Source of the DNA: Dokdonia sp. 4H-3-7-5
Lineage (GTDB): Bacteria; Bacteroidota; Bacteroidia; Flavobacteriales; Flavobacteriaceae
Reading direction: 5' to 3'
Assembly: GCF_000212355.1 (NCBI RefSeq)
Contig: NC_015496.1
Location: forward strand, 2,306,501-2,370,500
DNA: 64,000 nt
In this document: positions 1 through 64,000 of the stretch, one piece after another
Layout of the letters: each line of letters opens with the position of its first letter
How positions within the stretch are numbered: position 1 is the first letter of the stretch
Made by a program: the position numbers and the translations under genes
The notes under the pieces: model-generated
Told to the model about the DNA's origin: nothing
Databases searched by the model: none
What the model saw: the letters and a program-made list of their open reading frames with translations, nothing else

Positions 1-75
1 GAATTTCAATTAGGTAAAATTATTTTGAAACCTATAAGAATCATTAAACGACTATTATTTCCTAGTAATGAATAA
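1..75 (+). CDS. C-terminal end of a glycosyltransferase (partial, cut by window edge)
   Basis: An open frame enters from the left edge and stops with TAA at 73-75, giving 24 residues that begin EFQLGKIILKP. This tail resembles the last residues of the next gene (LEYKIGKVLLKP near its C-terminus), so the two are probably tandem GT2 paralogues. The last 8 bases overlap the start of the next gene, which fits translational coupling. Function is inferred only from that similarity; the catalytic part lies outside the window. Confidence 0.55.
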   Translation, partial: EFQLGKIILKPIRIIKRLLFPSNE

Positions 76-922
76 TCCACTCGTTTCCATAATCGTACCA
101 TGCTATAAGCAAGCTCATTTTTTAAATGAGAGCCTGCCATCTGTCCTTAATCAAACTTATAAGCATTGGGAATGTATTATTGTAAATGACGGAAGCCCAG
201 ATAACGTAAGAGAAATAGCACAACAATGGTGTGATAAAGATGCTCGTTTTAGATATGTGGGAAAAGATAATGGAGGGTTGTCTAGCGCAAGAAATGCAGG
301 TGTAAATGTAAGTAATGGACTATTTATCCTTCCTCTAGATGCAGATGATATCTTACATATAGATTATCTAGAACAACTCGTTCCAGTACTTGATAACAAT
401 AAAGAACTAGCTATTGTAACTTCTTATAGTGCCTTTTTTGAAAAGAGCTTAGATAACGTAATAAACAAATTAACACCAACAGGAGATTCATATCCTTATT
501 TGTTATATGTAAATCAACTAGTAGCAACATCACTATATCGTAAAAAGTGTTGGGAAGAAGTAGGAGGGTATGATGAAACGATGAAGAAAGGTTTTGAAGA
601 CTGGGAGTTCTGGCTTTCTATTACCAAGAGAGGGTGGAAATATAAAGTTATTGAGGAGTCTCTTTTCTATTATAGGAAGGCAACAAACTCTATGCTTGTT
701 ACTACAATAAATGAAGATGCAGAACGAGTAAAAGAGTATATGATGCACAAACACCGGGATATATATATTCAAGATTTTAATAATTGCGTCACAGTATTTA
801 CAGATCATCTCATTATAAGTAGGAGGAAGGAGCAGCGGTTACAGGAGTCTTTAGAATATAAGATTGGGAAAGTGTTATTAAAACCATATAGAATGCTTCA
901 GGGTATTTTAGCCAAAAAGTAA
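68..922 (+). CDS. Glycosyltransferase family 2
   Basis: Predicted inverting GT-A sugar transferase acting on the lipid-linked repeat unit at the cytoplasmic face of the membrane. The 284 residues show the family landmarks: an N-terminal SIIVPCYKQ strand, VNDGS at 39-43, the metal-binding DADD at 91-94, and an acidic EDWE at 177-180 in the usual catalytic-base position. There is no transmembrane segment. The ATG at 68 overlaps the preceding partial gene by 8 bases, and the next glycosyltransferase starts 9 bases after the stop. The donor and acceptor sugars cannot be read from sequence. Confidence 0.9.
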   Translation: MNNPLVSIIVPCYKQAHFLNESLPSVLNQTYKHWECIIVNDGSPDNVREIAQQWCDKDARFRYVGKDNGGLSSARNAGVNVSNGLFILPLDADDILHIDYLEQLVPVLDNNKELAIVTSYSAFFEKSLDNVINKLTPTGDSYPYLLYVNQLVATSLYRKKCWEEVGGYDETMKKGFEDWEFWLSITKRGWKYKVIEESLFYYRKATNSMLVTTINEDAERVKEYMMHKHRDIYIQDFNNCVTVFTDHLIISRRKEQRLQESLEYKIGKVLLKPYRMLQGILAKK

Positions 923-931
923 TATGCTACT

Positions 932-1711
932 ATGATTTCAGTCGTAATACGTACAAAAAATCAACAGCAAGCGCTGTCATTCTTGCTTAGTAATTTAACA
1001 AGTAGATATCAAGATGATATTGATGAGATTGTAGTCATTGATAATTTATCTACAGATGGTAGCGATGCTGTTTGTAAATCATACGGTGCTCGTATGGTTT
1101 CCATTAAAGAGTTTAGTTACGGAGGAAGTGCAAATGTTGCAGCGAGAGAGGCTAGAAATAATATAGTTGTCATTTTTAGTGCGCATTCGTATCCAGTAAG
1201 TCACGATTTTTTTAAACTCATAAAACAAGGTTTTGAGGCAAATAGCAATTTAGCTGGCCTCAGGTGTTTGCATAGCACAAATGACTATCGTGGTTATATA
1301 AATGGAATAAAAGCAAATGGAGATCCTAATAGAGGCGGATTAATATTTTCGGGATCGGCTTTTAGTAAATCTGTATGGGAACAACATCCCTTTAGAGAGG
1401 ATGTTACAACTTTTGAGGATAAGGAGTGGTCTAAGCGCGTTTTAGAAGCTGGTTATGATATTGAGTTTGTTCCTTCCATATTTCATTATGAGATAAGCAG
1501 ATCTAAAAAGCAACTTTTCTTTAGGTTCAAAAATGATATGATTGGTAATTATCAACTTTGGCATCAAGAAGTTAGCGTCTTGTCTGCTACCAAAGGTCTT
1601 ATAGTAACAAGCTTTAGATTAAAAAAAGGATTAATAATAGATTTATGGTACGTGTTAAAGCGGTATTTATATACACTCCGTTTTGTGTCTAATAAGCCTA
1701 AAAAGTTCTAA
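932..1711 (+). CDS. Glycosyltransferase family 2 with an atypical DXD region
   Basis: A 259-residue GT2-type protein. VVIRTKNQ at 4-11 and VIDNLSTDGS at 35-44 are the nucleotide-binding strands, and FEDKEW at 161-166 matches the usual ED(W) base motif. Where most GT2 enzymes have a DXD, this one has FSAHSYP at 82-88, so the metal ligand is replaced by SAH. Similar S(G/A)H sites occur in some rhamnosyltransferase-like GT2 proteins as I remember them, so the enzyme may still be active. It sits 9 bases after the previous GT2 in the same operon. An in-frame open stretch with a hydrophobic run follows the stop. Confidence 0.85.
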   Translation: MISVVIRTKNQQQALSFLLSNLTSRYQDDIDEIVVIDNLSTDGSDAVCKSYGARMVSIKEFSYGGSANVAAREARNNIVVIFSAHSYPVSHDFFKLIKQGFEANSNLAGLRCLHSTNDYRGYINGIKANGDPNRGGLIFSGSAFSKSVWEQHPFREDVTTFEDKEWSKRVLEAGYDIEFVPSIFHYEISRSKKQLFFRFKNDMIGNYQLWHQEVSVLSATKGLIVTSFRLKKGLIIDLWYVLKRYLYTLRFVSNKPKKF

Positions 1712-1888
1712 GAGAAAGAGACTTGTGTTATTATTTTTATAATAGCCTCTATTTTTATTTCTATACTATTTGAGTGTTTGTCGTACCACCTTATAGAGGA
1801 AAGAGCTCTTAAATTTAAATCAAAACCACAAAGGTTAATTAAGAATTAAGATAGATTCTGTAGATTACAAATAATCGTTAGGAATAAA

Positions 1889-2623
1889 ATGAAACATATT
1901 ATAATAAACAAATTAGGTTATTTCTTTTTTCGCTTGAATAACAAAGGCAGAAAATTTTTTGGAAAAAATAGCCGAATTCAAAATGTCCAAAGAATTTTGA
2001 ATAAAAATTTCAAAAAAGGAGAGTCTTTTAATTTTATTCAAATAGGTGGTAATGATGGTGTAAGCTTTGATTTTTTATATGATTTCGTAACAGAGAGAAA
2101 CGCTACTGGAATAGTTTTGGAACCAATTCCAAGATATTATAAGGAGCTCGAGAGTAATTATAGCAACTACCCAAATATTAAGACTCTTAATAAGGCAATG
2201 CATATAGATTCATCTGGACTTATTTTATACGCCGTAAAACTAAATCCTGAACATATTTATCCAGATTGGGTTAAAGGAATTGCTTCTATTAGTAAAAGTC
2301 ACCTTGTAAATCATAATATTTATGAGTGTGATATACAAGAGGTTTTAGTTGAAACTATGACTGGAGAAGGTCTTCTCAAAGAATGTAAACTATTAAATAA
2401 TATAGATTTACTCCAAATTGATACCGAAGGTTATGATTACAAGATTTTGCAAATGCTTGATTTAAAGAGGATTTACCCCAAAGTAATAAAATTTGAATCA
2501 GTAAACTTGTCAAAAGAAGAAGTGCAGTTATCCTTTGATCTTATGCGCTCCTTAGGATATCATTATTTTGTAGAAGGTGGAGATACTGTTGCAATCAAAA
2601 TTAATCAAATCACAATGTTTTAA
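1889..2623 (+). CDS. FkbM-family SAM-dependent methyltransferase
   Basis: Likely O-methylates a sugar of the polysaccharide. The 244 residues carry the FkbM pattern: FIQIGGNDG at 49-57 (SAM-binding loop), VLEPIP at 76-81 with the acidic residue that contacts the ribose, and QIDTEGYD at 176-183, the hallmark IDxEG(Y/A)D motif. A 177-base gap precedes the gene, unlike the tight packing elsewhere. The stop TAA shares one base with the ATG of the next gene. The DNA looks more AT-rich than its neighbours and lacks the palindrome common in this window, which hints at a separate origin. Confidence 0.85.
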   Translation: MKHIIINKLGYFFFRLNNKGRKFFGKNSRIQNVQRILNKNFKKGESFNFIQIGGNDGVSFDFLYDFVTERNATGIVLEPIPRYYKELESNYSNYPNIKTLNKAMHIDSSGLILYAVKLNPEHIYPDWVKGIASISKSHLVNHNIYECDIQEVLVETMTGEGLLKECKLLNNIDLLQIDTEGYDYKILQMLDLKRIYPKVIKFESVNLSKEEVQLSFDLMRSLGYHYFVEGGDTVAIKINQITMF

Positions 2624-3399
2624 TGATTCCAAAGCGTATTCATTACTGTTGGTTTGGCGGCGGTGTAAAAGATTCAACAATAGTCAAGTGTATTGCTAGT
2701 TGGAAAAAATTCTGTCCAGATTATGAAATAATAGAATGGAACGAGAATAATACTGATTGTAGCCTGCCGTTTGTTCAATTTGCAATACGACAAAAAAAAT
2801 GGGCATTTGTAGCAGATGTTATAAGACTAGATGTTCTTATAAATCAAGGTGGAATTTATTTGGATACCGATATGCTCTTAGTAAAAAGCTTAGATGAGTA
2901 TCTAAATTCTAAATTATTTATAGGAGTTGAAGCACCGCACATGATTAATGGCGCAATTATAGGGTCTGTCTGTGATAATCGTTACATTAAAAAAGTAAGG
3001 AGGTATTATGATCAAATCAATTTCGGCGTTGATTTTAATTTTCACAATTCCACAATACCAATAATACTTTCTGAAACATTTAAAAATATGTTTGGAAAAG
3101 ATTTGAATATCTTGGAACCAACGACTATCGATAATGTTACTATGTATCCTAGTCAAGTTTTTTATCCATTACCTAATAGTCATAAAATGGATATAAAGAA
3201 TTATAAGAATTATTTATCAGAAGATACCGCTGCAGTACATTTGTGGAACGCCTCTTGGGTTGACTACAATGAATTTGATTACATTAAGCAAAGAAAATAT
3301 TTTCAAGCAGTCAATAAAATTATAATACGTCTTTTATCTAGAGACTTTAATAGTTATTATTTCGTGAGATTGTATAAGAACTTTAGAAAGTCCCTTTAA
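2623..3399 (+). CDS. GT32-like capsular polysaccharide glycosyltransferase
   Basis: A 258-residue member of the glycosyltransferase group with the DXD sugar-binding region related to Och1 and the large clostridial toxins. IPKRIHYCWFG at 2-12 is the typical N-terminal strand, ADVIRLDVL at 64-72 the conserved helix, and YLDTDM at 79-84 holds the DXD metal site. It is probably a retaining sugar transferase acting in the cytoplasm on the growing repeat unit. Its ATG overlaps the FkbM stop by one base and the next gene starts 2 bases after its stop. The donor is unknown. Confidence 0.85.
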   Translation: MIPKRIHYCWFGGGVKDSTIVKCIASWKKFCPDYEIIEWNENNTDCSLPFVQFAIRQKKWAFVADVIRLDVLINQGGIYLDTDMLLVKSLDEYLNSKLFIGVEAPHMINGAIIGSVCDNRYIKKVRRYYDQINFGVDFNFHNSTIPIILSETFKNMFGKDLNILEPTTIDNVTMYPSQVFYPLPNSHKMDIKNYKNYLSEDTAAVHLWNASWVDYNEFDYIKQRKYFQAVNKIIIRLLSRDFNSYYFVRLYKNFRKSL

Positions 3400-3400
3400 T

Positions 3401-4585
3401 ATGATGGCTCCTTTAAAAAAGGTATTAAAGCGAATGATTGGTTATATTAACTTGTCTTTGTTTTATGTTTTAGTATTACCTAAAATAAAAAAATCCGATA
3501 TCGTTTTCATATTCCCTTATTACCATATGGGAGGCGCAGAGCAGGTACACCTTGATATTGTAAAATCTATAGCAGATAAGAAAGTGACAGTTATCTTTAC
3601 ACATCTTTCTGCAACAGATCATTTTTTATCACGCTTTCGCGAAAGCGCAACTGTAATAGAACTCAACAGTATTATAAATAAAAAAAGTAAGCACGTGAGA
3701 ACGGCACTTTTTAATACCATTGCTACAGCTATTAATAAGAGTACTACGGTTACACACGTTTTTGGCTGTAATACAAACTACTTTTACGATATTTTACCTT
3801 TAATAGATAAGCGTAAACGCCGCTTAGATTTAATACACGCTATCGCTCCAGATGATAGTAGAATAGATATACTAGCTACATCTGCCCAGTACATTGATAC
3901 ACGTGTTGTTATTAATGAAAAAGCAAAGAATGACATTTATCGCATTTATAGCGATAATGAAGTTTTGCAGTCATTAGATCATATAACAGTAATTGCAAAC
4001 GGCGTAATATTGCCTGCGTCTACTGATGTAACTTTAAAAAATTGGAGTAAAGACATTATTAATGTTGGATTTATAGGAAGATGGTCTGAAGAGAAGCGAC
4101 CAGAACTATATTTAAAAATTGCTCATAAAGCCCAAAAGAAGGGACTTGACGCTCAGTTTTATATCGCTGGATCCGGAATGAAGGCACACAAAGAGGTGAT
4201 AAACAAAGCGAGTGTTTTATCCTTAGATGAAATCTCAAACAAGCAGGATCTTCAAGATTTTTATAAGAAACTACACTTTGTTATTATTTGTTCTAAAACG
4301 GAAGGATTCCCTATGGTTTTAATGGAATCCATGCCTTATGGAGTAGTCCCGCTGTGTACAAATGTGGGAGGGATATCTGAGCACATTCATCATGGAGAAA
4401 TAGGAGTGCTTGTAGAAAACAGTGCCGATGAGGATGTGATTATAGAGAGTTTTCTGGATAACATTAATGCATTAGTTAATGATATTCCAAGGGTTGAGTT
4501 ACTATCAAAAAAGGCACAAGAGTATGCTGTAGAGCACTTTGGTATTACTAAGTTTCAGGAATCTTATAAAAATCTATTTGTTTAA
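3401..4585 (+). CDS. Glycosyltransferase family 4
   Basis: A 394-residue GT-B retaining glycosyltransferase. MGGAEQ at 43-48 is the N-terminal acceptor-side glycine motif. FIGRWSEEKRPE at 224-235 opens the C-terminal nucleotide-sugar domain, and SKTEGFPMVLMES at 298-310 is the classical EX7E region. A hydrophobic run at about 15-28 could be membrane-associated. Residues 78-82 (RFRES) are encoded by a copy of the 16-base palindrome. Two adjacent ATGs (3401 and 3404) are possible starts. The stop overlaps the next ATG by one base. Confidence 0.9.
   Translation: MMAPLKKVLKRMIGYINLSLFYVLVLPKIKKSDIVFIFPYYHMGGAEQVHLDIVKSIADKKVTVIFTHLSATDHFLSRFRESATVIELNSIINKKSKHVRTALFNTIATAINKSTTVTHVFGCNTNYFYDILPLIDKRKRRLDLIHAIAPDDSRIDILATSAQYIDTRVVINEKAKNDIYRIYSDNEVLQSLDHITVIANGVILPASTDVTLKNWSKDIINVGFIGRWSEEKRPELYLKIAHKAQKKGLDAQFYIAGSGMKAHKEVINKASVLSLDEISNKQDLQDFYKKLHFVIICSKTEGFPMVLMESMPYGVVPLCTNVGGISEHIHHGEIGVLVENSADEDVIIESFLDNINALVNDIPRVELLSKKAQEYAVEHFGITKFQESYKNLFV
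3632..3647. repeat. Dispersed palindrome CGCTTTCGCGAAAGCG, exact copy
   Basis: Perfect 16-base self-complementary sequence inside the GT4 gene, read in frame as RFRES (residues 78-82). Confidence 0.95.
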
Positions 4586-5739
4586 TGAAAATCTTAATGA
4601 TCGCCATACCTAATCATCACTTCTTCCAATGGGTCAACCAGATGGAAGGTTCGGGGCATGAGGTATTCTGGTTTGATGTAACAGACGGTGGGCCTAGGTC
4701 AGAAAAGATATCTTGGGTTACACAGATAAAAGGATGGAAACTACGATGGGATTACCCGTTGAGGTCTTTTGTTAAACAGAGAAGTGCAATACTATATCGT
4801 TTCATTCAAAAGATTAATGTAAGAAATGTAGAGGACGCATTTGCAAAAGTGTTTAAAGAAATCAATCCAGACATTGTGCATTGCTTTGAGATGAAACTGG
4901 CAGGTTTACCTATACTTTCACAGCTGCAACTATCAGACAAACCATTACTATACTCCTCTTGGGGAAGTGATATGTTTGCATATAAAGAGTTAGGAGTGAC
5001 AAGGGAAGAAACTACAACATTCCTTAGTCGTGTAGATGGTTTAATAACAGATTGTCATCGTGATTATAAGATTGCAAGAGAGCATAGCTTTAAAGGGGAA
5101 TTCTTAGGTGTCTTTCCAGGTAATGGAGGTATTGATATAAATGCTACCATCATCAAAGAGACTCAAGAAAGAAATTACATTCTTATTAAAGGATATGAAG
5201 ATGGCACAGGAAAGGCAGGAGTCATTCTAGAGGCACTTACGCTTGTATCCCCAGAATTACTCAAAGGAAATAAGATTGTTATTTACAGTGCAGATGACGT
5301 CCTTGTAGATCAGGTGGCACATTCAGAAATATTAGTGGGACTTGACATAACGATACACTCTCGATATGCCTTTATAGCGAATACCGAGCTTCTTAAATTA
5401 ATGGGGCAGAGTGTACTTCATATAGCAAATAGTGTCTCAGATGGGATGCCTAACGCTTTACTAGAAGCTATGGGGATGGGAGCTTTCCCTATACAGTCTA
5501 ATCCTGGCAATGTAACGCAGGAAGTGATTACAAGCGGCGAGAATGGCTTTCTTATACAGGATCCTTACAACTCAAAAGTGATTGCACGATTAATTGAAGA
5601 AGCGCTTAAAGATGAAAGCCTGAGAAGTCGCGCACAACAATTCAATACTGCATTTATTCGTAAAAATTATAATAGAAGTATCTTACGGTCTAAAATAGAG
5701 GCATTGTATCACCAAGCTTATAACAATCATAATTCTTAA
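4585..5739 (+). CDS. Glycosyltransferase family 4
   Basis: A 384-residue GT-B protein. The N-terminus MKILMIAIPNHHF replaces the usual GGAE-type acceptor motif. SSWGSDM at 124-130 is the conserved middle motif. SDGMPNALLEAMGMG at 285-299 provides the EX7E region that binds the donor nucleotide sugar, followed by NGFLIQD at 320-326. It is likely cytoplasmic, transferring one sugar to the repeat unit. It is coupled to both neighbours by single-base TAATG overlaps, so it is almost certainly co-translated with them. Confidence 0.88.
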   Translation: MKILMIAIPNHHFFQWVNQMEGSGHEVFWFDVTDGGPRSEKISWVTQIKGWKLRWDYPLRSFVKQRSAILYRFIQKINVRNVEDAFAKVFKEINPDIVHCFEMKLAGLPILSQLQLSDKPLLYSSWGSDMFAYKELGVTREETTTFLSRVDGLITDCHRDYKIAREHSFKGEFLGVFPGNGGIDINATIIKETQERNYILIKGYEDGTGKAGVILEALTLVSPELLKGNKIVIYSADDVLVDQVAHSEILVGLDITIHSRYAFIANTELLKLMGQSVLHIANSVSDGMPNALLEAMGMGAFPIQSNPGNVTQEVITSGENGFLIQDPYNSKVIARLIEEALKDESLRSRAQQFNTAFIRKNYNRSILRSKIEALYHQAYNNHNS

Positions 5740-6617
5740 TGGATATTTCCTTTTTAATTGTCACGAGAAATAGACCGGCAAATCTGAGAGTTACACTTAA
5801 CACGCTGGAAAAAATCATTGATCTAGAAAAGCACGAAGTCTGTGTTTTTATAGATGGGTGTGATAAAACAACACCATTAATAGAGGAGTATAACTGGGTG
5901 CAGTGGAGTAAAGTGAATAAAAGTATAAGCGCCTCACCGGCTAGAAATGCACTTTACAAAACGGCAAAAGGAAAGATTTTTATTGGTCTAGATGATGATG
6001 CTCACCCTATAAGTGTAAATTTTATAGAAGAAGTAACATTTCGCTTTCGCGAAAGCGTAAACCTTGGTATTATAGCTTTTCAGGAAGTTCGCGGTTTATT
6101 TGCTACAGATCAAGAGGCACTTAAATGTTCAAAATCTGGGTTGTCATATATAACAAATGATTTTGTAGGCTGCGGATTTGCTATTAAAAAAGAAGCTTAT
6201 GATACCACCAATGGTTTTCCTTTATGGATGGATATTTATGGAGAAGAATCTGCTGTGGCTATAGAGGTTATGGATGCAGGGTACGATATTGTATATGATT
6301 ATAATCTTAAAGTAAACCATAGGGTAGATGTTGAGAAACGTAAAACTATGGGGCGTAATTACTTTAGGTTTGAGCACCAACTTAAAAATACGATTCGCTT
6401 TTATATGGTTTATTACCCTAAACCATTATTTAAGATTGCAAAGGCGCTCTTACATAACTTTAGAAAGTATGCATTGAGTGATAAGACTTATTTTAGATAT
6501 TACTGGCGATCTATAGGAAGACTAATTTTAGATACAACAGTAATCTTAAAATATAGAAAACCAGTAAATGCAATCACAATTAAGAATAGGAATAATTTGA
6601 AAAGTTTGAGTTATTAA
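5739..6617 (+). CDS. Glycosyltransferase family 2
   Basis: A 292-residue GT2 enzyme: FLIVTRNRP at 5-13, VFIDGC at 36-41, ASPARNAL at 65-72 (the conserved SxARN helix) and LDDDAHP at 84-90 (metal-binding DXD). An acidic GEES near residue 170 can serve as the catalytic-base region. RFRES at 102-106 comes from an embedded copy of the palindrome. It ends the tightly coupled run of GT genes that starts at 3401; a 71-base gap follows. Donor and linkage are unknown. Confidence 0.88.
   Translation: MDISFLIVTRNRPANLRVTLNTLEKIIDLEKHEVCVFIDGCDKTTPLIEEYNWVQWSKVNKSISASPARNALYKTAKGKIFIGLDDDAHPISVNFIEEVTFRFRESVNLGIIAFQEVRGLFATDQEALKCSKSGLSYITNDFVGCGFAIKKEAYDTTNGFPLWMDIYGEESAVAIEVMDAGYDIVYDYNLKVNHRVDVEKRKTMGRNYFRFEHQLKNTIRFYMVYYPKPLFKIAKALLHNFRKYALSDKTYFRYYWRSIGRLILDTTVILKYRKPVNAITIKNRNNLKSLSY
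6042..6057. repeat. Dispersed palindrome CGCTTTCGCGAAAGCG, exact copy
   Basis: Exact 16-base palindrome within the GT2 gene, read as RFRES (residues 102-106). Confidence 0.95.
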
Positions 6618-6688
6618 AATCTCAGATTAAGTTAATGAGTATTAAGATTGAATCTTGATATTTTACAATTAACAAGGCGTGCTATTTA

Positions 6689-7495
6689 ATGAATTTCAAT
6701 ATTAGCGAGAAAGAAACTATAAAAAATGACACAAGAATGATAAGTAACAACAAAGTGTCAAATTCCAAAAGTAAGCTTGTCATCGCTTATAGTTTATTTG
6801 GGAATGATGCTATATATCTAGATGGGGCTATAAAAAATGCTCAACAAGCTTTGGTCTTATATCCAGAGTGGCAAGCGAGGTTTTATGTTGATGATACCGT
6901 TCCCCAAGACACTATTACAATTCTCAAAACCTATAATGCAGAAATTATAATCAAGCCTACTAGTAATGGGAGTTCTGGAATGTTTTGGCGTTTTGAACCT
7001 CTTTTTGAGCCTAATACAATAATGTTAAGCAGAGATGTAGATTCACGACTGTCTTTGCGCGAGAGAGATGCAGTAAATGAGTGGCTAGCAAGTACTGCAA
7101 GTTTTCACATAATGAGGGATCATAAATTTCATACCTCAAAGATTTTAGGTGGAATGTTTGGAGCTAAGCCTAATCCTAATATTTTAAGAAAGAAAGCTAT
7201 TTTTTCTCATTTTTATAATGGTGATAAGTATGGAGCAGATCAGTTCTTCTTGAGTCGTATTATTTACCCTTTAATTAAAAATGATGTTGTAATACATTCA
7301 TCTGGAGTTAAATATGATAATGAGCAAATCATATCTTTTCCGAGTAAGAATGAAGATTTTTCATACGTGGGGATGGCTTGGCGTGGTCAAGAACCATTGA
7401 CTGCATTTATAGATGAAGAGCATATACAGGTTCACACAACAAAAAGAGAGTTTTACCAAATCTTAAAATATCGACTAGTAGCACTTTTTTGGTAA
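6689..7495 (+). CDS. Putative glycosyltransferase-like protein of unknown family
   Basis: I do not recognise a named family with certainty. The 268-residue protein has a GT-A-like plan: a start strand VIAYSLFGND at 31-40, a DXD-like site in SRDVDSR at 114-120, GGMFGAK at 154-160, and an acidic YGADQFFLSR stretch near 180-190 where family members usually recognise the acceptor. The first 28 residues are polar and may not be conserved, so a later start is possible. Its DNA is notably AT-rich. The context between a GT2 and a sugar methyltransferase supports a sugar-transfer role. Confidence 0.6.
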   Translation: MNFNISEKETIKNDTRMISNNKVSNSKSKLVIAYSLFGNDAIYLDGAIKNAQQALVLYPEWQARFYVDDTVPQDTITILKTYNAEIIIKPTSNGSSGMFWRFEPLFEPNTIMLSRDVDSRLSLRERDAVNEWLASTASFHIMRDHKFHTSKILGGMFGAKPNPNILRKKAIFSHFYNGDKYGADQFFLSRIIYPLIKNDVVIHSSGVKYDNEQIISFPSKNEDFSYVGMAWRGQEPLTAFIDEEHIQVHTTKREFYQILKYRLVALFW

Positions 7496-7655
7496 AATGG
7501 TATATATAAATATATACCAGATAATTGATTTAGGTAATTATCTAAGAACGTATAAAGAGTTACGATGATTAGTTTATCATACACCTCTTTTTAGAAAAAT
7601 TAAGGAGAGATAAACTAAATTTTAATAAATAGACATTTCTAAAGAATTAAAAAGC

Positions 7656-8414
7656 GTGAAAAAAATTATAAAGAAGATTCTAGGAGCTGAAAAATCAGCT
7701 AGGTTAAGAAAAAAATCTAAAACTCTTAAAACGCCAAAAACTCTTTTGAAAGTTGCGTTTGGAAATACTCAAAACTCATCCCTGACTGAGTTGGGCCAAT
7801 TTTATGGAACAGACAAAGTTGACGAAGCTCACTCTTTTAAGGGGATGAATTATATGAATATCTATGAGAAATACTTTGAAACCATTAGGAATAAGGAAAT
7901 CTCCTTTTTAGAGATAGGGGTAAAAGAAGGTTATAGTCTCAGAACTTGGGATAAGTATTTTAAAAATGGACGAATAAAAGGGTTGGATATTGATCCTAGG
8001 TGTAGTGATTTTGCGACTAAGGATATTGAAATAGCTATCGGAAGTCAAATAGATGTAGACTTTCTCAAAAAATCTTTCAATGATTGTAGTGAGTTTGATG
8101 TGATTTTGGATGATGGGGCTCACGTAAATCATATGATAATTAAATCTTTTGAGTATCTATTTTATAATAGATTGAAATCAGGTGGACTTTACATAATAGA
8201 AGATTTAGGCTGTAGCTACTCGAAATTACAGACTGATAATAACGTTAAGGAAACTTGGCCGGGAATGAAATATAATGGTGAAGAAAATTTGGATAATACT
8301 CGAGAAGAAATGGATTTATTCTTCAACAAAATAATTTATCAATTAGACCACCTAAGAGGAGAAGTGTTGAGTATTCACTTTTATTCTAGAATTTGTGTTA
8401 TTATAAAAGCTTAA
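7656..8414 (+). CDS. Class I SAM-dependent methyltransferase, sugar O-methyltransferase-like
   Basis: A 252-residue methyltransferase starting at GTG (7656-7658), with no nearby in-frame ATG that would keep the basic N-terminus. FYGTDK at 49-54 followed by HSFKGMNYMNIYE is typical of the group that methylates antibiotic and polysaccharide sugars (mycinamicin/macrocin type). FLEIGVKEGYSL at 84-95 binds SAM, GLDIDPR at 109-115 the ribose, and DVILDDGAH at 148-156 carries likely metal/catalytic residues. Gaps of 160 and 158 bases flank it, so it may be a separately acquired cassette. Confidence 0.8.
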   Translation: MKKIIKKILGAEKSARLRKKSKTLKTPKTLLKVAFGNTQNSSLTELGQFYGTDKVDEAHSFKGMNYMNIYEKYFETIRNKEISFLEIGVKEGYSLRTWDKYFKNGRIKGLDIDPRCSDFATKDIEIAIGSQIDVDFLKKSFNDCSEFDVILDDGAHVNHMIIKSFEYLFYNRLKSGGLYIIEDLGCSYSKLQTDNNVKETWPGMKYNGEENLDNTREEMDLFFNKIIYQLDHLRGEVLSIHFYSRICVIIKA

Positions 8415-8572
8415 ACTTCTAAAAGTGATTTTCTTACCATATGAACCTCATTAAGTAGTTCTGATATCCTCATGAAAAGCTCTATTCTTAAAGTATTTTA
8501 ACCTAAAAATGCATACTTTTAACGGATAAATAGTTAAGGCGGTGTTAAAGCTTTAACTACAACCCAACCACA

Positions 8573-9736
8573 ATGAAAAGCATCGGTTTTATACCCCTGC
8601 GTAAAGGCTCAAAATGCATTCCAGGTAAAAACAAAAAGAAACTTCTCGGTCGCCCACTATTCTGCTGGGTCTTAGGTGAAGCGATTGCTTCACGTCTTGA
8701 TACTATCTATATTTATACGGACGATGAGGATATCATCGCTTTTGTAGAAAAAGAATATCACTGGACAGATAAAGTAAAAGCCGTACAACGTAGCGACGAG
8801 AGTGCAACAGATACTGCTTCTACAGAAATGGGGATGCAGGAGTTTGTAGCAGGTTTAAAAGAAGATTTTGATGTGCTTTGTTTACTCCAAGCAACATCAC
8901 CTTTTACCACTTCTCAAGATATAAATGCGTGCCTAGATGCAGTAGCGTCAGGTACAGATAATGATTCGGCTCTTACGGTGGTAAATACTCACCGATTCAC
9001 TTGGAATGCAGATGGAACTCCTCAAAATTATGATGTCTTCAGCCGACCGCGTAGGCAAGATTTTGATGGGTTACTTATTGAGAATGGAGCTTGCTATGTG
9101 ACCACGCGTGACGCTTTTCGCGAAAGCGGAAACAGAATTAGCGGTAAAATAGCTACGGTACACATGCCAGAGGATAGTCTTACAGAGATAGACACGCTGA
9201 CCGACTGGAAAATCGTGGAGGAATTGCTAGCCGCTCGTTTAAAAACGAAAAAGCAAAGTAACCGAATTACACATCTTATACTTGATGTGGATGGCGTGTT
9301 TACAGATGGCTGTATCTATTATGGTGCAGAGGGCGAACTGATGAAAAAGTTTGATATGCGCGATGGAATGGGACTTGAGATTTTGAGACAATATAATGTT
9401 GAGGTAATGGTGATGACGTCTGAAGATTCTCAAATAGTTGCCAGCCGAATGAAGAAATTAAAAATTAAAGACGTGTTTTCAGGAGTGAAAGACAAGTATA
9501 GTCTACTTTCTAGAATTGCTACAGATCGTGGGATTGATTTTTCTGAAATAGCATATATAGGTGATGATGTGAATGATCTTGCAAACATTTGTGCAGCAGG
9601 ATGGTCACTTACACCTGCAAATGCGACGATGCCTATCAAGAACCACGCAGATATCATATTACAAAACAATAGCGCAGAAGGAGCGATACGCGAGGCCTGT
9701 GACTTTATTATAAAATATAACAACCGATATGAGTAA
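8573..9736 (+). CDS. neuA: Bifunctional CMP-sialic (nonulosonic) acid synthetase / HAD phosphatase
   Basis: The N-terminal half (about 1-225) is an acylneuraminate cytidylyltransferase: FIPLRKGSKCIPGKN at 6-20 is the CTP-binding loop, LLQATSPF at 104-111 the sugar-binding strand, and NGACYVTTRDAF follows at 171-182. The C-terminal half (about 233-387) is a KdsC-type HAD phosphatase with nucleophile motif LDVDGVFTDG at 237-246 (Asp238, Asp240), Thr282, Lys307 and IGDDVND at 329-335. It would activate a nonulosonic acid with CTP and may dephosphorylate its 9-phosphate precursor. It is followed by neuB with an 8-base overlap. Sialic acid, Kdn and legionaminic acid cannot be told apart from sequence. 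Confidence 0.88.
   Translation: MKSIGFIPLRKGSKCIPGKNKKKLLGRPLFCWVLGEAIASRLDTIYIYTDDEDIIAFVEKEYHWTDKVKAVQRSDESATDTASTEMGMQEFVAGLKEDFDVLCLLQATSPFTTSQDINACLDAVASGTDNDSALTVVNTHRFTWNADGTPQNYDVFSRPRRQDFDGLLIENGACYVTTRDAFRESGNRISGKIATVHMPEDSLTEIDTLTDWKIVEELLAARLKTKKQSNRITHLILDVDGVFTDGCIYYGAEGELMKKFDMRDGMGLEILRQYNVEVMVMTSEDSQIVASRMKKLKIKDVFSGVKDKYSLLSRIATDRGIDFSEIAYIGDDVNDLANICAAGWSLTPANATMPIKNHADIILQNNSAEGAIREACDFIIKYNNRYE
9112..9128. repeat. Dispersed palindrome, variant with one extra T
   Basis: The left arm has four T (cgcttttcgcgaaagcg). It lies in the neuA-like domain and reads AFRES, residues 181-185. Confidence 0.8.
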
Positions 9737-10604
9737 TTACAAAACGCCTTATACAATAGCAGAAATAGGCGGAAACCATAAAGGCGATATGGAAATCGCA
9801 AAGGAAATGATTAAAGTAGCGGCTATCTTCTGTAATGTAGATGCCGTAAAATTCCAGAAGCGACACAACATAGAACTTCTTACCAAAGAACAATATGAAG
9901 CACCACATCCTAATCCTGTAAATTCTTATGGAGACTCTTATGGAGCGCATAGAGAGTTTCTAGAATTTGATGTGAATCAGCACGCAGAACTTAAAAAGTA
10001 TTGTGAGGAGTTAGACATTACCTATGCAACTTCGGTTTGGGATACAACGAGTGCAAAGGAAATAGCAGGCCTTCATCCAGAGTTTATAAAAATACCTAGT
10101 GCTTGTAATAACCATTACGAAATGCTAGGGTGGTTATGCGAGAATTACAAAGGAGAGATTCACTGCTCTACTGGGATGACTACTAGAGATGAGATCGAGG
10201 AGCTAGTACAGTTTTTTGAAAAGCATAACAGAGGTAAAGACTTAGTGCTTTATAACTGTACATCTGGATATCCAGTGCCATTTCCAGATGTATGTTTGCT
10301 GGATATTAAAACACTTATAGAGAAGTATGGCGATCGTGTAAAGCACATCGGGTTTTCTGGTCACCATCTAGGTATTGCAGTAGATGTTGCTGCCTATACA
10401 CTTGGGGCAAACATTGTAGAACGCCACTATACACTAGATCGTACTTGGAAAGGTACAGATCACAGTGCATCACTGGAACCAGCAGGAATGAGGAAGCTTT
10501 CTAGAGATTTAAAAGCGGTATATCAAGCATTAGATTATAAAGCAACAGATATTTTGCCTATCGAGCAAGTACAGCGAGATAAGTTAAAGTATAGAAAGGC
10601 TTAG
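9729..10604 (+). CDS. neuB: N-acetylneuraminate/nonulosonic acid synthase family protein, no SAF domain
   Basis: A TIM-barrel enzyme that condenses phosphoenolpyruvate with a hexosamine or hexose (or its 6-phosphate). Visible motifs: AEIGGNHKGD at 11-20, KFQKR at 41-45, KIPSACNNHYEML at 121-133, STGMTT at 147-152, SGYPVP at 179-184, GFSGHH at 208-213, ERHYTLD at 231-237 and DHSASLEP at 244-251. At 291 residues it ends just after the barrel, so the C-terminal SAF (antifreeze-like) domain of classical bacterial NeuB (about 340 residues or more) is missing. It overlaps the neuA stop by 8 bases. No epimerase such as NeuC is in the window. Confidence 0.85.
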   Translation: MSNYKTPYTIAEIGGNHKGDMEIAKEMIKVAAIFCNVDAVKFQKRHNIELLTKEQYEAPHPNPVNSYGDSYGAHREFLEFDVNQHAELKKYCEELDITYATSVWDTTSAKEIAGLHPEFIKIPSACNNHYEMLGWLCENYKGEIHCSTGMTTRDEIEELVQFFEKHNRGKDLVLYNCTSGYPVPFPDVCLLDIKTLIEKYGDRVKHIGFSGHHLGIAVDVAAYTLGANIVERHYTLDRTWKGTDHSASLEPAGMRKLSRDLKAVYQALDYKATDILPIEQVQRDKLKYRKA

Positions 10605-10662
10605 AAGATAATAGGGGAAAGCGCTAGTCTTTTATGCGATTGCTTACTAAAAATTGATGCAG

Positions 10663-10767
10663 TCATTTCGACAGAGCGAAGCGACGAGAAATCTCATCAG
10701 AGTAAGCGATGTATTTTGAGCTTTTTGCGTGAGCTTGATAATGTGATTTCTCCTTTCGTCGAAATGA
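10663..10767. repeat. Intergenic inverted-repeat element, copy 1
   Basis: The ends are complementary: tcatttcgac at 10663-10672 pairs with gtcgaaatga at 10758-10767, and gagaaatc at 10686-10693 with gatttctc at 10745-10752. The unit shares the 20-mer gaaatctcatcagagtaagc with copy 2. Elements with TTTCGAC...GAGAAATC ends are common between genes in Bacteroidetes, from memory. Confidence 0.8.
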
Positions 10768-10965
10768 TAGTTTATGAATGGCCTAAGTAAGTTTTGTGTA
10801 AAAAATGATGTGAGTGGAGGGATAAGTAAAATAGGGCTAGCATGAGTATTATGAAATTTAATATTTCACAAATACTCAATATATTAGGTAAGACAATTGC
10901 TCCTTTATTTTGCGCCGCAACGAGGGATATTTTTAGCAAAGCTTAATTGAGCCTAGACTTTTTTG

Positions 10966-10996
10966 GTTACTTTTTTTGGCAATGAAAAAAAGTAAC
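10966..10996. repeat. Strong hairpin of a second dispersed intergenic repeat
   Basis: gttacttttttt at 10966-10977 pairs perfectly with aaaaaaagtaac at 10985-10996 around a 7-base loop. The flanking gcctagacttttttg text resembles a repeat I recall between genes in other flavobacteria. It could act as a terminator on either strand. Confidence 0.6.
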
Positions 10997-11044
10997 AATG
11001 GAGATTGAAAAGAACTAATAGTTGATTTTGATTACTATTTAAAA

Positions 11045-11141
11045 CTAGAAATCTCATCAGAGTAAGCAGAGAAGAGTAAGCAGTGTATTTGATCTTTTTA
11101 CGTGAGCTTGATAATGCGATTTCTCCTTAGGTCGAAACGAC
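11045..11141. repeat. Intergenic inverted-repeat element, copy 2 (degenerate)
   Basis: It repeats gaaatctcatcagagtaag of copy 1, then cgtgagcttgataatg and gatttctcct, ending gtcgaaacgac. The left end lacks the tcatttcgac arm and contains a short duplication (agagaagagtaagcag), so it is a truncated copy in the same orientation. Confidence 0.7.
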
Positions 11142-11194
11142 AAAAGGCTAGAGCAAAGAGAAACCTTATTACAGTAAGTAGCTGTATATGAAAT

Positions 11195-12601
11195 ATGATT
11201 AAAAAAAATAAAGTTTTCATTCTTTTTCCAGACGGCGTAGGTCTACGCAACTTTGCTTTTACTAAGTTCAAAGAAGTAGGAGAGGCCCAAGGATTTGACA
11301 TCACTTACTGGAATAACACCATATTTTCGTTAGAAAAGGAATTGGGTTATAAAGAAGTGAAGATTGAGAACACAAAGATTCACCCCAAAACACCTACACT
11401 TAGTCACGCAAGAAAGAGGGTAGAACTAGCGCTTTCGCGAAAGCGTGAAAAAGATAATGTCTATCCTACCTATCGTTTTCCATTGCAGTGGAATAGTATA
11501 AAGAAAGCCTTAAAAAGTGCTTTTGTAAAGTATCACGAAACGTTTAGTGCCACACCAAAGGGATGGCAACGAATAATGAACCAAATGCAAGCTGCCGAAC
11601 GATCTACTGTTCGCTACCAGGAGCTTAAAGCACAACTAAAAGAACACCGTCCAGACATTGTTTTTTGTACCACACAGCGAGCTACACAGGCCATTGCACC
11701 TTTGCTCGCGGCGCAGGATCTTGGAATCAAAACGGCGTGCTGGATATATAGTTGGGACAACCTGCCTAAGGGAATGACCACGGTAGAGACAGATTATTAC
11801 TTTGTATGGTCTGACCTTATGAAAGGGCAGCTCTTACAGTACTACCCAAAAACCAGAGAAGAGCAGATATTTGTTACAGGAACACCACAATTTGAACCAC
11901 ATTATGATAGTAGTATTTTGCTTTCCCGAGAGCAATTTTGTCTAGAGCACAATCTTAGTGAAGAGACACGATACATTTGCTTCTCTGGGGACGATCAAAC
12001 CACGTCACCACTAGATCAATATTATCTAGAAGACACGGCAATTGCTGTGCGAAAATTGAGAGAAGAAGGTGAAGATGTAGCCATTATATATAGAAAAGTA
12101 CCTATTGACTTTTCTGGTAGATATGATGAGGTATTGGCTACTTATAAGGATGTCATTATACCTATAAACCCTTTGTGGAAACCAATGGGCTCACAATGGA
12201 ATCAAGTGATGCCTACCAAAGAAGATTTTGCTTTATTAGTAAATACCTGTCACCACTGCGAGCTGGTTGTAAATATATGCTCGAGTATGGTGTTTGATTT
12301 TGTGGCTCACGATAGGCCTACAATCTATCCAAACTATGAGCAGCCACAACTTAAAAAGGGAATACGTGATATAGGACAGAACTATAAATATGTACATTTT
12401 CGATCTATGCCAGATTATGATACAAGTGTCACTTGGGCAATGAATAAAGAAGATATTTATGATGGAATTAAAGGCTTACTTAATGGTAGTCTTAACCCAG
12501 TGCCTATTACAAAAAGATGGTTTGGGATTGTAAATAAACCAGAACAACCTGAGAAAGCTAGTGAGCGTATTTGGGAGGGGATACATCAAATCTTAGAGTA
12601 A
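11195..12601 (+). CDS. Polysaccharide-cluster protein of unknown function, GT-B-like
   Basis: I cannot assign a family with confidence. The 468-residue soluble protein opens with a Rossmann-like strand (VFILFPDGVGLRNFAF) and has DIVFCTTQRATQAI near 155-170, VTGTPQFEPH near 225, ICFSGDDQTTSPLD near 265 and a C-terminal VVNICSSMVFDFVAHDRPTI region. This plan recalls GT-B enzymes such as CDP-glycerol glycerophosphotransferases, so a glycosyl or polyol-phosphate transferase is the best guess. It follows a repeat-rich gap and abuts the MBOAT gene with no spacer. LSRKR at 80-84 is palindrome-encoded. Confidence 0.6.
   Translation: MIKKNKVFILFPDGVGLRNFAFTKFKEVGEAQGFDITYWNNTIFSLEKELGYKEVKIENTKIHPKTPTLSHARKRVELALSRKREKDNVYPTYRFPLQWNSIKKALKSAFVKYHETFSATPKGWQRIMNQMQAAERSTVRYQELKAQLKEHRPDIVFCTTQRATQAIAPLLAAQDLGIKTACWIYSWDNLPKGMTTVETDYYFVWSDLMKGQLLQYYPKTREEQIFVTGTPQFEPHYDSSILLSREQFCLEHNLSEETRYICFSGDDQTTSPLDQYYLEDTAIAVRKLREEGEDVAIIYRKVPIDFSGRYDEVLATYKDVIIPINPLWKPMGSQWNQVMPTKEDFALLVNTCHHCELVVNICSSMVFDFVAHDRPTIYPNYEQPQLKKGIRDIGQNYKYVHFRSMPDYDTSVTWAMNKEDIYDGIKGLLNGSLNPVPITKRWFGIVNKPEQPEKASERIWEGIHQILE
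11430..11445. repeat. Dispersed palindrome CGCTTTCGCGAAAGCG, exact copy
   Basis: Exact copy inside the GT-B-like gene, here in a different frame, read as LSRKR. Confidence 0.95.
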
Positions 12602-14035
12602 ATGCTTTTTAATTCATTAGAATATCTCGTCTTTCTGCCATTAGTCTTTGTAGTCTATTGGTTTGGCCTCAAAAAAAGTCTGAAGGGGCAAAACTTTTTT
12701 ATTCTCTTAGTAAGCTATGTGTTTTATGGATGGTGGGATTGGAGGTTTCTTGCGCTTATAGCCTTCAGCACACTTGTAGATTATATGGTAGGATTAAAAA
12801 TCCAAAATAGTGATTCTAAGAAAAATAGAAAGCTACTTCTCGGCATCTCTTTAGCTGTGAATTTAGGGTTGCTAGGCTTTTTTAAATACTATAATTTCTT
12901 TGTTGATAGTTGGGTAGAAGCTTTTGATGCAATAGGCATAACATTGCACACTAGTACCTTACGAATTATCTTACCTGTGGGGATTTCATTTTATACATTT
13001 CAAACGTTAAGTTATACGATAGATGTATATCGTAAGAAGCTAACAGCAACTCCTGATTTTATAAATTTTGCTGCGTATGTAGCATTTTTTCCACAGCTCG
13101 TGGCGGGTCCTATAGAAAGGGCATCTAACCTACTTCCGCAGTTTGCAGAGAAGCGAACTTTTGATGAGGAAAAAGCAATCTCAGGTATTAATCTTATTAT
13201 CTGGGGTCTGTTTCAAAAAGTGGTAATTGCTGATAGTTGTGCTCCTTATGTGAATGCAATATTTGACAACTACGAGAGTATGAATTCCCTTAGTCTTTTA
13301 CTGGGAGCTTTTTACTTTGCTTTTCAGATTTACGGAGATTTTGCGGGGTATTCAAACATTGCAATTGGTTCAGCGCGGTTATTAGGTTTTGACCTTATGC
13401 GTAATTTTAATTATCCGTACTTCTCAAGAGATATTGCCGAGTTTTGGAGGAGATGGCATATTTCTTTATCTACTTGGTTCCGAGATTATCTTTATATCCC
13501 ATTAGGAGGTTCAAGAGGATCCAAGTCTAACCAACTTCGCAATGTATTAATCATTTTCATTGTTAGCGGATTCTGGCACGGGGCAAATTGGACGTTCATC
13601 TTTTGGGGAGCACTTCATGCCTTATTTTTCATACCAGTTTTGCTATTCAACGTTAATCGCAAGAACTTAGATCAAGTTGCTGCAAATCGATTGCTACCCA
13701 ATATCAAAGAACTAGGTCAAATGCTGTTTACTTTTATACTTGCCTGTTTTGCTTGGATATTTTTTAGAGCAAGTTCTGTAAGTACTGCGTTTGCTTATGT
13801 TGAAAGGATTTTTACAAATATGACCTTTACATTAGAGTACTTAAACATAGAGCGATATAATGTAGAGATGATATTGATTTTAGGTATTTTAATAGGTATA
13901 GAATGGTTTAATAGAACTCAAGAACATCCATTTCAAGGAAGATTTAAATGGGTGAAGCTTACCGCGGTTATCATAATGTTGCTCACACTTGGTGTTTATT
14001 CTAACCATAACGACTTTATTTATTTTCAGTTTTAA
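12602..14035 (+). CDS. MBOAT-family O-acyltransferase (AlgI-like)
   Basis: Polytopic membrane protein of 477 residues that would move acetyl groups across the membrane for O-acetylation of the polysaccharide. Hydrophobic helices run throughout. Hallmarks: PQLVAGPIER at 164-173, IYGDFAGYS at 243-251, FWRRWHISLSTWFRDYLYIP at 281-300, and the conserved histidine H327 in SGFWHGANW at 322-330. The start ATG follows the previous stop directly, and the stop overlaps the next start by one base. The next two genes encode SGNH-like proteins, which fits the AlgI/AlgJ-X or PatA/PatB pairing. Confidence 0.92.
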   Translation: MLFNSLEYLVFLPLVFVVYWFGLKKSLKGQNFFILLVSYVFYGWWDWRFLALIAFSTLVDYMVGLKIQNSDSKKNRKLLLGISLAVNLGLLGFFKYYNFFVDSWVEAFDAIGITLHTSTLRIILPVGISFYTFQTLSYTIDVYRKKLTATPDFINFAAYVAFFPQLVAGPIERASNLLPQFAEKRTFDEEKAISGINLIIWGLFQKVVIADSCAPYVNAIFDNYESMNSLSLLLGAFYFAFQIYGDFAGYSNIAIGSARLLGFDLMRNFNYPYFSRDIAEFWRRWHISLSTWFRDYLYIPLGGSRGSKSNQLRNVLIIFIVSGFWHGANWTFIFWGALHALFFIPVLLFNVNRKNLDQVAANRLLPNIKELGQMLFTFILACFAWIFFRASSVSTAFAYVERIFTNMTFTLEYLNIERYNVEMILILGILIGIEWFNRTQEHPFQGRFKWVKLTAVIIMLLTLGVYSNHNDFIYFQF

Positions 14036-14904
14036 TGAAAAAATTTGTTAGGCATATAGCAATCATTTTAATCTTGATCATCAGCATAAGCTATGTTCTT
14101 GATATATGTTACACCTATGCTTTTGATAATGATCATCCTCGTAATAAAGTCCAGCTTACAGCAAATCTTTCTAATACTCATATTGATTTTATTTTCTTAG
14201 GAAGTTCAAGGGTTGATAATCATATAGATTGTGATTTGGTCAAAGAGTTAACGGGTAAGTCTTGCCTTAACTTGGGCTTACAAGGATCAAGGATTAATGA
14301 TGGTAAAGCATTAGCTGAGCTACTAGAATCAAATAACGTTACTTATGAGAAAATATTAATGCAAGTGGATTACATCTTTAACTATCATAATTATTCTCCA
14401 TCGTTTATTGCAAGCATTGTTCCTTACGTTAATAAAAATGGATTTCCAAAGGGTTTGAAAGAAGATCTAGACTTGCCAGTAAGTTACAAAATGCCATTTG
14501 CTAGGTATGCATATAATGATAAACTCGCCGGATTAAGAGAGGTTATATTGCAATATGCTGGTAAAGAATCAAGGGTTGATCTCAAAAATGGTTTCAATCC
14601 TTTAGAAGGTGTTGGTACTAAAATAAGTGGCAAATTTCCAAATATCATATCAACAAGCAATAATAACTTAGATAGTCTAGTAGACCTGAGCGAGAAGGTT
14701 ATACTGTTTACTGCTCCTTACTGTAAGAATACAATAAACAGAGATAAATTTATGGGAGATTTAATGGGAAGGTATCCTCAATTAAATAACTTCATTGATA
14801 TATTTGATGAGCGGGAACATTTTTATGCAAACTGCGGTCACCTTAACTCCCAAGGCGCTAAGGAGTTTACAAAAATACTTGTCAAAGAAGTTCTTTTGAG
14901 GTGA
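14035..14904 (+). CDS. Membrane-anchored SGNH-like protein, probable O-acetylation partner
   Basis: A 289-residue protein with one N-terminal membrane helix (about 5-25), so the rest faces the periplasm. FLGSSRV at 54-60 matches block I of SGNH hydrolases with a candidate nucleophile serine, and CGHLNSQGA with H269 matches block V. The usual Asp three residues before the histidine is Asn266. It directly follows the MBOAT gene, so it likely transfers or positions acetyl groups on the glycan. About half its residues match the next protein, from which it is separated by 133 bases. The family assignment is inferred. Confidence 0.65.
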   Translation: MKKFVRHIAIILILIISISYVLDICYTYAFDNDHPRNKVQLTANLSNTHIDFIFLGSSRVDNHIDCDLVKELTGKSCLNLGLQGSRINDGKALAELLESNNVTYEKILMQVDYIFNYHNYSPSFIASIVPYVNKNGFPKGLKEDLDLPVSYKMPFARYAYNDKLAGLREVILQYAGKESRVDLKNGFNPLEGVGTKISGKFPNIISTSNNNLDSLVDLSEKVILFTAPYCKNTINRDKFMGDLMGRYPQLNNFIDIFDEREHFYANCGHLNSQGAKEFTKILVKEVLLR

Positions 14905-15037
14905 TGTTTAAAGTGCTAGAATCCCTGAATTACACTTAACTTAAAAGGTTATTTTAGTAATAGGAGAGGGCTACAAGAATTTTATTCTAATGCCGATTAT
15001 CAAGTATTCAAAGTAACACTGTCCATTTACAACATTA

Positions 15038-15910
15038 ATGAAACGTTTTTTTACATACATTATAATTATTGTGGCTCTAGTTTTAGTGATAGCATTTACA
15101 CTTGATTTGCTTTATTCTACTGTGTATGTTAATGATAAGCCTCGTAACAAAGTACAGCTAGTTGCAAACTTAACAAACACACATATTGATTATATTTTTC
15201 TCGGTAGTTCTCGGGTTGAAAATCATATAGATTGTGATCAAATAGAAAAACTAACTGGTAAGTCGTGTATTAATCTAGGACTTCAAGGTGGTAGATTAAA
15301 AGATTATAAGGTGCTTGCTTATTTATTGAAGAATAATAGAGTTACTTATGAGAAGATTTTTGTTCAAGTAGATTATAGTTATAATTTCGATAATTACTCA
15401 CCTCTTTTCTTAGCTCAAATTGGACCATTTGTGAATAGAAATAATTTCCCTGAATTGCTGAAAGAAGAATTACAAAAAGAAGTAAATAGTAAAATGCCTT
15501 TTGTGCGTTACGCTTTAAATGAGAAGGCTATCGGGTTTAGAGAAACTTTGTCACAGTTTTTTGAGAAAGGTGTAAAAGTAGATTTACAAAATGGATTTGT
15601 TCCATTAGAAGGACTGGGTACTGCAATTAGTGGACATTTTCCAGATTCTGTAAATTATCCAAACCTAGTCCTAGAAGAAATCATCACTTTAGATCCTGAT
15701 AGCACAATATTATTTGCAGCACCTTATTGTAATAGTTCAAAGACAAGAAATGATTTTATGTCCTCACTACAAATTAAATACCCTAGCTTGCATAACTATA
15801 TTGACATTTTCGATAATGTTGAAGGTATGAGTGTAAATTGCGGACATCTAAATGCTAATGGAGCTCAAGTATTTACTGGTATTCTAACTAAAGATATTCT
15901 TTTAGACTAA
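15038..15910 (+). CDS. Membrane-anchored SGNH-like protein, tandem paralogue
   Basis: A 290-residue paralogue of the preceding gene, sharing RNKVQL, ANL(S/T)NTHID, FLGSSRV(54-60)xNHIDCD, LTGKSC, NLGLQG and the C-terminal NCGHLN with H270. The N-terminal helix (about 5-25) is again followed by a periplasmic domain. The Asp of the block V dyad is again Asn (N267), so the change is shared and not a one-off mutation. Two copies behind one MBOAT gene suggest two acceptor positions or sugars. The stop overlaps the next start by one base. Confidence 0.65.
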   Translation: MKRFFTYIIIIVALVLVIAFTLDLLYSTVYVNDKPRNKVQLVANLTNTHIDYIFLGSSRVENHIDCDQIEKLTGKSCINLGLQGGRLKDYKVLAYLLKNNRVTYEKIFVQVDYSYNFDNYSPLFLAQIGPFVNRNNFPELLKEELQKEVNSKMPFVRYALNEKAIGFRETLSQFFEKGVKVDLQNGFVPLEGLGTAISGHFPDSVNYPNLVLEEIITLDPDSTILFAAPYCNSSKTRNDFMSSLQIKYPSLHNYIDIFDNVEGMSVNCGHLNANGAQVFTGILTKDILLD

Positions 15911-17052
15911 TGCATATAGCCTATATAACTCCAGAGTATCCGCATACTAAACTAGGTAATTCTGGAGGTATGGGGACAAGTATGAAGAATCTTGTAACGG
16001 CTATCGTTGCTGAAGGACATCAAGTAAGCCTATTTGTTTATGGTCAAAAAACAGATGAAGTGTTTGATGAGGATGGAATAACTTTTCATGTTATAAAACA
16101 GAAGAGTTATGGGTATGGAGGTTTTTTTCTATACCGAAAAAATATTAGTCGTTATTTAAACCGATATTCAGATACTATAGATGTTATAGAAGCTCCTGAT
16201 TGGACGGGAATCACGGCTTTCATGAAGCTTAAGAAACCGTTGGTGATACGTTTTCACGGAAGTGATACTTATTTTTGTCATATCGAAGGACGTTTACAGA
16301 AGAAGAAGAATGCTTATTTTGAAAAACAAGCAGTCAAAAAAGCAATTGGTTTTATAGCTCCAACTACTTTTGCGGGTGAAAAAAGTATGGAACTCTTCAA
16401 CTTGCCTAAGGATAAATTGAAAATCATTCATTATGGTCTAGAATTAGAGAAATTTAATAATGCGGATCCAGGGACATATGAAAAGTATCGCATTCTTAAT
16501 ATAGGAACCTTGATAAGGAAAAAGGGCGTTTTCCAGCTTATAGAAGTCTTTAATAAATTGGTAGAGATAGAACCTAAGAGTACTTTGGTTTTTATAGGTG
16601 CAGATAGTGGTGATGTCCAAACAGGATCAATATCTACTTGGGAATTAATGAAAGATAAAATGACAGTAAAAGCTGCTGCTCGAATTTCTTATTTGGGTAA
16701 AATACCTTATGAGGAAGTACAAGGGCAAATCAAGAAAGCACATGTTTGTGTATTTCCATCGCTTGCAGAAACTCTGGGAATGGTAACCATAGAATCTATG
16801 GCATTAAAAAAGGCAGTGGTTAATACTGATATAGGTTGGGCACGAGATTTAATTGATCATGGTGTTAATGGTTTTATGCATCATCCAGATGATTTTAATG
16901 CCTATGTTCACACCATTAAAAATTTATTTGATGATCAAGAATTGGTAGAGAAAATAGGAGAAGCAGGTAGAGTAAAAACAGAAGAGCAGTTCGATATTAA
17001 TAAAACAGTTCATCAAAATATAGCGTATTATAAAAGTATTTGTTCCTTATGA
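15910..17052 (+). CDS. Glycosyltransferase family 4
   Basis: A 380-residue GT-B enzyme. ITPEYP and GGMGTSMKNL (19-28) form the acceptor-side loop seen in glycogen-synthase-like GT4 proteins. RFHGSDT at 114-120 and IGTLIRKKG at 198-206 open the donor domain, and LAETLGMVTIESMALKK at 285-301 contains the EX7E motif. NGFMHHPD follows near 320. It is predicted to add one sugar in the cytoplasm. The final codons overlap the next gene by 4 bases (ATGA). Confidence 0.9.
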   Translation: MHIAYITPEYPHTKLGNSGGMGTSMKNLVTAIVAEGHQVSLFVYGQKTDEVFDEDGITFHVIKQKSYGYGGFFLYRKNISRYLNRYSDTIDVIEAPDWTGITAFMKLKKPLVIRFHGSDTYFCHIEGRLQKKKNAYFEKQAVKKAIGFIAPTTFAGEKSMELFNLPKDKLKIIHYGLELEKFNNADPGTYEKYRILNIGTLIRKKGVFQLIEVFNKLVEIEPKSTLVFIGADSGDVQTGSISTWELMKDKMTVKAAARISYLGKIPYEEVQGQIKKAHVCVFPSLAETLGMVTIESMALKKAVVNTDIGWARDLIDHGVNGFMHHPDDFNAYVHTIKNLFDDQELVEKIGEAGRVKTEEQFDINKTVHQNIAYYKSICSL

Positions 17053-18533
17053 TTTCCCTTGTACACCATAAAGGTATTGCGATTACGGGCAATTATAACG
17101 GACTGCCAATAATTGAGGCTATTTATAAATGCGCTCATGAAAACCCTGATAATTACTTGTTGGTTTATGAGAAAACAGCAGATGTTGATGCATTTAAAGC
17201 TGCACTACCTGAAATAAATCATCGGGCATACTTTTTCTCCAATTACAATAATTCACATCCAGACATAGGATATGTAGAGGATAGTCCTTTTTTAAATATT
17301 AATAAAAAGGTCACGTATCCCACTTGGTTAAAAGGAACAGCTATAGTTTGTATGCATGCCAACCTTATCAATGAAAGTGTTCTTAGTCATTCTAATGAAA
17401 AGAATTATTTATACTGGTTAAATTCGATAGGTAAACTATCGCAAACTGGAGGTGTCTTGAACTATCAAATACCTACAACCATTCAAAATGAAGAGTTTAA
17501 AACGTACGAACTTTATAAGTTTGTAAAACAACATTATAGAACTAGATGGGTATTCATTTTACTTCTCTGTCATTTATGGTATGAGCAACGCTTTCCTGTA
17601 ATTTCATTAATGAGAACAATTTTCATTAAAAAATCTTTGTTGAAAATTGATATACATGAATTGCAAATCTTTAAAAAAATCCATGCTAAGGCAAACTTTA
17701 AATATGACGTTATTATTCCTACTATGGGAAGAGCTGGTTATTTGATGGATGTTTTACTTGATTTAAATAATCAAAAAACACTGCCTAATAAAGTTATAGT
17801 TATTGAACAAAATGCAGATGGTCATGCAACGAGCAATCTAGGTTTTGTCAAGGATGAACAATGGGATTTTGAAATAGTCCATGAGTTCACTCATATCACC
17901 GGAGCCTGTAGAGCTCGTAATCGAGCAATAGCTTTGAGTAGTGCAAACTGGATCTTGTTATTTGACGATGACGTGCGTATTAAAAATGATTTTTCTACTA
18001 GAATCTTAGATTTTATGAATGATAGCAAAGCAAAATGTGTGACTTTTTCTTGTTTGCAAAAAGGAGAAATAGAGAAGCAAAGTAATTACTTGCAATGGCC
18101 AGCATTTGGATCTGGATGTTCTATCGTACATAGAGAAGTAGCGGAGAGTTGTGAGTTTGATATGGCACTTGAGCATGGTTACGGTGAAGATGTAGATTAT
18201 GGAATGCAAATACGTAATGCCGGATATGACGTGATATATGCGCCTCAAATTCAATTATTGCATTTAAAGGCTCCTGTAGGAGGATTTAGAAAACCACATG
18301 TTTTTCCATGGCAAGAAGATGCTGTCTTACCTAAGCCATCCCCACAAATCATGTATCATCGTACTAAGAATTATACTCCAAAACAGTTGATAGGATACAA
18401 AGTCACTTTGTTTATCAAGTTTTATAAAGACTACTCAATCAACAATCCTATTGCTTATTATAAATATTTTAAAAAGGCATGGAGTAAAAGTCTGTACTGG
18501 TCACAAAAATTAGCTCAAGATGCAACAGTGTAA
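17049..18533 (+). CDS. Glycosyltransferase family 2 with an extra N-terminal domain
   Basis: I start this gene at ATG 17049, which overlaps the previous stop as ATGA; an upstream TTG at 17040 is also in frame. The roughly 494 residues have two parts. The first 210 are of unknown type, with a Rossmann-like opening (HHKGIAITGNYNG). The GT2 catalytic domain follows: DVIIPTMGRA at 220-229, GACRARNRA at 285-293, FDDDVRI at 305-311 with the DXD, and HGYGEDVDYG near 384 as the acidic base region. The N-terminal part may hold a second activity or a scaffold. The stop overlaps the next start by 14 bases. Confidence 0.82.
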   Translation: MISLVHHKGIAITGNYNGLPIIEAIYKCAHENPDNYLLVYEKTADVDAFKAALPEINHRAYFFSNYNNSHPDIGYVEDSPFLNINKKVTYPTWLKGTAIVCMHANLINESVLSHSNEKNYLYWLNSIGKLSQTGGVLNYQIPTTIQNEEFKTYELYKFVKQHYRTRWVFILLLCHLWYEQRFPVISLMRTIFIKKSLLKIDIHELQIFKKIHAKANFKYDVIIPTMGRAGYLMDVLLDLNNQKTLPNKVIVIEQNADGHATSNLGFVKDEQWDFEIVHEFTHITGACRARNRAIALSSANWILLFDDDVRIKNDFSTRILDFMNDSKAKCVTFSCLQKGEIEKQSNYLQWPAFGSGCSIVHREVAESCEFDMALEHGYGEDVDYGMQIRNAGYDVIYAPQIQLLHLKAPVGGFRKPHVFPWQEDAVLPKPSPQIMYHRTKNYTPKQLIGYKVTLFIKFYKDYSINNPIAYYKYFKKAWSKSLYWSQKLAQDATV

Positions 18534-19521
18534 ACTAAGCCTTATCATTTGCACTTACATGCGACCAGATCCCTTAACAAGATTGTTGGAGTCCGTCATG
18601 GCGCAAACTCAAGTACCTGAAGAGATTTTAATTATTGATGGTTCTACAGATGATGATACGGGATCTCGCTTTCGCGAAAGCAGAAATAACATTATAAGCT
18701 ATCATAAAGTGCCACAAGAATGTCGCGGGCTTACGAAGCAACGTAATTATGGAATATCAAGAATCAATGACGAAATAGATATAGTTGCATTTCTTGATGA
18801 CGACACGATTTTAAATCCAGATTATTTTGAGAACTTGGTTTCTACTTATGCTCAATATCCAAAAGCGGTAGGTGTAGGTGGTTATATTACAAACGAAGTT
18901 TCTTGGGAGAAGACAGAACAGGGAAAAGTTGAGGATTTAAACCATTATTATTACGATGGTTATAGGAGAAAGGAGAGCAGTCGCTACAAACTAAGAAGAA
19001 AATTAGGGCTGGCACAAACTACACAACCAGCTATTTATCCTGAATTTGGTCATGGTAGATCTATAAGTTTTTTGCCACCTTCTGGTAAGATTTATAAAGT
19101 AGAACAGTTAATGGGAGGTGTTTCTAGTTTTCCTCTTGCTGTTTTAAAAGAACATAAGTTTTCTGAATATTTTGAAGGTTATGGTCTCTACGAGGATGCA
19201 GATTTTACATTGCGATTATCTAATATAGGAGATTTGTATGTGAATACAGCAGCACAATTAGAACACCATCACGATGCAGCAGGAAGACCTAATAAATACA
19301 CTTACGGTAAGATGGTCGTGCGCAATGGCTGGTATGTATGGCGAGTAAAACATCCCAAACCATCATTTAGGAACAAACTCAAATGGTATCAAATCACCGT
19401 ATTGCTTACTGGTATTAGATTTCTGAATATCTTTACTACGAGTGAACGTAAAGAAGCATTCACAGAAGCAATGGGAAGAACCGTAGGTATATTTAGTTTG
19501 CCTTTTAATAAACCTAATTAA
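18520..19521 (+). CDS. Glycosyltransferase family 2
   Basis: A 333-residue GT2 enzyme: LIICTYMRP at 8-16, IDGSTDDDT at 39-47, GLTKQRNYGI at 70-79 and FLDDD at 91-95 (metal site). An EDADFTLRL motif near 226 supplies the catalytic-base region. RFRES at 50-54 is encoded by the dispersed palindrome. The gene starts inside the previous one (14-base overlap) and its stop overlaps the following ATG by one base. It has no membrane segments; donor unknown. Confidence 0.9.
   Translation: MQQCKLSLIICTYMRPDPLTRLLESVMAQTQVPEEILIIDGSTDDDTGSRFRESRNNIISYHKVPQECRGLTKQRNYGISRINDEIDIVAFLDDDTILNPDYFENLVSTYAQYPKAVGVGGYITNEVSWEKTEQGKVEDLNHYYYDGYRRKESSRYKLRRKLGLAQTTQPAIYPEFGHGRSISFLPPSGKIYKVEQLMGGVSSFPLAVLKEHKFSEYFEGYGLYEDADFTLRLSNIGDLYVNTAAQLEHHHDAAGRPNKYTYGKMVVRNGWYVWRVKHPKPSFRNKLKWYQITVLLTGIRFLNIFTTSERKEAFTEAMGRTVGIFSLPFNKPN
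18667..18682. repeat. Dispersed palindrome, one end mismatch (14-base core exact)
   Basis: cgctttcgcgaaagca in the GT2 gene, read as RFRES. Confidence 0.92.
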
Positions 19522-20069
19522 TGAAGTTTTCAAAAGACATCAAAAGATATACGGACTATAGCGGGAAGTCGGCCTTAATAATGTTGTTGACTCAGCAAGG
19601 GCTATGGGCATTGTTACAGTATCGTTTTTTTAATTGGATTTATACATCTAAGCTGCCTAAAGTATTAAAATGGCCACTATTGGCTATAGGAGTTCTCAAA
19701 TTAAAAGCTATAGAAATCTTAACAGGGATAACCATTCCATATAGCGCAACCATAGGAGAAGGATTTTACATAGGTCATCATTCTGGTATCATTATCAACG
19801 CAAAGGCTATCATAGGTAAGAATTGTAACATCTCTCAAGGAGTAACCATAGGTGTAAGTGGTCGCGGCGATCATCGTGGTATTCCAGTAATAGGTAATCA
19901 AGTTTATATAGGAGCAAATGCCACAATAGCAGGCAAGTTAAAGGTAGGAGATAAAGCGGTGATAGGAGCAAATAGTCTTGTAGTTAAAGACGTTGTTGCG
20001 GGAACTACGGTAGTAGGTGTGCCGGCTATAAAAGTAAGTGATAACGATTCTGCAGACTATATTTTATGA
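19521..20069 (+). CDS. Serine acetyltransferase-like hexapeptide acyltransferase
   Basis: A 182-residue left-handed beta-helix acyltransferase. The C-terminal two-thirds contains hexapeptide turns such as TIGEGF, IIGKNC, VIGNQV, KVGDKA and VIGANS. The catalytic-type histidines lie in IGHHSG, and GVPAIK closes the helix as in CysE/Wcm-type enzymes. The N-terminal 60 residues are hydrophobic-aromatic and may dock to the membrane. Within this cluster it more likely acetylates a polysaccharide sugar than serine. It overlaps its neighbours by 1 and 4 bases. Confidence 0.85.
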   Translation: MKFSKDIKRYTDYSGKSALIMLLTQQGLWALLQYRFFNWIYTSKLPKVLKWPLLAIGVLKLKAIEILTGITIPYSATIGEGFYIGHHSGIIINAKAIIGKNCNISQGVTIGVSGRGDHRGIPVIGNQVYIGANATIAGKLKVGDKAVIGANSLVVKDVVAGTTVVGVPAIKVSDNDSADYIL

Positions 20070-21178
20070 AATTACTCATCATATCTGATGCACCTATTTT
20101 AAGTAATTCAGGGGAAAAAGAAGCGTACGCACCTTATGTGAAGGAAATGGATATATGGATGCAACATGCTAGTGATGTTTCTTTTGTATGTCCGACTAAA
20201 TATGATCGTAATCTTTTAACTCAAGCTTTTCAAATACAAGATTTTGAAGTTCAATCATTACGAAGACTGGAGTTTCATTCAGTATTATCAGCATTAATCT
20301 CGTTTCTAACCATTCCATATCAAGCCATAGTGTTATGGAATACCATGCGCAAAGCAGATCATATTCATCTAAGATGTCCAGGTAATCTTGCTTTGCTAGC
20401 CAGTATAATACAGGTTACGCTTCCGCGAAAGCGAAAAACGGCTAAGTATGCTGGGAATTGGGATCCTGCATCTAAACAACCGCTAGCTTATAAAATGCAA
20501 AAGTGGATACTTTCTAATACCGCATTGACTAGGAATATGAAAGTGCTGGTTTATGGCGAATGTAAGGGCCAAACTAAAAATATAAAACCCTTTTTTACCG
20601 CAAGTTATTACAATAATGAAAAGGAGGCCGTCATAGATAGAGATTTTAAGCAACCTCTAAGAGCCATGTATGTAGGCACTATGGGACTAAATAAAAGACC
20701 TTTAGAAACAGTACAGCTTGTTAATTTTTTTCGTAGCTCTGGATTAGATATTACCCTTGAGATGTACGGCGATGGTCCAATAGTAGAAGACATTAAGTGG
20801 TATCGAAAAGAAAATGGAATTTTAGATAAAATCGTCATACGAGGAAACCAACCTGGGCATGTAGTAAAAGAAGCCTACAAAAATGCAGATCTTCTCATAT
20901 TACTCTCCAAAAGTGAAGGATGGCCTAAGGTTGTCGCAGAGGCAATGTTTTGGGGTGTAGTGCCTATAGTCTCGAGTGTATCATGTGTGCCTTGGATGAT
21001 TGGAAACGATAAGAGAGGGATACTTATACATGATCCAGAACATATAGATGCTGAATATTTAGGAAAACAACTAACTAACAAAGAAGCTCTTTTAGAAATG
21101 AGTAAAGAGGGCGCAGAGTGGTCTAGACAATACACAATGGATACCTTTGCTCAAGAAATCAAAAAGCTATTGCAATGA
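20066..21178 (+). CDS. Glycosyltransferase family 4
   Basis: A 370-residue GT-B enzyme with YVGTMGLNKRP at 202-212, YGDGP at 234-238 and SKSEGWPKVVAEAMFWG at 281-297 (EX7E). The N-terminal acceptor domain is divergent and has a hydrophobic helix at about 72-90. LPRKRK at 119-124 comes from a variant of the dispersed palindrome. Four-base overlaps (ATGA) link it to the acyltransferase before it and the GT4 after it. Confidence 0.88.
   Translation: MKLLIISDAPILSNSGEKEAYAPYVKEMDIWMQHASDVSFVCPTKYDRNLLTQAFQIQDFEVQSLRRLEFHSVLSALISFLTIPYQAIVLWNTMRKADHIHLRCPGNLALLASIIQVTLPRKRKTAKYAGNWDPASKQPLAYKMQKWILSNTALTRNMKVLVYGECKGQTKNIKPFFTASYYNNEKEAVIDRDFKQPLRAMYVGTMGLNKRPLETVQLVNFFRSSGLDITLEMYGDGPIVEDIKWYRKENGILDKIVIRGNQPGHVVKEAYKNADLLILLSKSEGWPKVVAEAMFWGVVPIVSSVSCVPWMIGNDKRGILIHDPEHIDAEYLGKQLTNKEALLEMSKEGAEWSRQYTMDTFAQEIKKLLQ
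20418..20433. repeat. Dispersed palindrome, variant with one internal change
   Basis: cgcttccgcgaaagcg differs from consensus by one T to C; read as LPRKR in the GT4 gene. Confidence 0.85.
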
Positions 21179-22248
21179 AAGTGCTCCAACTCATAGATAC
21201 ATTGGATGCTGGTGGGGCGGAACGGATGGCTGTAAATATAGCTAATGCCGTTAATGAAGAGGGAATAACCTCTTATCTGTGTGCAACCCGACGAGGAGGT
21301 ACCTTAGAAAGAGAATTATCTTCTCAAGTGAGTTTCTTAATGCTTGGAAAGAAGGGTAAGCTAGATCTAGTCGCCTTTCGCCGATTTTTTAAATGGTTAA
21401 AAAAGCAACAGATTACCATTATCCACGCGCATTCTACATCGCTAATGCTAGCAGTACTAGCCAAAATCAATAAGCGTAGCATAAAGATTGTTTGGCATGA
21501 TCACTATGGGATGAGTGATGCGTTGGAAAAACGTGATAGCAAACTCCTCAAAATTCTTGCTAGATATATTGATGTGACAATAGCGGTTAATGAGAAGCTT
21601 ACAACATGGTCTAGGGAAGTATTATGTGTCAAGCAAACTTATTTTTTAGAGAACTTTGCATCACTTTCTGGAGATACACTTAAAGTTACTACCCTAAAAG
21701 GAGTCGAAGGTAAACGTGTAATTTGCTTAGCAAACTTACGACCACAAAAAAATCATATAGAGCTCATTAAAGCTTTTTCAAAAACACAAGACAATTTTCC
21801 AGAGTGGACGTTACATCTCGTAGGAAAGTCTTTTGAAGATGATTATTATGAGCAAATAACCACTGCTATTAGAGAGCATGAACATACAAGTAAGGTATAT
21901 CTCTATGGTAGTTGTAATGATATAGCGCACATTTTAGAACAAAGCACCGTAGGTGTACTTGCATCTATTTCAGAAGGCTTACCTGTTTCGTTGTTAGAGT
22001 ATGGAAACAGTAGTTTACCTGTTATAGTTACAAATGTTGGACAATGTGCTGCGGTTGTAGGGAATAACGGTATAGTGATTAATAATGTAAGAGAAGAACT
22101 AAGCAAGGAGCTAGTAAAATTGTTTCATTGTGATCAAAAAGAAAGAGATCAGATTGGATTACGCTTTCGCGAAAGCGTACTAAAAAATTATAGTAAGAAG
22201 GCTTTTATGGACAAGGTGTTGCCTATCTATAAAGGATTGATATCTTAG
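21175..22248 (+). CDS. Glycosyltransferase family 4
   Basis: A 357-residue GT-B enzyme. DAGGAERM at 11-18 is the acceptor loop and IHAHS at 83-87 the conserved middle motif. NLRPQKNH near 190 starts the donor domain, and SEGLPVSLLEYGNS near 265 is the EX7E segment. The C-terminal helix carries RFRES at 330-334 from an exact palindrome. It follows the previous GT4 with a 4-base overlap; the membrane protein downstream starts 5 bases after its stop. Confidence 0.9.
   Translation: MKVLQLIDTLDAGGAERMAVNIANAVNEEGITSYLCATRRGGTLERELSSQVSFLMLGKKGKLDLVAFRRFFKWLKKQQITIIHAHSTSLMLAVLAKINKRSIKIVWHDHYGMSDALEKRDSKLLKILARYIDVTIAVNEKLTTWSREVLCVKQTYFLENFASLSGDTLKVTTLKGVEGKRVICLANLRPQKNHIELIKAFSKTQDNFPEWTLHLVGKSFEDDYYEQITTAIREHEHTSKVYLYGSCNDIAHILEQSTVGVLASISEGLPVSLLEYGNSSLPVIVTNVGQCAAVVGNNGIVINNVREELSKELVKLFHCDQKERDQIGLRFRESVLKNYSKKAFMDKVLPIYKGLIS
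22162..22177. repeat. Dispersed palindrome CGCTTTCGCGAAAGCG, exact copy
   Basis: Exact copy near the 3' end of the GT4 gene, read as RFRES. Confidence 0.95.
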
Positions 22249-22252
22249 AGCT

Positions 22253-23614
22253 GTGAATATATCCAAACAATCTAGATACTTAACTTTTATGGTGATTCAC
22301 ATCATCATAGGAGTTTTAGTGTATCTCGTAAGGTCGCTTGCACTCGTTTATTTTGCAGGTAGCATTCTCTATTTTTTAGTGCAAATATTTAGAACTGGAA
22401 ATAAGAATAATGAGGCTCTTATGGGAGCAGCCTATATGGCGGGTGCTGAGGTTTTCTTTAGAATGAACCAGGCTGTTCCTGTGTACGAAGCAGGTAAATA
22501 TTCGGTAATAGCTTTTATGTTAATAGGGCTTTTCTTAAGTGGTACTAGTCGTAAATCTGGAATTTATTGGTTATATATTTTTCTGTTATTTCCTAGTATC
22601 TTAGTTGCCACTATGAACTATAGCTTAGGGTCAAATATTAGAAATTCTATTTTCTTTAATCTTAGTGGACCTATATGCTTAGGTCTTTCATCCTTATATT
22701 GTATTGATCGTAAGTTGACTTATAGACAACTTTCAGATTTAATAAAGTGGATTTTATTTCCAATAATTAGTATGGCAGTTTATATTACAATGGGAACACC
22801 TGATTTACGTGAGACCCTTAGCAGTACTGGAGCAAACTTTGCAGCATCAGGTGGCTTTGGACCCAACCAAGTGTCCACAGTTTTAGGCCTTGGAATGTTT
22901 GCAGCATTGGTACAGTTAGTGGTACATAGTAAAAATAAATTACTTCTTTTTATTCATTTGGGAATTACGGGATATTTATTATATAAAGGAATTATTACCT
23001 TTTCAAGGGGTGGAGTGATTACAGCAATCACAGTAAGTGCTATTTTTTTAGTAATATATTTTAGTGGTTCTAAAGGTGTTGCTCGTAGGAGAATGATGAC
23101 TTATTTAATACTTTTAGGAGGTGTTTTTGCAGTTACAGCTGCATATAGTTCATTTCAAACTAGAGGATTAATAGATAAGCGTTATAGTAATAGGGATGCA
23201 GCGGGTAGATTGAAAAGTGATATTACCACCGGGCGTGGAGAATTACTTGAAACCGAACTTTCTGCATTTTATGAGAATCCACTTACTGGAGTCGGTGTAG
23301 GAAAGACCAAAGAATTGAGAGAGGCTGCTACAGGTGTATCTGCCGCTTCTCATAACGAAGTCAGTAGATTATTATCTGAACATGGTATTTTAGGATTAAT
23401 TATTCTAGGGATTCTTATTATTTACCCTTTAGTGTATCGCTCTAAAAATAGACGCAATTACTTATTTTATTCGGCCCTAGGATTTTGGTTTATGACCATA
23501 AACCACTCATCAATGCGTATTGCAGCGCCAGCTTTTATATATGCTCTTGCCCTTTTAAACGTTGTTCATGAAAAGAAAAAGACTCCTATACGTAGGCAAC
23601 GCGTTATCCAGTAA
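22253..23614 (+). CDS. O-antigen ligase / polymerase-like (Wzy_C) membrane protein
   Basis: A 453-residue polytopic inner-membrane protein with a GTG start (22253), 5 bases after the previous stop. Around a dozen hydrophobic segments flank a large periplasmic loop. The loop has GRGELLETELSAFYENPLTG and GVGKTKELRE, then SAASHNEVSRLLSEHGILGL, which is the H(N/S)xxxxxxxxxG signature of O-antigen ligases and Wzy polymerases. It would polymerise or ligate the repeat unit at the periplasmic face. The DNA looks more AT-rich than its GT neighbours. The 3' end overlaps the next gene by about 47 bases. Confidence 0.85.
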   Translation: MNISKQSRYLTFMVIHIIIGVLVYLVRSLALVYFAGSILYFLVQIFRTGNKNNEALMGAAYMAGAEVFFRMNQAVPVYEAGKYSVIAFMLIGLFLSGTSRKSGIYWLYIFLLFPSILVATMNYSLGSNIRNSIFFNLSGPICLGLSSLYCIDRKLTYRQLSDLIKWILFPIISMAVYITMGTPDLRETLSSTGANFAASGGFGPNQVSTVLGLGMFAALVQLVVHSKNKLLLFIHLGITGYLLYKGIITFSRGGVITAITVSAIFLVIYFSGSKGVARRRMMTYLILLGGVFAVTAAYSSFQTRGLIDKRYSNRDAAGRLKSDITTGRGELLETELSAFYENPLTGVGVGKTKELREAATGVSAASHNEVSRLLSEHGILGLIILGILIIYPLVYRSKNRRNYLFYSALGFWFMTINHSSMRIAAPAFIYALALLNVVHEKKKTPIRRQRVIQ

Positions 23615-24584
23615 AGGGAAGACGGTTACTACTATTGAGACGCTTAGTTTATTGCTGAAGCAGGAAGGGTATGATGTTGAGGTAACGTCAACAATATCAG
23701 ATAAGTTACTTCGCATGTTCGGTATGATGCGTGCATTATTACGTTCTCGCAATAATATTAGCTTTGTTCTCATAGATACATATAGCACATCCAACTTTTG
23801 GTATGCTGTAATCATTGGTAGTTTATGTAGAACGTTCAGTATTCCATATATTCCAATTTTACACGGTGGTAATTTGCCACATAGGCTCAAGAACAACGCA
23901 AAAATTTGCAAACAGCTTTTTGGGAGTGCACAGATTAATGTTGCTCCTAGTGGCTATTTATATAACGCTTTCGCGAAAGCGGAATTCTCAAATATCACTT
24001 ACATTCCTAACACCATTGAATTAGAGAAGTACCCATTTAAAGAGCGAACAGTATTTAAACTCAACTTATTATGGGTAAGATCATTTGCCGAAATTTATAA
24101 TCCGTTGATGGCGATTCAAGTGCTTGAAAAATTACATCAACAGTATCCTGAAGCTACACTAACGATGGTTGGGCCAGATAAGGATGGGAGTTTAGCCCTT
24201 TGCGAGGCCTATGTAAGGAAGCATAATCTCCCTGTACATTTTACGGGTAGATTATCCAAGGAGGATTGGACGTCTCTAGCGCAAGACCATGATGTTTTTA
24301 TAAGTACCACAAATTTTGATAATACTCCTGTGAGTGTGATAGAGGCAATGGCATTAGGATTACCGGTAGTATCTACAAATGTAGGTGGAATGCCATATCT
24401 TATTCATGACACCGTAGATGGTCTATTATCAGCTCCAGAGAATGTTTCTGCTTTCTCAGAAAAGATAAGTAAGTTGCTTGAAAACACAGCTAGCACAAAG
24501 GAAATAGTGTTGAATGCTCGTCAAAAAGTAGAATCCTTTGATTGGAGCGTAGTAAAAGAGCAATGGCATAAAGTGCTCTGCTAA
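23568..24584 (+). CDS. Glycosyltransferase family 4
   Basis: A GT-B enzyme of 338 residues if the ATG at 23568 is used (MKRKRLLYVGNAL); an in-frame TTG at 23562 adds two residues and is less likely. LYVGNALSSKGKT is the acceptor loop, ILHGGNLPHRL lies near 105, and FISTTNFDNTPVSVIEAMAL carries the EX7E-like region with the second Glu in VIEAMALG. AFAKA at 134-138 is encoded by an exact palindrome. The start lies within the polymerase-like gene, so translation is probably coupled. Confidence 0.86.
   Translation: MKRKRLLYVGNALSSKGKTVTTIETLSLLLKQEGYDVEVTSTISDKLLRMFGMMRALLRSRNNISFVLIDTYSTSNFWYAVIIGSLCRTFSIPYIPILHGGNLPHRLKNNAKICKQLFGSAQINVAPSGYLYNAFAKAEFSNITYIPNTIELEKYPFKERTVFKLNLLWVRSFAEIYNPLMAIQVLEKLHQQYPEATLTMVGPDKDGSLALCEAYVRKHNLPVHFTGRLSKEDWTSLAQDHDVFISTTNFDNTPVSVIEAMALGLPVVSTNVGGMPYLIHDTVDGLLSAPENVSAFSEKISKLLENTASTKEIVLNARQKVESFDWSVVKEQWHKVLC
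23966..23981. repeat. Dispersed palindrome CGCTTTCGCGAAAGCG, exact copy
   Basis: Exact copy in the GT4 gene, in the third possible frame, read as AFAKA. Confidence 0.95.
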
Positions 24585-24620
24585 ATTTGTGATATATTTA
24601 CGGTACTCAACCAACCTCGA

Positions 24621-26015
24621 ATGTCCCTCTTACCTAGTATCCATTTTGATGTCTCAGAGCGTAAAGTATTACTGCGCATATTTGATATCTTATCTGTTCT
24701 GGGAGCACTCTATCTCACAGAATTATTCTTAGAATTTGATTATGTAAAAATCAGAAAGGAAAACGCAACGGCAATCATAGTGCTTGTGGGGTATCTGTCC
24801 ATCTTTGGGACGGTGTTTGAACTTTATTTCTTACCTAAGACGGTGAAGTTTCAAACCATGCTTAAGAATGTGATTCTTACCGTAGCAGTTACTGTGTTAT
24901 TCTACTTGCTAACTCCTTTTTATACTCCCATTCTTCCAGAAAATAGACTACAGATAGTGTACTTTTTCTTGGCAATGATTATAGGTATTTCTTTGTGGAG
25001 GTGGTTGTACGTGTCTATAATTTCCGCACCAAGATTTTATAGAAAAGCAATCGTAGTAGGAGATTCCTTTAATATTCATAAGATTATTAAGAATCTAGAA
25101 GGAGCAGATCCTAATTACAAAATAGCTGGTTATATCAATACAGAGCCTATGTCTATTGCAGATGTAATCTCAACAGAGGCAAAACGATTTCCTATTAAAG
25201 ATCTCCAAGAAACCATTTCAGAAAATGGTATTTCAGAGATTATTGTTGCAAGTACATATGAGGATGGCGTTTCACTTGAGCTCTATAATCAGCTTATAAC
25301 ACTCTTGAAATTAGGATTTCCCATACGAGAGTATATGCAGGTTTATGAGGATATCACGCAGCGTGTTCCTGTGGAATACGTAGATAAAGATTTTTACCGT
25401 TACTTTCCATTTAGTCGTAGTAATCAAAACAAATTCTATAAACTCATTCATCGCATTTTTGATGTGGTCATGTCTGTCTTGGGGATTTTATCATTTATTG
25501 TATTACTACCTATAGTCTTTATGGGTAATCTTATTGGTAATCGAGGTCCGCTATTTTATACACAAATACGCATAGGCCAAGGTGGTAATACATTCAAGAT
25601 TATAAAGCTGCGCACCATGATTGTTAATGCAGAGAAAGATGGTGCTGCATGGTCTACTAAAAATGACACGCGTATTACTTCATTTGGTAAATTTTTAAGG
25701 AAGAGTAGACTAGATGAAATCCCGCAGTTTATTAATGTCTTTCTAGGGGAAATGAGTGTGATAGGTCCACGACCGGAACGCCCAATATTTGTAAAGGAAC
25801 TCTCTAAAGAGATACCTTTTTATGAGACACGACATATCATAAAGCCAGGACTTACAGGGTGGGCGCAAGTTATGGGTGGCTATGCCAGCTCCGAAGAAGG
25901 ATCGCTAGAAAAGCTACAGTATGACTTATATTATATCAAACATCGCAACCTCTTTATGGATTTGAGTATAGTACTTAAAACGATAAGTACGGTCATCAAC
26001 TTCAGAGGACAGTAA
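24621..26015 (+). CDS. Polyprenyl-phosphate sugar-1-phosphate transferase (WcaJ/WbaP type)
   Basis: The initiating enzyme of repeat-unit assembly: it moves a hexose-1-phosphate from a nucleotide sugar to undecaprenyl phosphate. The 464 residues have four N-terminal membrane helices (about 15-125), a CoA-binding-like soluble middle domain (AIVVGD near 148), a fifth hydrophobic segment (about 275-300) and the C-terminal catalytic domain. That domain shows KIIKLRTM near 335, RKSRLDEIPQ near 360, GPRPERP at 382-388 and KPGLTGWAQV at 408-417. It is the last gene of the first cluster, 36 bases after the preceding GT4, and converges with the next gene 2 bases away. Confidence 0.93.
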   Translation: MSLLPSIHFDVSERKVLLRIFDILSVLGALYLTELFLEFDYVKIRKENATAIIVLVGYLSIFGTVFELYFLPKTVKFQTMLKNVILTVAVTVLFYLLTPFYTPILPENRLQIVYFFLAMIIGISLWRWLYVSIISAPRFYRKAIVVGDSFNIHKIIKNLEGADPNYKIAGYINTEPMSIADVISTEAKRFPIKDLQETISENGISEIIVASTYEDGVSLELYNQLITLLKLGFPIREYMQVYEDITQRVPVEYVDKDFYRYFPFSRSNQNKFYKLIHRIFDVVMSVLGILSFIVLLPIVFMGNLIGNRGPLFYTQIRIGQGGNTFKIIKLRTMIVNAEKDGAAWSTKNDTRITSFGKFLRKSRLDEIPQFINVFLGEMSVIGPRPERPIFVKELSKEIPFYETRHIIKPGLTGWAQVMGGYASSEEGSLEKLQYDLYYIKHRNLFMDLSIVLKTISTVINFRGQ

Positions 26016-26017
26016 TA

Positions 26018-27217
26018 CTACTCCTCATTACCATTTGTTCTTGTGGCTTTAATTCTTCTAAGTATAAATACATAGCGTATCGTAATTGCCATAAGGAGCG
26101 GTAAAAGAGATAATGCAAATCGCTGGACTCCTATAATCCAGTGAAAGAATAGAAGCGACATCATAATTACAGCCAACTTCATATAAGGATATACCCATTG
26201 TGGCGGTTGTACTTTTTTTACTGCAAATGATGCCAGTATATGAAATGGGAAGGCCCATAGTAAATTATAATTCCACGCCGTAGCATTATGATCTGTGCCA
26301 AACCATAATAAAAAGACTACAACTCCTATAAGCCCTGTGATTAGTAAAATACTCGTGTCTAGCCAGCCTAGAGGATTTTCATTCTTATGATCTTTGTAGG
26401 TTTTGTAGATGATAAGCCCTGCTAGAATTCCAAGTATAAACAATGGACTTAGTAAGAAATTAGTACTATAGCGATGTTTGATTTGCGGTGAGAATACGGT
26501 TTTGGCTTCTTTTACGAGTGGTAGTGTTCCTAAAGGTGTATTTATCGTAGCTTCTTGAAAAGCATACATAAGCTCATGTGGTAAAAACAAGTACTCTTCT
26601 GGAGTGGCAATTCTATCAATTACAGACCCCAGTGCGATATCAATCCCCATACTTCCCCAAGTATTCCACGACACGTATTCATGTATGAGATCGCGGTGTG
26701 TCATGCCAGCTTCCTGGTGATCATAGCTCATTGTCACATTAGCTTCATTCTTAATGATCTCAAATGGTCTCGTAGAGCAATTATCGTAGAAGAAATCATA
26801 TTTGTAATATTTGTTTTCTTCTTTGGCATTATTCACCAAAAATTCAAAGACATCTTGTTTTTGACCTTGAGTGAGCTCTAGTTCTTGAGACTCAATCCAT
26901 CGTTGCTGGAGCTTATAGCTATATTCAAAGTCGTCATACTTATCTACACCGACCTCATATAGTAATTTTCCTCTTGCAAACTTGAGATAGAAGTTAGGAG
27001 TTTTAAAGTTGAACTTGCCGTAGTTAAATACGATATCTAACCCTTTTTTATAATCACGTACGTGAATGGCATTGTGCCCAAAAGCGTCATTGAGTACAGC
27101 TCCAGGACCTATGGTGATTAGATTAATAGTTGCGTCATCAGATAGGCTAATGAATTTATTCTGTCCAAACCCTAGGGTAGAGAAACACAGAAAAATTAAA
27201 AGGATAAGATTTTTCAT
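26018..27217 (-). CDS. DUF4105-type membrane protein
   Basis: The open frame extends to 27268, but I start at the ATG whose complement is 27215-27217. It gives a normal signal peptide (MKNLILLIFLCFSTLGFGQ), and the upstream extension runs through a terminator. The mature N-terminal domain has GPGAVLNDAFGHNAIHVRD and YDFFYDNCSTRPFEII, the conserved His and NC residues of DUF4105 (Lnb-like) proteins. The C-terminal third has about five membrane helices. Its biochemical role is not established as far as I know; a periplasmic peptidase- or lipase-like domain is possible. Confidence 0.8.
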   Translation of the reverse strand: MKNLILLIFLCFSTLGFGQNKFISLSDDATINLITIGPGAVLNDAFGHNAIHVRDYKKGLDIVFNYGKFNFKTPNFYLKFARGKLLYEVGVDKYDDFEYSYKLQQRWIESQELELTQGQKQDVFEFLVNNAKEENKYYKYDFFYDNCSTRPFEIIKNEANVTMSYDHQEAGMTHRDLIHEYVSWNTWGSMGIDIALGSVIDRIATPEEYLFLPHELMYAFQEATINTPLGTLPLVKEAKTVFSPQIKHRYSTNFLLSPLFILGILAGLIIYKTYKDHKNENPLGWLDTSILLITGLIGVVVFLLWFGTDHNATAWNYNLLWAFPFHILASFAVKKVQPPQWVYPYMKLAVIMMSLLFFHWIIGVQRFALSLLPLLMAITIRYVFILRRIKATRTNGNEE

Positions 27218-27267
27218 ACCTTGTAAAGATAGTGGAGGTATAAAAATCTCACAATCAATACAGGGCA

Positions 27268-27297
27268 TAAAAAAAGCCGAGCAACGCTCAGCTTTAC
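27268..27297 (-). terminator. Rho-independent terminator of the small secreted protein gene
   Basis: On the - strand AAAGCTGAGC, a GTT loop, and GCTCGGCTTT form a 10-bp stem with one G-U pair, followed by a T run. It lies 19 bases after the stop of the 27316-27651 gene. Confidence 0.85.
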
Positions 27298-27315
27298 AAA
27301 ATTAGGTGAAGCTTC

Positions 27316-27651
27316 TTAAGCTCCTGGGACGATGCGTACTGGTAATGTAAATTGCTCTCCTATGGTTCTTGTGCTTAGCTTTTCATAGTTAAGACGAGCC
27401 TTAATAAAATCTGCTACATACTCTTCGTCAGTATCTACGCTTAATACAACAACTTCATGTTTGTTGTTTACCATTAATGTTACTTGAGCAACAAGCTCCT
27501 TAGTAACTTCAAATTCTGGCTTGTTTAAAAGTACAGCTACTTGCTCTGTAACTGTTTTTTCTTTGTTGTCTGATGTTGGTTCTGTTCCTGTTGCAAAGGC
27601 AGTGTTTACTGCAAGTAAAGCGGCTACCAATAATACGTTTAATGCTTTCAT
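27316..27651 (-). CDS. Small secreted protein of unknown function
   Basis: A 111-residue protein with a clear signal peptide (MKALNVLLVAALLAVNTAFA, cut near residue 20). The mature part is polar: a threonine/lysine-rich linker, then two beta-alpha units (VAQVTLMVNNKHEVVVLSVDT and YVADFIKARLNYEKL) and a C-terminal FTLPVRIV. I recognise the type from other flavobacteria, where it stays hypothetical. The sequence recalls a TonB-C-like or POTRA-like fold, but that is speculation. It stands alone with its own terminator. Confidence 0.75.
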   Translation of the reverse strand: MKALNVLLVAALLAVNTAFATGTEPTSDNKEKTVTEQVAVLLNKPEFEVTKELVAQVTLMVNNKHEVVVLSVDTDEEYVADFIKARLNYEKLSTRTIGEQFTLPVRIVPGA

Positions 27652-27807
27652 AATTTTCTTTTTTGTCTCGATGTATTCGAGGTTTTTGATGAATTATTAC
27701 AGTACAAATAGACGACTTATTTCTCGTTTTTCTATGGGAGTTAGTCAAGCTTAACTGTTGTTTAATGCTGGTTATGAGTTGTTAACGTAGGGGGTTTGTT
27801 CTGGTAA

Positions 27808-27823
27808 CGCTTTCGCGAAAGCG
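27808..27823. repeat. Dispersed palindrome CGCTTTCGCGAAAGCG, exact copy
   Basis: Intergenic copy, about 160 bases upstream of the small secreted protein gene. Confidence 0.95.
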
Positions 27824-28007
27824 TGATTATCAATTTCATAATGTATTGATAACAACAGTAAGCATTACGTGAAATATGGAGTGATATTTTATTATAATAG
27901 CTTTGGAATCCTTAAAGAAAGTATGGAGTAGTCAATGTTAAGAAAATGACCTATTTGGTAGATGTCTAGCTATAGATTATAATACCTAATGACATTTGTA
28001 AAACAAA

Positions 28008-28036
28008 AAAATCCCACTTTAAAGAAAGTGGGATTT
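28008..28036 (-). terminator. Rho-independent terminator of sucC
   Basis: The - strand reads aaatcccacttt, a short loop, aaagtgggattt, then a T run into 28001-28007. The 12-bp stem is perfect and starts about 38 bases after the sucC stop. Confidence 0.9.
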
Positions 28037-28074
28037 AAAGGATGCTACAAGTAGCATCTATGTATTAAAAAGTA

Positions 28075-29265
28075 TTAAGCTAGTACAGCCTGTACTTTGT
28101 CTGCAGCTTCTTGGAATTCAATAGCAGATTGAACATCAAGTCCAGAATCATCTATTAATTTCTTTGCGATATCTGCGTTAGTTCCTTGTAAACGTACAAT
28201 GATAGGCACGTTGATAGTTCCCATGTTTTTGTATGCATCAATAATACCTTGTGCCACACGGTCACAACGTACAATACCTCCAAAAATGTTTACTAAGATT
28301 GCCTTTACAGCTGGATCCTTAAGTATTAATTGGAAAGCAGCTTCTACACGCTCAGCATCTGCAGTACCTCCTACATCAAGGAAGTTTGCAGGCTCACCAC
28401 CAGATTGCTTGATAAGGTCCATAGTTGCCATTGCAAGTCCAGCACCGTTTACCATACATCCTACGTTTCCGTCTAGATCTACATAGTTAAGTCCTTTCTC
28501 ACCAGCTTCAACCTCTACTTGGTTTTCTTCACGCTTGTCACGCATTGCTGCATATTCCTTACGACGGTATAATGCGTTATCATCTAGTGATACCTTTGCA
28601 TCTACTGCCATAATTTTATCATCACTTGTTTTAAGAACAGGGTTGATTTCAAAAAGTGAACTATCAGAATCTGTATATGCTTTATAAAGAGCAGCAACAA
28701 ATTTTGTCATGTCTTTAAAAGCAGCACCACTTAATCCTAAGTTAAATGCAATTTTACGTGCTTGGAAAGGAAGTAATCCTGTTGCAGGATCAATTTCTTC
28801 ATGAAAAATAAGGTGCGGAGTTTCCTCTGCTACTGTTTCAATATCCATTCCACCTTCTGTAGAATACATAATCATATTGCGACCAGTACCACGGTTAAGT
28901 AGTACAGACATATAATATTCTTCTGGCTCGCTGTCACCTGGGTAGTATACATCTTCTGCAACTAGCACTTGGTGAACTCTTTTACCTTCTGCACTTGTTT
29001 GTGGAGTAACAAGATCCATCCCGATGATCTGATCTGCAATAGATCTTACTTCATCTAGGCTCTTTGCTAGCTTTACACCACCACCTTTACCACGACCACC
29101 TGCGTGAACTTGCGCTTTAATAACGTGCCATCCAGTACCAGTTTCCTCAGTAAGTCTTTCGGCAGCTGCAACAGCCTCATCCGGAGTCTGTGCTACATAA
29201 CCGCGCTGGATACGTACGCCAAAACTATTTAATATCTCTTTTCCTTGATATTCGTGTAGATTCAT
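28075..29265 (-). CDS. sucC: Succinyl-CoA ligase (ADP-forming) subunit beta
   Basis: TCA-cycle enzyme that couples succinyl-CoA hydrolysis to ATP formation with the alpha subunit SucD, which is not in the window. The 396 residues begin MNLHEYQGKEIL, the family's invariant start. The ATP-grasp domain shows HAGGRGKGGGVKLAK near 54-68 and FEINPVLKT for metal binding. The CoA-ligase domain shows VDLDGNVGCMVNGAGLAMAT near 257-276 and NIFGGIVRCD for the phospho-histidine-partner loop. Length is normal. It stands alone with a plausible promoter and a strong terminator. Confidence 0.97.
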   Translation of the reverse strand: MNLHEYQGKEILNSFGVRIQRGYVAQTPDEAVAAAERLTEETGTGWHVIKAQVHAGGRGKGGGVKLAKSLDEVRSIADQIIGMDLVTPQTSAEGKRVHQVLVAEDVYYPGDSEPEEYYMSVLLNRGTGRNMIMYSTEGGMDIETVAEETPHLIFHEEIDPATGLLPFQARKIAFNLGLSGAAFKDMTKFVAALYKAYTDSDSSLFEINPVLKTSDDKIMAVDAKVSLDDNALYRRKEYAAMRDKREENQVEVEAGEKGLNYVDLDGNVGCMVNGAGLAMATMDLIKQSGGEPANFLDVGGTADAERVEAAFQLILKDPAVKAILVNIFGGIVRCDRVAQGIIDAYKNMGTINVPIIVRLQGTNADIAKKLIDDSGLDVQSAIEFQEAADKVQAVLA

Positions 29266-29296
29266 AATCTTCGTTTAAGATGCTTAATTTGCCTCG

Positions 29297-29327
29297 CAAA
29301 AATAACAAATGCGCCACGAGAGCGCAA
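29297..29327 (-). promoter_or_regulatory. Candidate sucC promoter (Bacteroidetes type)
   Basis: On the - strand, TTG at 29327-29325 and TATTTTTG at 29304-29297 are separated by 20 bases, matching the TTG / TAnnTTTG pattern of the primary Bacteroidetes sigma factor. It sits about 30 bases upstream of the sucC start. Confidence 0.5.
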
Positions 29328-29359
29328 TAGTTATTGTGATTAATTATAAGTATTGGATT

Positions 29360-29635
29360 TTATACAATTTCTGCACTTAGTCCTGCTTGTAAAAGTTTTG
29401 AGCATCGAGGCTCTAGATCTTTATACTCACCAGACTTTACAGAGCATTTTCCTTTGTAATGCACTAGTAACGCACATTGATGTGCTTGATTCTCCTCATG
29501 ATCACATGCATAAATAAGCGTATTTATCACATGGTCAAAAGTATTTACTTCATCATTATACAGAATAATCTCGTGTGATGGAGTTTCTTCTGTTAGTACA
29601 TCTACGTCTTCTTGATATTTTTCTTGATTACTCAT
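29360..29635 (-). CDS. clpS: ATP-dependent Clp protease adaptor ClpS
   Basis: A 91-residue N-end-rule adaptor that hands substrates to ClpA/ClpC. HEIILYNDEVNTFDHVI at about 22-38 holds the ligand pocket (the NDxxxTxxxVI signature), and HQCALLVHYKGKCSV near 52-66 is the hydrophobic-pocket helix region. The family's usual HxxG and A-x-L features are partly shifted to flavobacterial forms (KGKCSVKSG). Length fits. It is the last gene of the prmA-clpS arrangement, separated from prmA by 95 bases that hold a palindrome and a -7-like box. Confidence 0.92.
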   Translation of the reverse strand: MSNQEKYQEDVDVLTEETPSHEIILYNDEVNTFDHVINTLIYACDHEENQAHQCALLVHYKGKCSVKSGEYKDLEPRCSKLLQAGLSAEIV

Positions 29636-29654
29636 AGCGTTGAGATTAATGATG

Positions 29655-29662
29655 CAAATTTA
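29655..29662 (-). promoter_or_regulatory. Candidate -7 box upstream of clpS
   Basis: The - strand reads TAAATTTG, matching TAnnTTTG, about 20 bases before the clpS start. No clear TTG is seen at the -33 distance; instead a dispersed palindrome occupies 29679-29694. Confidence 0.4.
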
Positions 29663-29678
29663 CAAATTTTAGAGATTA

Positions 29679-29694
29679 CGCTTTCGCGAAAGCA
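29679..29694. repeat. Dispersed palindrome, one end mismatch (14-base core exact)
   Basis: Intergenic copy between prmA and clpS, sitting where a -33 box would be relative to the candidate clpS -7 box. Confidence 0.92.
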
Positions 29695-29730
29695 TAATTC
29701 TAACAATTATTTATCATCAATAATTTGAAA

Positions 29731-30591
29731 TCATCCTCTTTTTTCAAACTTACAAGCCACCCAATTATTGCGTTCATAATTACTTACAAAGTAAAGTCCA
29801 TGCTCATTGCACTTTTCTGAAATTAAAGGAATGTCTTCTGTATAGAAGCCGCTTAATAAGAGTATGCCATCCTCAGAAAGGCAACTCGCATACACGCCGA
29901 TATCTTGTAAAAGAATGTTGCGGTTTATGTTTGCGATAATGAATTCGTAATTTTTATCAGATAGCAAGGAAGCCTCACCTTCATAAGTAGTAATGTGCTT
30001 ACAGTTGTTGCGTTCTACATTTTCAATAGTATTAAGGTAACACCAGTTATCAATGTCTATCGCATCTATAGGTTGTGCACCTCTCATTTCGGCTAGGATA
30101 GCGAGTACGCCAGTACCACAGCCCATGTCAAGTGTTTTTCTGCTAGCAACATTAAGTTTGAGTAAGTGCTTGATCATCATGTGTGTAGTCTCATGGTGAC
30201 CCGTGCCAAATGACATTTTTGGCTCAATCACAATATCAAACTCAACATCAGTTTTCTCGTGAAAAGGTGCGCGTACGGCACATTTTCCGTCTACCTCAAT
30301 AGGTTCAAAGTTTTTCTCCCATTCCTCATTCCAGTTTACTTGCTCAATTTCTTCGGCCGTATAGATGATGTTAAACTCATCTGAGTTTAAAATTTGAATA
30401 TCAGAAAGTAGCGCAGCAAAATCGACTTCACCACTAGGAAATGCTTCTTCTTTCTGGATATATGCAATCACACCACTTGTAGTTTCTGTAAAGCTTTCAA
30501 AACCAGCGTAGCCTAGCTCTGCAATGATAATTTCTGTAGCAGGGTCACGTGGCTCAATGGTAAAGGTGTATCCTAAGTAAATGGGTGTCAT
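29731..30591 (-). CDS. prmA: Ribosomal protein L11 methyltransferase
   Basis: SAM-dependent methyltransferase for the lysines and N-terminus of ribosomal protein L11. The 286 residues have an N-terminal substrate-recognition region (about 1-110), PKMSFGTGHHETT at 124-136, LDMGCGTGVLAI at 154-165 (SAM loop), the acidic AIDID near 177-181 and IIANINRNIL near 222-231 (the N-I/P-x-x motif). Slightly shorter than the E. coli enzyme. It overlaps the subtilase gene upstream by 4 bases (ATGA), so it is co-transcribed. Confidence 0.95.
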   Translation of the reverse strand: MTPIYLGYTFTIEPRDPATEIIIAELGYAGFESFTETTSGVIAYIQKEEAFPSGEVDFAALLSDIQILNSDEFNIIYTAEEIEQVNWNEEWEKNFEPIEVDGKCAVRAPFHEKTDVEFDIVIEPKMSFGTGHHETTHMMIKHLLKLNVASRKTLDMGCGTGVLAILAEMRGAQPIDAIDIDNWCYLNTIENVERNNCKHITTYEGEASLLSDKNYEFIIANINRNILLQDIGVYASCLSEDGILLLSGFYTEDIPLISEKCNEHGLYFVSNYERNNWVACKFEKRG

Positions 30592-32195
30592 TCTTTTATA
30601 GTTTCTAAGTTATAAGATGCGTTAGGATCAATAGTAAGTTTTATAGATCCGTTTTCTCCAGGCAAAAGTACGGTTTCTGCATTGATGAGAATCTCATCTT
30701 TTGCAGTAAAATCTACTCTAGCGTCCTCTATAAATTGCTGATTCTTAATCATGATTTTATACGCGGCATTGATTTTAAAGTTCCACCGAACAAATCGCTG
30801 ATTTTCAATCATCATATATGCATTAGTTTGAAGCATATCATATGTCATTTTTACAGCTCTCCCTGTGTGTAAAGATCCCGCTCCCCACAATCCTTTAAGT
30901 GGTGCGTTTGCTTTTATATGGTCAATATTAGTCGCGCTTAATTTTATAATGCTATTTACTTCATCTACAGATAATGAAGGGTTGAGTGAAAACATAAGTC
31001 CTATAGTCCCAGTGACAAGTGGTGCGGCAGGAGATGTTGCTTGATACGGATTATGGACTATTTTTCCATTATCCTTATAATTGTAGTATTGAAAAATATC
31101 ATTTCCCGGTGCGACAATATCCACAGAGCTATCTAGATTATTTGTAGAACTGAGGTATAGCGTATATTCATTTTGCGGATCATTATCTTTAAAGCCGCCG
31201 GTACGCGATAAGTGATATTGCTGCTTCTCTGCATAGTATTTTCCGTTCTTCTCTTCAATGAGAAGTTCATCTGAGATTTCATCATTTTTATGCTGCACAC
31301 TCCCTACAGATATCACATGCTCATAAGCGCCTGGATATCTCAATTGTTCTCCGTTTGTAACACTATATGCCGCATTATGTGGTACAGAAACAATGACGGT
31401 ACCAAGGTCGCGCATCTCATTAATTGCTTCTTGTGCGGTTTCATAATAGGTGCGTGATCCCCAGCTGCAATTAATAACTTTTGCGCCTGCTCTGGATAGT
31501 TCTAGTAGTTGATCTAGCTCTTTAAAGTTACCATAAGTGGTTGTGTATATGTTACAGTCATAGCAAACTCCTGCTGCGCCATATCCATTATCACCACGAG
31601 CTGCAGCGATGGCAGCGATTGTAAATCCATGACCTTTGGAAAGACTGCTTTTTTTATAAACGGTAGTTTTACCTTTGAATTCTGGATCTTCTGGGTCTAC
31701 ATATCCATCAGATATTCCAATAATTACTTCTGGAGAACCAGTGGTGTAATACCAAGCTTGGGGTACACCAAGGAAATCATAATAGTCTAAAACAGCTTGT
31801 GTGCCTAGGTTTTTGCCAGTAGTACTTGTAACGCCGTAATCATTAGGTTCATAAATTTGTAGTGATTCATTTGAGATACTCTCGGCAAACTCAAAAAGAT
31901 CTGGAGCTAGATTCAATAACCCCTCTTTAAAAGTTTTACTCTCTGCAATAACAAAGTACGTGCGTTTTAGTTTGTCTCGCTGCGCGTACTTAAATTCCTT
32001 TCTAAATGTTTTAACCTGATGCTCAGCAAATAATTCTTTAAGTCTTGCATCATTACCTAAGTAGGTAACAATGGAGTCCTTTGTACTTATAGGTACCTCC
32101 ACTTTTTCAGATGTTGTGCGTATGTAAAAGCGATCTTCTTGCGCTTGAAGCAGGCAAGAATAGAATAGGAGAGATAAGATAATGAGTTTAGCCAT
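30588..32195 (-). CDS. Secreted S8 family serine peptidase (subtilase)
   Basis: A 535-residue exported protease with signal peptide MAKLIILSLLFYSCLLQAQ. After a propeptide-like N-domain, the catalytic triad is visible: Asp163 in IGISDGYVD, His189 in KGHGFTIAA and Ser388 in ATSPAAPLV, with oxyanion Asn274 in SVPHNAAYS. The Ser motif is ATSPAAP, not the usual GTSMAAP. A short beta-rich C-terminal region (about 440-535) follows without a recognisable T9SS sorting domain. It overlaps the lipoprotein gene upstream by 8 bases and prmA downstream by 4. Confidence 0.9.
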   Translation of the reverse strand: MAKLIILSLLFYSCLLQAQEDRFYIRTTSEKVEVPISTKDSIVTYLGNDARLKELFAEHQVKTFRKEFKYAQRDKLKRTYFVIAESKTFKEGLLNLAPDLFEFAESISNESLQIYEPNDYGVTSTTGKNLGTQAVLDYYDFLGVPQAWYYTTGSPEVIIGISDGYVDPEDPEFKGKTTVYKKSSLSKGHGFTIAAIAAARGDNGYGAAGVCYDCNIYTTTYGNFKELDQLLELSRAGAKVINCSWGSRTYYETAQEAINEMRDLGTVIVSVPHNAAYSVTNGEQLRYPGAYEHVISVGSVQHKNDEISDELLIEEKNGKYYAEKQQYHLSRTGGFKDNDPQNEYTLYLSSTNNLDSSVDIVAPGNDIFQYYNYKDNGKIVHNPYQATSPAAPLVTGTIGLMFSLNPSLSVDEVNSIIKLSATNIDHIKANAPLKGLWGAGSLHTGRAVKMTYDMLQTNAYMMIENQRFVRWNFKINAAYKIMIKNQQFIEDARVDFTAKDEILINAETVLLPGENGSIKLTIDPNASYNLETIKE

Positions 32196-32709
32196 TATTC
32201 TTGGTGTCAGATGGAGCGATAGTTTCTTTGAGAGCCTGTACGTCTTTAGTTAGTTGGTCAATTTGTTTTTCTTTCTCAATGAGGTATAAGGTGAGCTCCT
32301 CAATTTTTTTTAGAAGTAGTGCATTCATTGCGCCCAGTTCAATACCGTTTTGTTCAACTTCTGCGGCAGACGGAATTTCAGGTAAATGCCCATTTTGTTG
32401 AATGTAGGTTTCAATTTCGCGTAAGCGTGATAAATCATAGCCATCTTCAAAAACGGTATCTGCCCATTCCTTTATATCCACCTTTATAGACTTAGCGTGT
32501 ATCTGGCCATTTACTTCAAGCTTATCTGTAGGTTCTTTTTTGCCTATTCCCATATTGCCATTTTTTGTAATATAAATGGCGTCAACTTCTTGTGTGTTGT
32601 TAAGCAGAACAAGTGTACCATCTTCTTGAGTGCTTGTGGTAACTGCTTGTTGTGAGGTGCAACTACACAAGGTGAGGAGTAGGACTAGCGGTGTAAAAAA
32701 GAATTTCAT
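32188..32709 (-). CDS. Lipoprotein with phage-tail-fibre-type KLEVNG repeat and coiled coil
   Basis: A 173-residue lipoprotein: MKFFFTPLVLLLTLCSC gives a lipobox with Cys15 or Cys17. The mature part has GNMGIGKKEPTDKLEVNGQI (about 50-70), the GIGT-x-P-x-x-KLxVNG motif common in Bacteroidetes tail-fibre-like proteins. LREIETYIQQNGHLPEIPSA follows, then a C-terminal coiled coil (about 130-165) that probably trimerises. It is the first gene of the subtilase-prmA unit, after the tpiA terminator. The function is unknown; surface anchoring is inferred from the lipobox. Confidence 0.8.
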   Translation of the reverse strand: MKFFFTPLVLLLTLCSCTSQQAVTTSTQEDGTLVLLNNTQEVDAIYITKNGNMGIGKKEPTDKLEVNGQIHAKSIKVDIKEWADTVFEDGYDLSRLREIETYIQQNGHLPEIPSAAEVEQNGIELGAMNALLLKKIEELTLYLIEKEKQIDQLTKDVQALKETIAPSDTKNNG

Positions 32710-32759
32710 GTGATAAAAGATTAAGCTCTAATGTACTAATACCAATTGATATAAAATAA

Positions 32760-32787
32760 AATGCGCTTCCAGAGATGGAAGCGCATT
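32760..32787 (-). terminator. Terminator-like hairpin downstream of tpiA
   Basis: aatgcgcttcc and ggaagcgcatt pair perfectly (11 bp) around a 6-base loop, and on the - strand the stem is followed by ATTTTATTTTAT-type T-rich sequence. It lies 23 bases after the tpiA stop. Confidence 0.8.
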
Positions 32788-32810
32788 GTCAATTCTAAAA
32801 TTATTTGAGA

Positions 32811-33563
32811 CTATGCAAACGCATTTACAATATCAAAAAAGTCATCTGCTTTAAGTGCAGCTCCACCTATGAGTCCACCATCTACATCTGGTTTCTCAAA
32901 AATTTCTTTAGCATTAGCAGGCTTTACAGATCCTCCATAAAGGATTGATACATTCTCTGCTACTTCATTGTTATATTTTTCAGCAACAGTTTTTCTTATA
33001 AAGGCATGCATGTCTTGTGCTTGCTCTGGTGATGCTGTTTCTCCAGTTCCTATTGCCCATACAGGCTCATAAGCAAGAACAATATTTGACCATGCGCTAG
33101 CATCTAAGTGAAATAATGCATTTTTGAGTTGGCTACCCACCACATTTTCTTCTTTTCCAGCCTTACGGTCTTCTAGTTCTTCACCAAAACAGAATATAAT
33201 TCTCATATCGTTTTTAAGAGCGCTATCTACTTTTTGAGCAAGTAGCTCATCACTTTCGTGAAAATAAGCACGACGTTCACTATGTCCTAAAATCACAGTG
33301 TCTACACCTATTCCTTTAAGCATACCTGCCGAAATCTCTCCCGTAAAAGCACCACTTTCTGCTTGATGCATGTTTTGCGCAGCAACAGTGATATTAGAGT
33401 CAGAAAGACTATCAAAAGCACTGTAAAGGTTTACAAATGTAGGAGCGATAATAACCTCTGCATTTCCCTCGTTCTTCTTTTGTTTAAGTGCTGTTATTAA
33501 GGTTGCTGTAGCACCTAGGTCATTATTCATTTTCCAGTTTCCAGCGACGATATTTTTTCTCAT
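32811..33563 (-). CDS. tpiA: Triosephosphate isomerase
   Basis: Glycolytic enzyme interconverting dihydroxyacetone phosphate and glyceraldehyde 3-phosphate. The 250 residues carry AGNWKMNNDL at 7-16 (catalytic Lys11), ILGHSERR with the catalytic His near 95, AYEPVWAIGTG with the catalytic Glu near 168, and YGGSVKPANA near 210 for phosphate binding. Full length. It follows the permease gene in the same direction after a 241-base gap containing an exact palindrome, so it probably has its own promoter. Confidence 0.97.
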   Translation of the reverse strand: MRKNIVAGNWKMNNDLGATATLITALKQKKNEGNAEVIIAPTFVNLYSAFDSLSDSNITVAAQNMHQAESGAFTGEISAGMLKGIGVDTVILGHSERRAYFHESDELLAQKVDSALKNDMRIIFCFGEELEDRKAGKEENVVGSQLKNALFHLDASAWSNIVLAYEPVWAIGTGETASPEQAQDMHAFIRKTVAEKYNNEVAENVSILYGGSVKPANAKEIFEKPDVDGGLIGGAALKADDFFDIVNAFA

Positions 33564-33694
33564 TATAGTTCTTTTTTATCTCTTCATACAAAGAGATCTC
33601 GTTAGTAGTTAATTTCAGAAGCACCAGTTATATAAACCAGTGTAGCATTACATATGGTTTTGAAAAGGCGTATGTGTTTTACTTTATTGTGTTT

Positions 33695-33710
33695 CGCTTT
33701 CGCGAAAGCG
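33695..33710. repeat. Dispersed palindrome CGCTTTCGCGAAAGCG, exact copy
   Basis: Intergenic copy between the permease gene and tpiA. The wider ttcgctttcgcgaaagcgaa is a perfect 20-base palindrome. Confidence 0.95.
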
Positions 33711-33804
33711 AATTCCTTTAAAACCAAATATACTAAGAGTAAGAGAGGTTTGCTCTTGATTTAACCCAGTTTTCACGATTACGTTTTCGTAAAAACTTTG
33801 CGAC

Positions 33805-34881
33805 CTAGCGCAGCCTAATTTTTGGATCTAGCCAGCCGTAGATAAAATCTACAAGAATATTAATGATTACAAATAGGGTAGCGATAATAAGCACGGCACC
33901 CATGATAATAGGTAAATCCAGTGTGTTGAGCGCATCTACTATTTCTTTACCTAAGCCATTCCACCCGAAAATATATTCCACAAACACGGCGCCTGCGAGC
34001 ATAGAAGCAAACCATCCAGACACTGCGGTGACTACAGGATTTAATGCATTTTTAAGTGCGTGATTTTTTATAATCTGGTAAGTGGTGAGCCCCTTAGCTT
34101 TTGCAGTTCTTATATATTCTTGATTATAAACCTCTAGGAGCGAATTACGCATTAATTGAATCACAACGGCAAGCGGACGTATACCTAAAACTAGTGCTGG
34201 TAAAATCAAATTTTTCCACTGGATGTGCACATGCTCACCAAAATCATCCATCTCATACAAGCTACCTGTCATATTGAGATTGGTGTATTTATGAAGGACA
34301 TAACCAAAGAGCCAAGCAAAAAGAATAGCACTAAAAAAACTAGGAACACTCATTCCTAGTGTACTTACAATCTGTATTGTTTTGTCAACCCAAGTGTCCC
34401 GCATTTGAGCAGAAATAATACCTAAAAAAACGCCAATACATATGGCAATAACAATAGCGCTTACAGCAAGAACAATCGTGTTGGGTAACGTTTCGGCAAT
34501 TACTTGTGTGACAGGTTTACCTGTCTTTTGAAAACTCTCTCTTAGGTATGGGTATTTTATAGCTAGTGTCGTATTTTCTATACCTAATAATGGAGTTGCG
34601 CTGTACTTACCAGAAGCAAGAGAGGTATAGTTTTGCTCATCATTAGCGTGCAGAGAGAGCAAAGAAAGGTCGTTTAAGTAGTACGCGTACTGCGTACTTA
34701 TGGGTTTGTCAAATCCATATTTTGCACGCACTTTTGCTAGCTGTTCTGGATCTTCATTTTGATCTAGCATCATACGAGCAGGATCTCCAGGCAATACCGT
34801 AAATAAGAAAAAAATAACAGTTACTACTCCCCACAATGTGAGCAGCGCATAACCTAATTTATATAATAGGTATTTAATCAA
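33805..34881 (-). CDS. ABC transporter permease, DppB/OppB type
   Basis: Inner-membrane subunit of a peptide- or solute-import system. The 358 residues show the typical N-terminal helix (LGYALLTLWGVVTVIFFLF), then PGDPARMMLDQ, a periplasmic loop, and five further membrane helices. The EAA-type cytoplasmic loop is RTAKAKGLTTYQIIKNHALK near 256-275, which docks to the ATPase. No other subunit (DppC, ATPase or binding protein) is adjacent, which is unusual for an operon but is seen in flavobacteria. It overlaps the DoxX-fusion gene by 4 bases. Confidence 0.92.
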   Translation of the reverse strand: MIKYLLYKLGYALLTLWGVVTVIFFLFTVLPGDPARMMLDQNEDPEQLAKVRAKYGFDKPISTQYAYYLNDLSLLSLHANDEQNYTSLASGKYSATPLLGIENTTLAIKYPYLRESFQKTGKPVTQVIAETLPNTIVLAVSAIVIAICIGVFLGIISAQMRDTWVDKTIQIVSTLGMSVPSFFSAILFAWLFGYVLHKYTNLNMTGSLYEMDDFGEHVHIQWKNLILPALVLGIRPLAVVIQLMRNSLLEVYNQEYIRTAKAKGLTTYQIIKNHALKNALNPVVTAVSGWFASMLAGAVFVEYIFGWNGLGKEIVDALNTLDLPIIMGAVLIIATLFVIINILVDFIYGWLDPKIRLR

Positions 34882-36626
34882 TTTGATGCAGCATTACCTT
34901 TGAGCATTTGCTGTTTTGCAGCAAGCGCTTCGTCCAGAGTTATTTCTTTGTATTCAAAGTCTTGCCCAAAGAGATCTTTTCCATATTGCTCAATAGTTTG
35001 AGGAAACCCAGCTGCAGCACGTCTTTCATTTACATCTTGTGGATTTGCTATAGGCCATATAAAATCGGCCATGTTTGGATATGTTGCTCCTTGGGTACCG
35101 TAAATTTGAGGTTTACCATTACTCATAAGTAAGCGGTCTTCCATCATAGCAACAAGTCTGTATGGTAATTCTCCATCTTTTCCAGCTTTTTTGATGGTAT
35201 CTATGTAGGTTGGGATTTTATCGGGATTATGCTGGATTACATACCAAGCAGCAGTATTTGTAGGTTCGCCCACCATGCTTTTGCCAGGATATCCTTTCGT
35301 TTTTATAGTATATTCAATACGCTCAAGATTAATACTATCTAGCAATTCTTGTTGCTTCCAGATAAAATTTTGAAATTCCTCTGGAGCTACGCCTAGCTTT
35401 TTAGCTTCGGCATTCTTTTCTTCCCCGTCTTGCAAGTACATCATCCGTCTGTACTTTTGATCGAGAATAGCGATACTATCTAGCTCATATTTGAGAGTAA
35501 AATCAAGGTTTGGTTTACTGTTTTCTAGGGTTTGTAAGCGCAAGTCTTTCGCGTCATTATAGTGAAGCTTTTGTAAAATAGTTCCTTTATGAAGACTCAC
35601 AATCCCAGGATTTGCACGTACAATAGTTTTTAAAACCGTTTCATCTGTAAAGTAGAATTTAAAAGGAAGTTTAAAGTCTTGCACAAACTCATCTGTTACA
35701 TCTTGTGACGAGGAGCTTAGACCTATGACGTTATATCCTTTTCTAATAGCATCTTCTGCAATTGTTCTAATATTATAGTAACCTTCTCGCTCCGTATTAG
35801 TTAAGTTATAAGCAACAATTACAACGAGATTTTCTTTCTCTAGAAATTCTGTAGTATAGTTTTCTTCTCCGCGCTCTATTGTAAAATCGTGTACTGGTGG
35901 CTCATAACCTTCGGTTGTCTGTACCACCTCGTATGAGATAAACTCTCCGTCTACCTGCGGATAGCCACCTTCTGTGGTAATAACTTCTTCCTTGCCATCA
36001 ATATTAAATTTCCATTGGTACTCAAACGTAGCTTCTGGTGCGCCTTCTGGAATTTTCATTCCTTCGGCTATGTTTGAGCCTACTTTGTAAGCTCTAAAAT
36101 CTAACCATGGTAGGTGCTCGAGTACGTGCATACCAAAGAACATACATGCTAAAAATGATACAAAGACAATAGAGGTGTTAATGAGTTTCCCAAAAAGAGG
36201 CAGGATATATTTCTGATTAAACATCAAGAAAAGGATAAGCACTAGCAAAATCACATCCTTTGCAAAAGACTCCCAAGGCACTAACGGAATAGCATCACCA
36301 AAACATCCACAATCTGTTACCTTATTAAAATAAGCCGAGTAGAAGGTGAGAAATGTAAAAAACGCAATCATTGCAAACAGTAGCCACAGGGTGATTTTTT
36401 TACGGTAACCTACGAGCAAGGCAATTCCTAATAACACTTCAATTACCACAAGTATGATGGCAATAAGTAGGGCGTAAGGTGATAAGAATTCAAGACCTAA
36501 AACTTCAGCGCTAAAATATTCTTGAAGCTTATAAGAAAACCCTAGAGGGTCGTTAAGCTTTATAAATCCGCTAAAGATGAAAAGTGCTCCTACAATAAAG
36601 CGAGCTATGTGTGTAAGTAGTTTCAT
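34878..36626 (-). CDS. DoxX-type membrane protein fused to thioredoxin-like and DUF6624-like domains
   Basis: A 582-residue composite. Residues 1-180 hold about five membrane helices of the DoxX/MauE type with the cysteine motif DCGCFGDA at 105-112. Residues about 225-380 resemble a TlpA-like thioredoxin fold (LVVIVAYNLTNTEREGYYN, then VIGLSSSSQDV), but its CXXC is replaced and no cysteine pair is visible. The C-terminal part (about 430-530) has AWYVIQHNPDKIP and MEDRLLMSNGKPQIYGTQ, matching the DUF6624 pattern as I recall it. It may handle redox in the envelope. It is co-translated with the permease. Confidence 0.75.
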   Translation of the reverse strand: MKLLTHIARFIVGALFIFSGFIKLNDPLGFSYKLQEYFSAEVLGLEFLSPYALLIAIILVVIEVLLGIALLVGYRKKITLWLLFAMIAFFTFLTFYSAYFNKVTDCGCFGDAIPLVPWESFAKDVILLVLILFLMFNQKYILPLFGKLINTSIVFVSFLACMFFGMHVLEHLPWLDFRAYKVGSNIAEGMKIPEGAPEATFEYQWKFNIDGKEEVITTEGGYPQVDGEFISYEVVQTTEGYEPPVHDFTIERGEENYTTEFLEKENLVVIVAYNLTNTEREGYYNIRTIAEDAIRKGYNVIGLSSSSQDVTDEFVQDFKLPFKFYFTDETVLKTIVRANPGIVSLHKGTILQKLHYNDAKDLRLQTLENSKPNLDFTLKYELDSIAILDQKYRRMMYLQDGEEKNAEAKKLGVAPEEFQNFIWKQQELLDSINLERIEYTIKTKGYPGKSMVGEPTNTAAWYVIQHNPDKIPTYIDTIKKAGKDGELPYRLVAMMEDRLLMSNGKPQIYGTQGATYPNMADFIWPIANPQDVNERRAAAGFPQTIEQYGKDLFGQDFEYKEITLDEALAAKQQMLKGNAASN

Positions 36627-36660
36627 ATATAAACCAGCAGCACTGGAGGTGTGATAGTCA

Positions 36661-36676
36661 CGTTTTCGCGAAAGCG
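36661..36676. repeat. Dispersed palindrome, variant with one change
   Basis: cgttttcgcgaaagcg between the DUF1599 and DoxX-fusion genes; one C to T change in the left arm. Confidence 0.85.
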
Positions 36677-36702
36677 TAACTTTTATTCATAAATACTAAT
36701 TC

Positions 36703-37242
36703 TTATGCTTCACCTAAGTGAATCATTGCAAAAACAGCATAATTAATCATGTCTTGGTAGTTTGCATCAATACCTTCAGAAACTAGCGTTTTTCCCTTGT
36801 TATCTTCTATTTGCTTCACACGTAATAATTTCTGGAGAATCAAATCTGTAAGGCTGCTCACTCGCATATCACGCCATGCCTCACCATAGTCGTGATTTTT
36901 ATCCATCATTAACTGTTTTGTGAGTTTTATTTTCTTATCGTAGGCACGAGTGGCCTCCTCAAGTTGCATGTCTGGTTGTTCTACCACGCCGCGCTCAAGA
37001 TTCACCAGCGCCATTGCACAGTAATTTATGATCCCTATAAATTCAGATTGCTGCCCTTCATCCACTTTTTGCACATCGTTTTGCTGTAAACCGCGTATGC
37101 GCTGTGCTTTTATAAAAATTTGATCGGTGAGAGAAGGAAGCCTCAATATGCGCCATGCACTCCCATAGTCATTCATTTTTTTAATAAAAAGGTCTCTACA
37201 TTGTGTGATTACCGCATCATATTGGGCAGAAGTGTCGGGCAT
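36703..37242 (-). CDS. DUF1599 protein (two tandem nucleotide-modification-like units)
   Basis: A 179-residue cytoplasmic protein built from an internal duplication: DYGSAWRILRLPSLTD at 25-40 and DYGEAWRDMRVSSLTD at 118-133 match closely. Each is preceded by an LxxKK or MMDKN helix and followed by a K-x-x-R(I/V) helix and an I-N-Y-x-x-(M/F)-A(L/M) segment. This is the DUF1599 arrangement, widespread in Bacteroidetes; the exact reaction is unknown to me. It leads the - strand unit that continues through the DoxX fusion and permease, and it is divergent from folP. Confidence 0.85.
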   Translation of the reverse strand: MPDTSAQYDAVITQCRDLFIKKMNDYGSAWRILRLPSLTDQIFIKAQRIRGLQQNDVQKVDEGQQSEFIGIINYCAMALVNLERGVVEQPDMQLEEATRAYDKKIKLTKQLMMDKNHDYGEAWRDMRVSSLTDLILQKLLRVKQIEDNKGKTLVSEGIDANYQDMINYAVFAMIHLGEA

Positions 37243-37349
37243 ACTGTGTTGTTTGATTTTTGGTAAATTTCGGTTAAAATCTTCAATATAAGAAATGAGT
37301 TGCGCCTTAGAAAATAATGCTCACTATTATCCTTTTGAAGCACAGCGTT

Positions 37350-37450
37350 TATGATGTATTTTTGAAGCAGTATCCCGCTTTCTGTTGCAATTCCTCGCGG
37401 CGGTTGCACCAGCCAGCTGTGGGATTTTCACTACAATCGGGGCTATGGAG
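37350..37450. repeat. Probable dispersed intergenic element between DUF1599 and folP
   Basis: The stretch from atgatgtatttttgaagcag through tatcccgctttctgttgcaa to tttcactacaatcggggct is GC-richer than its surroundings. It resembles a repeat I remember between genes in other flavobacteria. No coding potential is seen, and only one copy occurs in the window. Confidence 0.4.
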
Positions 37451-37534
37451 TAGGGATGGTGTGTGATTAAAAGTAGCTGCTAAAGAAGTAAAACTATCAA
37501 TGAATAAAAACCAAGTATTTATAAATAATCATCC

Positions 37535-38359
37535 ATGAAAATAAACTGTAAAGGAAAGCTAATAGATCTCTCAAAGCCTAAGGTGATGGGAATACTAAAC
37601 CTTACTCCAGATAGTTTTTATGATGGTGGTAGGTATAAAGATATGGAAGCTGCTATTGACCAAGTAAGAACAATGCTTGATGATGGCGCCACATTTATTG
37701 ACGTAGGAGCTTACAGTTCTCGACCAGGAGCTATTAATATTTCGGTAGAGGAGGAGGAGTTAAGATTGATTCCAGTGATAGAACAACTGGTTACATCATT
37801 TCCTGAGATTATAATCTCTGTAGACACCTTTCGGGCAAGCGTAGCAAAAAAAGCCATAGCAGCGGGAGCAGCATTAATTAATGATATCAGTGCTGGGCAG
37901 TTAGATGATGAAATGATGCCTACAGTAGGGGAGCTGGGTGTTCCTTATATAATGATGCATATGCGAGGTACTCCTCAGACTATGAAGGAACTTGCGGTGT
38001 ATGATGATGTTTCCAAGGAAGTATTGCATTATTTTAGTAAGCGAGTTGCTCTCGCAAGAGCACATAAAATAAATGATGTTATTGTAGATCCAGGATTTGG
38101 TTTTGCAAAAACATCAAGTCAGAGTTTTGAGTTACTTAATAAGTTGGCAATCTTCAAACAGTTAGGCCTCCCTATTCTTGCAGGAGTTTCCCGCAAATCT
38201 ATGATCTATAAGACTCTTGAGACATCACCAGATAAGGCACTTAATGGGACCACAATATTAAATACAATCGCCATTAATAAAGGCGCTCATATATTGAGAG
38301 TTCATGATGTAAAAGAAGCTATGCAAGTGGTTACCCTCTGTGGTGCATGTTTGTCATAA
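37535..38359 (+). CDS. folP: Dihydropteroate synthase
   Basis: Folate biosynthesis enzyme joining p-aminobenzoate to dihydropterin pyrophosphate; the target of sulfonamides. The 274 residues show MGILNLTPDSFYDGG at 18-32 (pyrophosphate-binding loop), DVGAYSSRPGA at 56-66, VDTFRASVA near 100, NDISAG near 120, MHMRGTPQTM near 145 and VDPGFGFAKT near 194. Full length, with all usual motifs. It is divergent from the DUF1599 gene across a 292-base region, an arrangement I recall as conserved in flavobacteria. Confidence 0.96.
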   Translation: MKINCKGKLIDLSKPKVMGILNLTPDSFYDGGRYKDMEAAIDQVRTMLDDGATFIDVGAYSSRPGAINISVEEEELRLIPVIEQLVTSFPEIIISVDTFRASVAKKAIAAGAALINDISAGQLDDEMMPTVGELGVPYIMMHMRGTPQTMKELAVYDDVSKEVLHYFSKRVALARAHKINDVIVDPGFGFAKTSSQSFELLNKLAIFKQLGLPILAGVSRKSMIYKTLETSPDKALNGTTILNTIAINKGAHILRVHDVKEAMQVVTLCGACLS

Positions 38360-38494
38360 TTTAATCTGATTATTTAGCTACTGCAGGCATTGCTAGTGGG
38401 GGATTTTATTGTTAATAGTTCTTAACAAATCGAGGCTTCTTTAACGAGATTTTAGCAAAAAAACGCTATTTTTCGCTTCTTAAATAATCCCATA

Positions 38495-41400
38495 ATGAGA
38501 ATCCTACGTGTAGCTTTAATTCTAATAGCTTTTTCTTTTATAAATACGTCGCTTTTTGCCCAGACATCGGCAGGAGGTTCGACATTTCAGGAAGCAGTTC
38601 CTTTTTGTACGAATGATCCAGTTTTTTCAACGCCTTTTGATGCTTGTTTTACAGGTAGCACAGATTCGTCTTGTACAACAGATGCTCAACCTGGACCTAA
38701 TTATGGTTGTTTAGGTAGTCAGCCTTTTCCTACTTGGTATTTTTTGCAGATAGGTCAAGACGGCGATTTAGATTTTCAAATAACTCAGAATACATCAATA
38801 GATGATGACGGAACACCCATAGGAACTGGTCTTGATGTAGACTTTATTATTTGGGGACCCTTTCCTGATACAGATGTTTTTGATCAATTAACTGGTGCAA
38901 ATATCGAGGATTGTAGTTTTTCAGGAGCAGCTGTAGAGACTCCAAGTATCTCTAATGCACAAGAGGGGGACATCTATGTTTTTATGGTGACTAATTTTTC
39001 TGGTCAGCAAGCTGAAATTTTTATAGAGCAAACCAATGATCCAGCTACGACGGGGGCTGGGAGTACAGATTGTTCTATTGTCAACGCGTCATTAGGAGCA
39101 GATCAAGATGCTTGTGAGGGAACGACTGTTACACTAGATGCCACAAGTACCGAAGCAGCGAGTTATGCATGGGCTGTCGATACTGGAGCAGGTTTTATGC
39201 CTGTTTTAGATGGTGGTGGAGCTCAAGTTACCACAGCGATGCTTGATGTAACTGCTAGTGGTGAATATCAAGTTACTATTACAGATACTGCTGGTGATAC
39301 AGGAACAGACGAGGTTGTCGTTACATTTTTTACAGTTCCAGTAGCAACAGCACCAAATGATATTTTTGAGTGTGATACAGATGCAGATGGTTTTGCAAAT
39401 TTTAATTTAGATACTCAGAATTCTGATATTTTAAATGGACAGAATGCCACAGATTTTTCAATAACCTTTCACTTAAGTCAATCAGACGCAGATACAGGTA
39501 CAGGAGCTTTAACAGGCACTTCATCATATAATTCTGTAAGTGATGAGATTTTTGTTCGTGTAGAAAACAATGGCTTGCCTGCTTGTGCAAGTACGACTTC
39601 ATTTAACATTGAGGTTGTTGCATTACCTGTTGCAACAATGCCAGCTACCTATGAGATTTGTGATGATAATATAGATGGAGATGATACTAATGGGGTGGCA
39701 ACGTTCAATCTCTCAACATTAGACAGCCAAGTTCTAAATGGACTTGACCCTGTACAATTTGAAGTGAGTTATCATGTTAATGGGACAGAGGCATCCAGTA
39801 ATACAAACTCACTTCCTGCAGCTTATACAAATACATCCAGCCCTAATAACGACACTATTTTTGCTAGAGTTGAAAACACTGCATTTACTGGTTGTTTCTC
39901 AATAACACCTGTCAATCTAAGAGTAAACGCCCTTCCGGTGCTTACCACACCAGTAACCTTACGTCAGTGTGATGATGATACAAATGGTGTTACGACTTTA
40001 AACTTAACACAGTCACAGAGTGAATTAAGTACAAACTCAGCTAATGAGACTTTTACATACGTAGACGCTTCTGGCGCACCTATAACTGATCCAACGGCTT
40101 ATGTAAATAGTGCTTCTCCTTTTACAGAGGCTATTGCTGTAACAGTTACAAATCTAGATGGATGTTCACGAGAAGGCGTTATTAATGTGATTGTGAGTGC
40201 TTCTCAAATTTCAGATGGAACGCTCTTTGCAGATGAGATTGAGTGTGATACTGATGGTGATGGTATCGTTGTATTTGATTTCTCTGCTGCTACCACCGCG
40301 ATAATGACATCGTTCTCACCACAGGTAGTATCTGTTGCTTATTATGAAACAGAACAAGAGGCTTTATCTGAGATTAATCCTATTACGGATATTGCTGCTT
40401 ATAGCAACAACCCACTATTTACAAGTGCTGGCGGTGTTCAAGACATTTGGGTTCGTGTAGAGGCAGCTACAGATAGTGGATGTATAGGTCTTGGAGAGCA
40501 TGTGAGACTCACCGTCACCCCCAACCCAACATTCCTACCAAGCATCAGTAGTATTGAAACCTGTTCTGCTGTAGCCAATGCTGCTACTTTTGATTTAACG
40601 CAGCGTATAGCAGAAATTACTGGTGGAGATGCAGATCTAGAAGTTACTTTTTATGAGAGCATTGCAGCTTATACGGCTACACCTCCAGTAGCGATTGCAA
40701 GTCCTGCCTCTTTTTCAAATAGTAGTAACCCGCAGACTATTTTCTATAGTCTAAGAAGTACAAGCAGCACGTGTACGACGTTTGATACAGCAATGAACTT
40801 TGAGATTATTGTGAATCAGAATCCTGTGGCAATTACGCCATCAGAGCTTCAAGTGTGTGATGATGATGGTGTAGTAGATGGATTTACCACGGTTGATCTT
40901 TCTCAAAAAGATGCCGAAATCACTAGTGGTTTTAATGCAAATCTCACGGTAACCTATCACTTGGACGCTGCTGGCGCTACTACTGGCGATGCAAGTATTC
41001 CAGATAGCACGATGTTTACCACCACGAGCAATCCTCAGATTGTAGGGGTACGTGTGACTAATAATATAACAGGTTGTTTTTCAACGACGAGTATGAGCAT
41101 CCGTAGCTTCCCAGTGCCTGTGGCTGTCACTCCAGCCGATTATGAGGCTTGTGATGATGATAATGATGGTGTATTTGACTTTTTTGTACTTTCTTCTAGA
41201 GATGCCGAAATCACTGGTGGTGACCCTAGTTTAAATGTTGCCTACTACCTTACCCAGGCAGATGCAGATAATGCGCCTGTAGGTCAAGAGCTGGACGCAG
41301 CAATGTATATCAACAACGACCCTTTTGAGCAAATCATTTTTGCTCGTGTGTTTAATGCGATAGGTTGTTATGACACGACACCACTTACGCTGAGAGTACT

Positions 41401-44400
41401 TAACAGACCGATGCCTAATGAAAACCCAACTCCTTTTACGCTTTGTGACGATAATAGCGACGGACTACAGATTTTTGATTTAAGTACACAGGTAGTAAAT
41501 ATTTTAGGAAGTTTAGATCCTGCAACTCATAGTGTGGAATGGTTTTCTTCTCTCGCTTCCGCGGAAGCTGGAACTCCTGCCATCGCAACTCCTAGCGCTT
41601 ACACCAGCAATACGGCAACTGTTTTTGCAGTGGTGACAGATACGGCGCAACCAACGACCACAGCTACTTTTTGTAGTAACATAGCGACCCTTTCTCTTGT
41701 TGTAAATCCGCTTCCTACTCCGGTGCAAGCTGCCGAATATGAGCTTTGTGATGATCTAGAGAGCGGTAGTGATACCGATGAGTTTGCAAGTTTTGATCTT
41801 CGTAGCCGTGATGATGAGATTACTGGAGGTAATGATGACTGGGCAGTGAGCTATCACCTTACCCAAGGTGATGCCGATGCAGGTGCGCCAGCACTTCCGG
41901 ATGTATATCAAAATACCGTGATGGCCAACCAAACTATTTTTGCTAGAGTAGAGAATATCGTAACTAGCTGTTTTGAAACCACCACCCTTACGTTAGTGGT
42001 AAACCCATTACCATCACCTACCACTATTGCAGCGGTAGAAGAATGTGATACCATGGCAAACGATGGAGATGTAGATAATGATGGAGACGCAGTATTTGAT
42101 CTTACAGGTCAAGTAACTGCAGATATTATCAATGGAGAGACGTTTATGTCACTCACTTTTCATGAGACACTCGCTTCCGCGGAATTGGGTAGTCCATCGA
42201 TAGCAACTCCTGCAGCTTATGAGACTGTATCTAGAACAATATACGTACGAGCAACCGATACGGACCCAGCAACAGCAACCCAGTGTTACCGTGTTATCGA
42301 ACTAGTACTTACCGTACAACCAGCACCTGTACTTCCTACAGTAATCCCAGATTTAACCTCTTGCGATGATAATGAAGATGGACAAGCGCTTTTTGATCTT
42401 ACTCAAAACGATGCAATTGTTCTAGGAACACAAACCACTGCTGATGTTACCCTTACCTATCATGAAACCCTTGCTAGCGCAGAAGCGGTAGTAGGAAGTG
42501 CAAGTGATATGCCAGTTGCCGATCCGCTGAACTATTTAGCAAGTGCGCCAACCACGCCAATCTGGGTGCGTCTAGAAAATACAACTACAGGATGTACGGT
42601 CGTTGGCACTTTCAATCTAAACATAGCGATGATTCCAGTAATCACACCTCCTGGAGTTTTTGAGCAGTGCGATAGCGCAGGAGCACTGGTAGGCAACGAT
42701 ACTGATGGGATTACAAGTTTTGATTTAACGAGCCTTGATACTTTAATTACTGGAGGAGACACCACTTTAAGTGTTAGCTATTATGAGTCGCAAGCCGACT
42801 TAGATGCTGGGGCAACCAATGCTATCATGACCCCAACAGCCTATATAAATACAGGCATGAGTCCGCAGACCATTTTCATTTTAGTTACAAGTGATCAGGC
42901 AGGAATGTGTGGTGCTCAAACTACGGTAGACCTTCAGGTGAATCCACTGCCAGTCATTGGAGAGCCATTACCAGCGGCAGTAGCTTGTGATGAAGATAAT
43001 GATGGCTTTGGAGCATTTGACCTGCAGCAATATAATGACGACTTACTAGCAACAGTAACGAATGTAGCCTTACGTTTTTATGAGACCTTAGATAATGCAT
43101 CGGCAGATACAGGAGCAGGTCAGATAGATATTACGGTTCCTTATAATAACATTTCAGGAATGACTTCGCTGTATGTCGTTGCACAAGACACGGATGCTAC
43201 CACAGCCACAAGTTGTACGAAGATCTATGAGTTTGAACTTATTGTATTCCCTATTCCAGAGCTTCCAGCAACACTAGCAACCCTTGCAGCATGTGATGAT
43301 AACAATGATTTAATGGAGGTTATTGACCTTACTCAAAATGAGGCTGCGATTATAGGAACGCAAGATCCAGCAACCCTTGTCATTACCTACCATAATACAC
43401 AAGCAGATGCCGATTTAGGAATCAATCCAATTGTAAACCCTACCGCTTATACAGCAACACAGATAACACCACTAGAAACTATCTGGGTAAGATTACAAGT
43501 AAGTGACGGCTCTCCAAATATATGTGCTGCCATTGGTTCTTTTGAGATATCAGTTGAGACACCACCTACGGCAAATCCGAATGGTGATGAGCTAGACCTG
43601 ATGATTTGTGATGATGATACAGATACTTTTACCGTATTTGACTTAAGCGTAAACCAAGCCAGTCTCACTGGTGGTGATCCGCTGCTTACGGTGACGTATT
43701 ATGAGAGTCTTGCAGCTTTGAATGCAGGAACTCCTATTGCAGATCCTTCGGCGTATACAAATGTTTTAAATCCTCAGACCATCCAGGCAGTAGTATCAAG
43801 CCCAGCAGGATGTAGTGATGGAACGACCTTTAATATTGAAGTGTTACCACTGCCAACGCCAAATACCAACCCAGATGCGCTTGAAGTGTGTGATACGACT
43901 ACAGATATTGACACAGATGGTGACGGAGTGATTGATGCAGGTTCAGGTTCGGCAACAGATGGTTTTGAAGTCTTTGACTTAACACCTGCTATCGCGCAGA
44001 TTGCTGGAGCTGAACCTGTGAATGTAACGGTGTATACAGAGCTCGCTTTCGCGGAAGCGAACCCAGAAGACACCACGCTAGCCATTGCAGATGTGACTGC
44101 GTTTATCAATACCGTGACTGGCAACCAAACATTATACGCACGAGTGGAACGTGATGTGCCAGGCGATAGTGACTTGGATAGCGACGGAAATCTATGTTTT
44201 GTAGTTGTTCCTTTTGAAGTAGTGGTAAACCCGCTACCGATCTTGGCAGAAGCTGGACCTGTAGATTATACCTTCTGTGAAGAATTTGATGGTGATGACT
44301 CGATGGGAAGTGTCGATTTAACAACCCTCGCAGATTTGGCTGGATTACTTGCTGCGCCGCAGGTAACCAGTGATTTTATGATCACTTACCATGAACTAGA

Positions 44401-45640
44401 GGTGCAAGCGGCAGCAAATGCAGCAGCGCTTAGCTCGCCATATACGGTGGCAGATAATCAGGAATTATTTGTACGTATAGAAAATGCGACGACAGGATGT
44501 GTGAATTTTACCAGCATCATCTTTACGGTAGAATCACGTCCAGAAGTATTCCCAGCAGATAATATCGTGCAATGTGCAGACGATTTTGGAGTAAATATCG
44601 CGCCAGAGCAGAGTACGGCAACTTTTGATCTTACTCAGCAAAACGCTGTCATCACTGGAAACGTAGCCGCAACTTCCGTAAGTTATTATACTAGCCTTGC
44701 AGATGCGCAGGCGATGACAAATGCGATTGCTACTCCTAGTGCTTTTGAAAACACCATAAATCCGCAGGTGATTTATGCTAGAGCGGTAAACACTGCAAGT
44801 AGCTGTGAGAGTAGCACGATAGAGAGTTTTGAGATATTTGTACAACCGTTGCCATACACCAACTTAACTAATGAAGGCGGACAGATTTGTGTAGATGAAA
44901 TTACAGGCGAAGCGCTTAATCCGTTTATCATTGATGGTACGGTGGAGAGTCCGCAGATTGGGGTTACTTATAGTTATGCTTGGACACGTGACGGCGCATT
45001 GGTATCACTAAACCCTGAGGTGACTATTGATGCTGCAGGGACGTATCAAGTAATGATTACCGCTACTTATGGAGATGGTACAAGCTGTGATTATGTGGCA
45101 GAAGCGGTATATAGCGCAGAGAGTGCTCCCGTTTTTGAAGCGGTCGTAGTAGAATCTTCTTTTAACAATAGCGGATTATACACGGTAGAAGTAATTAATG
45201 TTACAGGAGCAGATGCAGCTTCAGAATATGAGTTTGCGATAGATGATGGGCCGTTCCAGAGCGGCACTACTTTTACAGGAGTAACACCAGGAACACACAT
45301 TGTTTTTGGGAGACTGGCGAGTGGTAACTGTAGCGTGTCAGAAGTAGAGATAGGGATTATCGATTACCCACGATTCTTTACGCCAAATGCAGATGGTTTC
45401 CACGACACATGGAATATCATAGGACTGGGAGTAGCACCAAACTTAAACGCAAAGATCTTCATCTTTGATAGATACGGAAAACTCCTAAAGCAAATCAGTC
45501 CAGTGGGCGCTGGATGGGATGGTACCTTTAATGGACAGCCTATGCCTTCAAGTGATTATTGGTTCCGAGTAGAATTTACAGAAGTAGATGAGGAGGGCAC
45601 ACAGAGAACGGTTAATGGTCACTTTACATTGAAGCGATAA
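38495..45640 (+). CDS. Giant secreted repeat protein with type IX secretion (type B) sorting domain
   Basis: A 2,381-residue surface or secreted protein. Signal peptide MRILRVALILIAFSFINTSLFAQ is followed by a cysteine-containing beta-domain (about 25-200), an Ig/PKD-like domain (about 200-285, CEGTTVTLDATST), about 18 repeats of 95-130 residues (about 290-2,120), a last Ig-like part and a C-terminal gliding/T9SS type B domain. That domain begins PRFFTPNADGFHDTWNI and ends HFTLKR. Each repeat has CDDxxDG...FDL, VTYYES-type, xPQTIFAR and PLP segments. Asp-rich loops suggest calcium binding. An adhesion role is inferred. A strong terminator follows. Confidence 0.9.
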   Translation: MRILRVALILIAFSFINTSLFAQTSAGGSTFQEAVPFCTNDPVFSTPFDACFTGSTDSSCTTDAQPGPNYGCLGSQPFPTWYFLQIGQDGDLDFQITQNTSIDDDGTPIGTGLDVDFIIWGPFPDTDVFDQLTGANIEDCSFSGAAVETPSISNAQEGDIYVFMVTNFSGQQAEIFIEQTNDPATTGAGSTDCSIVNASLGADQDACEGTTVTLDATSTEAASYAWAVDTGAGFMPVLDGGGAQVTTAMLDVTASGEYQVTITDTAGDTGTDEVVVTFFTVPVATAPNDIFECDTDADGFANFNLDTQNSDILNGQNATDFSITFHLSQSDADTGTGALTGTSSYNSVSDEIFVRVENNGLPACASTTSFNIEVVALPVATMPATYEICDDNIDGDDTNGVATFNLSTLDSQVLNGLDPVQFEVSYHVNGTEASSNTNSLPAAYTNTSSPNNDTIFARVENTAFTGCFSITPVNLRVNALPVLTTPVTLRQCDDDTNGVTTLNLTQSQSELSTNSANETFTYVDASGAPITDPTAYVNSASPFTEAIAVTVTNLDGCSREGVINVIVSASQISDGTLFADEIECDTDGDGIVVFDFSAATTAIMTSFSPQVVSVAYYETEQEALSEINPITDIAAYSNNPLFTSAGGVQDIWVRVEAATDSGCIGLGEHVRLTVTPNPTFLPSISSIETCSAVANAATFDLTQRIAEITGGDADLEVTFYESIAAYTATPPVAIASPASFSNSSNPQTIFYSLRSTSSTCTTFDTAMNFEIIVNQNPVAITPSELQVCDDDGVVDGFTTVDLSQKDAEITSGFNANLTVTYHLDAAGATTGDASIPDSTMFTTTSNPQIVGVRVTNNITGCFSTTSMSIRSFPVPVAVTPADYEACDDDNDGVFDFFVLSSRDAEITGGDPSLNVAYYLTQADADNAPVGQELDAAMYINNDPFEQIIFARVFNAIGCYDTTPLTLRVLNRPMPNENPTPFTLCDDNSDGLQIFDLSTQVVNILGSLDPATHSVEWFSSLASAEAGTPAIATPSAYTSNTATVFAVVTDTAQPTTTATFCSNIATLSLVVNPLPTPVQAAEYELCDDLESGSDTDEFASFDLRSRDDEITGGNDDWAVSYHLTQGDADAGAPALPDVYQNTVMANQTIFARVENIVTSCFETTTLTLVVNPLPSPTTIAAVEECDTMANDGDVDNDGDAVFDLTGQVTADIINGETFMSLTFHETLASAELGSPSIATPAAYETVSRTIYVRATDTDPATATQCYRVIELVLTVQPAPVLPTVIPDLTSCDDNEDGQALFDLTQNDAIVLGTQTTADVTLTYHETLASAEAVVGSASDMPVADPLNYLASAPTTPIWVRLENTTTGCTVVGTFNLNIAMIPVITPPGVFEQCDSAGALVGNDTDGITSFDLTSLDTLITGGDTTLSVSYYESQADLDAGATNAIMTPTAYINTGMSPQTIFILVTSDQAGMCGAQTTVDLQVNPLPVIGEPLPAAVACDEDNDGFGAFDLQQYNDDLLATVTNVALRFYETLDNASADTGAGQIDITVPYNNISGMTSLYVVAQDTDATTATSCTKIYEFELIVFPIPELPATLATLAACDDNNDLMEVIDLTQNEAAIIGTQDPATLVITYHNTQADADLGINPIVNPTAYTATQITPLETIWVRLQVSDGSPNICAAIGSFEISVETPPTANPNGDELDLMICDDDTDTFTVFDLSVNQASLTGGDPLLTVTYYESLAALNAGTPIADPSAYTNVLNPQTIQAVVSSPAGCSDGTTFNIEVLPLPTPNTNPDALEVCDTTTDIDTDGDGVIDAGSGSATDGFEVFDLTPAIAQIAGAEPVNVTVYTELAFAEANPEDTTLAIADVTAFINTVTGNQTLYARVERDVPGDSDLDSDGNLCFVVVPFEVVVNPLPILAEAGPVDYTFCEEFDGDDSMGSVDLTTLADLAGLLAAPQVTSDFMITYHELEVQAAANAAALSSPYTVADNQELFVRIENATTGCVNFTSIIFTVESRPEVFPADNIVQCADDFGVNIAPEQSTATFDLTQQNAVITGNVAATSVSYYTSLADAQAMTNAIATPSAFENTINPQVIYARAVNTASSCESSTIESFEIFVQPLPYTNLTNEGGQICVDEITGEALNPFIIDGTVESPQIGVTYSYAWTRDGALVSLNPEVTIDAAGTYQVMITATYGDGTSCDYVAEAVYSAESAPVFEAVVVESSFNNSGLYTVEVINVTGADAASEYEFAIDDGPFQSGTTFTGVTPGTHIVFGRLASGNCSVSEVEIGIIDYPRFFTPNADGFHDTWNIIGLGVAPNLNAKIFIFDRYGKLLKQISPVGAGWDGTFNGQPMPSSDYWFRVEFTEVDEEGTQRTVNGHFTLKR
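39369..44850 (+). repeat. Array of about 18 coding repeats, roughly 300 bases each
   Basis: I mark repeat cores by the CDxDxDG or equivalent Cys-Asp block at about 39369, 39655, 39967, 40240, 40556, 40851, 41146, 41442, 41740, 42039, 42359, 42661, 42986, 43290, 43604, 43885, 44274 and 44571. Spacing is 270-390 bases. The copies are divergent at DNA level, so the array is old and not a recent slippage product. Confidence 0.85.
44044..44059. repeat. Degenerate palindrome-like site in the giant gene
   Basis: cgctttcgcggaagcg encodes LAFAEA in a repeat. Related cgcttccgcgga sites occur at 41554 and 42172 in equivalent repeat positions (SLASAEA, TLASAEL). Confidence 0.6.
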
Positions 45641-45660
45641 GGAAAGCATACATTGATCAC

Positions 45661-45699
45661 AAAAAAGCCTTCAGTATGTGTTACTGAAGGCTTTTTTTT
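45661..45699. terminator. Rho-independent terminator of the giant protein gene
   Basis: gccttcagta and tactgaaggc form a perfect 10-bp stem with a short loop, extended by A and T runs on both sides, so it could work in both directions. It starts 21 bases after the giant gene's stop. Confidence 0.9.
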
Positions 45700-45701
45700 G
45701 T

Positions 45702-45717
45702 TGCTTTCGCGAAAGCG
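45702..45717. repeat. Dispersed palindrome, one end mismatch (14-base core exact)
   Basis: Intergenic copy directly after the terminator and about 90 bases before ftsE. Confidence 0.92.
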
Positions 45718-45805
45718 AGATTACACAACTTATTATAAAACTTTTGAAGTAGCTTTAAAACACTTTCATCGAAATTCCGTTACTTTGAGTGTAATAATAA
45801 AATTT

Positions 45806-46489
45806 ATGTCTACACCTGTTCTTGAACTCTCACACGCTGCTATATATCAGCGAGAAAATTTAATTTTATCTGAAGTTAATGTTACCATTGAACCAGGTGA
45901 CTTTGTGTATCTCATAGGTAAAACGGGCTCTGGAAAAAGTAGTTTCATGAAAACGCTTTATGGTGATTTACCGCTCACAGAGGGAAAAGGGAATATTGTA
46001 GGGTTTGATCTCAATGGACTTAAGGAAAAGAATATCCCTTTTTTACGTCGTAAACTTGGTGTTGTTTTTCAAGATTTTAAATTATTAAATGACCGAACCG
46101 TTATCGAGAATTTAAAATTTGTTTTAAAAGCAACTGGATGGAAGGATAAGGCTGCTATGACAAGTAAAATAGATTCGGTTCTTGATAAAGTAGGCATGAA
46201 AAACAAGGGATTTAAATTTCCTTATCAGCTTTCTGGTGGAGAACAACAGCGTATTGCTATTGCACGCGCTTTACTCAATGATCCCGAGCTTATCCTTGCA
46301 GATGAACCTACTGGAAATCTTGACCCGCAAACCAGTGTTGAAGTCATGGAGGTGTTACAAGAGATTAATAAGAATGGGAACACTATACTAATGGCAACTC
46401 ACGACTATGCGCTCTTATTAAAATATCCATCTAAAACACTGAAGTGTGATGGCAATAAGGTTTTTGAGGTTGTACAGAAAACAGTTTAA
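45806..46489 (+). CDS. ftsE: Cell-division ATP-binding protein FtsE
   Basis: I start at ATG 45806 (MSTPVLELSHAA). The longer open frame back to 45653 runs through a terminator and the palindrome. The 227-residue ABC ATPase has Walker A GKTGSGKS at 38-45, Q-loop FQDF at 88-91, signature LSGGEQQR at 142-149 and Walker B LILADEP at 162-168. FtsE works with the membrane protein FtsX to drive peptidoglycan hydrolysis at division; ftsX is not adjacent. VVFQDFKLL is typical for FtsE as opposed to LolD. Confidence 0.88.
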   Translation: MSTPVLELSHAAIYQRENLILSEVNVTIEPGDFVYLIGKTGSGKSSFMKTLYGDLPLTEGKGNIVGFDLNGLKEKNIPFLRRKLGVVFQDFKLLNDRTVIENLKFVLKATGWKDKAAMTSKIDSVLDKVGMKNKGFKFPYQLSGGEQQRIAIARALLNDPELILADEPTGNLDPQTSVEVMEVLQEINKNGNTILMATHDYALLLKYPSKTLKCDGNKVFEVVQKTV

Positions 46490-46510
46490 AATCTTTTCTG
46501 AGCATATATA

Positions 46511-46586
46511 TTATCCAATTCATCAATAAATTGGTGTTTGATGGATAATGAAGTCTCCCTCATATAAATTAATGAGTGAGACTTCA
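46511..46586. other. Two adjacent hairpins between ftsE and a GT2 gene
   Basis: ttatcca at 46511-46517 pairs with tggataa at 46541-46547, enclosing a further caatt/aattg pairing. Next, tgaagtctccctcat pairs with atgagtgagacttca (46549-46586) with one mismatch over 15 bp. No T run follows, so it is not a textbook terminator; it may be a factor-binding or RNA-structure site. Confidence 0.45.
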
Positions 46587-46647
46587 TATAGATTTTGGCT
46601 AGTAAAATGACTAAAACTTCTATTTAGCGTATATTGACATTACTTTA

Positions 46648-47529
46648 ATGCTTTCTATACTTATCCCTACATATAATACTGACATCACAGATCTTGCCCA
46701 GTCTATCTGTGAGCAAGCACATCGTGTGAAAATTACTTTTGAAGTGATTTTCTGTGAAGATGCATCTTATCTATACATAGAAAAAAACGTACAACTTCTA
46801 GGAAACACTAACGTAAAACGGCTAATAAACGCTACCAATTTAGGTAGAACTGCCACCCGTTCTAAACTTGCTGATAACGCAACATATAGTTGGCTACTAT
46901 TTCTAGATGCAGATGTTGCACTACCTTCAATAAATTTTATTGAAAATTATGTTTCGCATTTAAATTCATCCCATGATATTATTCATGGTGGTATATCATA
47001 TGCTATAGATAATAACGATGATTTCACTCTTAGGAGTACATATGGAACACAAAGAGAAACACAACTAGCCAAAAAAAGATGTAAAACTCCTTATTTTATT
47101 ATTTCTCAAAATATACTTGTAAAAAAGGAAGCGTTCTTAAAGCTCAATATTATTTCTTCAAACAAATATGGTCTGGATAACATATTCTCTTATCAAATCC
47201 TTAAACAAGGTTATGATGTCCAACACATAGATAATCCAGTAATACATCATGGTTTAGAAAAGAACGATGTGTTTTTAAAAAAGTCTTTACAAGCGATAGA
47301 GACTCTCATATATTATGAAGATAAAGGTATGATGGCCCATGACTTCACACGTTTACAAAAAAGCTATCTTACTCTTAAAAAGTATAAAGGAATACTTTTT
47401 TTTAGGGCTATTATAGGTAAGAGTTTGAAGTACGTTGAAAAAAAATTAATAATGAGCGAGAATCCATCTTTATTGCTTTTTGACCTGTACAGATTGCATC
47501 ACTATTTAAATCTTAAAGAAAATGCCTAA
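46648..47529 (+). CDS. Glycosyltransferase family 2
   Basis: A 293-residue GT2 enzyme that opens the second polysaccharide locus. Visible features are SILIPTYNTD at 3-12, VIFCEDAS at 33-40 (with E-D where most have N-D), LGRTATRSKLAD at 65-76 (the conserved R-x-x-x-R-x helix) and LFLDADV at 84-90 (metal site). A YGLDNIFSYQ stretch near 171-180 occupies the usual base region. It overlaps the next GT2 gene by 8 bases. Donor unknown. Confidence 0.88.
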   Translation: MLSILIPTYNTDITDLAQSICEQAHRVKITFEVIFCEDASYLYIEKNVQLLGNTNVKRLINATNLGRTATRSKLADNATYSWLLFLDADVALPSINFIENYVSHLNSSHDIIHGGISYAIDNNDDFTLRSTYGTQRETQLAKKRCKTPYFIISQNILVKKEAFLKLNIISSNKYGLDNIFSYQILKQGYDVQHIDNPVIHHGLEKNDVFLKKSLQAIETLIYYEDKGMMAHDFTRLQKSYLTLKKYKGILFFRAIIGKSLKYVEKKLIMSENPSLLLFDLYRLHHYLNLKENA

Positions 47530-48469
47530 ATTTTCGGTAGTCGTACCACTATATAATAAAGAAAAAGCGATTGCTCAAACCATCGAAAGTATCATTAACC
47601 AGACGTTTACAGATTATGAAGTAATTATTGTAAATGATGGATCTACCGATAGTAGTATGGATGTTGTCGATAGATATAGTGAACATAAATTCGCTATATT
47701 TAGTAAAAAAAACGAAGGTGTTTCCACAGCTCGTAATTACGCAGTAAGTAAAGCACAAGGCACGTATATCGCATTTCTGGATGCAGATGATCTGTGGGAA
47801 CCTGATCACCTTAAAGAGCTAGATAATCTTACATCCAAATTTCCAGATGCTGCATTGTATTGCGCTGCTTATCAAAAGCAGTATTCTCTATCGTTTACAC
47901 GTACTATAAAAACTCCGTTGGGAGATAAACCCCAAGGGTGGCAAGGTTATGTAGATGATTATTTTCATGCGAGCCTTAAAGGTGCAGTAGCTTGGACCTC
48001 TGCTGTTGCTGTTACTAAGAAAATTTTTCATGAGCTTAATGGATTCGATACATCCATTACTTTTGGGGCAGGTGAAGATACAGATCTATGGATACGACTT
48101 GCGCTGGCATACAGAATAGCATACAGTAATAAAGTTACTGCTACTCACATTTTACATAGTGAAAACAGAATCTCAAATACAACGACTAAAAAACGTAGTT
48201 TTCTTGATTTAGATAAATACGAGCCTCAAGTAAATGAAAAGCCTAACCTAAAAAAATATCTAGATATAAATCGATACGCACTTTCCATACATTATAAAAT
48301 AGCAGGAGACCAACTTAACTTCAAGAAGAATAGTAAAAAAATAAACCCCATTAATCTAACAACTAGACAGCAATTTCTTCTTAAAATGCCAAAAGCAATT
48401 GTTATAACTTTAAAAGAACTTCAACAATTTCTTATTCGACATGGTATTTACTTAAGTGCATATATGTAG
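47522..48469 (+). CDS. Glycosyltransferase family 2
   Basis: A 315-residue GT2 enzyme with classical motifs: FSVVVPLYNKE at 4-14, VNDGSTD at 37-43, GVSTARNYA at 66-74, FLDADD at 85-90 and GAGEDTDLW near 176-184 as the catalytic-base region. It is co-translated with the previous GT2 (8-base overlap). The last 18 bases overlap, tail to tail, the end of the fdtA-like gene on the - strand. Confidence 0.92.
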   Translation: MPKFSVVVPLYNKEKAIAQTIESIINQTFTDYEVIIVNDGSTDSSMDVVDRYSEHKFAIFSKKNEGVSTARNYAVSKAQGTYIAFLDADDLWEPDHLKELDNLTSKFPDAALYCAAYQKQYSLSFTRTIKTPLGDKPQGWQGYVDDYFHASLKGAVAWTSAVAVTKKIFHELNGFDTSITFGAGEDTDLWIRLALAYRIAYSNKVTATHILHSENRISNTTTKKRSFLDLDKYEPQVNEKPNLKKYLDINRYALSIHYKIAGDQLNFKKNSKKINPINLTTRQQFLLKMPKAIVITLKELQQFLIRHGIYLSAYM

Positions 48470-48844
48470 TCGAAAAGTATCGTGTGAGCGTATATAATCT
48501 TCCTCATCATAAACATGCGATGCAAGCACCAGACAGACGGATCCTGAAGAAAAATTTTCAAGTTCTCGCCAAATATTCACATCAATCAATAAGCCTTCAC
48601 TAGGATTATTAAGCATTACGCGTTCTTTAGTTGTACCATTATCGAGTATCACTTCAAAGCTACCGCTTACTGCAATGAGCAATTCTACACATTCTTTATG
48701 TGCATGACCGCCGCGATAGGCTCCACTAGGCACATCGTGTAAATAATAAACTCGCTTAATATCATGTGGAAACACACCATTTTCTATAACGGCAAGATTA
48801 CCTCGTGGGTCTGTTATTCTTGGGATTTCTATAATTTTCTTCAT
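48452..48844 (-). CDS. fdtA: Sugar 3,4-ketoisomerase (FdtA/QdtA, WxcM-like cupin)
   Basis: A 130-residue cupin that isomerises dTDP-4-keto-6-deoxyglucose to the 3-keto sugar, the step before 3-amination. DPRGNL at 12-17, RVYYLHDVP at 31-39 and RGGHAHK at 44-50 with His47 and His49 form the active-site beta-strands; VASH- and DYIR-type ends (LASHVYDEEDYIRS) match the family. The ATG overlaps the end of the upstream GT4 gene by 4 bases. The matching aminotransferase is at 52905-54011. Confidence 0.9.
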   Translation of the reverse strand: MKKIIEIPRITDPRGNLAVIENGVFPHDIKRVYYLHDVPSGAYRGGHAHKECVELLIAVSGSFEVILDNGTTKERVMLNNPSEGLLIDVNIWRELENFSSGSVCLVLASHVYDEEDYIRSHDTFRLHICT

Positions 48845-49959
48845 AAGGAATTTATCAGTGCATTCCAGTCATTACTAATCCGTTCTTGTGACAAGTGTGC
48901 TACACTGTCTTTGGCATTTGATTTACAATGTGCTAAAAATTGTCCATCAAGAACTAGCGTACGCATAGCTACAGATAGTGCCTCTATCTCATAATTAGGA
49001 ACTAATAATCCATTATGACCGTGTTGTACTATTTCACTAGGCCCAGACTCGCAGTCTACGCTTATCACTGGAGTTCCTAGTGACAATGACTCTACAAGCA
49101 CCATTGGGAAACCTTCATAATGACTGGTAAGGAGTGTACACAAAGCTTTTTCTACAATAGATGATGGATTTTCTTGATAACCTATAAAGTAGACCTTGTC
49201 GGTCACTTTAAGTTTTTTGGCAAGATTGTATAATTTTTCCTTATCAATGCCTTCACCCATAATTACTAAGGGAAGTTTTAAGTTCGCTTTCGCGAAAGCT
49301 GAAATCATCAAACTAAAATTCTTAACATCATCCACCAGTCGGCCATAGCCTAATACATAATCATAAGGAAGCGCTAGAGTATCATTTATTTCTGAAAATC
49401 GCGGTATTGCATTATAGATATTGCTAATGTGTTTAAAACCATAGCGCTCTTTTATTTTCTTACATATACGTTTTGACACTCCAACAAAGTAGGCATCTTT
49501 ATAGATATATTTCGTTATTGCAGCTGGTTTAGGGAAGTACATTTCTAAGTGACCACTTCTGACCATGCATAAAACATTTAAATTACGATACACATATTGT
49601 GTATACCAAATTTCTTTAAATAAGGAAGGTCGCGATCTATTATCTATAATTAAATGAAAGCCTTGAGATATTAGATATGATCTAAGTTGCCTTAAGTGAT
49701 TCCATTGATCTAGCACATTATCATCATTTGATTTATAACTACCTAGATTAAAAAGTGTTCCAGCATATGGGACTTTAATGTCATCTCTTAACGTCACGAT
49801 ATGTACCGAGTGCCCTAGTCTGGATAACATAGTAGATAAAATCCCCAGCGATCGCTCTGCTCCACCACCTGCCAATGAGATGGTAACTAGCGCAATTTTT
49901 TTATGAGTATCTTTAGGCAACAGAAGAAATTTTGAATACCAAATATAGTCAATGCGCAT
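48841..49959 (-). CDS. Glycosyltransferase family 4
   Basis: A GT-B enzyme of up to 372 residues. KKIALVTISLAGGGAERS is the acceptor loop, GYGRLVDDVKNFSLMISAF starts the donor domain, GEGIDKEKL follows, and SHYEGFPMVLVESLSLG is the EX7E region. AFAKA (in ISAFAKANL) is palindrome-encoded. The first ATG (ending at 49959) overlaps the divergent gene's ATG; an in-frame TTG near 49920 would place the start right before KDTHKK and avoid the overlap, so the start is uncertain. It is followed by fdtA in the same unit. Confidence 0.88.
   Translation of the reverse strand: MRIDYIWYSKFLLLPKDTHKKIALVTISLAGGGAERSLGILSTMLSRLGHSVHIVTLRDDIKVPYAGTLFNLGSYKSNDDNVLDQWNHLRQLRSYLISQGFHLIIDNRSRPSLFKEIWYTQYVYRNLNVLCMVRSGHLEMYFPKPAAITKYIYKDAYFVGVSKRICKKIKERYGFKHISNIYNAIPRFSEINDTLALPYDYVLGYGRLVDDVKNFSLMISAFAKANLKLPLVIMGEGIDKEKLYNLAKKLKVTDKVYFIGYQENPSSIVEKALCTLLTSHYEGFPMVLVESLSLGTPVISVDCESGPSEIVQHGHNGLLVPNYEIEALSVAMRTLVLDGQFLAHCKSNAKDSVAHLSQERISNDWNALINSL
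49285..49300. repeat. Dispersed palindrome, one end mismatch (14-base core exact)
   Basis: In the GT4 gene on the - strand, read as AFAKA at a site where GT4 proteins often have a similar alanine-rich helix. Confidence 0.92.
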
Positions 49960-51085
49960 CTTACTTGTAGGCGAATACAGCCGACTTCACAATTCGCTCA
50001 AAGAAGGACTTTTACAGTTAGGACACGAAGTAACGATTGTGGGTAGTGGCGATGGATTTAAAAACTATCCTGTAGATATTAGACTTGAAAGAGGCTATAC
50101 TAGCGGATGGAGAAAAAAACTTAAGCTCATTATTCTCAAAATAACTAGCATTGATATTTCTGAGATCGCTCTACGAAAGTCATTCAATCTTTTAAAACCA
50201 AAACTTTCTGGTTATGATGTGGTACAACTTATCAATGAATCTAGTTTTGACACCACACCATCATTAGAACTAGAAATAGCTCAGTATTTAAAAAATCACA
50301 ATAAGAAAATATTCCTCCTCTCTTGCGGTGCAGATTATCCAAGTATCACACATGCATTTACTGAGGAGCTTCCATACACTATAGTAACACCGTTTCAAGA
50401 AGAAAAGATAGATAAGAAATCTTTTGCCCCTGCTCTTAAGTATCTCGAGCTTGATTACAAGGAACTGCATAAAGAATTATATGAGCTTATAGATGGCGTG
50501 ATTGCTACAGATCTTGATTATCACATACCGCTCAAAGATTATGATGCATATATAGGTTTGATTCCTAATCCCATAAACACAGATACCATTAAGAGCTTAC
50601 CTCAGGAGAATACAAATCCTATTATCATCTTTCATGGCATAAATCGCGCAAACTATTTTAAGAAAGGAAATGATATTTTTGAAAATGCGCTTGCAATAAT
50701 TAAAGAGAAATATGCTTCAAAAGTTACTATAATTACCACCGAAAGCTTACCCTATAAAACCTACATTAAAAAGTATAATAGCGCACATATTATTCTAGAT
50801 CAAATTTACTCACATGATCAAGGCTATAATGCACTTGAAGCAATGGCAAAGGGTAAAATAGTATTTACTGGCGCCGGCAGTCACTTTAAGGAGCATTACA
50901 ATCTTTTAGAAACTGTGGCCATAGATGCTACGCCAGATGTAGATCAAATAGTGCGCAGTCTAGAAAAACTCATTGAAAATCCAGAAACCATTGAGGAGAT
51001 AAGAAGGAATGCTCGATTATTTATTGAAACTCATCATAATTATAAGAAAGTCGCACAAACTTACATTGACACTTGGAATAATTAA
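49952..51085 (+). CDS. Glycosyltransferase (GT4-like, divergent)
   Basis: A 377-residue GT-B-like protein. MRILLVGEYSRLHNSLKEGL is the N-terminal strand and loop. LSCGADYPSITHA near 127-139 and FHGINRANYFKKGNDIF near 232-248 open the donor domain, and the C-terminal YSHDQGYNALEAMAKGK near 286-302 has the ALEAMAxG pattern with one Glu of the EX7E pair. It is divergent from the upstream GT4 gene, with both ATGs inside an 8-base palindrome, and converges with the acyltransferase gene 4 bases after its stop. Confidence 0.78.
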   Translation: MRILLVGEYSRLHNSLKEGLLQLGHEVTIVGSGDGFKNYPVDIRLERGYTSGWRKKLKLIILKITSIDISEIALRKSFNLLKPKLSGYDVVQLINESSFDTTPSLELEIAQYLKNHNKKIFLLSCGADYPSITHAFTEELPYTIVTPFQEEKIDKKSFAPALKYLELDYKELHKELYELIDGVIATDLDYHIPLKDYDAYIGLIPNPINTDTIKSLPQENTNPIIIFHGINRANYFKKGNDIFENALAIIKEKYASKVTIITTESLPYKTYIKKYNSAHIILDQIYSHDQGYNALEAMAKGKIVFTGAGSHFKEHYNLLETVAIDATPDVDQIVRSLEKLIENPETIEEIRRNARLFIETHHNYKKVAQTYIDTWNN

Positions 51086-51089
51086 TTCT

Positions 51090-51638
51090 TTAAGAAAAGC
51101 TAGAAAACGTTGTTCCCGCAGCTACATTTACTGTAACCTTACTTCCTGACGCTATCACGGCATTATCTCCTATAGTTACACCTTTCCAGATACTCACATT
51201 ATTTCCTATAAAAACATTCTCACCTATAGTCACAGCTGCGCTAGACCCTGTATCTGATCTTCGGTATTCGGGATTAAGACTATGAAAATTACAATTATAA
51301 ATACTACAATTTAAACCTATGGTTGTTCTGTCTCCTATAGTTATAGAAGACTCATTTGCAATCGCACAAAAGTTATTATTAATAGCAACGTCTTTCCCAA
51401 AGATAATCTCACTGCCCACTTTCCTTGCTTCTATATACGCATAGGTATTATAAAATAATGGCGAATTGATAACACCTATATGTACGCTTTCGCGAAAGCA
51501 TACTTTTCCTTTACCATTAATTTGCGCAGGTTGATGAAGTACCGCATGGCCATCTATACTTTTATGTGATGAAAGTATTTTATACTTCCATATTCTAAAG
51601 GATTGTAATATGTTACTAAGTCTACTCACTTGCTGCAA
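51090..51638 (-). CDS. Hexapeptide-repeat (left-handed beta-helix) acyltransferase
   Basis: A 182-residue acyltransferase with hexapeptide turns TIGDRTTIGLNC, TIGENVFIGNN, TIGDNAVIASG and GVTIGD, plus a likely histidine in FHSLNPEYRRSD. It resembles WbbJ/NeuD-style O- or N-acetyltransferases. As the last gene of the aminotransferase-flippase unit it is a candidate for acylating the 3-amino sugar (FdtC-like) or for O-acetylation. It overlaps the flippase gene by 17 bases. FRES in CFRESVH is palindrome-encoded. Confidence 0.82.
   Translation of the reverse strand: MQQVSRLSNILQSFRIWKYKILSSHKSIDGHAVLHQPAQINGKGKVCFRESVHIGVINSPLFYNTYAYIEARKVGSEIIFGKDVAINNNFCAIANESSITIGDRTTIGLNCSIYNCNFHSLNPEYRRSDTGSSAAVTIGENVFIGNNVSIWKGVTIGDNAVIASGSKVTVNVAAGTTFSSFS
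51485..51500. repeat. Dispersed palindrome, one end mismatch (14-base core exact)
   Basis: In the hexapeptide acyltransferase gene (- strand), read as CFRES. Confidence 0.92.
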
Positions 51639-52911
51639 TTATTTTACCAAATAATGGTTTCCGAAAGATAAACAGTAATACCAATAAATGTATAAAATAA
51701 CTAAAGCAATGTCCCATAGACGCTCCCTCATATCCAAATTTACGCACCAAGTAAATTCCAGAACAATAGATTACTCCTAGAGATATTATCTCTGTTATTA
51801 AAAATAACTTTAGATTGTTTGTTGCAATAATTTGATATCCTATCACGATGGAAGCTACCTTAAAAAAATCACCTAAGAGCTGCCATTTAAAAAGATGCGT
51901 CATGGGGATAAAATCTTCGGTAAAAACAAGTCCTATAATAAAATGACGTAGTAGAAATATTACCACAAGTCCAACTCCAAAGAGTGGAAGAACAGTTTTA
52001 TAAAACCCAAATATCTCCTTTCTGAAGGATGCGTCTGTACTTGCCTTTGCGAGTTGAGGAAGTATATACAACGTCATTAGTGTGGCGACAAACTTCACAT
52101 AATAACTAGATATTCTGGTCATTGCATCCCAGTAACCAGCACCATCACCTATCTCTTTACGTATGGCAATGTATACGAGCGGCAGCACAATCATAGAGAA
52201 CAAAGCCATAAGTGTGTACGATCCTAGCTTTAGTAGCGCTGCTGTATCAAAGTTTGACCATAAAATACTTCTCAATACATCACCTTGCTTTCCTAATGCA
52301 ATTAAGGTAATCACAAGTATCACTGCTGGACTTATAACTAGTGCAAATAGTGCACCTTGCACACCGTAGTATACAATACTTAACACCGCTATAGCAAGAC
52401 CTAAAAGATTAGAAAATATTTGAATGTTAACCACCTTCTTATAAGCCGACTGCCCATTAATAACGGCTAGCAGAATACCGTTAAGTGTTATAAACGGCAA
52501 GGCTATAGCTAGCAATTTAAATACGTATATGTACTGTGTCCTTTCTCCAAAAACCTGTGTATTAAAATATGTTGCGCCTACATATAACACCGACGATACA
52601 ATTAAAGTCGCAACGAGACTCACAATAACAACTGTAGATAATAATTTTGACAATAAATGACTCTTCTCATCACCGGTAGCTACATACTTGACAATACCGT
52701 TAGACAAACCTAGATTTCCTGCAGCTTGAGCCGAAGTAATAAAATTGCGCAGATAACCTAGCAATGCCATGCCACGCTCTCCTAGATAAATAGCAATAAG
52801 TTTTGAAGTTATAAGACCTCCTAAAATTTGAAGAATTACACTCACAGCATTTATCGAGCCTATCTTTAAAAGAGTATTATTACCTATACTAGCGCGTATT
52901 TTACTTAGCAT
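51622..52911 (-). CDS. wzx: O-antigen/polysaccharide flippase (Wzx type)
   Basis: A 429-residue integral membrane protein of the MOP superfamily with about 12 hydrophobic helices. The start resembles flavobacterial O-antigen translocases: LLKIGSINAVSVILQILGGLITSKLIAIYLGE, followed by GMALLGYLRNF. It would move the lipid-linked repeat unit from the cytoplasmic to the periplasmic leaflet. It overlaps both neighbours (7 bases with the aminotransferase, 17 with the acyltransferase). It is the only flippase in the window, so the first locus either has its own elsewhere or shares this one. Confidence 0.88.
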   Translation of the reverse strand: MLSKIRASIGNNTLLKIGSINAVSVILQILGGLITSKLIAIYLGERGMALLGYLRNFITSAQAAGNLGLSNGIVKYVATGDEKSHLLSKLLSTVVIVSLVATLIVSSVLYVGATYFNTQVFGERTQYIYVFKLLAIALPFITLNGILLAVINGQSAYKKVVNIQIFSNLLGLAIAVLSIVYYGVQGALFALVISPAVILVITLIALGKQGDVLRSILWSNFDTAALLKLGSYTLMALFSMIVLPLVYIAIRKEIGDGAGYWDAMTRISSYYVKFVATLMTLYILPQLAKASTDASFRKEIFGFYKTVLPLFGVGLVVIFLLRHFIIGLVFTEDFIPMTHLFKWQLLGDFFKVASIVIGYQIIATNNLKLFLITEIISLGVIYCSGIYLVRKFGYEGASMGHCFSYFIHLLVLLFIFRKPLFGKIIAASE

Positions 52912-54011
52912 CTAAAGTTGTTTAGCGCTGTTATAATTTCCTCAACATTTTCCTCTGATAATGCTGGTGATAGAGGAATACTAAGTACCTCATTATGCAA
53001 TTGCTGACAAACGGGAAATGATTGCATATTGTACTCGCTAAGTGCCTCTTGTTTATGAGGAGGAACTGGATAATGAATATTAGTCCCTATCCCTTGATTT
53101 TGTAAGTGTGTCTGTAATTGATCTCGATAAACACTTCGTATCACAAACAAGTGCCACACATGATTTTCCTCTTTATCTAATTGAGGTAGTAAAATATGTT
53201 TATTATCAATCTTACTGAGATATTGGATCGCAATCTCACGACGTTTTTGATTTTGTATGTCTAATTCTCTTAATTTTATTCTCAAGAAGGCCGCTTGTAA
53301 CTCGTCAAGTCTAGAATTAACTCCTGCATATTCGGCTACATAGCGTTCTTTAAAGCCGTAATTTCTATATTTTTTTACCACCTGAGCCAGCGATTCATTA
53401 TCTGTGGTAATTGCTCCGGCATCTCCTAAGGCTCCTAGATTTTTAGTAGGGTAAAAACTGTGTGCACTCGCATCTGCTAGTGATCCGCTGCGATTTCCTT
53501 TAACATCCTTCGCTCCGTGTGATTGTGCGCAATCTGTAATTACAAATAGGTTATACGCTTTCGCGAAAGCGTTAATCCTTTCCATATCCGTAAGTTTCCC
53601 ATACAAGTGTGTAGGTAACACTACTTTCGTTTTAAGAGTAATTTTATGTTCTAGATCTTCAAAATCGAAATTATATGTAAGTAACGAAGCTTCTACTAAT
53701 ACTGGAATCAAACCAGCTTGCTTAATAGCGATAATCGTAGCGATATACGTATTACTTGCAACTAAAACCTCGTCTCCTTCCTGAAGCTGTTCTAAGATTT
53801 TATAGCCTTCAAAAATGAGTCGTAAAGCATCGAGACCATTTGCTGTACCTACACAATGTGTTGTTCCACAATACTGAGCATATTCTGCTTCAAAGAGTTG
53901 CACCTCTTCTCCTAGTACAAACCAACCTTCCGCTAAAAAGGAATCGAACTTGTTTTTAAACTCCTGTTCAAAGGGAGCATTTATTTTCTTAAGATCTAAA
54001 AATGGAATCAT
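52905..54011 (-). CDS. fdtB: DegT/DnrJ/EryC1-family sugar aminotransferase (FdtB/QdtB-like)
   Basis: PLP-dependent enzyme of 368 residues that aminates a nucleotide keto-sugar. MIPFLDLKKIN is the family start. ANGLDAL near 57-63 binds PLP phosphate, ITDCAQSHGA at 158-167 has Asp160 for the pyridine nitrogen, and SFYPTKNLGALGDAGA at 185-200 holds the Schiff-base Lys190. NSRLDELQAA near 231 and YP-type C-terminal residues complete it. With FdtA at 48452 it would give a dTDP-3-amino-3,6-dideoxyhexose; the symbol rests on that context. It overlaps both neighbours. Confidence 0.88.
   Translation of the reverse strand: MIPFLDLKKINAPFEQEFKNKFDSFLAEGWFVLGEEVQLFEAEYAQYCGTTHCVGTANGLDALRLIFEGYKILEQLQEGDEVLVASNTYIATIIAIKQAGLIPVLVEASLLTYNFDFEDLEHKITLKTKVVLPTHLYGKLTDMERINAFAKAYNLFVITDCAQSHGAKDVKGNRSGSLADASAHSFYPTKNLGALGDAGAITTDNESLAQVVKKYRNYGFKERYVAEYAGVNSRLDELQAAFLRIKLRELDIQNQKRREIAIQYLSKIDNKHILLPQLDKEENHVWHLFVIRSVYRDQLQTHLQNQGIGTNIHYPVPPHKQEALSEYNMQSFPVCQQLHNEVLSIPLSPALSEENVEEIITALNNFRC
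53556..53571. repeat. Dispersed palindrome CGCTTTCGCGAAAGCG, exact copy
   Basis: Exact copy in the aminotransferase gene, read on the - strand as AFAKA (residues 148-152). Confidence 0.95.
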
Positions 54012-54988
54012 ACCAGTACGTTATTTAAATAGATATGATTTGCAGTGTTTATTTTAAAGTTTCGATGCACAAAAGTACGTGCGCCAAAACATTCCTTCCA
54101 ATAAGTAAGTCCTTTATTGAGTTGTTTTCCTGCATTCTCATTTGATGTTCCAAAATCAAAATACCGCTTGTCTTTAAAGGTAATTTTTATAAGATGATTA
54201 AAGAGAAAGTCTAATGTACCTAAAGTTTGCTTTTTACTATTTGCCGAGATATACTGGACATGTGCTGTAGTACTTGTCTCAAATATTGTAGCACCACCAA
54301 CAATTTGCCCATTATGGTAAACATTAAACTGTCTAATATTATTAGGGAACGCTTTCTTTAATAAGGTTATCTCTTCTATAGAGTGTGTAGGTTCCGCATT
54401 ATGTTGCTCTTTAAGGTTAGGAATTAATATAACATCCCAGAAATCTTCAAGATTATCTTCTTCTTTAATAAGTAAATCGTGTTTTTGAGCTTTCTTTACA
54501 CCTTCAAGCCTATTAGATTGAATCTGTATGTCATTTCTATAATCAATGACTGAGGCGCTATCCACTCTATAGCAAGCCCCTTGAACGAGTTGTAAAAGAT
54601 AGTCTAGTCCTTCGCTAGGCAAACGATTGTAAAAACTAGGAATCTGCTTTAAGTAAAGCGTCTGGATATTTATGGACTCTAAATAAGTGAGTAGCTCTTT
54701 AAATAACTCTAGTACGTCCGCAATCTTGAGGGAGGCTAGCATTAATAATCCTCCATAAGTAAGTCCTTGATGACTATAGATTGTTTCTCCTTTAAGATTT
54801 GCCGGTAGCAGTGCGACTACTTTTTTGTTCTTATAAATCATCAGTGAGTTATCTATAAAACGATCAGAATGATACTCCATAAATGCCCTATTATGAAGAA
54901 ATGTTGCGTTGCACGATAGCGCGACAAAATCGTTCCACTGGATGGTGTCCTTTTGTTGAAACTTATGGATGGTATAAGATGATTTCAA
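54008..54988 (-). CDS. GNAT/FemAB-like acyltransferase
   Basis: A 326-residue protein with the double-GNAT plan of FemAB-type proteins: an N-terminal half with WNDFVALSCNATFLHNRAFMEY and HQGLTYGGLLM, and a C-terminal half with IRQFNVYHNGQIVGGATIFE and RYFDFGTSNENAGKQLNKGL, the usual YFDFGxS...NxGL ending. It could acylate the amino group made by the adjacent aminotransferase, since it is the first gene of that - strand unit and overlaps it by 4 bases. The acyl donor is not evident. Confidence 0.78.
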   Translation of the reverse strand: MKSSYTIHKFQQKDTIQWNDFVALSCNATFLHNRAFMEYHSDRFIDNSLMIYKNKKVVALLPANLKGETIYSHQGLTYGGLLMLASLKIADVLELFKELLTYLESINIQTLYLKQIPSFYNRLPSEGLDYLLQLVQGACYRVDSASVIDYRNDIQIQSNRLEGVKKAQKHDLLIKEEDNLEDFWDVILIPNLKEQHNAEPTHSIEEITLLKKAFPNNIRQFNVYHNGQIVGGATIFETSTTAHVQYISANSKKQTLGTLDFLFNHLIKITFKDKRYFDFGTSNENAGKQLNKGLTYWKECFGARTFVHRNFKINTANHIYLNNVLV

Positions 54989-55154
54989 ATACTGGGAGTT
55001 GCTCTATTAGTACTGTAAAATACAAACATAATTATATATAATCGTTGTTTTGATAGATGTTAGCCAGCGTATATAGATTTTCGAAATTTAAACGAGCTAC
55101 CTCAAATACTAGACTTAAAAGCCACTACAAATAGTATCAATCACTATTGCCCAT

Positions 55155-55186
55155 AAAAAAACCTACTCAGTACGAGTAGGTTTTTT
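55155..55186. terminator. Rho-independent terminator downstream of typA
   Basis: aacctactc and gagtaggtt make a perfect stem around agtac, flanked by A and T runs on both sides. It lies 27 bases after the typA stop and can also block read-through in the other direction. Confidence 0.9.
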
Positions 55187-55212
55187 CTATAGTATTTTTA
55201 TTTCTAAGATTC

Positions 55213-57009
55213 TTAAGCTATTTTAAAACGCTTACGATCTACCTCTTTAAGGTAAACTTTACGTAATCTCAAGTGATTAGGAGTAACCTCTACATACTCA
55301 TCTTTCTGAATATATTCTAGCGCCTCTTCTAATGAAAACTTGATAGCAGGAACAATCTTTGCCTTATCATCTGCACCAGATGAACGTACGTTAGATTGCT
55401 TCTTAGCTTTTGTGATGTTGATGTTCATGTCATCTTGACGAGAGTTCTCACCAATTACTTGACCTTCATAAATATCTTCACCTGGAGATACGAAGAATTT
55501 ACCTCTATCCTGTAATTTATCGATAGAATAAGGAATTGCATTTCCATTTTCCATAGATACTAAAGATCCAGATATACGTCCAGGAATATCTCCTTTAAAA
55601 GGCTGGTATTCTTTAAAACGGTGAGCCATAATTGCTTCTCCTGCAGTTGCAGTAAGTAGTTGATTACGTAATCCTATAATACCACGTGATGGAATTAAGA
55701 ATTCAATAATCATACGCTCTCCTTTTGCCTCCATAGAAAGCATTTCACCTTTACGCATTGTCACAAACTCAACAGCGCGACCAGATACATTTTCCGGAAG
55801 GTCAATAGTAAGCTCTTCTATAGGCTCACATTTTACTCCGTCTATTTCTTTTATAATTACTTGCGGCTGCCCGATTTGTAATTCATATCCTTCACGGCGC
55901 ATTGTTTCAATTAGTACAGAGAGGTGCATTACTCCACGACCATACACTAAGAATTTATCTGCACTGTCTGTATCATTAACACGAAGTGCAAGGTTCTTTT
56001 CAAGCTCTTTTGTTAAGCGATCTTTAATGTGACGTGATGTTACAAACTTTCCATCTTTTCCAAAGAAAGGTGAATCGTTAATTGAGAAAAGCATACTCAT
56101 TGTAGGCTCATCAATATCGATAGTTGCAAGACCTTCTGGGTTTTCAAAATCTGCAACAGTATCACCTATTTCAAATCCTTCTAATCCTACAATTGCACAA
56201 ATATCACCAGCTTGAACGCTTGGTACTTTTAAACGACCTAAACCGTCAAAAGTGTGTAATTCTTTAATACGTGTTTTCTTAATAGTTCCATCACGCTTTA
56301 CAAGAGATACTTGCATACCTTCTGTAAGTTCACCACGGTTAAGACGTCCTATTGCGATACGTCCTGTAAATGAAGAAAAGTCTAAAGATGTAATTAACAT
56401 CTGTGTGTTACCTTCCTTTACTTCTGGTACTGGAATGTGCTCCATAACCATTTCTAACAATGGCTCGATAGAATCTGTTTCTTTCTCCCAGTCGTCACTC
56501 ATCCAGTTATTCTTTGCACTACCATATACAGTAGGGAAGTCTAGCTGCCACTCTTCTGCACCTAATTCGAACATAAGGTCAAAAACCTTTTCATGTACAA
56601 TATCTGGAGTACAGTTTTCTTTATCTACTTTATTAATCACCACACAAGGCTTAAGACCAAGGTCAATAGCTTTTTGTAGTACAAAACGTGTTTGCGGCAT
56701 AGGCCCTTCAAATGCATCTACAAGAAGACATACACCGTCTGCCATATTCAATACACGCTCTACTTCACCACCAAAATCGGCGTGACCAGGAGTATCGATA
56801 ATGTTAATTTTCGTTCCCTTGTACATTACAGAAACATTCTTAGAAGTAATTGTAATCCCGCGCTCACGCTCAAGATCGTTATTATCTAAAATAAGTTCTC
56901 CTTTAGATTCGTTTTCTCTAAAAAGCTCACAGTGATACATAATTTTGTCTACCAGGGTTGTCTTACCGTGGTCTACGTGGGCGATAATCGCGATATTCCT
57001 TACGTCCAT
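55213..57009 (-). CDS. typA: Translational GTPase TypA/BipA
   Basis: Ribosome-associated GTPase of 598 residues. The G1 loop AHVDHGKT is at 10-17, the RGITI switch I near 51, DTPGHADFG near 73-81 (G3), and NKVDKE near 128 (G4). EF-G-like domains III and V and the C-terminal TypA domain (GLRNQLLTATAGEA near 443) follow. Length and motifs are normal. It stands alone, with a good -7 box upstream and a strong terminator downstream. Roles in 50S assembly and stress growth are known for the family. Confidence 0.97.
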   Translation of the reverse strand: MDVRNIAIIAHVDHGKTTLVDKIMYHCELFRENESKGELILDNNDLERERGITITSKNVSVMYKGTKINIIDTPGHADFGGEVERVLNMADGVCLLVDAFEGPMPQTRFVLQKAIDLGLKPCVVINKVDKENCTPDIVHEKVFDLMFELGAEEWQLDFPTVYGSAKNNWMSDDWEKETDSIEPLLEMVMEHIPVPEVKEGNTQMLITSLDFSSFTGRIAIGRLNRGELTEGMQVSLVKRDGTIKKTRIKELHTFDGLGRLKVPSVQAGDICAIVGLEGFEIGDTVADFENPEGLATIDIDEPTMSMLFSINDSPFFGKDGKFVTSRHIKDRLTKELEKNLALRVNDTDSADKFLVYGRGVMHLSVLIETMRREGYELQIGQPQVIIKEIDGVKCEPIEELTIDLPENVSGRAVEFVTMRKGEMLSMEAKGERMIIEFLIPSRGIIGLRNQLLTATAGEAIMAHRFKEYQPFKGDIPGRISGSLVSMENGNAIPYSIDKLQDRGKFFVSPGEDIYEGQVIGENSRQDDMNINITKAKKQSNVRSSGADDKAKIVPAIKFSLEEALEYIQKDEYVEVTPNHLRLRKVYLKEVDRKRFKIA

Positions 57010-57043
57010 AATGGGTTGTATTAATGCCGTGTTTTTGGCGGTG

Positions 57044-57051
57044 CAAAAGTA
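57044..57051 (-). promoter_or_regulatory. Candidate -7 box of the typA promoter
   Basis: The - strand reads TACTTTTG followed by C, a typical Bacteroidetes TAnnTTTG element, 34 bases upstream of the typA start. The -33 TTG is not obvious in the AT-rich flank. Confidence 0.5.
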
Positions 57052-57200
57052 AGTATTTTTAATTAAAATATTTACTATTACTATATTATATGTGCTTTCT
57101 CCTTTTAAAATGAATCAAAAAGCACTCAAATTATTGAAATAAAACAGCTTAGTTAATATATCAGTCTACTATTCAGAGCGATTACGGCGTCATATTATAT

Positions 57201-57333
57201 GGGCGTTACCCTACGGGTCAGGCTATCCGTTTTTACTCCTCCTCATTAAGAAAACCTCGCTATCAGCTCACATAAAAGTGAGATGGCTCGATGTTCTCAA
57301 TTCGTGTGGGGTAACCACTACTATCCTTAACGC
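57201..57333. repeat. Dispersed intergenic element (GGGCGTTACC...CTATCCTTAACGC type)
   Basis: It starts gggcgttaccctacgggtca, continues ggctatccg, and ends ctatccttaacgc. The interior has agctcacataaaagtgagat-type short inverted repeats. It lies in the 438-base gap between typA and ndk and has no coding potential. I recall very similar elements scattered between genes in many flavobacteria; there is one copy in this window. Confidence 0.6.
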
Positions 57334-57351
57334 AACAATAGCTGTAAATAA

Positions 57352-57386
57352 AAATGCTTCTTCTATGTTATATAGAAGAAGCATTT
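57352..57386 (-). terminator. Rho-independent terminator of ndk
   Basis: aaatgcttcttcta pairs with tagaagaagcattt in a 14-bp stem with a small loop, between the ndk stop and the dispersed element. The - strand T tract is short. Confidence 0.8.
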
Positions 57387-57447
57387 AAAATAAATCCTAG
57401 TGTGTAAAAACACATGTAAGATATGTATATGTTTATTGCGCTAGCAA

Positions 57448-57864
57448 TTAAAACATCTCACGTCCAGAAAAATGGAAAGCACCTTCAATAGCTGCATTCT
57501 CATCACTATCAGAACCGTGTACTGCATTTTCTCCCATAGAAGTTGCATATAAAGCACGGATAGTACCTTCTGCAGCATCTGCTGGGTTTGTTGCTCCAAT
57601 AAGCGTACGGAAATCTGCTACTGCATTTTCTTTTTCAAGAACTGCTGCAACGATAGGTCCGCGTGTCATAAACTCTACAAGCTCTCCAAAAAATGGACGC
57701 TCGTTGTGTACTGCATAAAATGTCTCAGCGTCTGCCTTCGTCATTTGAGTAAGTTTCATTGCTACAATACGGAAACCGCTAGCAGTAATTTTTTCTAAGA
57801 TTGCTCCGATGTGTCCGTTTTCAACGCCATCAGGCTTAATCATTGTAAAAGTTCTGTTTGTCAT
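57448..57864 (-). CDS. ndk: Nucleoside diphosphate kinase
   Basis: Cytoplasmic enzyme exchanging gamma-phosphates among nucleoside di- and triphosphates. The 138 residues include [14 protein letters not shown] at 7-20 (Lys10), [15 protein letters not shown] at 56-70, and the phospho-accepting His116 in NAVHGSDS at 113-120. Normal length. It is monocistronic by appearance, with its own terminator and a 235-base divergent region to the DHH gene. Confidence 0.97.
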
Positions 57865-57945
57865 AATTCTTTAATTTCTGCAATGGCGGTATTATCTCCC
57901 TACCTTCACTTAGTTTTTAGATGCCCACGTGTTGGGCTTTTAAAA

Positions 57946-57959
57946 TTTTCGCGAAAGCG
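57946..57959. repeat. Dispersed palindrome, truncated variant
   Basis: ttttcgcgaaagcg keeps the right arm and centre, but the left arm's outer bases are lost. It lies in the ndk upstream region. Confidence 0.75.
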
Positions 57960-58099
57960 TAAAAACTCTTTCTTGAAATCGCGTGCAAAAATACTGCTTT
58001 TTAATGTTACCACCATATTAAGTTTTCATCTCCTTGAAAAGCTAAATATTTAATCACAAGCAGAAATAGAGCACAGCAGAAATTGTATATTCGCAAACT

Positions 58100-59116
58100 A
58101 TGAATATCTCTCAAATCTCAACAACAAAAGAGTTACTTAAAGACTCAAAAAGCATAGCTGTAATTCCTCATAAAAATCCTGATGGAGATGCTATGGGAAG
58201 TACACTTGCACTTGTAGCATATTTAAATAAAAAAGGTCATAAGGCAGTTGTAGTGGCGCCTAATGAGTATCCACATTTTTTAAAGTGGCTGCCAGGTCAT
58301 GACGATGTACTTTTTTACACATCTAATACAACTAATGCAAGGGATGCAATAAAAACAGCGGACCTCGTATTTACGTTAGACTTTAATCATTTTTCTAGAG
58401 TAGGAGACTTAGAAGAGGTGCTTGATAATGTCAAGGCTCCATTTATCATGATAGACCACCACCAGCAACCAGCAGATTATGCTGCGGTTACTTATAGTGA
58501 TACTGCCATGAGCAGTACTTGTGAGATGGTATATCATTTCATAAAAGCTTTAGGTGATGAGCAGCTAATTACTGCAGACATGGCTAGCTGTTTGTATACA
58601 GGCATCATGACAGACACTGGATCTTTTAGATTCTCATCTACCACCGCTACTACTCACGAGGTTATTGCTGCTCTTATTAAAAAAGGAGCAAATAACGACC
58701 AGATACACCAAAATATTTACGATACTAATAGCGAGTCTAGACTTCAACTCCTAGGTGTTGCTCTTAATAATCTTGTAGTCTTAAGGGAGTATAGAACTGC
58801 TTTTATTACTATGACGCAGAAAGAGCTAGATGACCATAATTTTCAAAAAGGGGATACAGAAGGTTTTGTAAATTATTGTCTTTCGCTAGAGGGCATTATA
58901 TTTGCTGTGATATTTATAGAACATAAAGCAGATAGTATTATAAAAATGTCGCTTAGATCTAAAGGTGAGTTCTCTGTAAATGAATTTGCTAGAGCTCATT
59001 ATAATGGTGGAGGACATACTAATGCCGCAGGTGGAAGAAGCGAGGTAGCACTTGCAGAAACTATTGCTAACTTTAAAGAGTTATTGCCTTCATATAAAGA
59101 CCAATTATCATCATGA
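58100..59116 (+). CDS. DHH-family phosphoesterase (NrnA-like oligoribonuclease/pAp phosphatase)
   Basis: A 338-residue DHH/DHHA1 protein. VIPHKNPDGDAMGS at 21-34 and LDFNHFSR at 93-100 hold metal ligands, IDHHQQP at 118-124 is the DHH motif, TGIMTDTGSFRFSS near 166-179 the fourth metal motif, and YNGGGHTNAAGGR near 301-313 the DHHA1 nucleic-acid site. It likely degrades short RNA (nanoRNA) and dephosphorylates pAp. Its stop overlaps the gldI start by 4 bases. Confidence 0.93.
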   Translation: MNISQISTTKELLKDSKSIAVIPHKNPDGDAMGSTLALVAYLNKKGHKAVVVAPNEYPHFLKWLPGHDDVLFYTSNTTNARDAIKTADLVFTLDFNHFSRVGDLEEVLDNVKAPFIMIDHHQQPADYAAVTYSDTAMSSTCEMVYHFIKALGDEQLITADMASCLYTGIMTDTGSFRFSSTTATTHEVIAALIKKGANNDQIHQNIYDTNSESRLQLLGVALNNLVVLREYRTAFITMTQKELDDHNFQKGDTEGFVNYCLSLEGIIFAVIFIEHKADSIIKMSLRSKGEFSVNEFARAHYNGGGHTNAAGGRSEVALAETIANFKELLPSYKDQLSS

Positions 59117-59664
59117 GAAATTTAATATTTCTGTTTTCTATATTCCTTATTGTTTCATGCTCTGAGACAGTTGCTCGCAGACCAGTTTCTCAAAAAACAG
59201 GATCTTACGTGAAGACAGAAACTATCTCTCGCAACAAAGAGCTTATTGCTCAAGATGAAGCAGCTATTAAGAAATTTATAGCTAGTGATACTTTAAACAT
59301 CTATAACCCTTCACCTAATGGTTTTTGGTATTCTTATATTGCAAAAGATACACTAGGTAAGCAAGCTCCTCAAGTAGGTGATCTTGTTTTGTTTAATTAC
59401 AACCTCGCAACAATCAACGGTAAGGAACTTGTTACGCAAGAAGAACTAGGAAATACGGTTACTCAAATAGATCAAAGTAATCCAGATATAATTACCGGAA
59501 TAAGGGAAGGACTTAAATTAATGAAGGAAGGAGAAACAATGACATTTCTATTTCCTAGTTATAAAGCTTACGGCTATTACGGTTTTGAAGATAGAATACC
59601 TAGCAATACCCCAGTGCGTAGTACCGTTACTTTACTTGAAATAAAAGACCAATCAAACGAATAA
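59113..59664 (+). CDS. gldI: Gliding-motility-associated FKBP-type peptidyl-prolyl isomerase GldI
   Basis: A 183-residue lipoprotein: MRNLIFLFSIFLIVSCSE gives lipid Cys16. The mature part has NPSPNGFWYSYIAKDT, a GDLVLFNYNL strand and the FKBP core IITGIREGLKLMKEGE, FPSYKAYGYYGFEDRIPSNT and TVTLLEI. Many FKBP catalytic aromatics are retained. GldI is required for gliding and type IX secretion in Flavobacterium, where it is thought to fold envelope proteins. It sits between the DHH gene and a second isomerase gene, and is probably co-transcribed with both. Confidence 0.9.
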   Translation: MRNLIFLFSIFLIVSCSETVARRPVSQKTGSYVKTETISRNKELIAQDEAAIKKFIASDTLNIYNPSPNGFWYSYIAKDTLGKQAPQVGDLVLFNYNLATINGKELVTQEELGNTVTQIDQSNPDIITGIREGLKLMKEGETMTFLFPSYKAYGYYGFEDRIPSNTPVRSTVTLLEIKDQSNE

Positions 59665-59678
59665 ATAAATCACAAACA

Positions 59679-60851
59679 ATGAAGAAAACAAGTATGTTAT
59701 TAGTTGCAGTAATTTTATCACTCTTTTCATGTAATGATAAATATCCAGATCTAGGAGATGGATTATATGCAGAAATCATCACAGATAAGGGAACCATGGT
59801 TGCAGAGCTTTTTTATAATGACGCCCCTGCAACGGTTGCAAATTTTGTTGCGCTAGCAGAAGGTACACACCCTCTAGCAGATAGCACATATGCTGGTAAG
59901 CCATTTTACAATGGATTAACCTTCCATAGAATCATAAAGGACTTTATGATTCAAGGTGGTGATCCTACAGGTACAGGTTCTGGTGATCCTGGATACAAGT
60001 TCTTTGACGAACTTACTCCTGAGCGTAGACATGATTCTGCAGGAGTTCTTTCTATGGCAAACTCTGGATATGCGACTAACGGAAGTCAGTTCTTTATTAC
60101 ACATAAAGCGACACCACATCTTGATGGTTATGACTCAAACGGAAATCTTAAAAACTGCGATAACCCTAGAGTAAGTTGTCATACAGTATGGGGTAAAGTA
60201 GTTACTGGACTAGAAGTTGTAGATGCTATTACAGAGGTAGAGCTTGAAGATCCACGTGCTGGAAAACCAAAAACTCCAGTAATTATCCAGCAAGTAAATA
60301 TCATCAGAAAAGGAAGTGATGTAAAGAATTACAACGCTGGTGAGACCTTTACAAATGAACTAGCTGCCTTTGAAGAAAACAAAGCAAAAGAAGCTGCCGA
60401 AAAAGCAAAGCAATTTGCTGGTAAAAAAGCAGAACTTGATGCTAAGAGAGAAGGAATTGAAGAACTTCCTAGCGGATTAGGAATTTACTTTGATCAAAAA
60501 GGAAAAGGAATAAAGCCTAATACTGGTCAAAAAGTAAAAGTAGAATATGCTGGTTTCTTTACAACGGGAGAGTTATTTGATACAAGTAGCGAAGAAGTAG
60601 CTGCTGCAAATAATAAACTAGACGACCGTAAGAAAGCTGCTGGACAATACAAACTTCTTGAAACAGTATATAGCCCAGAAGCTAGACTTATTGCTGGATT
60701 TAAAGAAGGATTACAATTAATGTCTATAGGTGATAAAGCAACACTATTCATCCCTTACCACTTAGGATACGGAGCACAAGGTTACCCTGGTGCAATACCT
60801 CCTAAGGCAGATCTTGTATTTGAAATTGAACTTGTAGAGATTGTAAAGTAA
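59679..60851 (+). CDS. Lipoprotein with cyclophilin and FKBP domains (dual peptidyl-prolyl isomerase)
   Basis: A 390-residue lipoprotein (MKKTSMLLVAVILSLFSC, Cys18). Residues about 30-215 are a cyclophilin with FHRIIKDFMIQGGDP at 82-96 and GSQFFITHKATPHLDG at 135-150, and with a cysteine-bearing insert CDNPRVSC at 160-167. A coiled linker rich in Lys, Ala and Glu (about 225-262) joins it to an FKBP domain (about 265-390: VKVEYAGFFTTGELFDTS, GFKEGLQLMSIGD, YHLGYGAQGYPGAIPPKADL). It starts 14 bases after gldI, so both likely assist folding in the envelope. A terminator follows. Confidence 0.92.
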   Translation: MKKTSMLLVAVILSLFSCNDKYPDLGDGLYAEIITDKGTMVAELFYNDAPATVANFVALAEGTHPLADSTYAGKPFYNGLTFHRIIKDFMIQGGDPTGTGSGDPGYKFFDELTPERRHDSAGVLSMANSGYATNGSQFFITHKATPHLDGYDSNGNLKNCDNPRVSCHTVWGKVVTGLEVVDAITEVELEDPRAGKPKTPVIIQQVNIIRKGSDVKNYNAGETFTNELAAFEENKAKEAAEKAKQFAGKKAELDAKREGIEELPSGLGIYFDQKGKGIKPNTGQKVKVEYAGFFTTGELFDTSSEEVAAANNKLDDRKKAAGQYKLLETVYSPEARLIAGFKEGLQLMSIGDKATLFIPYHLGYGAQGYPGAIPPKADLVFEIELVEIVK

Positions 60852-60871
60852 TACAAACATTACAACCTATT

Positions 60872-60908
60872 AAAAAAGCTATCCATCTACGATGGCTAGC
60901 TTTTTTTT
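60872..60908 (+). terminator. Rho-independent terminator of the gldI/isomerase unit
   Basis: aaaaagctatccatc pairs with gatggctagcttttt (15 bp, one mismatch) and runs into T8. It lies 20 bases after the stop at 60851. Confidence 0.9.
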
Positions 60909-60937
60909 ATCTAATGATTTGAAGAAATAATCAGCTG

Positions 60938-62401
60938 TTAAGCAACTGGTATATCTTTCAATATTTCTATTACAAAATCCCAGTACTTTTGAGCACTAGA
61001 GATGCTTGCTCTTTCATCGGGAGAATGCGCTCCCTTAATAGTAGGCCCAAAGGAAATCATATCCATCTCAGGATAATTCTGACCTAAGATACCACATTCA
61101 AGTCCTGCGTGACAAGCCGCTACATGTGGATTCTCATTATTGATCTCTTTATATTTTGCTTCTAGCACCTTTAAGATAGGACTCGCCATATTAGGAGCCC
61201 ATCCTGGATAATCACCAGAAAGTGCTACGTCAAAGTTTGCAAGTTCAAACGTAGCTGTAATAGCATTTGCGAGATCATCCTTTGTGCTATCTACTGATGA
61301 GCGTGTAAGACAACCTATTTTTATAGATCCATCTTTTACAATCACTCTAGCTATATTATTAGAAGTTTCCACTAGATTTTCTATCTCTGGGCTCATTCTA
61401 TAGACCCCATTATGAACTGCACTTATTGCTTTAATAAGCTCTTGTTGAGCTTCCATGTTCATTACATTATCAGGGTGATCTGTTTTCTCTGCGGTAATAC
61501 TAAGGTTTTCTTCTAGCGAATTGTACTCTACTTGAATACCACTTGCCACATCCTGAAAATCTGCTTCAAAAGCTGCCAGCTGATTCTCATCTACTGCAAT
61601 GATAGCTACACTTTCTCTTGGGATTGCATTTCTCAAACTTCCACCATCAATGCTTGAAATACGTATATCAAAATTTTCTGATGCACTGCGCAATAAGCGG
61701 TTCATCATTTTATTTGCATTACCAAGTCCCTTGATGATATCCATTCCAGAGTGACCTCCATTAAGACCATTTACAGTAACTTTATAAGCTACAAGACCAT
61801 CATCTATTCCTTCTTCTGGGTAATTGCGAGTAGCTGTGATATCTACACCACCTGCACAACCTACACCTATCTCGTCATCTTCTTCTGTATCTAGATTAAG
61901 TAAGATGTCACCTTTAAGAATTCCTCCTTTAAGACCCATCGCCCCAGTCATACCTGTTTCCTCATCTATAGTAAATAATGCTTCTATAGCTGGATGTTCT
62001 ATGGTGGTACTTTCAAGTACAGCCATTATTGTCGCCACTCCAAGACCGTTATCTGCTCCTAGTGTAGTTCCTTTTGCACGTACCCAGTCACCATCTACAT
62101 ACATCTCGATACCCTGATTATCAAAATCAAAATCGGTGTCATTATTTTTCTGATGTACCATGTCAAGATGCGACTGCATCACAATCATTTTCTTGTTCTC
62201 ATGACCAGCAGTAGCAGGTTTTCTTATGATCACATTACCTACTTCGTCTTCTATTGTTTCTAAACCTAATTTTTTACCAAAGTCTTTCATAAACGCAATG
62301 ACGCGCTCCTCCTTTTTTGAAGGACGAGGCACAGCATTTAGATCTGCAAATTTATTCCAGAGTGCCTTTGGGGCTAGATTTCTTATTTCTTGATTATCCA
62401 T
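60938..62401 (-). CDS. pepD: Cytosolic dipeptidase (aminoacyl-histidine dipeptidase, M20)
   Basis: Zinc metallopeptidase of 487 residues acting on dipeptides such as carnosine. Metal and catalytic motifs: VMQSHLDMVHQKN near 74-86, GTTLGADNGLGVA near 114-126, TIDEETGMTGAMGL near 143-156, NLDTEEDDE near 169, and AACHAGLECG near 433-442. The central dimerisation/lid domain (about 205-380) is present. Full length. It is monocistronic by appearance, 43 bases downstream of pssA on the same strand. Confidence 0.95.
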   Translation of the reverse strand: MDNQEIRNLAPKALWNKFADLNAVPRPSKKEERVIAFMKDFGKKLGLETIEDEVGNVIIRKPATAGHENKKMIVMQSHLDMVHQKNNDTDFDFDNQGIEMYVDGDWVRAKGTTLGADNGLGVATIMAVLESTTIEHPAIEALFTIDEETGMTGAMGLKGGILKGDILLNLDTEEDDEIGVGCAGGVDITATRNYPEEGIDDGLVAYKVTVNGLNGGHSGMDIIKGLGNANKMMNRLLRSASENFDIRISSIDGGSLRNAIPRESVAIIAVDENQLAAFEADFQDVASGIQVEYNSLEENLSITAEKTDHPDNVMNMEAQQELIKAISAVHNGVYRMSPEIENLVETSNNIARVIVKDGSIKIGCLTRSSVDSTKDDLANAITATFELANFDVALSGDYPGWAPNMASPILKVLEAKYKEINNENPHVAACHAGLECGILGQNYPEMDMISFGPTIKGAHSPDERASISSAQKYWDFVIEILKDIPVA

Positions 62402-62444
62402 TTTCTAAGTTTTACACAAAGATAATGGCTACATAGATGAAAGA

Positions 62445-63167
62445 CTACGCTTGCTCTTTAAAAACAATAGAAAGAAGGATGTACAGAATGATGATGATAG
62501 GTATCCCTAAAAACTGGAAGAACACAAGCAGTAACACACTTGCAAGTAAAAAGAGGTAACGCACTTTGTTTTCCCCAAAAGACCAGTTTTTAAACTTTAA
62601 AGCAAATAATGGAAGCTCTGCATTGAGCATAAAACAACTTAATGCGGTAAGTACTATAAGGGAGTATGGATTTTCTAATAACGCTTTCGCGAAAGCGTAC
62701 TCTTCAAACATCAATATAAGAGGTAAGCTTAGTATAAACAAGGTATTTGCAGGAGTTGGAAGTCCTATAAACGAGTTAGTCTGACGATCATCTACATTGA
62801 ACTTTGCAAGTCTATATGCCGAAGCCATCGTTATTGCAAAACCTATATAACCCAAGTGAAAGTGCTGCTCTTCTAGTGCCGCACCCCAAGGAATACCGCT
62901 AGCATCTTCTAGCAGTTGATACATAACCACTCCTGGCACAACACCGCTAGTAACCATATCTGCAAGAGAATCTAATTGTAATCCTACCTCACTTGAAGCA
63001 TTAAGAATTCGTGCAAAAAAGCCGTCAAAAAAATCAAAGAAAATCCCAAGAGCTACAAATATCGCAGCAAGCTCTAGACGATCATTTACAGCAAAAACTA
63101 CCGCAACACAACCGCTTAACAGATTACCCATTGTAATTGCATTAGGAACGTAACTCTTTATAGACAT
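62445..63167 (-). CDS. pssA: CDP-diacylglycerol-serine O-phosphatidyltransferase
   Basis: Inner-membrane phospholipid enzyme making phosphatidylserine, the precursor of phosphatidylethanolamine. The 240 residues contain the CDP-alcohol phosphotransferase signature with Asp45, Asp48, Gly49, Arg53, Gly62, Asp66 and Asp70, spanning DFFDGFFAR at 45-53 to LDSLAD at 65-70. Six or so membrane helices surround it. AFAKA in the EYAFAKALL segment is palindrome-encoded. It is divergent from the porV-like gene and upstream of pepD. Confidence 0.93.
   Translation of the reverse strand: MSIKSYVPNAITMGNLLSGCVAVVFAVNDRLELAAIFVALGIFFDFFDGFFARILNASSEVGLQLDSLADMVTSGVVPGVVMYQLLEDASGIPWGAALEEQHFHLGYIGFAITMASAYRLAKFNVDDRQTNSFIGLPTPANTLFILSLPLILMFEEYAFAKALLENPYSLIVLTALSCFMLNAELPLFALKFKNWSFGENKVRYLFLLASVLLLVFFQFLGIPIIIILYILLSIVFKEQA
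62682..62697. repeat. Dispersed palindrome CGCTTTCGCGAAAGCG, exact copy
   Basis: Exact copy in pssA (- strand), read as AFAKA in a loop between membrane helices. Confidence 0.95.
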
Positions 63168-63239
63168 TGTTTAATTTTTAGTAAAAGTATGGAAGAATTT
63201 TCGACTAATATAGGCTTGTGCAATATCTAGCTCGTTTTA

Positions 63240-63273
63240 TTGTTTACAATGTGTACTAAAAGTGGGATATTTG
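63240..63273 (+). promoter_or_regulatory. Candidate promoter of the porV-like gene
   Basis: TTG at 63240-63242 and GATATTTG at 63266-63273 are spaced 23 bases apart, close to the Bacteroidetes TTG / TAnnTTTG form with one mismatch, about 18 bases before the proposed TTG start. Confidence 0.35.
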
Positions 63274-63290
63274 TCCCATAAATCCTGCTA

Positions 63291-64000
63291 TTGAAAAAAT
63301 CACTTTCTATACTATTTCTACTCATTTCAGTTACTGCTGTGTCACAAACGGTACGTAAATATTCGAATGAATTTTTAAATATTGGTGTTGATGCTGCCGC
63401 TCTTGGTATGAGTAATGCCGTTGTTGCTGGTACGAGTGATGTAAATGCAGGCTATTGGAATCCTGCAGGTTTAGTCAATCTAGAAGATAATCAGATCTCA
63501 TTAATGCACGCCTCCTATTTTGCAAATATTGCAAATTATGATTACATCGCTTTTGCAAAACCTCTTGATGATAGAAGCGCCATAGGTATTTCTGTAATAC
63601 GTTTTGGAGTTGATGATATTTTAAATACTACCCAACTTATAGACGATCAAGGAAACATAGATTACAATCGTATCAGTCTATTTTCTACTGCAGATTATGC
63701 TTTTACTGTGTCTTATGCAAGAGCATTACCGCTAGATGGTTTGAATCTAGGTGTGAATGCAAAAGTGGTACGTCGTGTGATAGGTGATTTTGCAAACAGC
63801 TGGGGTTTTGGCCTTGATGTAGGGTTACAATGGAAAAAAGGAGATTGGGATTTTGGAGTTATGGCTCGAGACATCACCACTACAGTAAACGCGTGGAGTA
63901 TTGATGAAGATGAGTTTGCTACCATAAGCGATGCCGTCGAAGGTCAAAATCAAGACTTACCAGAAAGTACAGAAATCACCATCCCTAAACTTCAAGTAGG
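63291..64000 (+). CDS. PorV-like type IX secretion outer-membrane protein (partial, cut by window edge)
   Basis: An open frame begins at TTG 63291 and runs off the right edge; no stop is seen. The first residues, translated as M, then KKSLSILFLLISVTAVSQ, form a good signal peptide. The mature part reads KYSNEFLNIGVDAAALGMSN, SDVNAGYWNPAGL, MHASYFANIANYDY and GVNAKVVRRVIGDFANSWGF. This is the UPF0164/PorV beta-barrel pattern, as in the PorV2 proteins encoded near porU in flavobacteria. PorV shuttles T9SS substrates to the cell surface. No ATG fits the signal peptide, so the TTG start is preferred. Confidence 0.8.
   Translation, partial: MKKSLSILFLLISVTAVSQTVRKYSNEFLNIGVDAAALGMSNAVVAGTSDVNAGYWNPAGLVNLEDNQISLMHASYFANIANYDYIAFAKPLDDRSAIGISVIRFGVDDILNTTQLIDDQGNIDYNRISLFSTADYAFTVSYARALPLDGLNLGVNAKVVRRVIGDFANSWGFGLDVGLQWKKGDWDFGVMARDITTTVNAWSIDEDEFATISDAVEGQNQDLPESTEITIPKLQV

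What the first reader, a model, noticed from the sequence alone, without database searches (positions are those of the whole stretch)
3632..62697. A perfect 16-base palindrome is scattered through genes and gaps at very high density
CGCTTTCGCGAAAGCG occurs exactly at 3632, 6042, 11430, 22162, 23966, 27808, 33695, 53556 and 62682. Its 14-base core is intact at 18667, 29679, 45702, 49285 and 51485, and near copies lie at 9112, 20418, 36661 and 57946. Even one such 14-mer is unlikely by chance in 64 kb of AT-rich DNA. The motif has no stop in any frame on either strand and is used in all three frames (RFRES, LSRKR, AFAKA). In coding copies the protein motifs around it look intact, as if the site arose by substitution at tolerant positions and not by insertion. 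This recalls cyanobacterial HIP1 or DNA-uptake sequences. Candidate roles are a methyltransferase or nucleoid-protein site, an uptake signal, or a segregation mark.
Basis: partly seen in the sequence, partly recalled or inferred. Interest (0 to 1): 0.85.

Follow-up and report, generated by a model that had tools for sequence, protein, structure and literature searches.

The report
Genome-wide palindrome in marine bacteria
Some marine flavobacteria carry one 16-letter mirror-symmetric DNA word hundreds of times, spaced more evenly than chance around the chromosome and often kept in place between related species, much like the 'self' labels that let a few other bacteria recognise their own DNA during uptake.

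Summary
CGCTTTCGCGAAAGCG occurs 505 times in the 3.39-Mb genome; a third-order Markov model predicts 0.0003. All 18 Dokdonia genomes searched hold 369-905 copies of the 14-mer core. Of 299 family genomes searched, five are rich: Dokdonia, Nonlabens and one unnamed genus.

New anatomy:
- The signal spans about 50 bp. On each strand the 16-18 bases 5' of the palindrome are nearly C-free in intergenic copies and C-poor in coding copies.
- There is a second, one-armed class of site, without orientation bias.
- Spacing is too even: 6 gaps under 1 kb against 25.7 simulated.
- Intergenic DNA is favoured: 58 of 147 sites against 10%.
- Some sites persist in orthologues.

Two Nonlabens phages lack it. 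Of 35 copies inspected in 12 motif-poor genomes, 27 sit in metal-resistance-type genes.

Best explanation: a palindromic DNA-uptake (self-DNA) signal. The pattern fits USS/DUS; function and reader protein are untested. ParB and three methyltransferase families do not track it. Rivals: a bidirectional Chi-like mark or a nucleoid-protein site.

The parts
3632..3647 (.). exact 16-mer, in a glycosyltransferase ORF 3401-4585 (frame 0, RFRES)
   Evidence: orthologue in Dokdonia sinensis keeps it with 1 change
6042..6057 (.). exact 16-mer, in ORF 5739-6617 (frame 0)
   Evidence: 14-mer intact in D. sinensis
9113..9128 (+). one-armed site (TTTCGCGAAAGCG intact, other arm shifted)
11430..11445 (.). exact 16-mer, in ORF 11195-12601 (frame 1, LSRKR)
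   Evidence: identical in D. sinensis and in both Nonlabens genomes G242 and G010
18667..18682 (.). 14-mer core, in a glycosyltransferase ORF 18520-19521 (frame 0)
   Evidence: core kept in D. sinensis and Nonlabens, absent in G190
20418..20433 (.). one-mismatch copy (T to C in the core)
   Evidence: the same variant in Nonlabens G242, not kept in D. sinensis
22162..22177 (.). exact 16-mer, in ORF 21175-22248 (frame 0)
   Evidence: intact in D. sinensis, absent in Nonlabens
23966..23981 (.). exact 16-mer, in ORF 23562-24584 (frame 2, AFAKA)
   Evidence: orthologue in D. sinensis has 3 substitutions in the 14-mer and no gap
27808..27823 (.). exact 16-mer, intergenic; left flank 8 G and 1 C, right flank 0 G
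29679..29694 (.). 14-mer core, intergenic
33695..33710 (.). exact 16-mer, intergenic
36661..36676 (.). one-mismatch copy, intergenic; left flank 7 G and 1 C, right flank 0 G
45702..45717 (.). 14-mer core near the start of ORF 45653-46489 (frame 1)
49285..49300 (.). 14-mer core in ORF 48841-49959, minus strand (frame 2)
51485..51500 (.). 14-mer core in ORF 51090-51638, minus strand (frame 0)
53556..53571 (.). exact 16-mer in a DegT/DnrJ/EryC1-type aminotransferase ORF 52905-54011, minus strand (frame 2)
57944..57959 (+). one-armed site AAT-TTTCGCGAAA-GCG
62682..62697 (.). exact 16-mer in a CDP-alcohol phosphatidyltransferase ORF 62445-63167, minus strand (frame 2)
   Evidence: absent in the G190 orthologue

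Best explanation
The palindrome with its roughly 16-18-bp flanks is a self-DNA recognition signal of the uptake-sequence type (USS/DUS). A DNA-binding component of the competence machinery (inferred, not identified) prefers fragments that carry the site. Incoming related DNA that carries the site then replaces alleles that lack it. Repeated over time this bias drives mutations towards the site wherever proteins tolerate them. One site per uptake-sized fragment is enough, so close pairs are not favoured and spacing becomes even. The 13-mer TTTCGCGAAAGCG plus a G-poor 3' flank looks like the directional unit, and the palindrome is two such units overlapped so that it reads from both ends. Shown here: abundance, motif shape, flanks, one-armed class, even spacing, noncoding enrichment, conservation of part of the sites, lineage restriction, absence in two phages. 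Inferred: binding, uptake and drive.
For: Sub-Poisson spacing: 6 gaps under 1 kb against a simulated mean of 25.7 (minimum 13 in 2,000 runs), and dispersion index 0.62 over 31 stretches; gap CV 0.79 and 0.66. Noncoding enrichment: 58 of 147 sites against 10.1% noncoding. 106 perfect against 51 one-mismatch copies in 684 kb; PMC1939737 (introduction read) gives 1471 and 764 for H. influenzae USS, reports Karlin's finding of even spacing, 65% of sites inside ORFs, more noncoding sites than expected, no orientation bias, and origin by point mutation. The one-armed sites, the only ones with a direction, have no orientation bias: 21 of 41 agree with the local GC-skew sign, 10 of 23 with the gene strand. 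Sites outlive divergence: 5 of 8 coding 14-mers intact in D. sinensis against 1.3% of 1,573 control windows; 2 of 4 in Nonlabens against 1.1% of 783. Informative flanks around a core, as in USS (passages of PMC7811141). High copy number in 18 of 18 Dokdonia genomes. 0 copies in two Nonlabens phages. ComEC in all five rich genomes. Self-DNA preference in transformation is published for Riemerella columbina, which the paper places in Flavobacteriaceae (PMC7965970 section 16).
Against: No competence or uptake data were seen for Dokdonia or Nonlabens (listings of paper searches). ComEC is also in 3 of 3 motif-poor genomes, so it does not discriminate. USS and DUS are not palindromes. Density is lower than for USS (about 1 per 4.5 kb against about 1 per 1 kb). 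[quoted passage not shown] The strand-specific C/G exclusion over some 15 positions has no counterpart that I saw described for USS/DUS. A 78-kb block in Ulvibacter, presumed mobile, carries the motif at host-like spacing, whereas neisserial islands are often DUS-poor (one passage of PMC7371117). G190 orthologues keep few sites: 0 of 5 from G000, 1 of 11 from G206, 1 of 3 from Nonlabens. Nonlabens groups with motif-poor genera on a two-gene tree. Several copies sit in indel regions, not simple substitutions. No reader protein was found.
Confidence: 0.47

Rival explanations
1. A bidirectional Chi-like recombination or self-DNA-protection mark. A repair helicase-nuclease or its partner recognises the site from either side and hands the 3'-ended strand just 5' of the site to RecA; the C-poor, G/T-rich tract 5' of the site on each strand would be the RecA-loading tract.
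For: The C-poor tract lies 5' of the palindrome on both strands, C being 0-9% at every position from -3 to -18 in 81 intergenic copies with no obvious helical phasing, and it is present in coding copies too; this suggests a single-strand process. On one-armed sites the G-poor flank lies beside the intact arm. Even spacing near 4.5 kb. Two phage genomes lack it. That Chi and RecA favour G/T-rich strands is recalled, not taken from a call.
Against: Known Chi sites are short, non-palindromic, read on one strand and often oriented with replication (recalled); the directional one-armed sites show no such orientation, 21 of 41. Chi-type enzymes are near-universal (recalled), whereas the motif is abundant in three genera of 236 sampled in the family.
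Confidence: 0.2
2. Binding site of a chromosome-organising (nucleoid) protein found in these genera, spaced to fold the chromosome.
For: A long symmetric site is typical of a dimeric double-strand DNA-binding protein; at least one intact outer arm is present at 192 of 201 TTTCGCGAAA sites. Even, chromosome-wide distribution. Karlin proposed replication, repair or compaction for evenly spaced USS (reported in PMC1939737).
Against: No second ParB-family match in the five rich genomes and a near-identical ParB recognition region; other DNA-binding families were not searched. No sampled stretch stands out (ori and ter not located). 89 of 147 copies lie in ORFs, a cost a structural site need not bear. 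A presumed mobile block carries it at the same spacing.
Confidence: 0.18
3. A HIP1-type site maintained by a methyltransferase and mismatch repair.
For: An over-represented GC-rich palindrome whose one-off copies differ mostly at the outer bases (14 of 20 at the outermost pair), as described for HIP1 (abstract of PMC4390886).
Against: No methyltransferase family of the three searched is over cut-off in all five rich genomes: PF01555 is sub-threshold in G000 and absent in G206 and G242; PF00145 is absent in G000, G242 and G190; PF02384 is absent in G190. The site is 14-16 bp with non-palindromic flanks; the HIP1 extensions listed reach 10-12 bp and stay palindromic.
Confidence: 0.07
4. A mobile repeat or transcription terminator that inserts copies.
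For: Some coding copies coincide with length-variable loops.
Against: Flanks share a composition, not a sequence, and beyond position -1 are not extended inverted repeats. Difference by substitution at W 23966. T-rich left and A-rich right flanks are the opposite of a bidirectional terminator (inference).
Confidence: 0.02

Closest known systems
USS of Haemophilus influenzae and DUS of Neisseria (uptake sequences)
   Same: Hundreds of copies genome-wide, even spacing, excess in noncoding DNA, low ratio of one-mismatch to perfect copies, no orientation bias, core plus informative flanks, shared by related genera
   Different: Here palindromic and 14-16 bp, with C-poor 5' flanks on both strands, a one-armed class, about 4-5 times lower density than USS, a different phylum, and uptake untested
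HIP1 of cyanobacteria
   Same: GC-rich palindrome iterated through genes and gaps; outer bases vary most
   Different: Twice as long, strand-asymmetric flanks, lower density (recalled), no shared methyltransferase among three families searched
Chi sites (recalled)
   Same: Similar density to that recalled for E. coli (about one per 4-5 kb); G/T-rich strand geometry; self-DNA mark
   Different: Palindromic, much longer, could be read from both sides; directional copies not oriented
Noc/ParB and MatP-type chromosome sites (recalled)
   Same: Palindromic sites of about 13-16 bp, scattered
   Different: Tens rather than hundreds of sites and regional bias (recalled); no second ParB-family gene here

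Membership tests
DNA uptake sequence (USS/DUS) | Strong genome-wide over-representation | tested here: met
   505 against 0.0003 expected, third-order Markov; 18 of 18 Dokdonia rich in the 14-mer
DNA uptake sequence (USS/DUS) | More evenly spaced than random, no regional bias | tested here: met
   (31 stretches, about 20% of the genome with the window)
DNA uptake sequence (USS/DUS) | Excess outside genes; tolerant positions inside genes | tested here: met
   58 of 147 noncoding against 10.1%; loops and signal peptides among 15 alignments shown
DNA uptake sequence (USS/DUS) | No orientation bias | tested here: met
   one-armed sites: 21 of 41 with GC-skew sign, 10 of 23 with gene strand; not definable for the palindrome
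DNA uptake sequence (USS/DUS) | Arises by point mutation, kept at orthologous places in relatives | tested here: inconclusive
   Part of the sites kept between Dokdonia species and with Nonlabens; substitution at W 23966, but several copies in indel regions, and few kept in G190
DNA uptake sequence (USS/DUS) | Preferential uptake of DNA carrying the motif by competent cells | not testable with these tools
   needs experiment; no data seen in listings 30, 40, 41, 75
DNA uptake sequence (USS/DUS) | Competence machinery present | tested here: inconclusive
   Only ComEC tested: 5 of 5 rich and 3 of 3 poor genomes
HIP1-type | Cognate methyltransferase present where the motif is abundant | tested here: inconclusive
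   PF01555, PF00145 and PF02384 not shared by all five rich genomes; other methyltransferase families not searched
HIP1-type | Palindromic, iterated, outer-base variation | tested here: met
ParB/Noc sites | Cognate ParB-family protein specific to motif-rich genomes | tested here: not met
   One ParB_N match in each of five rich genomes, near-identical HTH region in rich and poor genomes
Chi | Stimulates recombination / stops nuclease | not testable with these tools
   -
Chi | Oriented with replication (recalled) | tested here: not met
   one-armed sites 21 of 41 with local GC-skew sign; skew of single 20-kb stretches is a rough proxy

The most novel reading that the evidence does not exclude
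A new kind of DNA self-identity signal: a double-stranded palindrome with C-poor 5' tracts on both strands, built from two overlapping directional units, that acts as a two-way entry or loading point for recombination (uptake and RecA loading coupled in one site), acquired separately by two flavobacterial lineages.
Probability: 0.2. Interest if true: 0.92.

Novelty: new variant of a known kind. Interest (0 to 1): 0.78.

Why it matters
Strong uptake-sequence bias is reported for only two families, Pasteurellaceae and Neisseriaceae (passage of PMC7811141). A further, independent case in Bacteroidota, with a palindromic and flank-coded signal, would test whether such signals evolve by drive alone and would open a genetic route into marine flavobacteria. 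If it is instead a recombination or nucleoid mark, it is a long, clean, chromosome-wide recognition signal whose reader is unknown. It may also serve as a donor label: copies in other genera could mark DNA that passed through Dokdonia- or Nonlabens-like hosts, such as copper-resistance islands.

Tried and rejected
ParB/Noc-type reader: rejected. The idea that the few copies in motif-poor genera were parS-like sites near the origin: rejected. Of 35 distinct copies inspected in loci that I picked from 12 of the 56 motif-poor genomes with a match, 27 lie in ORFs of metal-efflux type and 8 elsewhere (my count, by ORF length and N-terminus; five gene types confirmed by Pfam), and in Ulvibacter all 16 lie in one block. 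Extended inverted repeat: rejected; observed symmetric pairing is close to composition except at position -1, 0.45 against 0.33. Compensatory arm changes as evidence for a hairpin: mixed. For the outer pair there is no excess in G000 or Nonlabens, an excess in G206 (p 0.008) and G190 (p 0.005); pooled p-values mix genomes and were not used. Methyltransferase reader: weakened, not excluded. A reader gene on the Ulvibacter block: the 20 proteins scanned by Pfam gave no clear candidate, and none of its backbone genes hit the Dokdonia and Nonlabens stretches held; the rest of those genomes was not searched. The motif in print: a full-text search for three strings of the motif found one paper, on ThiH, of which I saw the listing only; the listings of searches showed no description in Dokdonia, Nonlabens or Bacteroidota. 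Only CC-licensed papers are held and listings are capped, so print elsewhere is not excluded.

Full report
OBSERVATION. The window holds 9 exact copies and 21 within three mismatches of CGCTTTCGCGAAAGCG, against 0.06 expected from shuffles. The window is G000:C1:2306501-2370500 of a one-contig genome of 3,389,993 bases. The 16-mer occurs 505 times there and its reversed control 0 times. From 684 kb of that genome a third-order Markov model expects 0.0003 copies per genome and a fifth-order model 0.39. In the same sample CTTTCGCGAAAG is the commonest 12-base palindrome with 153 copies, the next having 7 (masked N runs left out).

WHO HAS IT. With the 14-mer core, 61 of 299 sampled genomes of the family have a match, but only five are rich: G000 757, G206 857, G010 578, G242 664, G190 408; the next highest are 19, 17, 16 and 9. 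In the order, 20 of 296 have a match, at most 6 apart from G000. In the phylum, 11 of 395 have the 16-mer, at most 2 apart from G000. All 18 genomes of the window's genus, G000 included, are rich, 369-905 copies, although genome sizes run from 2.6 to 5.5 Mb and completeness from 76%. Names come from contig lengths: G206 contig 1 (483,439) is Dokdonia sinensis SH27, and G242 contigs 2 and 3 (512,302 and 469,666) are Nonlabens xylanidelens DSM 16809. That pattern was modelled on the Dokdonia/Nonlabens flanks, so it would miss G190-like genera. I recall 3,389,993 bp as the length of Dokdonia (Krokinobacter) sp. 4H-3-7-5; one search shows only that this taxon exists. On a ParA+ParB tree of 20 genomes Nonlabens groups with motif-poor genera including Ulvibacter (support 97), and G190 with Dokdonia (support 72). 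The rich lineages are thus not one clade there, which suggests transfer of the reading system or repeated loss. Caveats: two genes, a long Nonlabens branch, one Nonlabens row without ParA, and genera not chosen as nearest relatives.

ANATOMY. In G000 the sample holds 106 perfect copies, then 51, 23, 39 and 44 with one to four mismatches; a second-order Markov simulation of an earlier 204-kb part gave 0, 0, 0, 0.4 and 4.4 for nought to four. Of 20 one-off copies there, 14 differ at an outermost base. The signal reaches beyond the palindrome. Among 81 intergenic sites (Dokdonia and Nonlabens pooled, both orientations, pattern-selected sites left out), C is 0-9% at each position from -3 to -18 on the 5' side of each strand and G 12-28%, with T peaks at -2/-3, -6, -9 and -12. 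In 150 coding sites the 5' flank has C 6-10% against 15-17% farther out, and the 3' flank has G 9-12% against 17-19%, in all three frames. Both Dokdonia genomes and Nonlabens show it; G190 (18-23 sites) shows it more weakly, C mostly 8-22% against 21-30% farther out. Flank bases are not complementary to each other beyond composition except at -1, so this is not a longer inverted repeat.

TWO CLASSES OF SITE. Of 201 TTTCGCGAAA sites in G000, sorted by mismatches in the two outer GCG arms, 106 are (0,0), 45 (0,1), 14 (0,2), 27 (0,3), 5 (1,1) and 4 (1,3). The excess of (0,3) over (0,2), and no site with both arms off by two or more, point to a one-armed class. In 41 such sites of G000 (arm mismatch 2 or 3) the other arm is AAT, TAT or CAT in 22 (my count). 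The flank beside the intact arm is G-poor (0-12% over 16 positions starting two bases after the arm), while the other flank is only mildly C-poor (2-32%). D. sinensis has 8, G190 5, Nonlabens 0 in the stretches held. The 41 show no orientation bias: 21 agree with the local GC-skew sign, and 10 of 23 in ORFs with the gene strand. I infer a directional unit, TTTCGCGAAAGCG plus a G-poor 3' tract, overlapped with its own mirror image in full sites.

DISTRIBUTION. All 31 sampled 20-kb stretches of G000 hold 1-8 sites, mean 4.29, dispersion index 0.62. Of 115 gaps (window included) 6 are under 1 kb, against a simulated mean of 25.7 and a minimum of 13 in 2,000 runs. The first 100 exact copies have a gap CV of 0.79 (0.6% of 5,000 simulations as low), and 109 gaps from three genomes have 0.66, with 3 under 1 kb against 19.5 expected. 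58 of 147 sites lie outside ORFs that leave 10.1% noncoding (binomial p about 1e-20); ORF calls are mechanical, so the fraction is approximate.

EVOLUTION. Coding 14-mers intact in orthologues (reverse comparisons share sites and are not independent): G000 to D. sinensis 5 of 8 (control windows 1.3% of 1,573), back 5 of 11 (1.3% of 2,257); G000 to Nonlabens G242 2 of 4 (1.1% of 783), back 2 of 5 (1.4% of 1,135); D. sinensis to Nonlabens 2 of 8 (0.2% of 1,755). Against this: G000 to G190 0 of 5, back 0 of 5; D. sinensis to G190 1 of 11; Nonlabens to G190 1 of 3, back 1 of 3; and 0 of 6 towards three motif-poor genomes (1+2+3). Alignments show substitution (AFAKA against AFVKA at W 23966), loop-length changes (an ORF I recognise as MutL and one I recognise as DapB in D. 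sinensis) and signal-peptide-like positions. Some coding copies near ORF starts may lie upstream of the true start.

COPIES ELSEWHERE. I inspected 35 distinct copies in loci picked from 12 of the 56 motif-poor genomes with a match: 27 lie in ORFs of RND, OEP, CusB, copper P-ATPase or Fur type, 8 elsewhere (my count; Pfam run on seven proteins); a 933-bp spacing recurs in several genomes. In one Ulvibacter genome (G076, contig of 426,886 bases as) all 16 copies fall in a 78-kb block with metal-efflux and mobile-element-type genes, about 5 kb apart on average. In a second genome of that genus (G287) most of its genes are 87-100% identical, and in G051 the backbone genes at 60.7-79.8 kb are 84-100% identical. 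Flanks of such copies show C-poverty too (9% of 39 sites' and 10% of 33 sites' flank bases). I read them as DNA that passed through rich hosts (inference). Two Nonlabens phages, P12024S and P12024L, related to each other, have no 14-mer and no TCGCGA; about 7 14-mers each would be expected at the G242 density (664 in about 3.3 Mb). Some low-GC IMG/VR contigs do carry two or three copies with typical flanks; whether these are prophages, other phages or host DNA was not resolved, and they may count against the phage argument.

READER. ParB: one ParB_N match in each rich genome and a near-identical recognition region in rich and poor. Methyltransferases: no family of three is over cut-off in all five rich genomes (with 28 genomes each; with 8). 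ComEC: 8 of 8, rich and poor.

MECHANISM. Even spacing, noncoding excess, no orientation bias, a low one-off ratio (51/106 here; 764/1471 reported for H. influenzae, PMC1939737 introduction), sites kept in orthologues and a core with flanks match uptake sequences. Riemerella columbina prefers its own DNA in transformation; the abundant k-mers listed there (10 bp or less) are A-rich, not this motif (PMC7965970 section 16). I therefore rank a palindromic uptake signal first (0.47). The strand-specific C-poor tracts are not explained by it and fit a Chi-like, RecA-loading mark (0.20). A nucleoid protein site (0.18), HIP-type methylation (0.07) and a mobile repeat (0.02) follow; the rest is unassigned.

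LIMITS. No uptake, binding or methylation data; about 20% of the genome was read; counts for other genomes are pattern counts. Papers: PMC7965970 by passages and section 16; PMC4390886 by abstract/outline and two sections; PMC1939737 by passages and introduction; PMC7811141, PMC7371117, PMC5217627 and PMC3478194 by passages; others by search listing only.

Noticed in passing
window 10640-11200: Dispersed intergenic repeat with a core like CATTTCGACAGAGCGAAGCGACGAGAAATCTCATCAGAG; parts recur within the window, in many places of D. sinensis and in Nonlabens.
   Followed up: partly
window 37367-37448 (-): Flavo-1 RNA (RF01705), 45 bits, the only Rfam match in the window at gathering score.
   Followed up: no
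G076:C3:32331-110016 (L352-L356): 78-kb Ulvibacter block: copper/zinc-type efflux genes, a four-gene set with a Pfam MksE hit in an order that I recall for Wadjet/Mks systems, Strawberry-notch-type helicase of 1419 aa, N6 methylases, a Zot/A32-type ATPase with many small membrane proteins.
   Followed up: partly
G000 about 416111, 518268, 1098445 (L045, L066, L320): Three pairs of sites only 126-138 bp apart, although gaps under 1 kb are otherwise rare.
   Followed up: no
L314, L315 (JQ823122, JQ823123): Both Nonlabens phages lack even the 6-mer TCGCGA, and each record annotates a DNA methyltransferase.
   Followed up: partly
G190 (unnamed genus, GC about 45% in the stretches read): Rich in the 14-mer but often with other outer bases; of 16 doubly changed copies 7 are still palindromic (T..A, A..T, G..C), a dialect-like shift.
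   Followed up: partly
window 38495-45640: One 2381-aa ORF with only near copies of the palindrome (41554, 44044).
   Followed up: no
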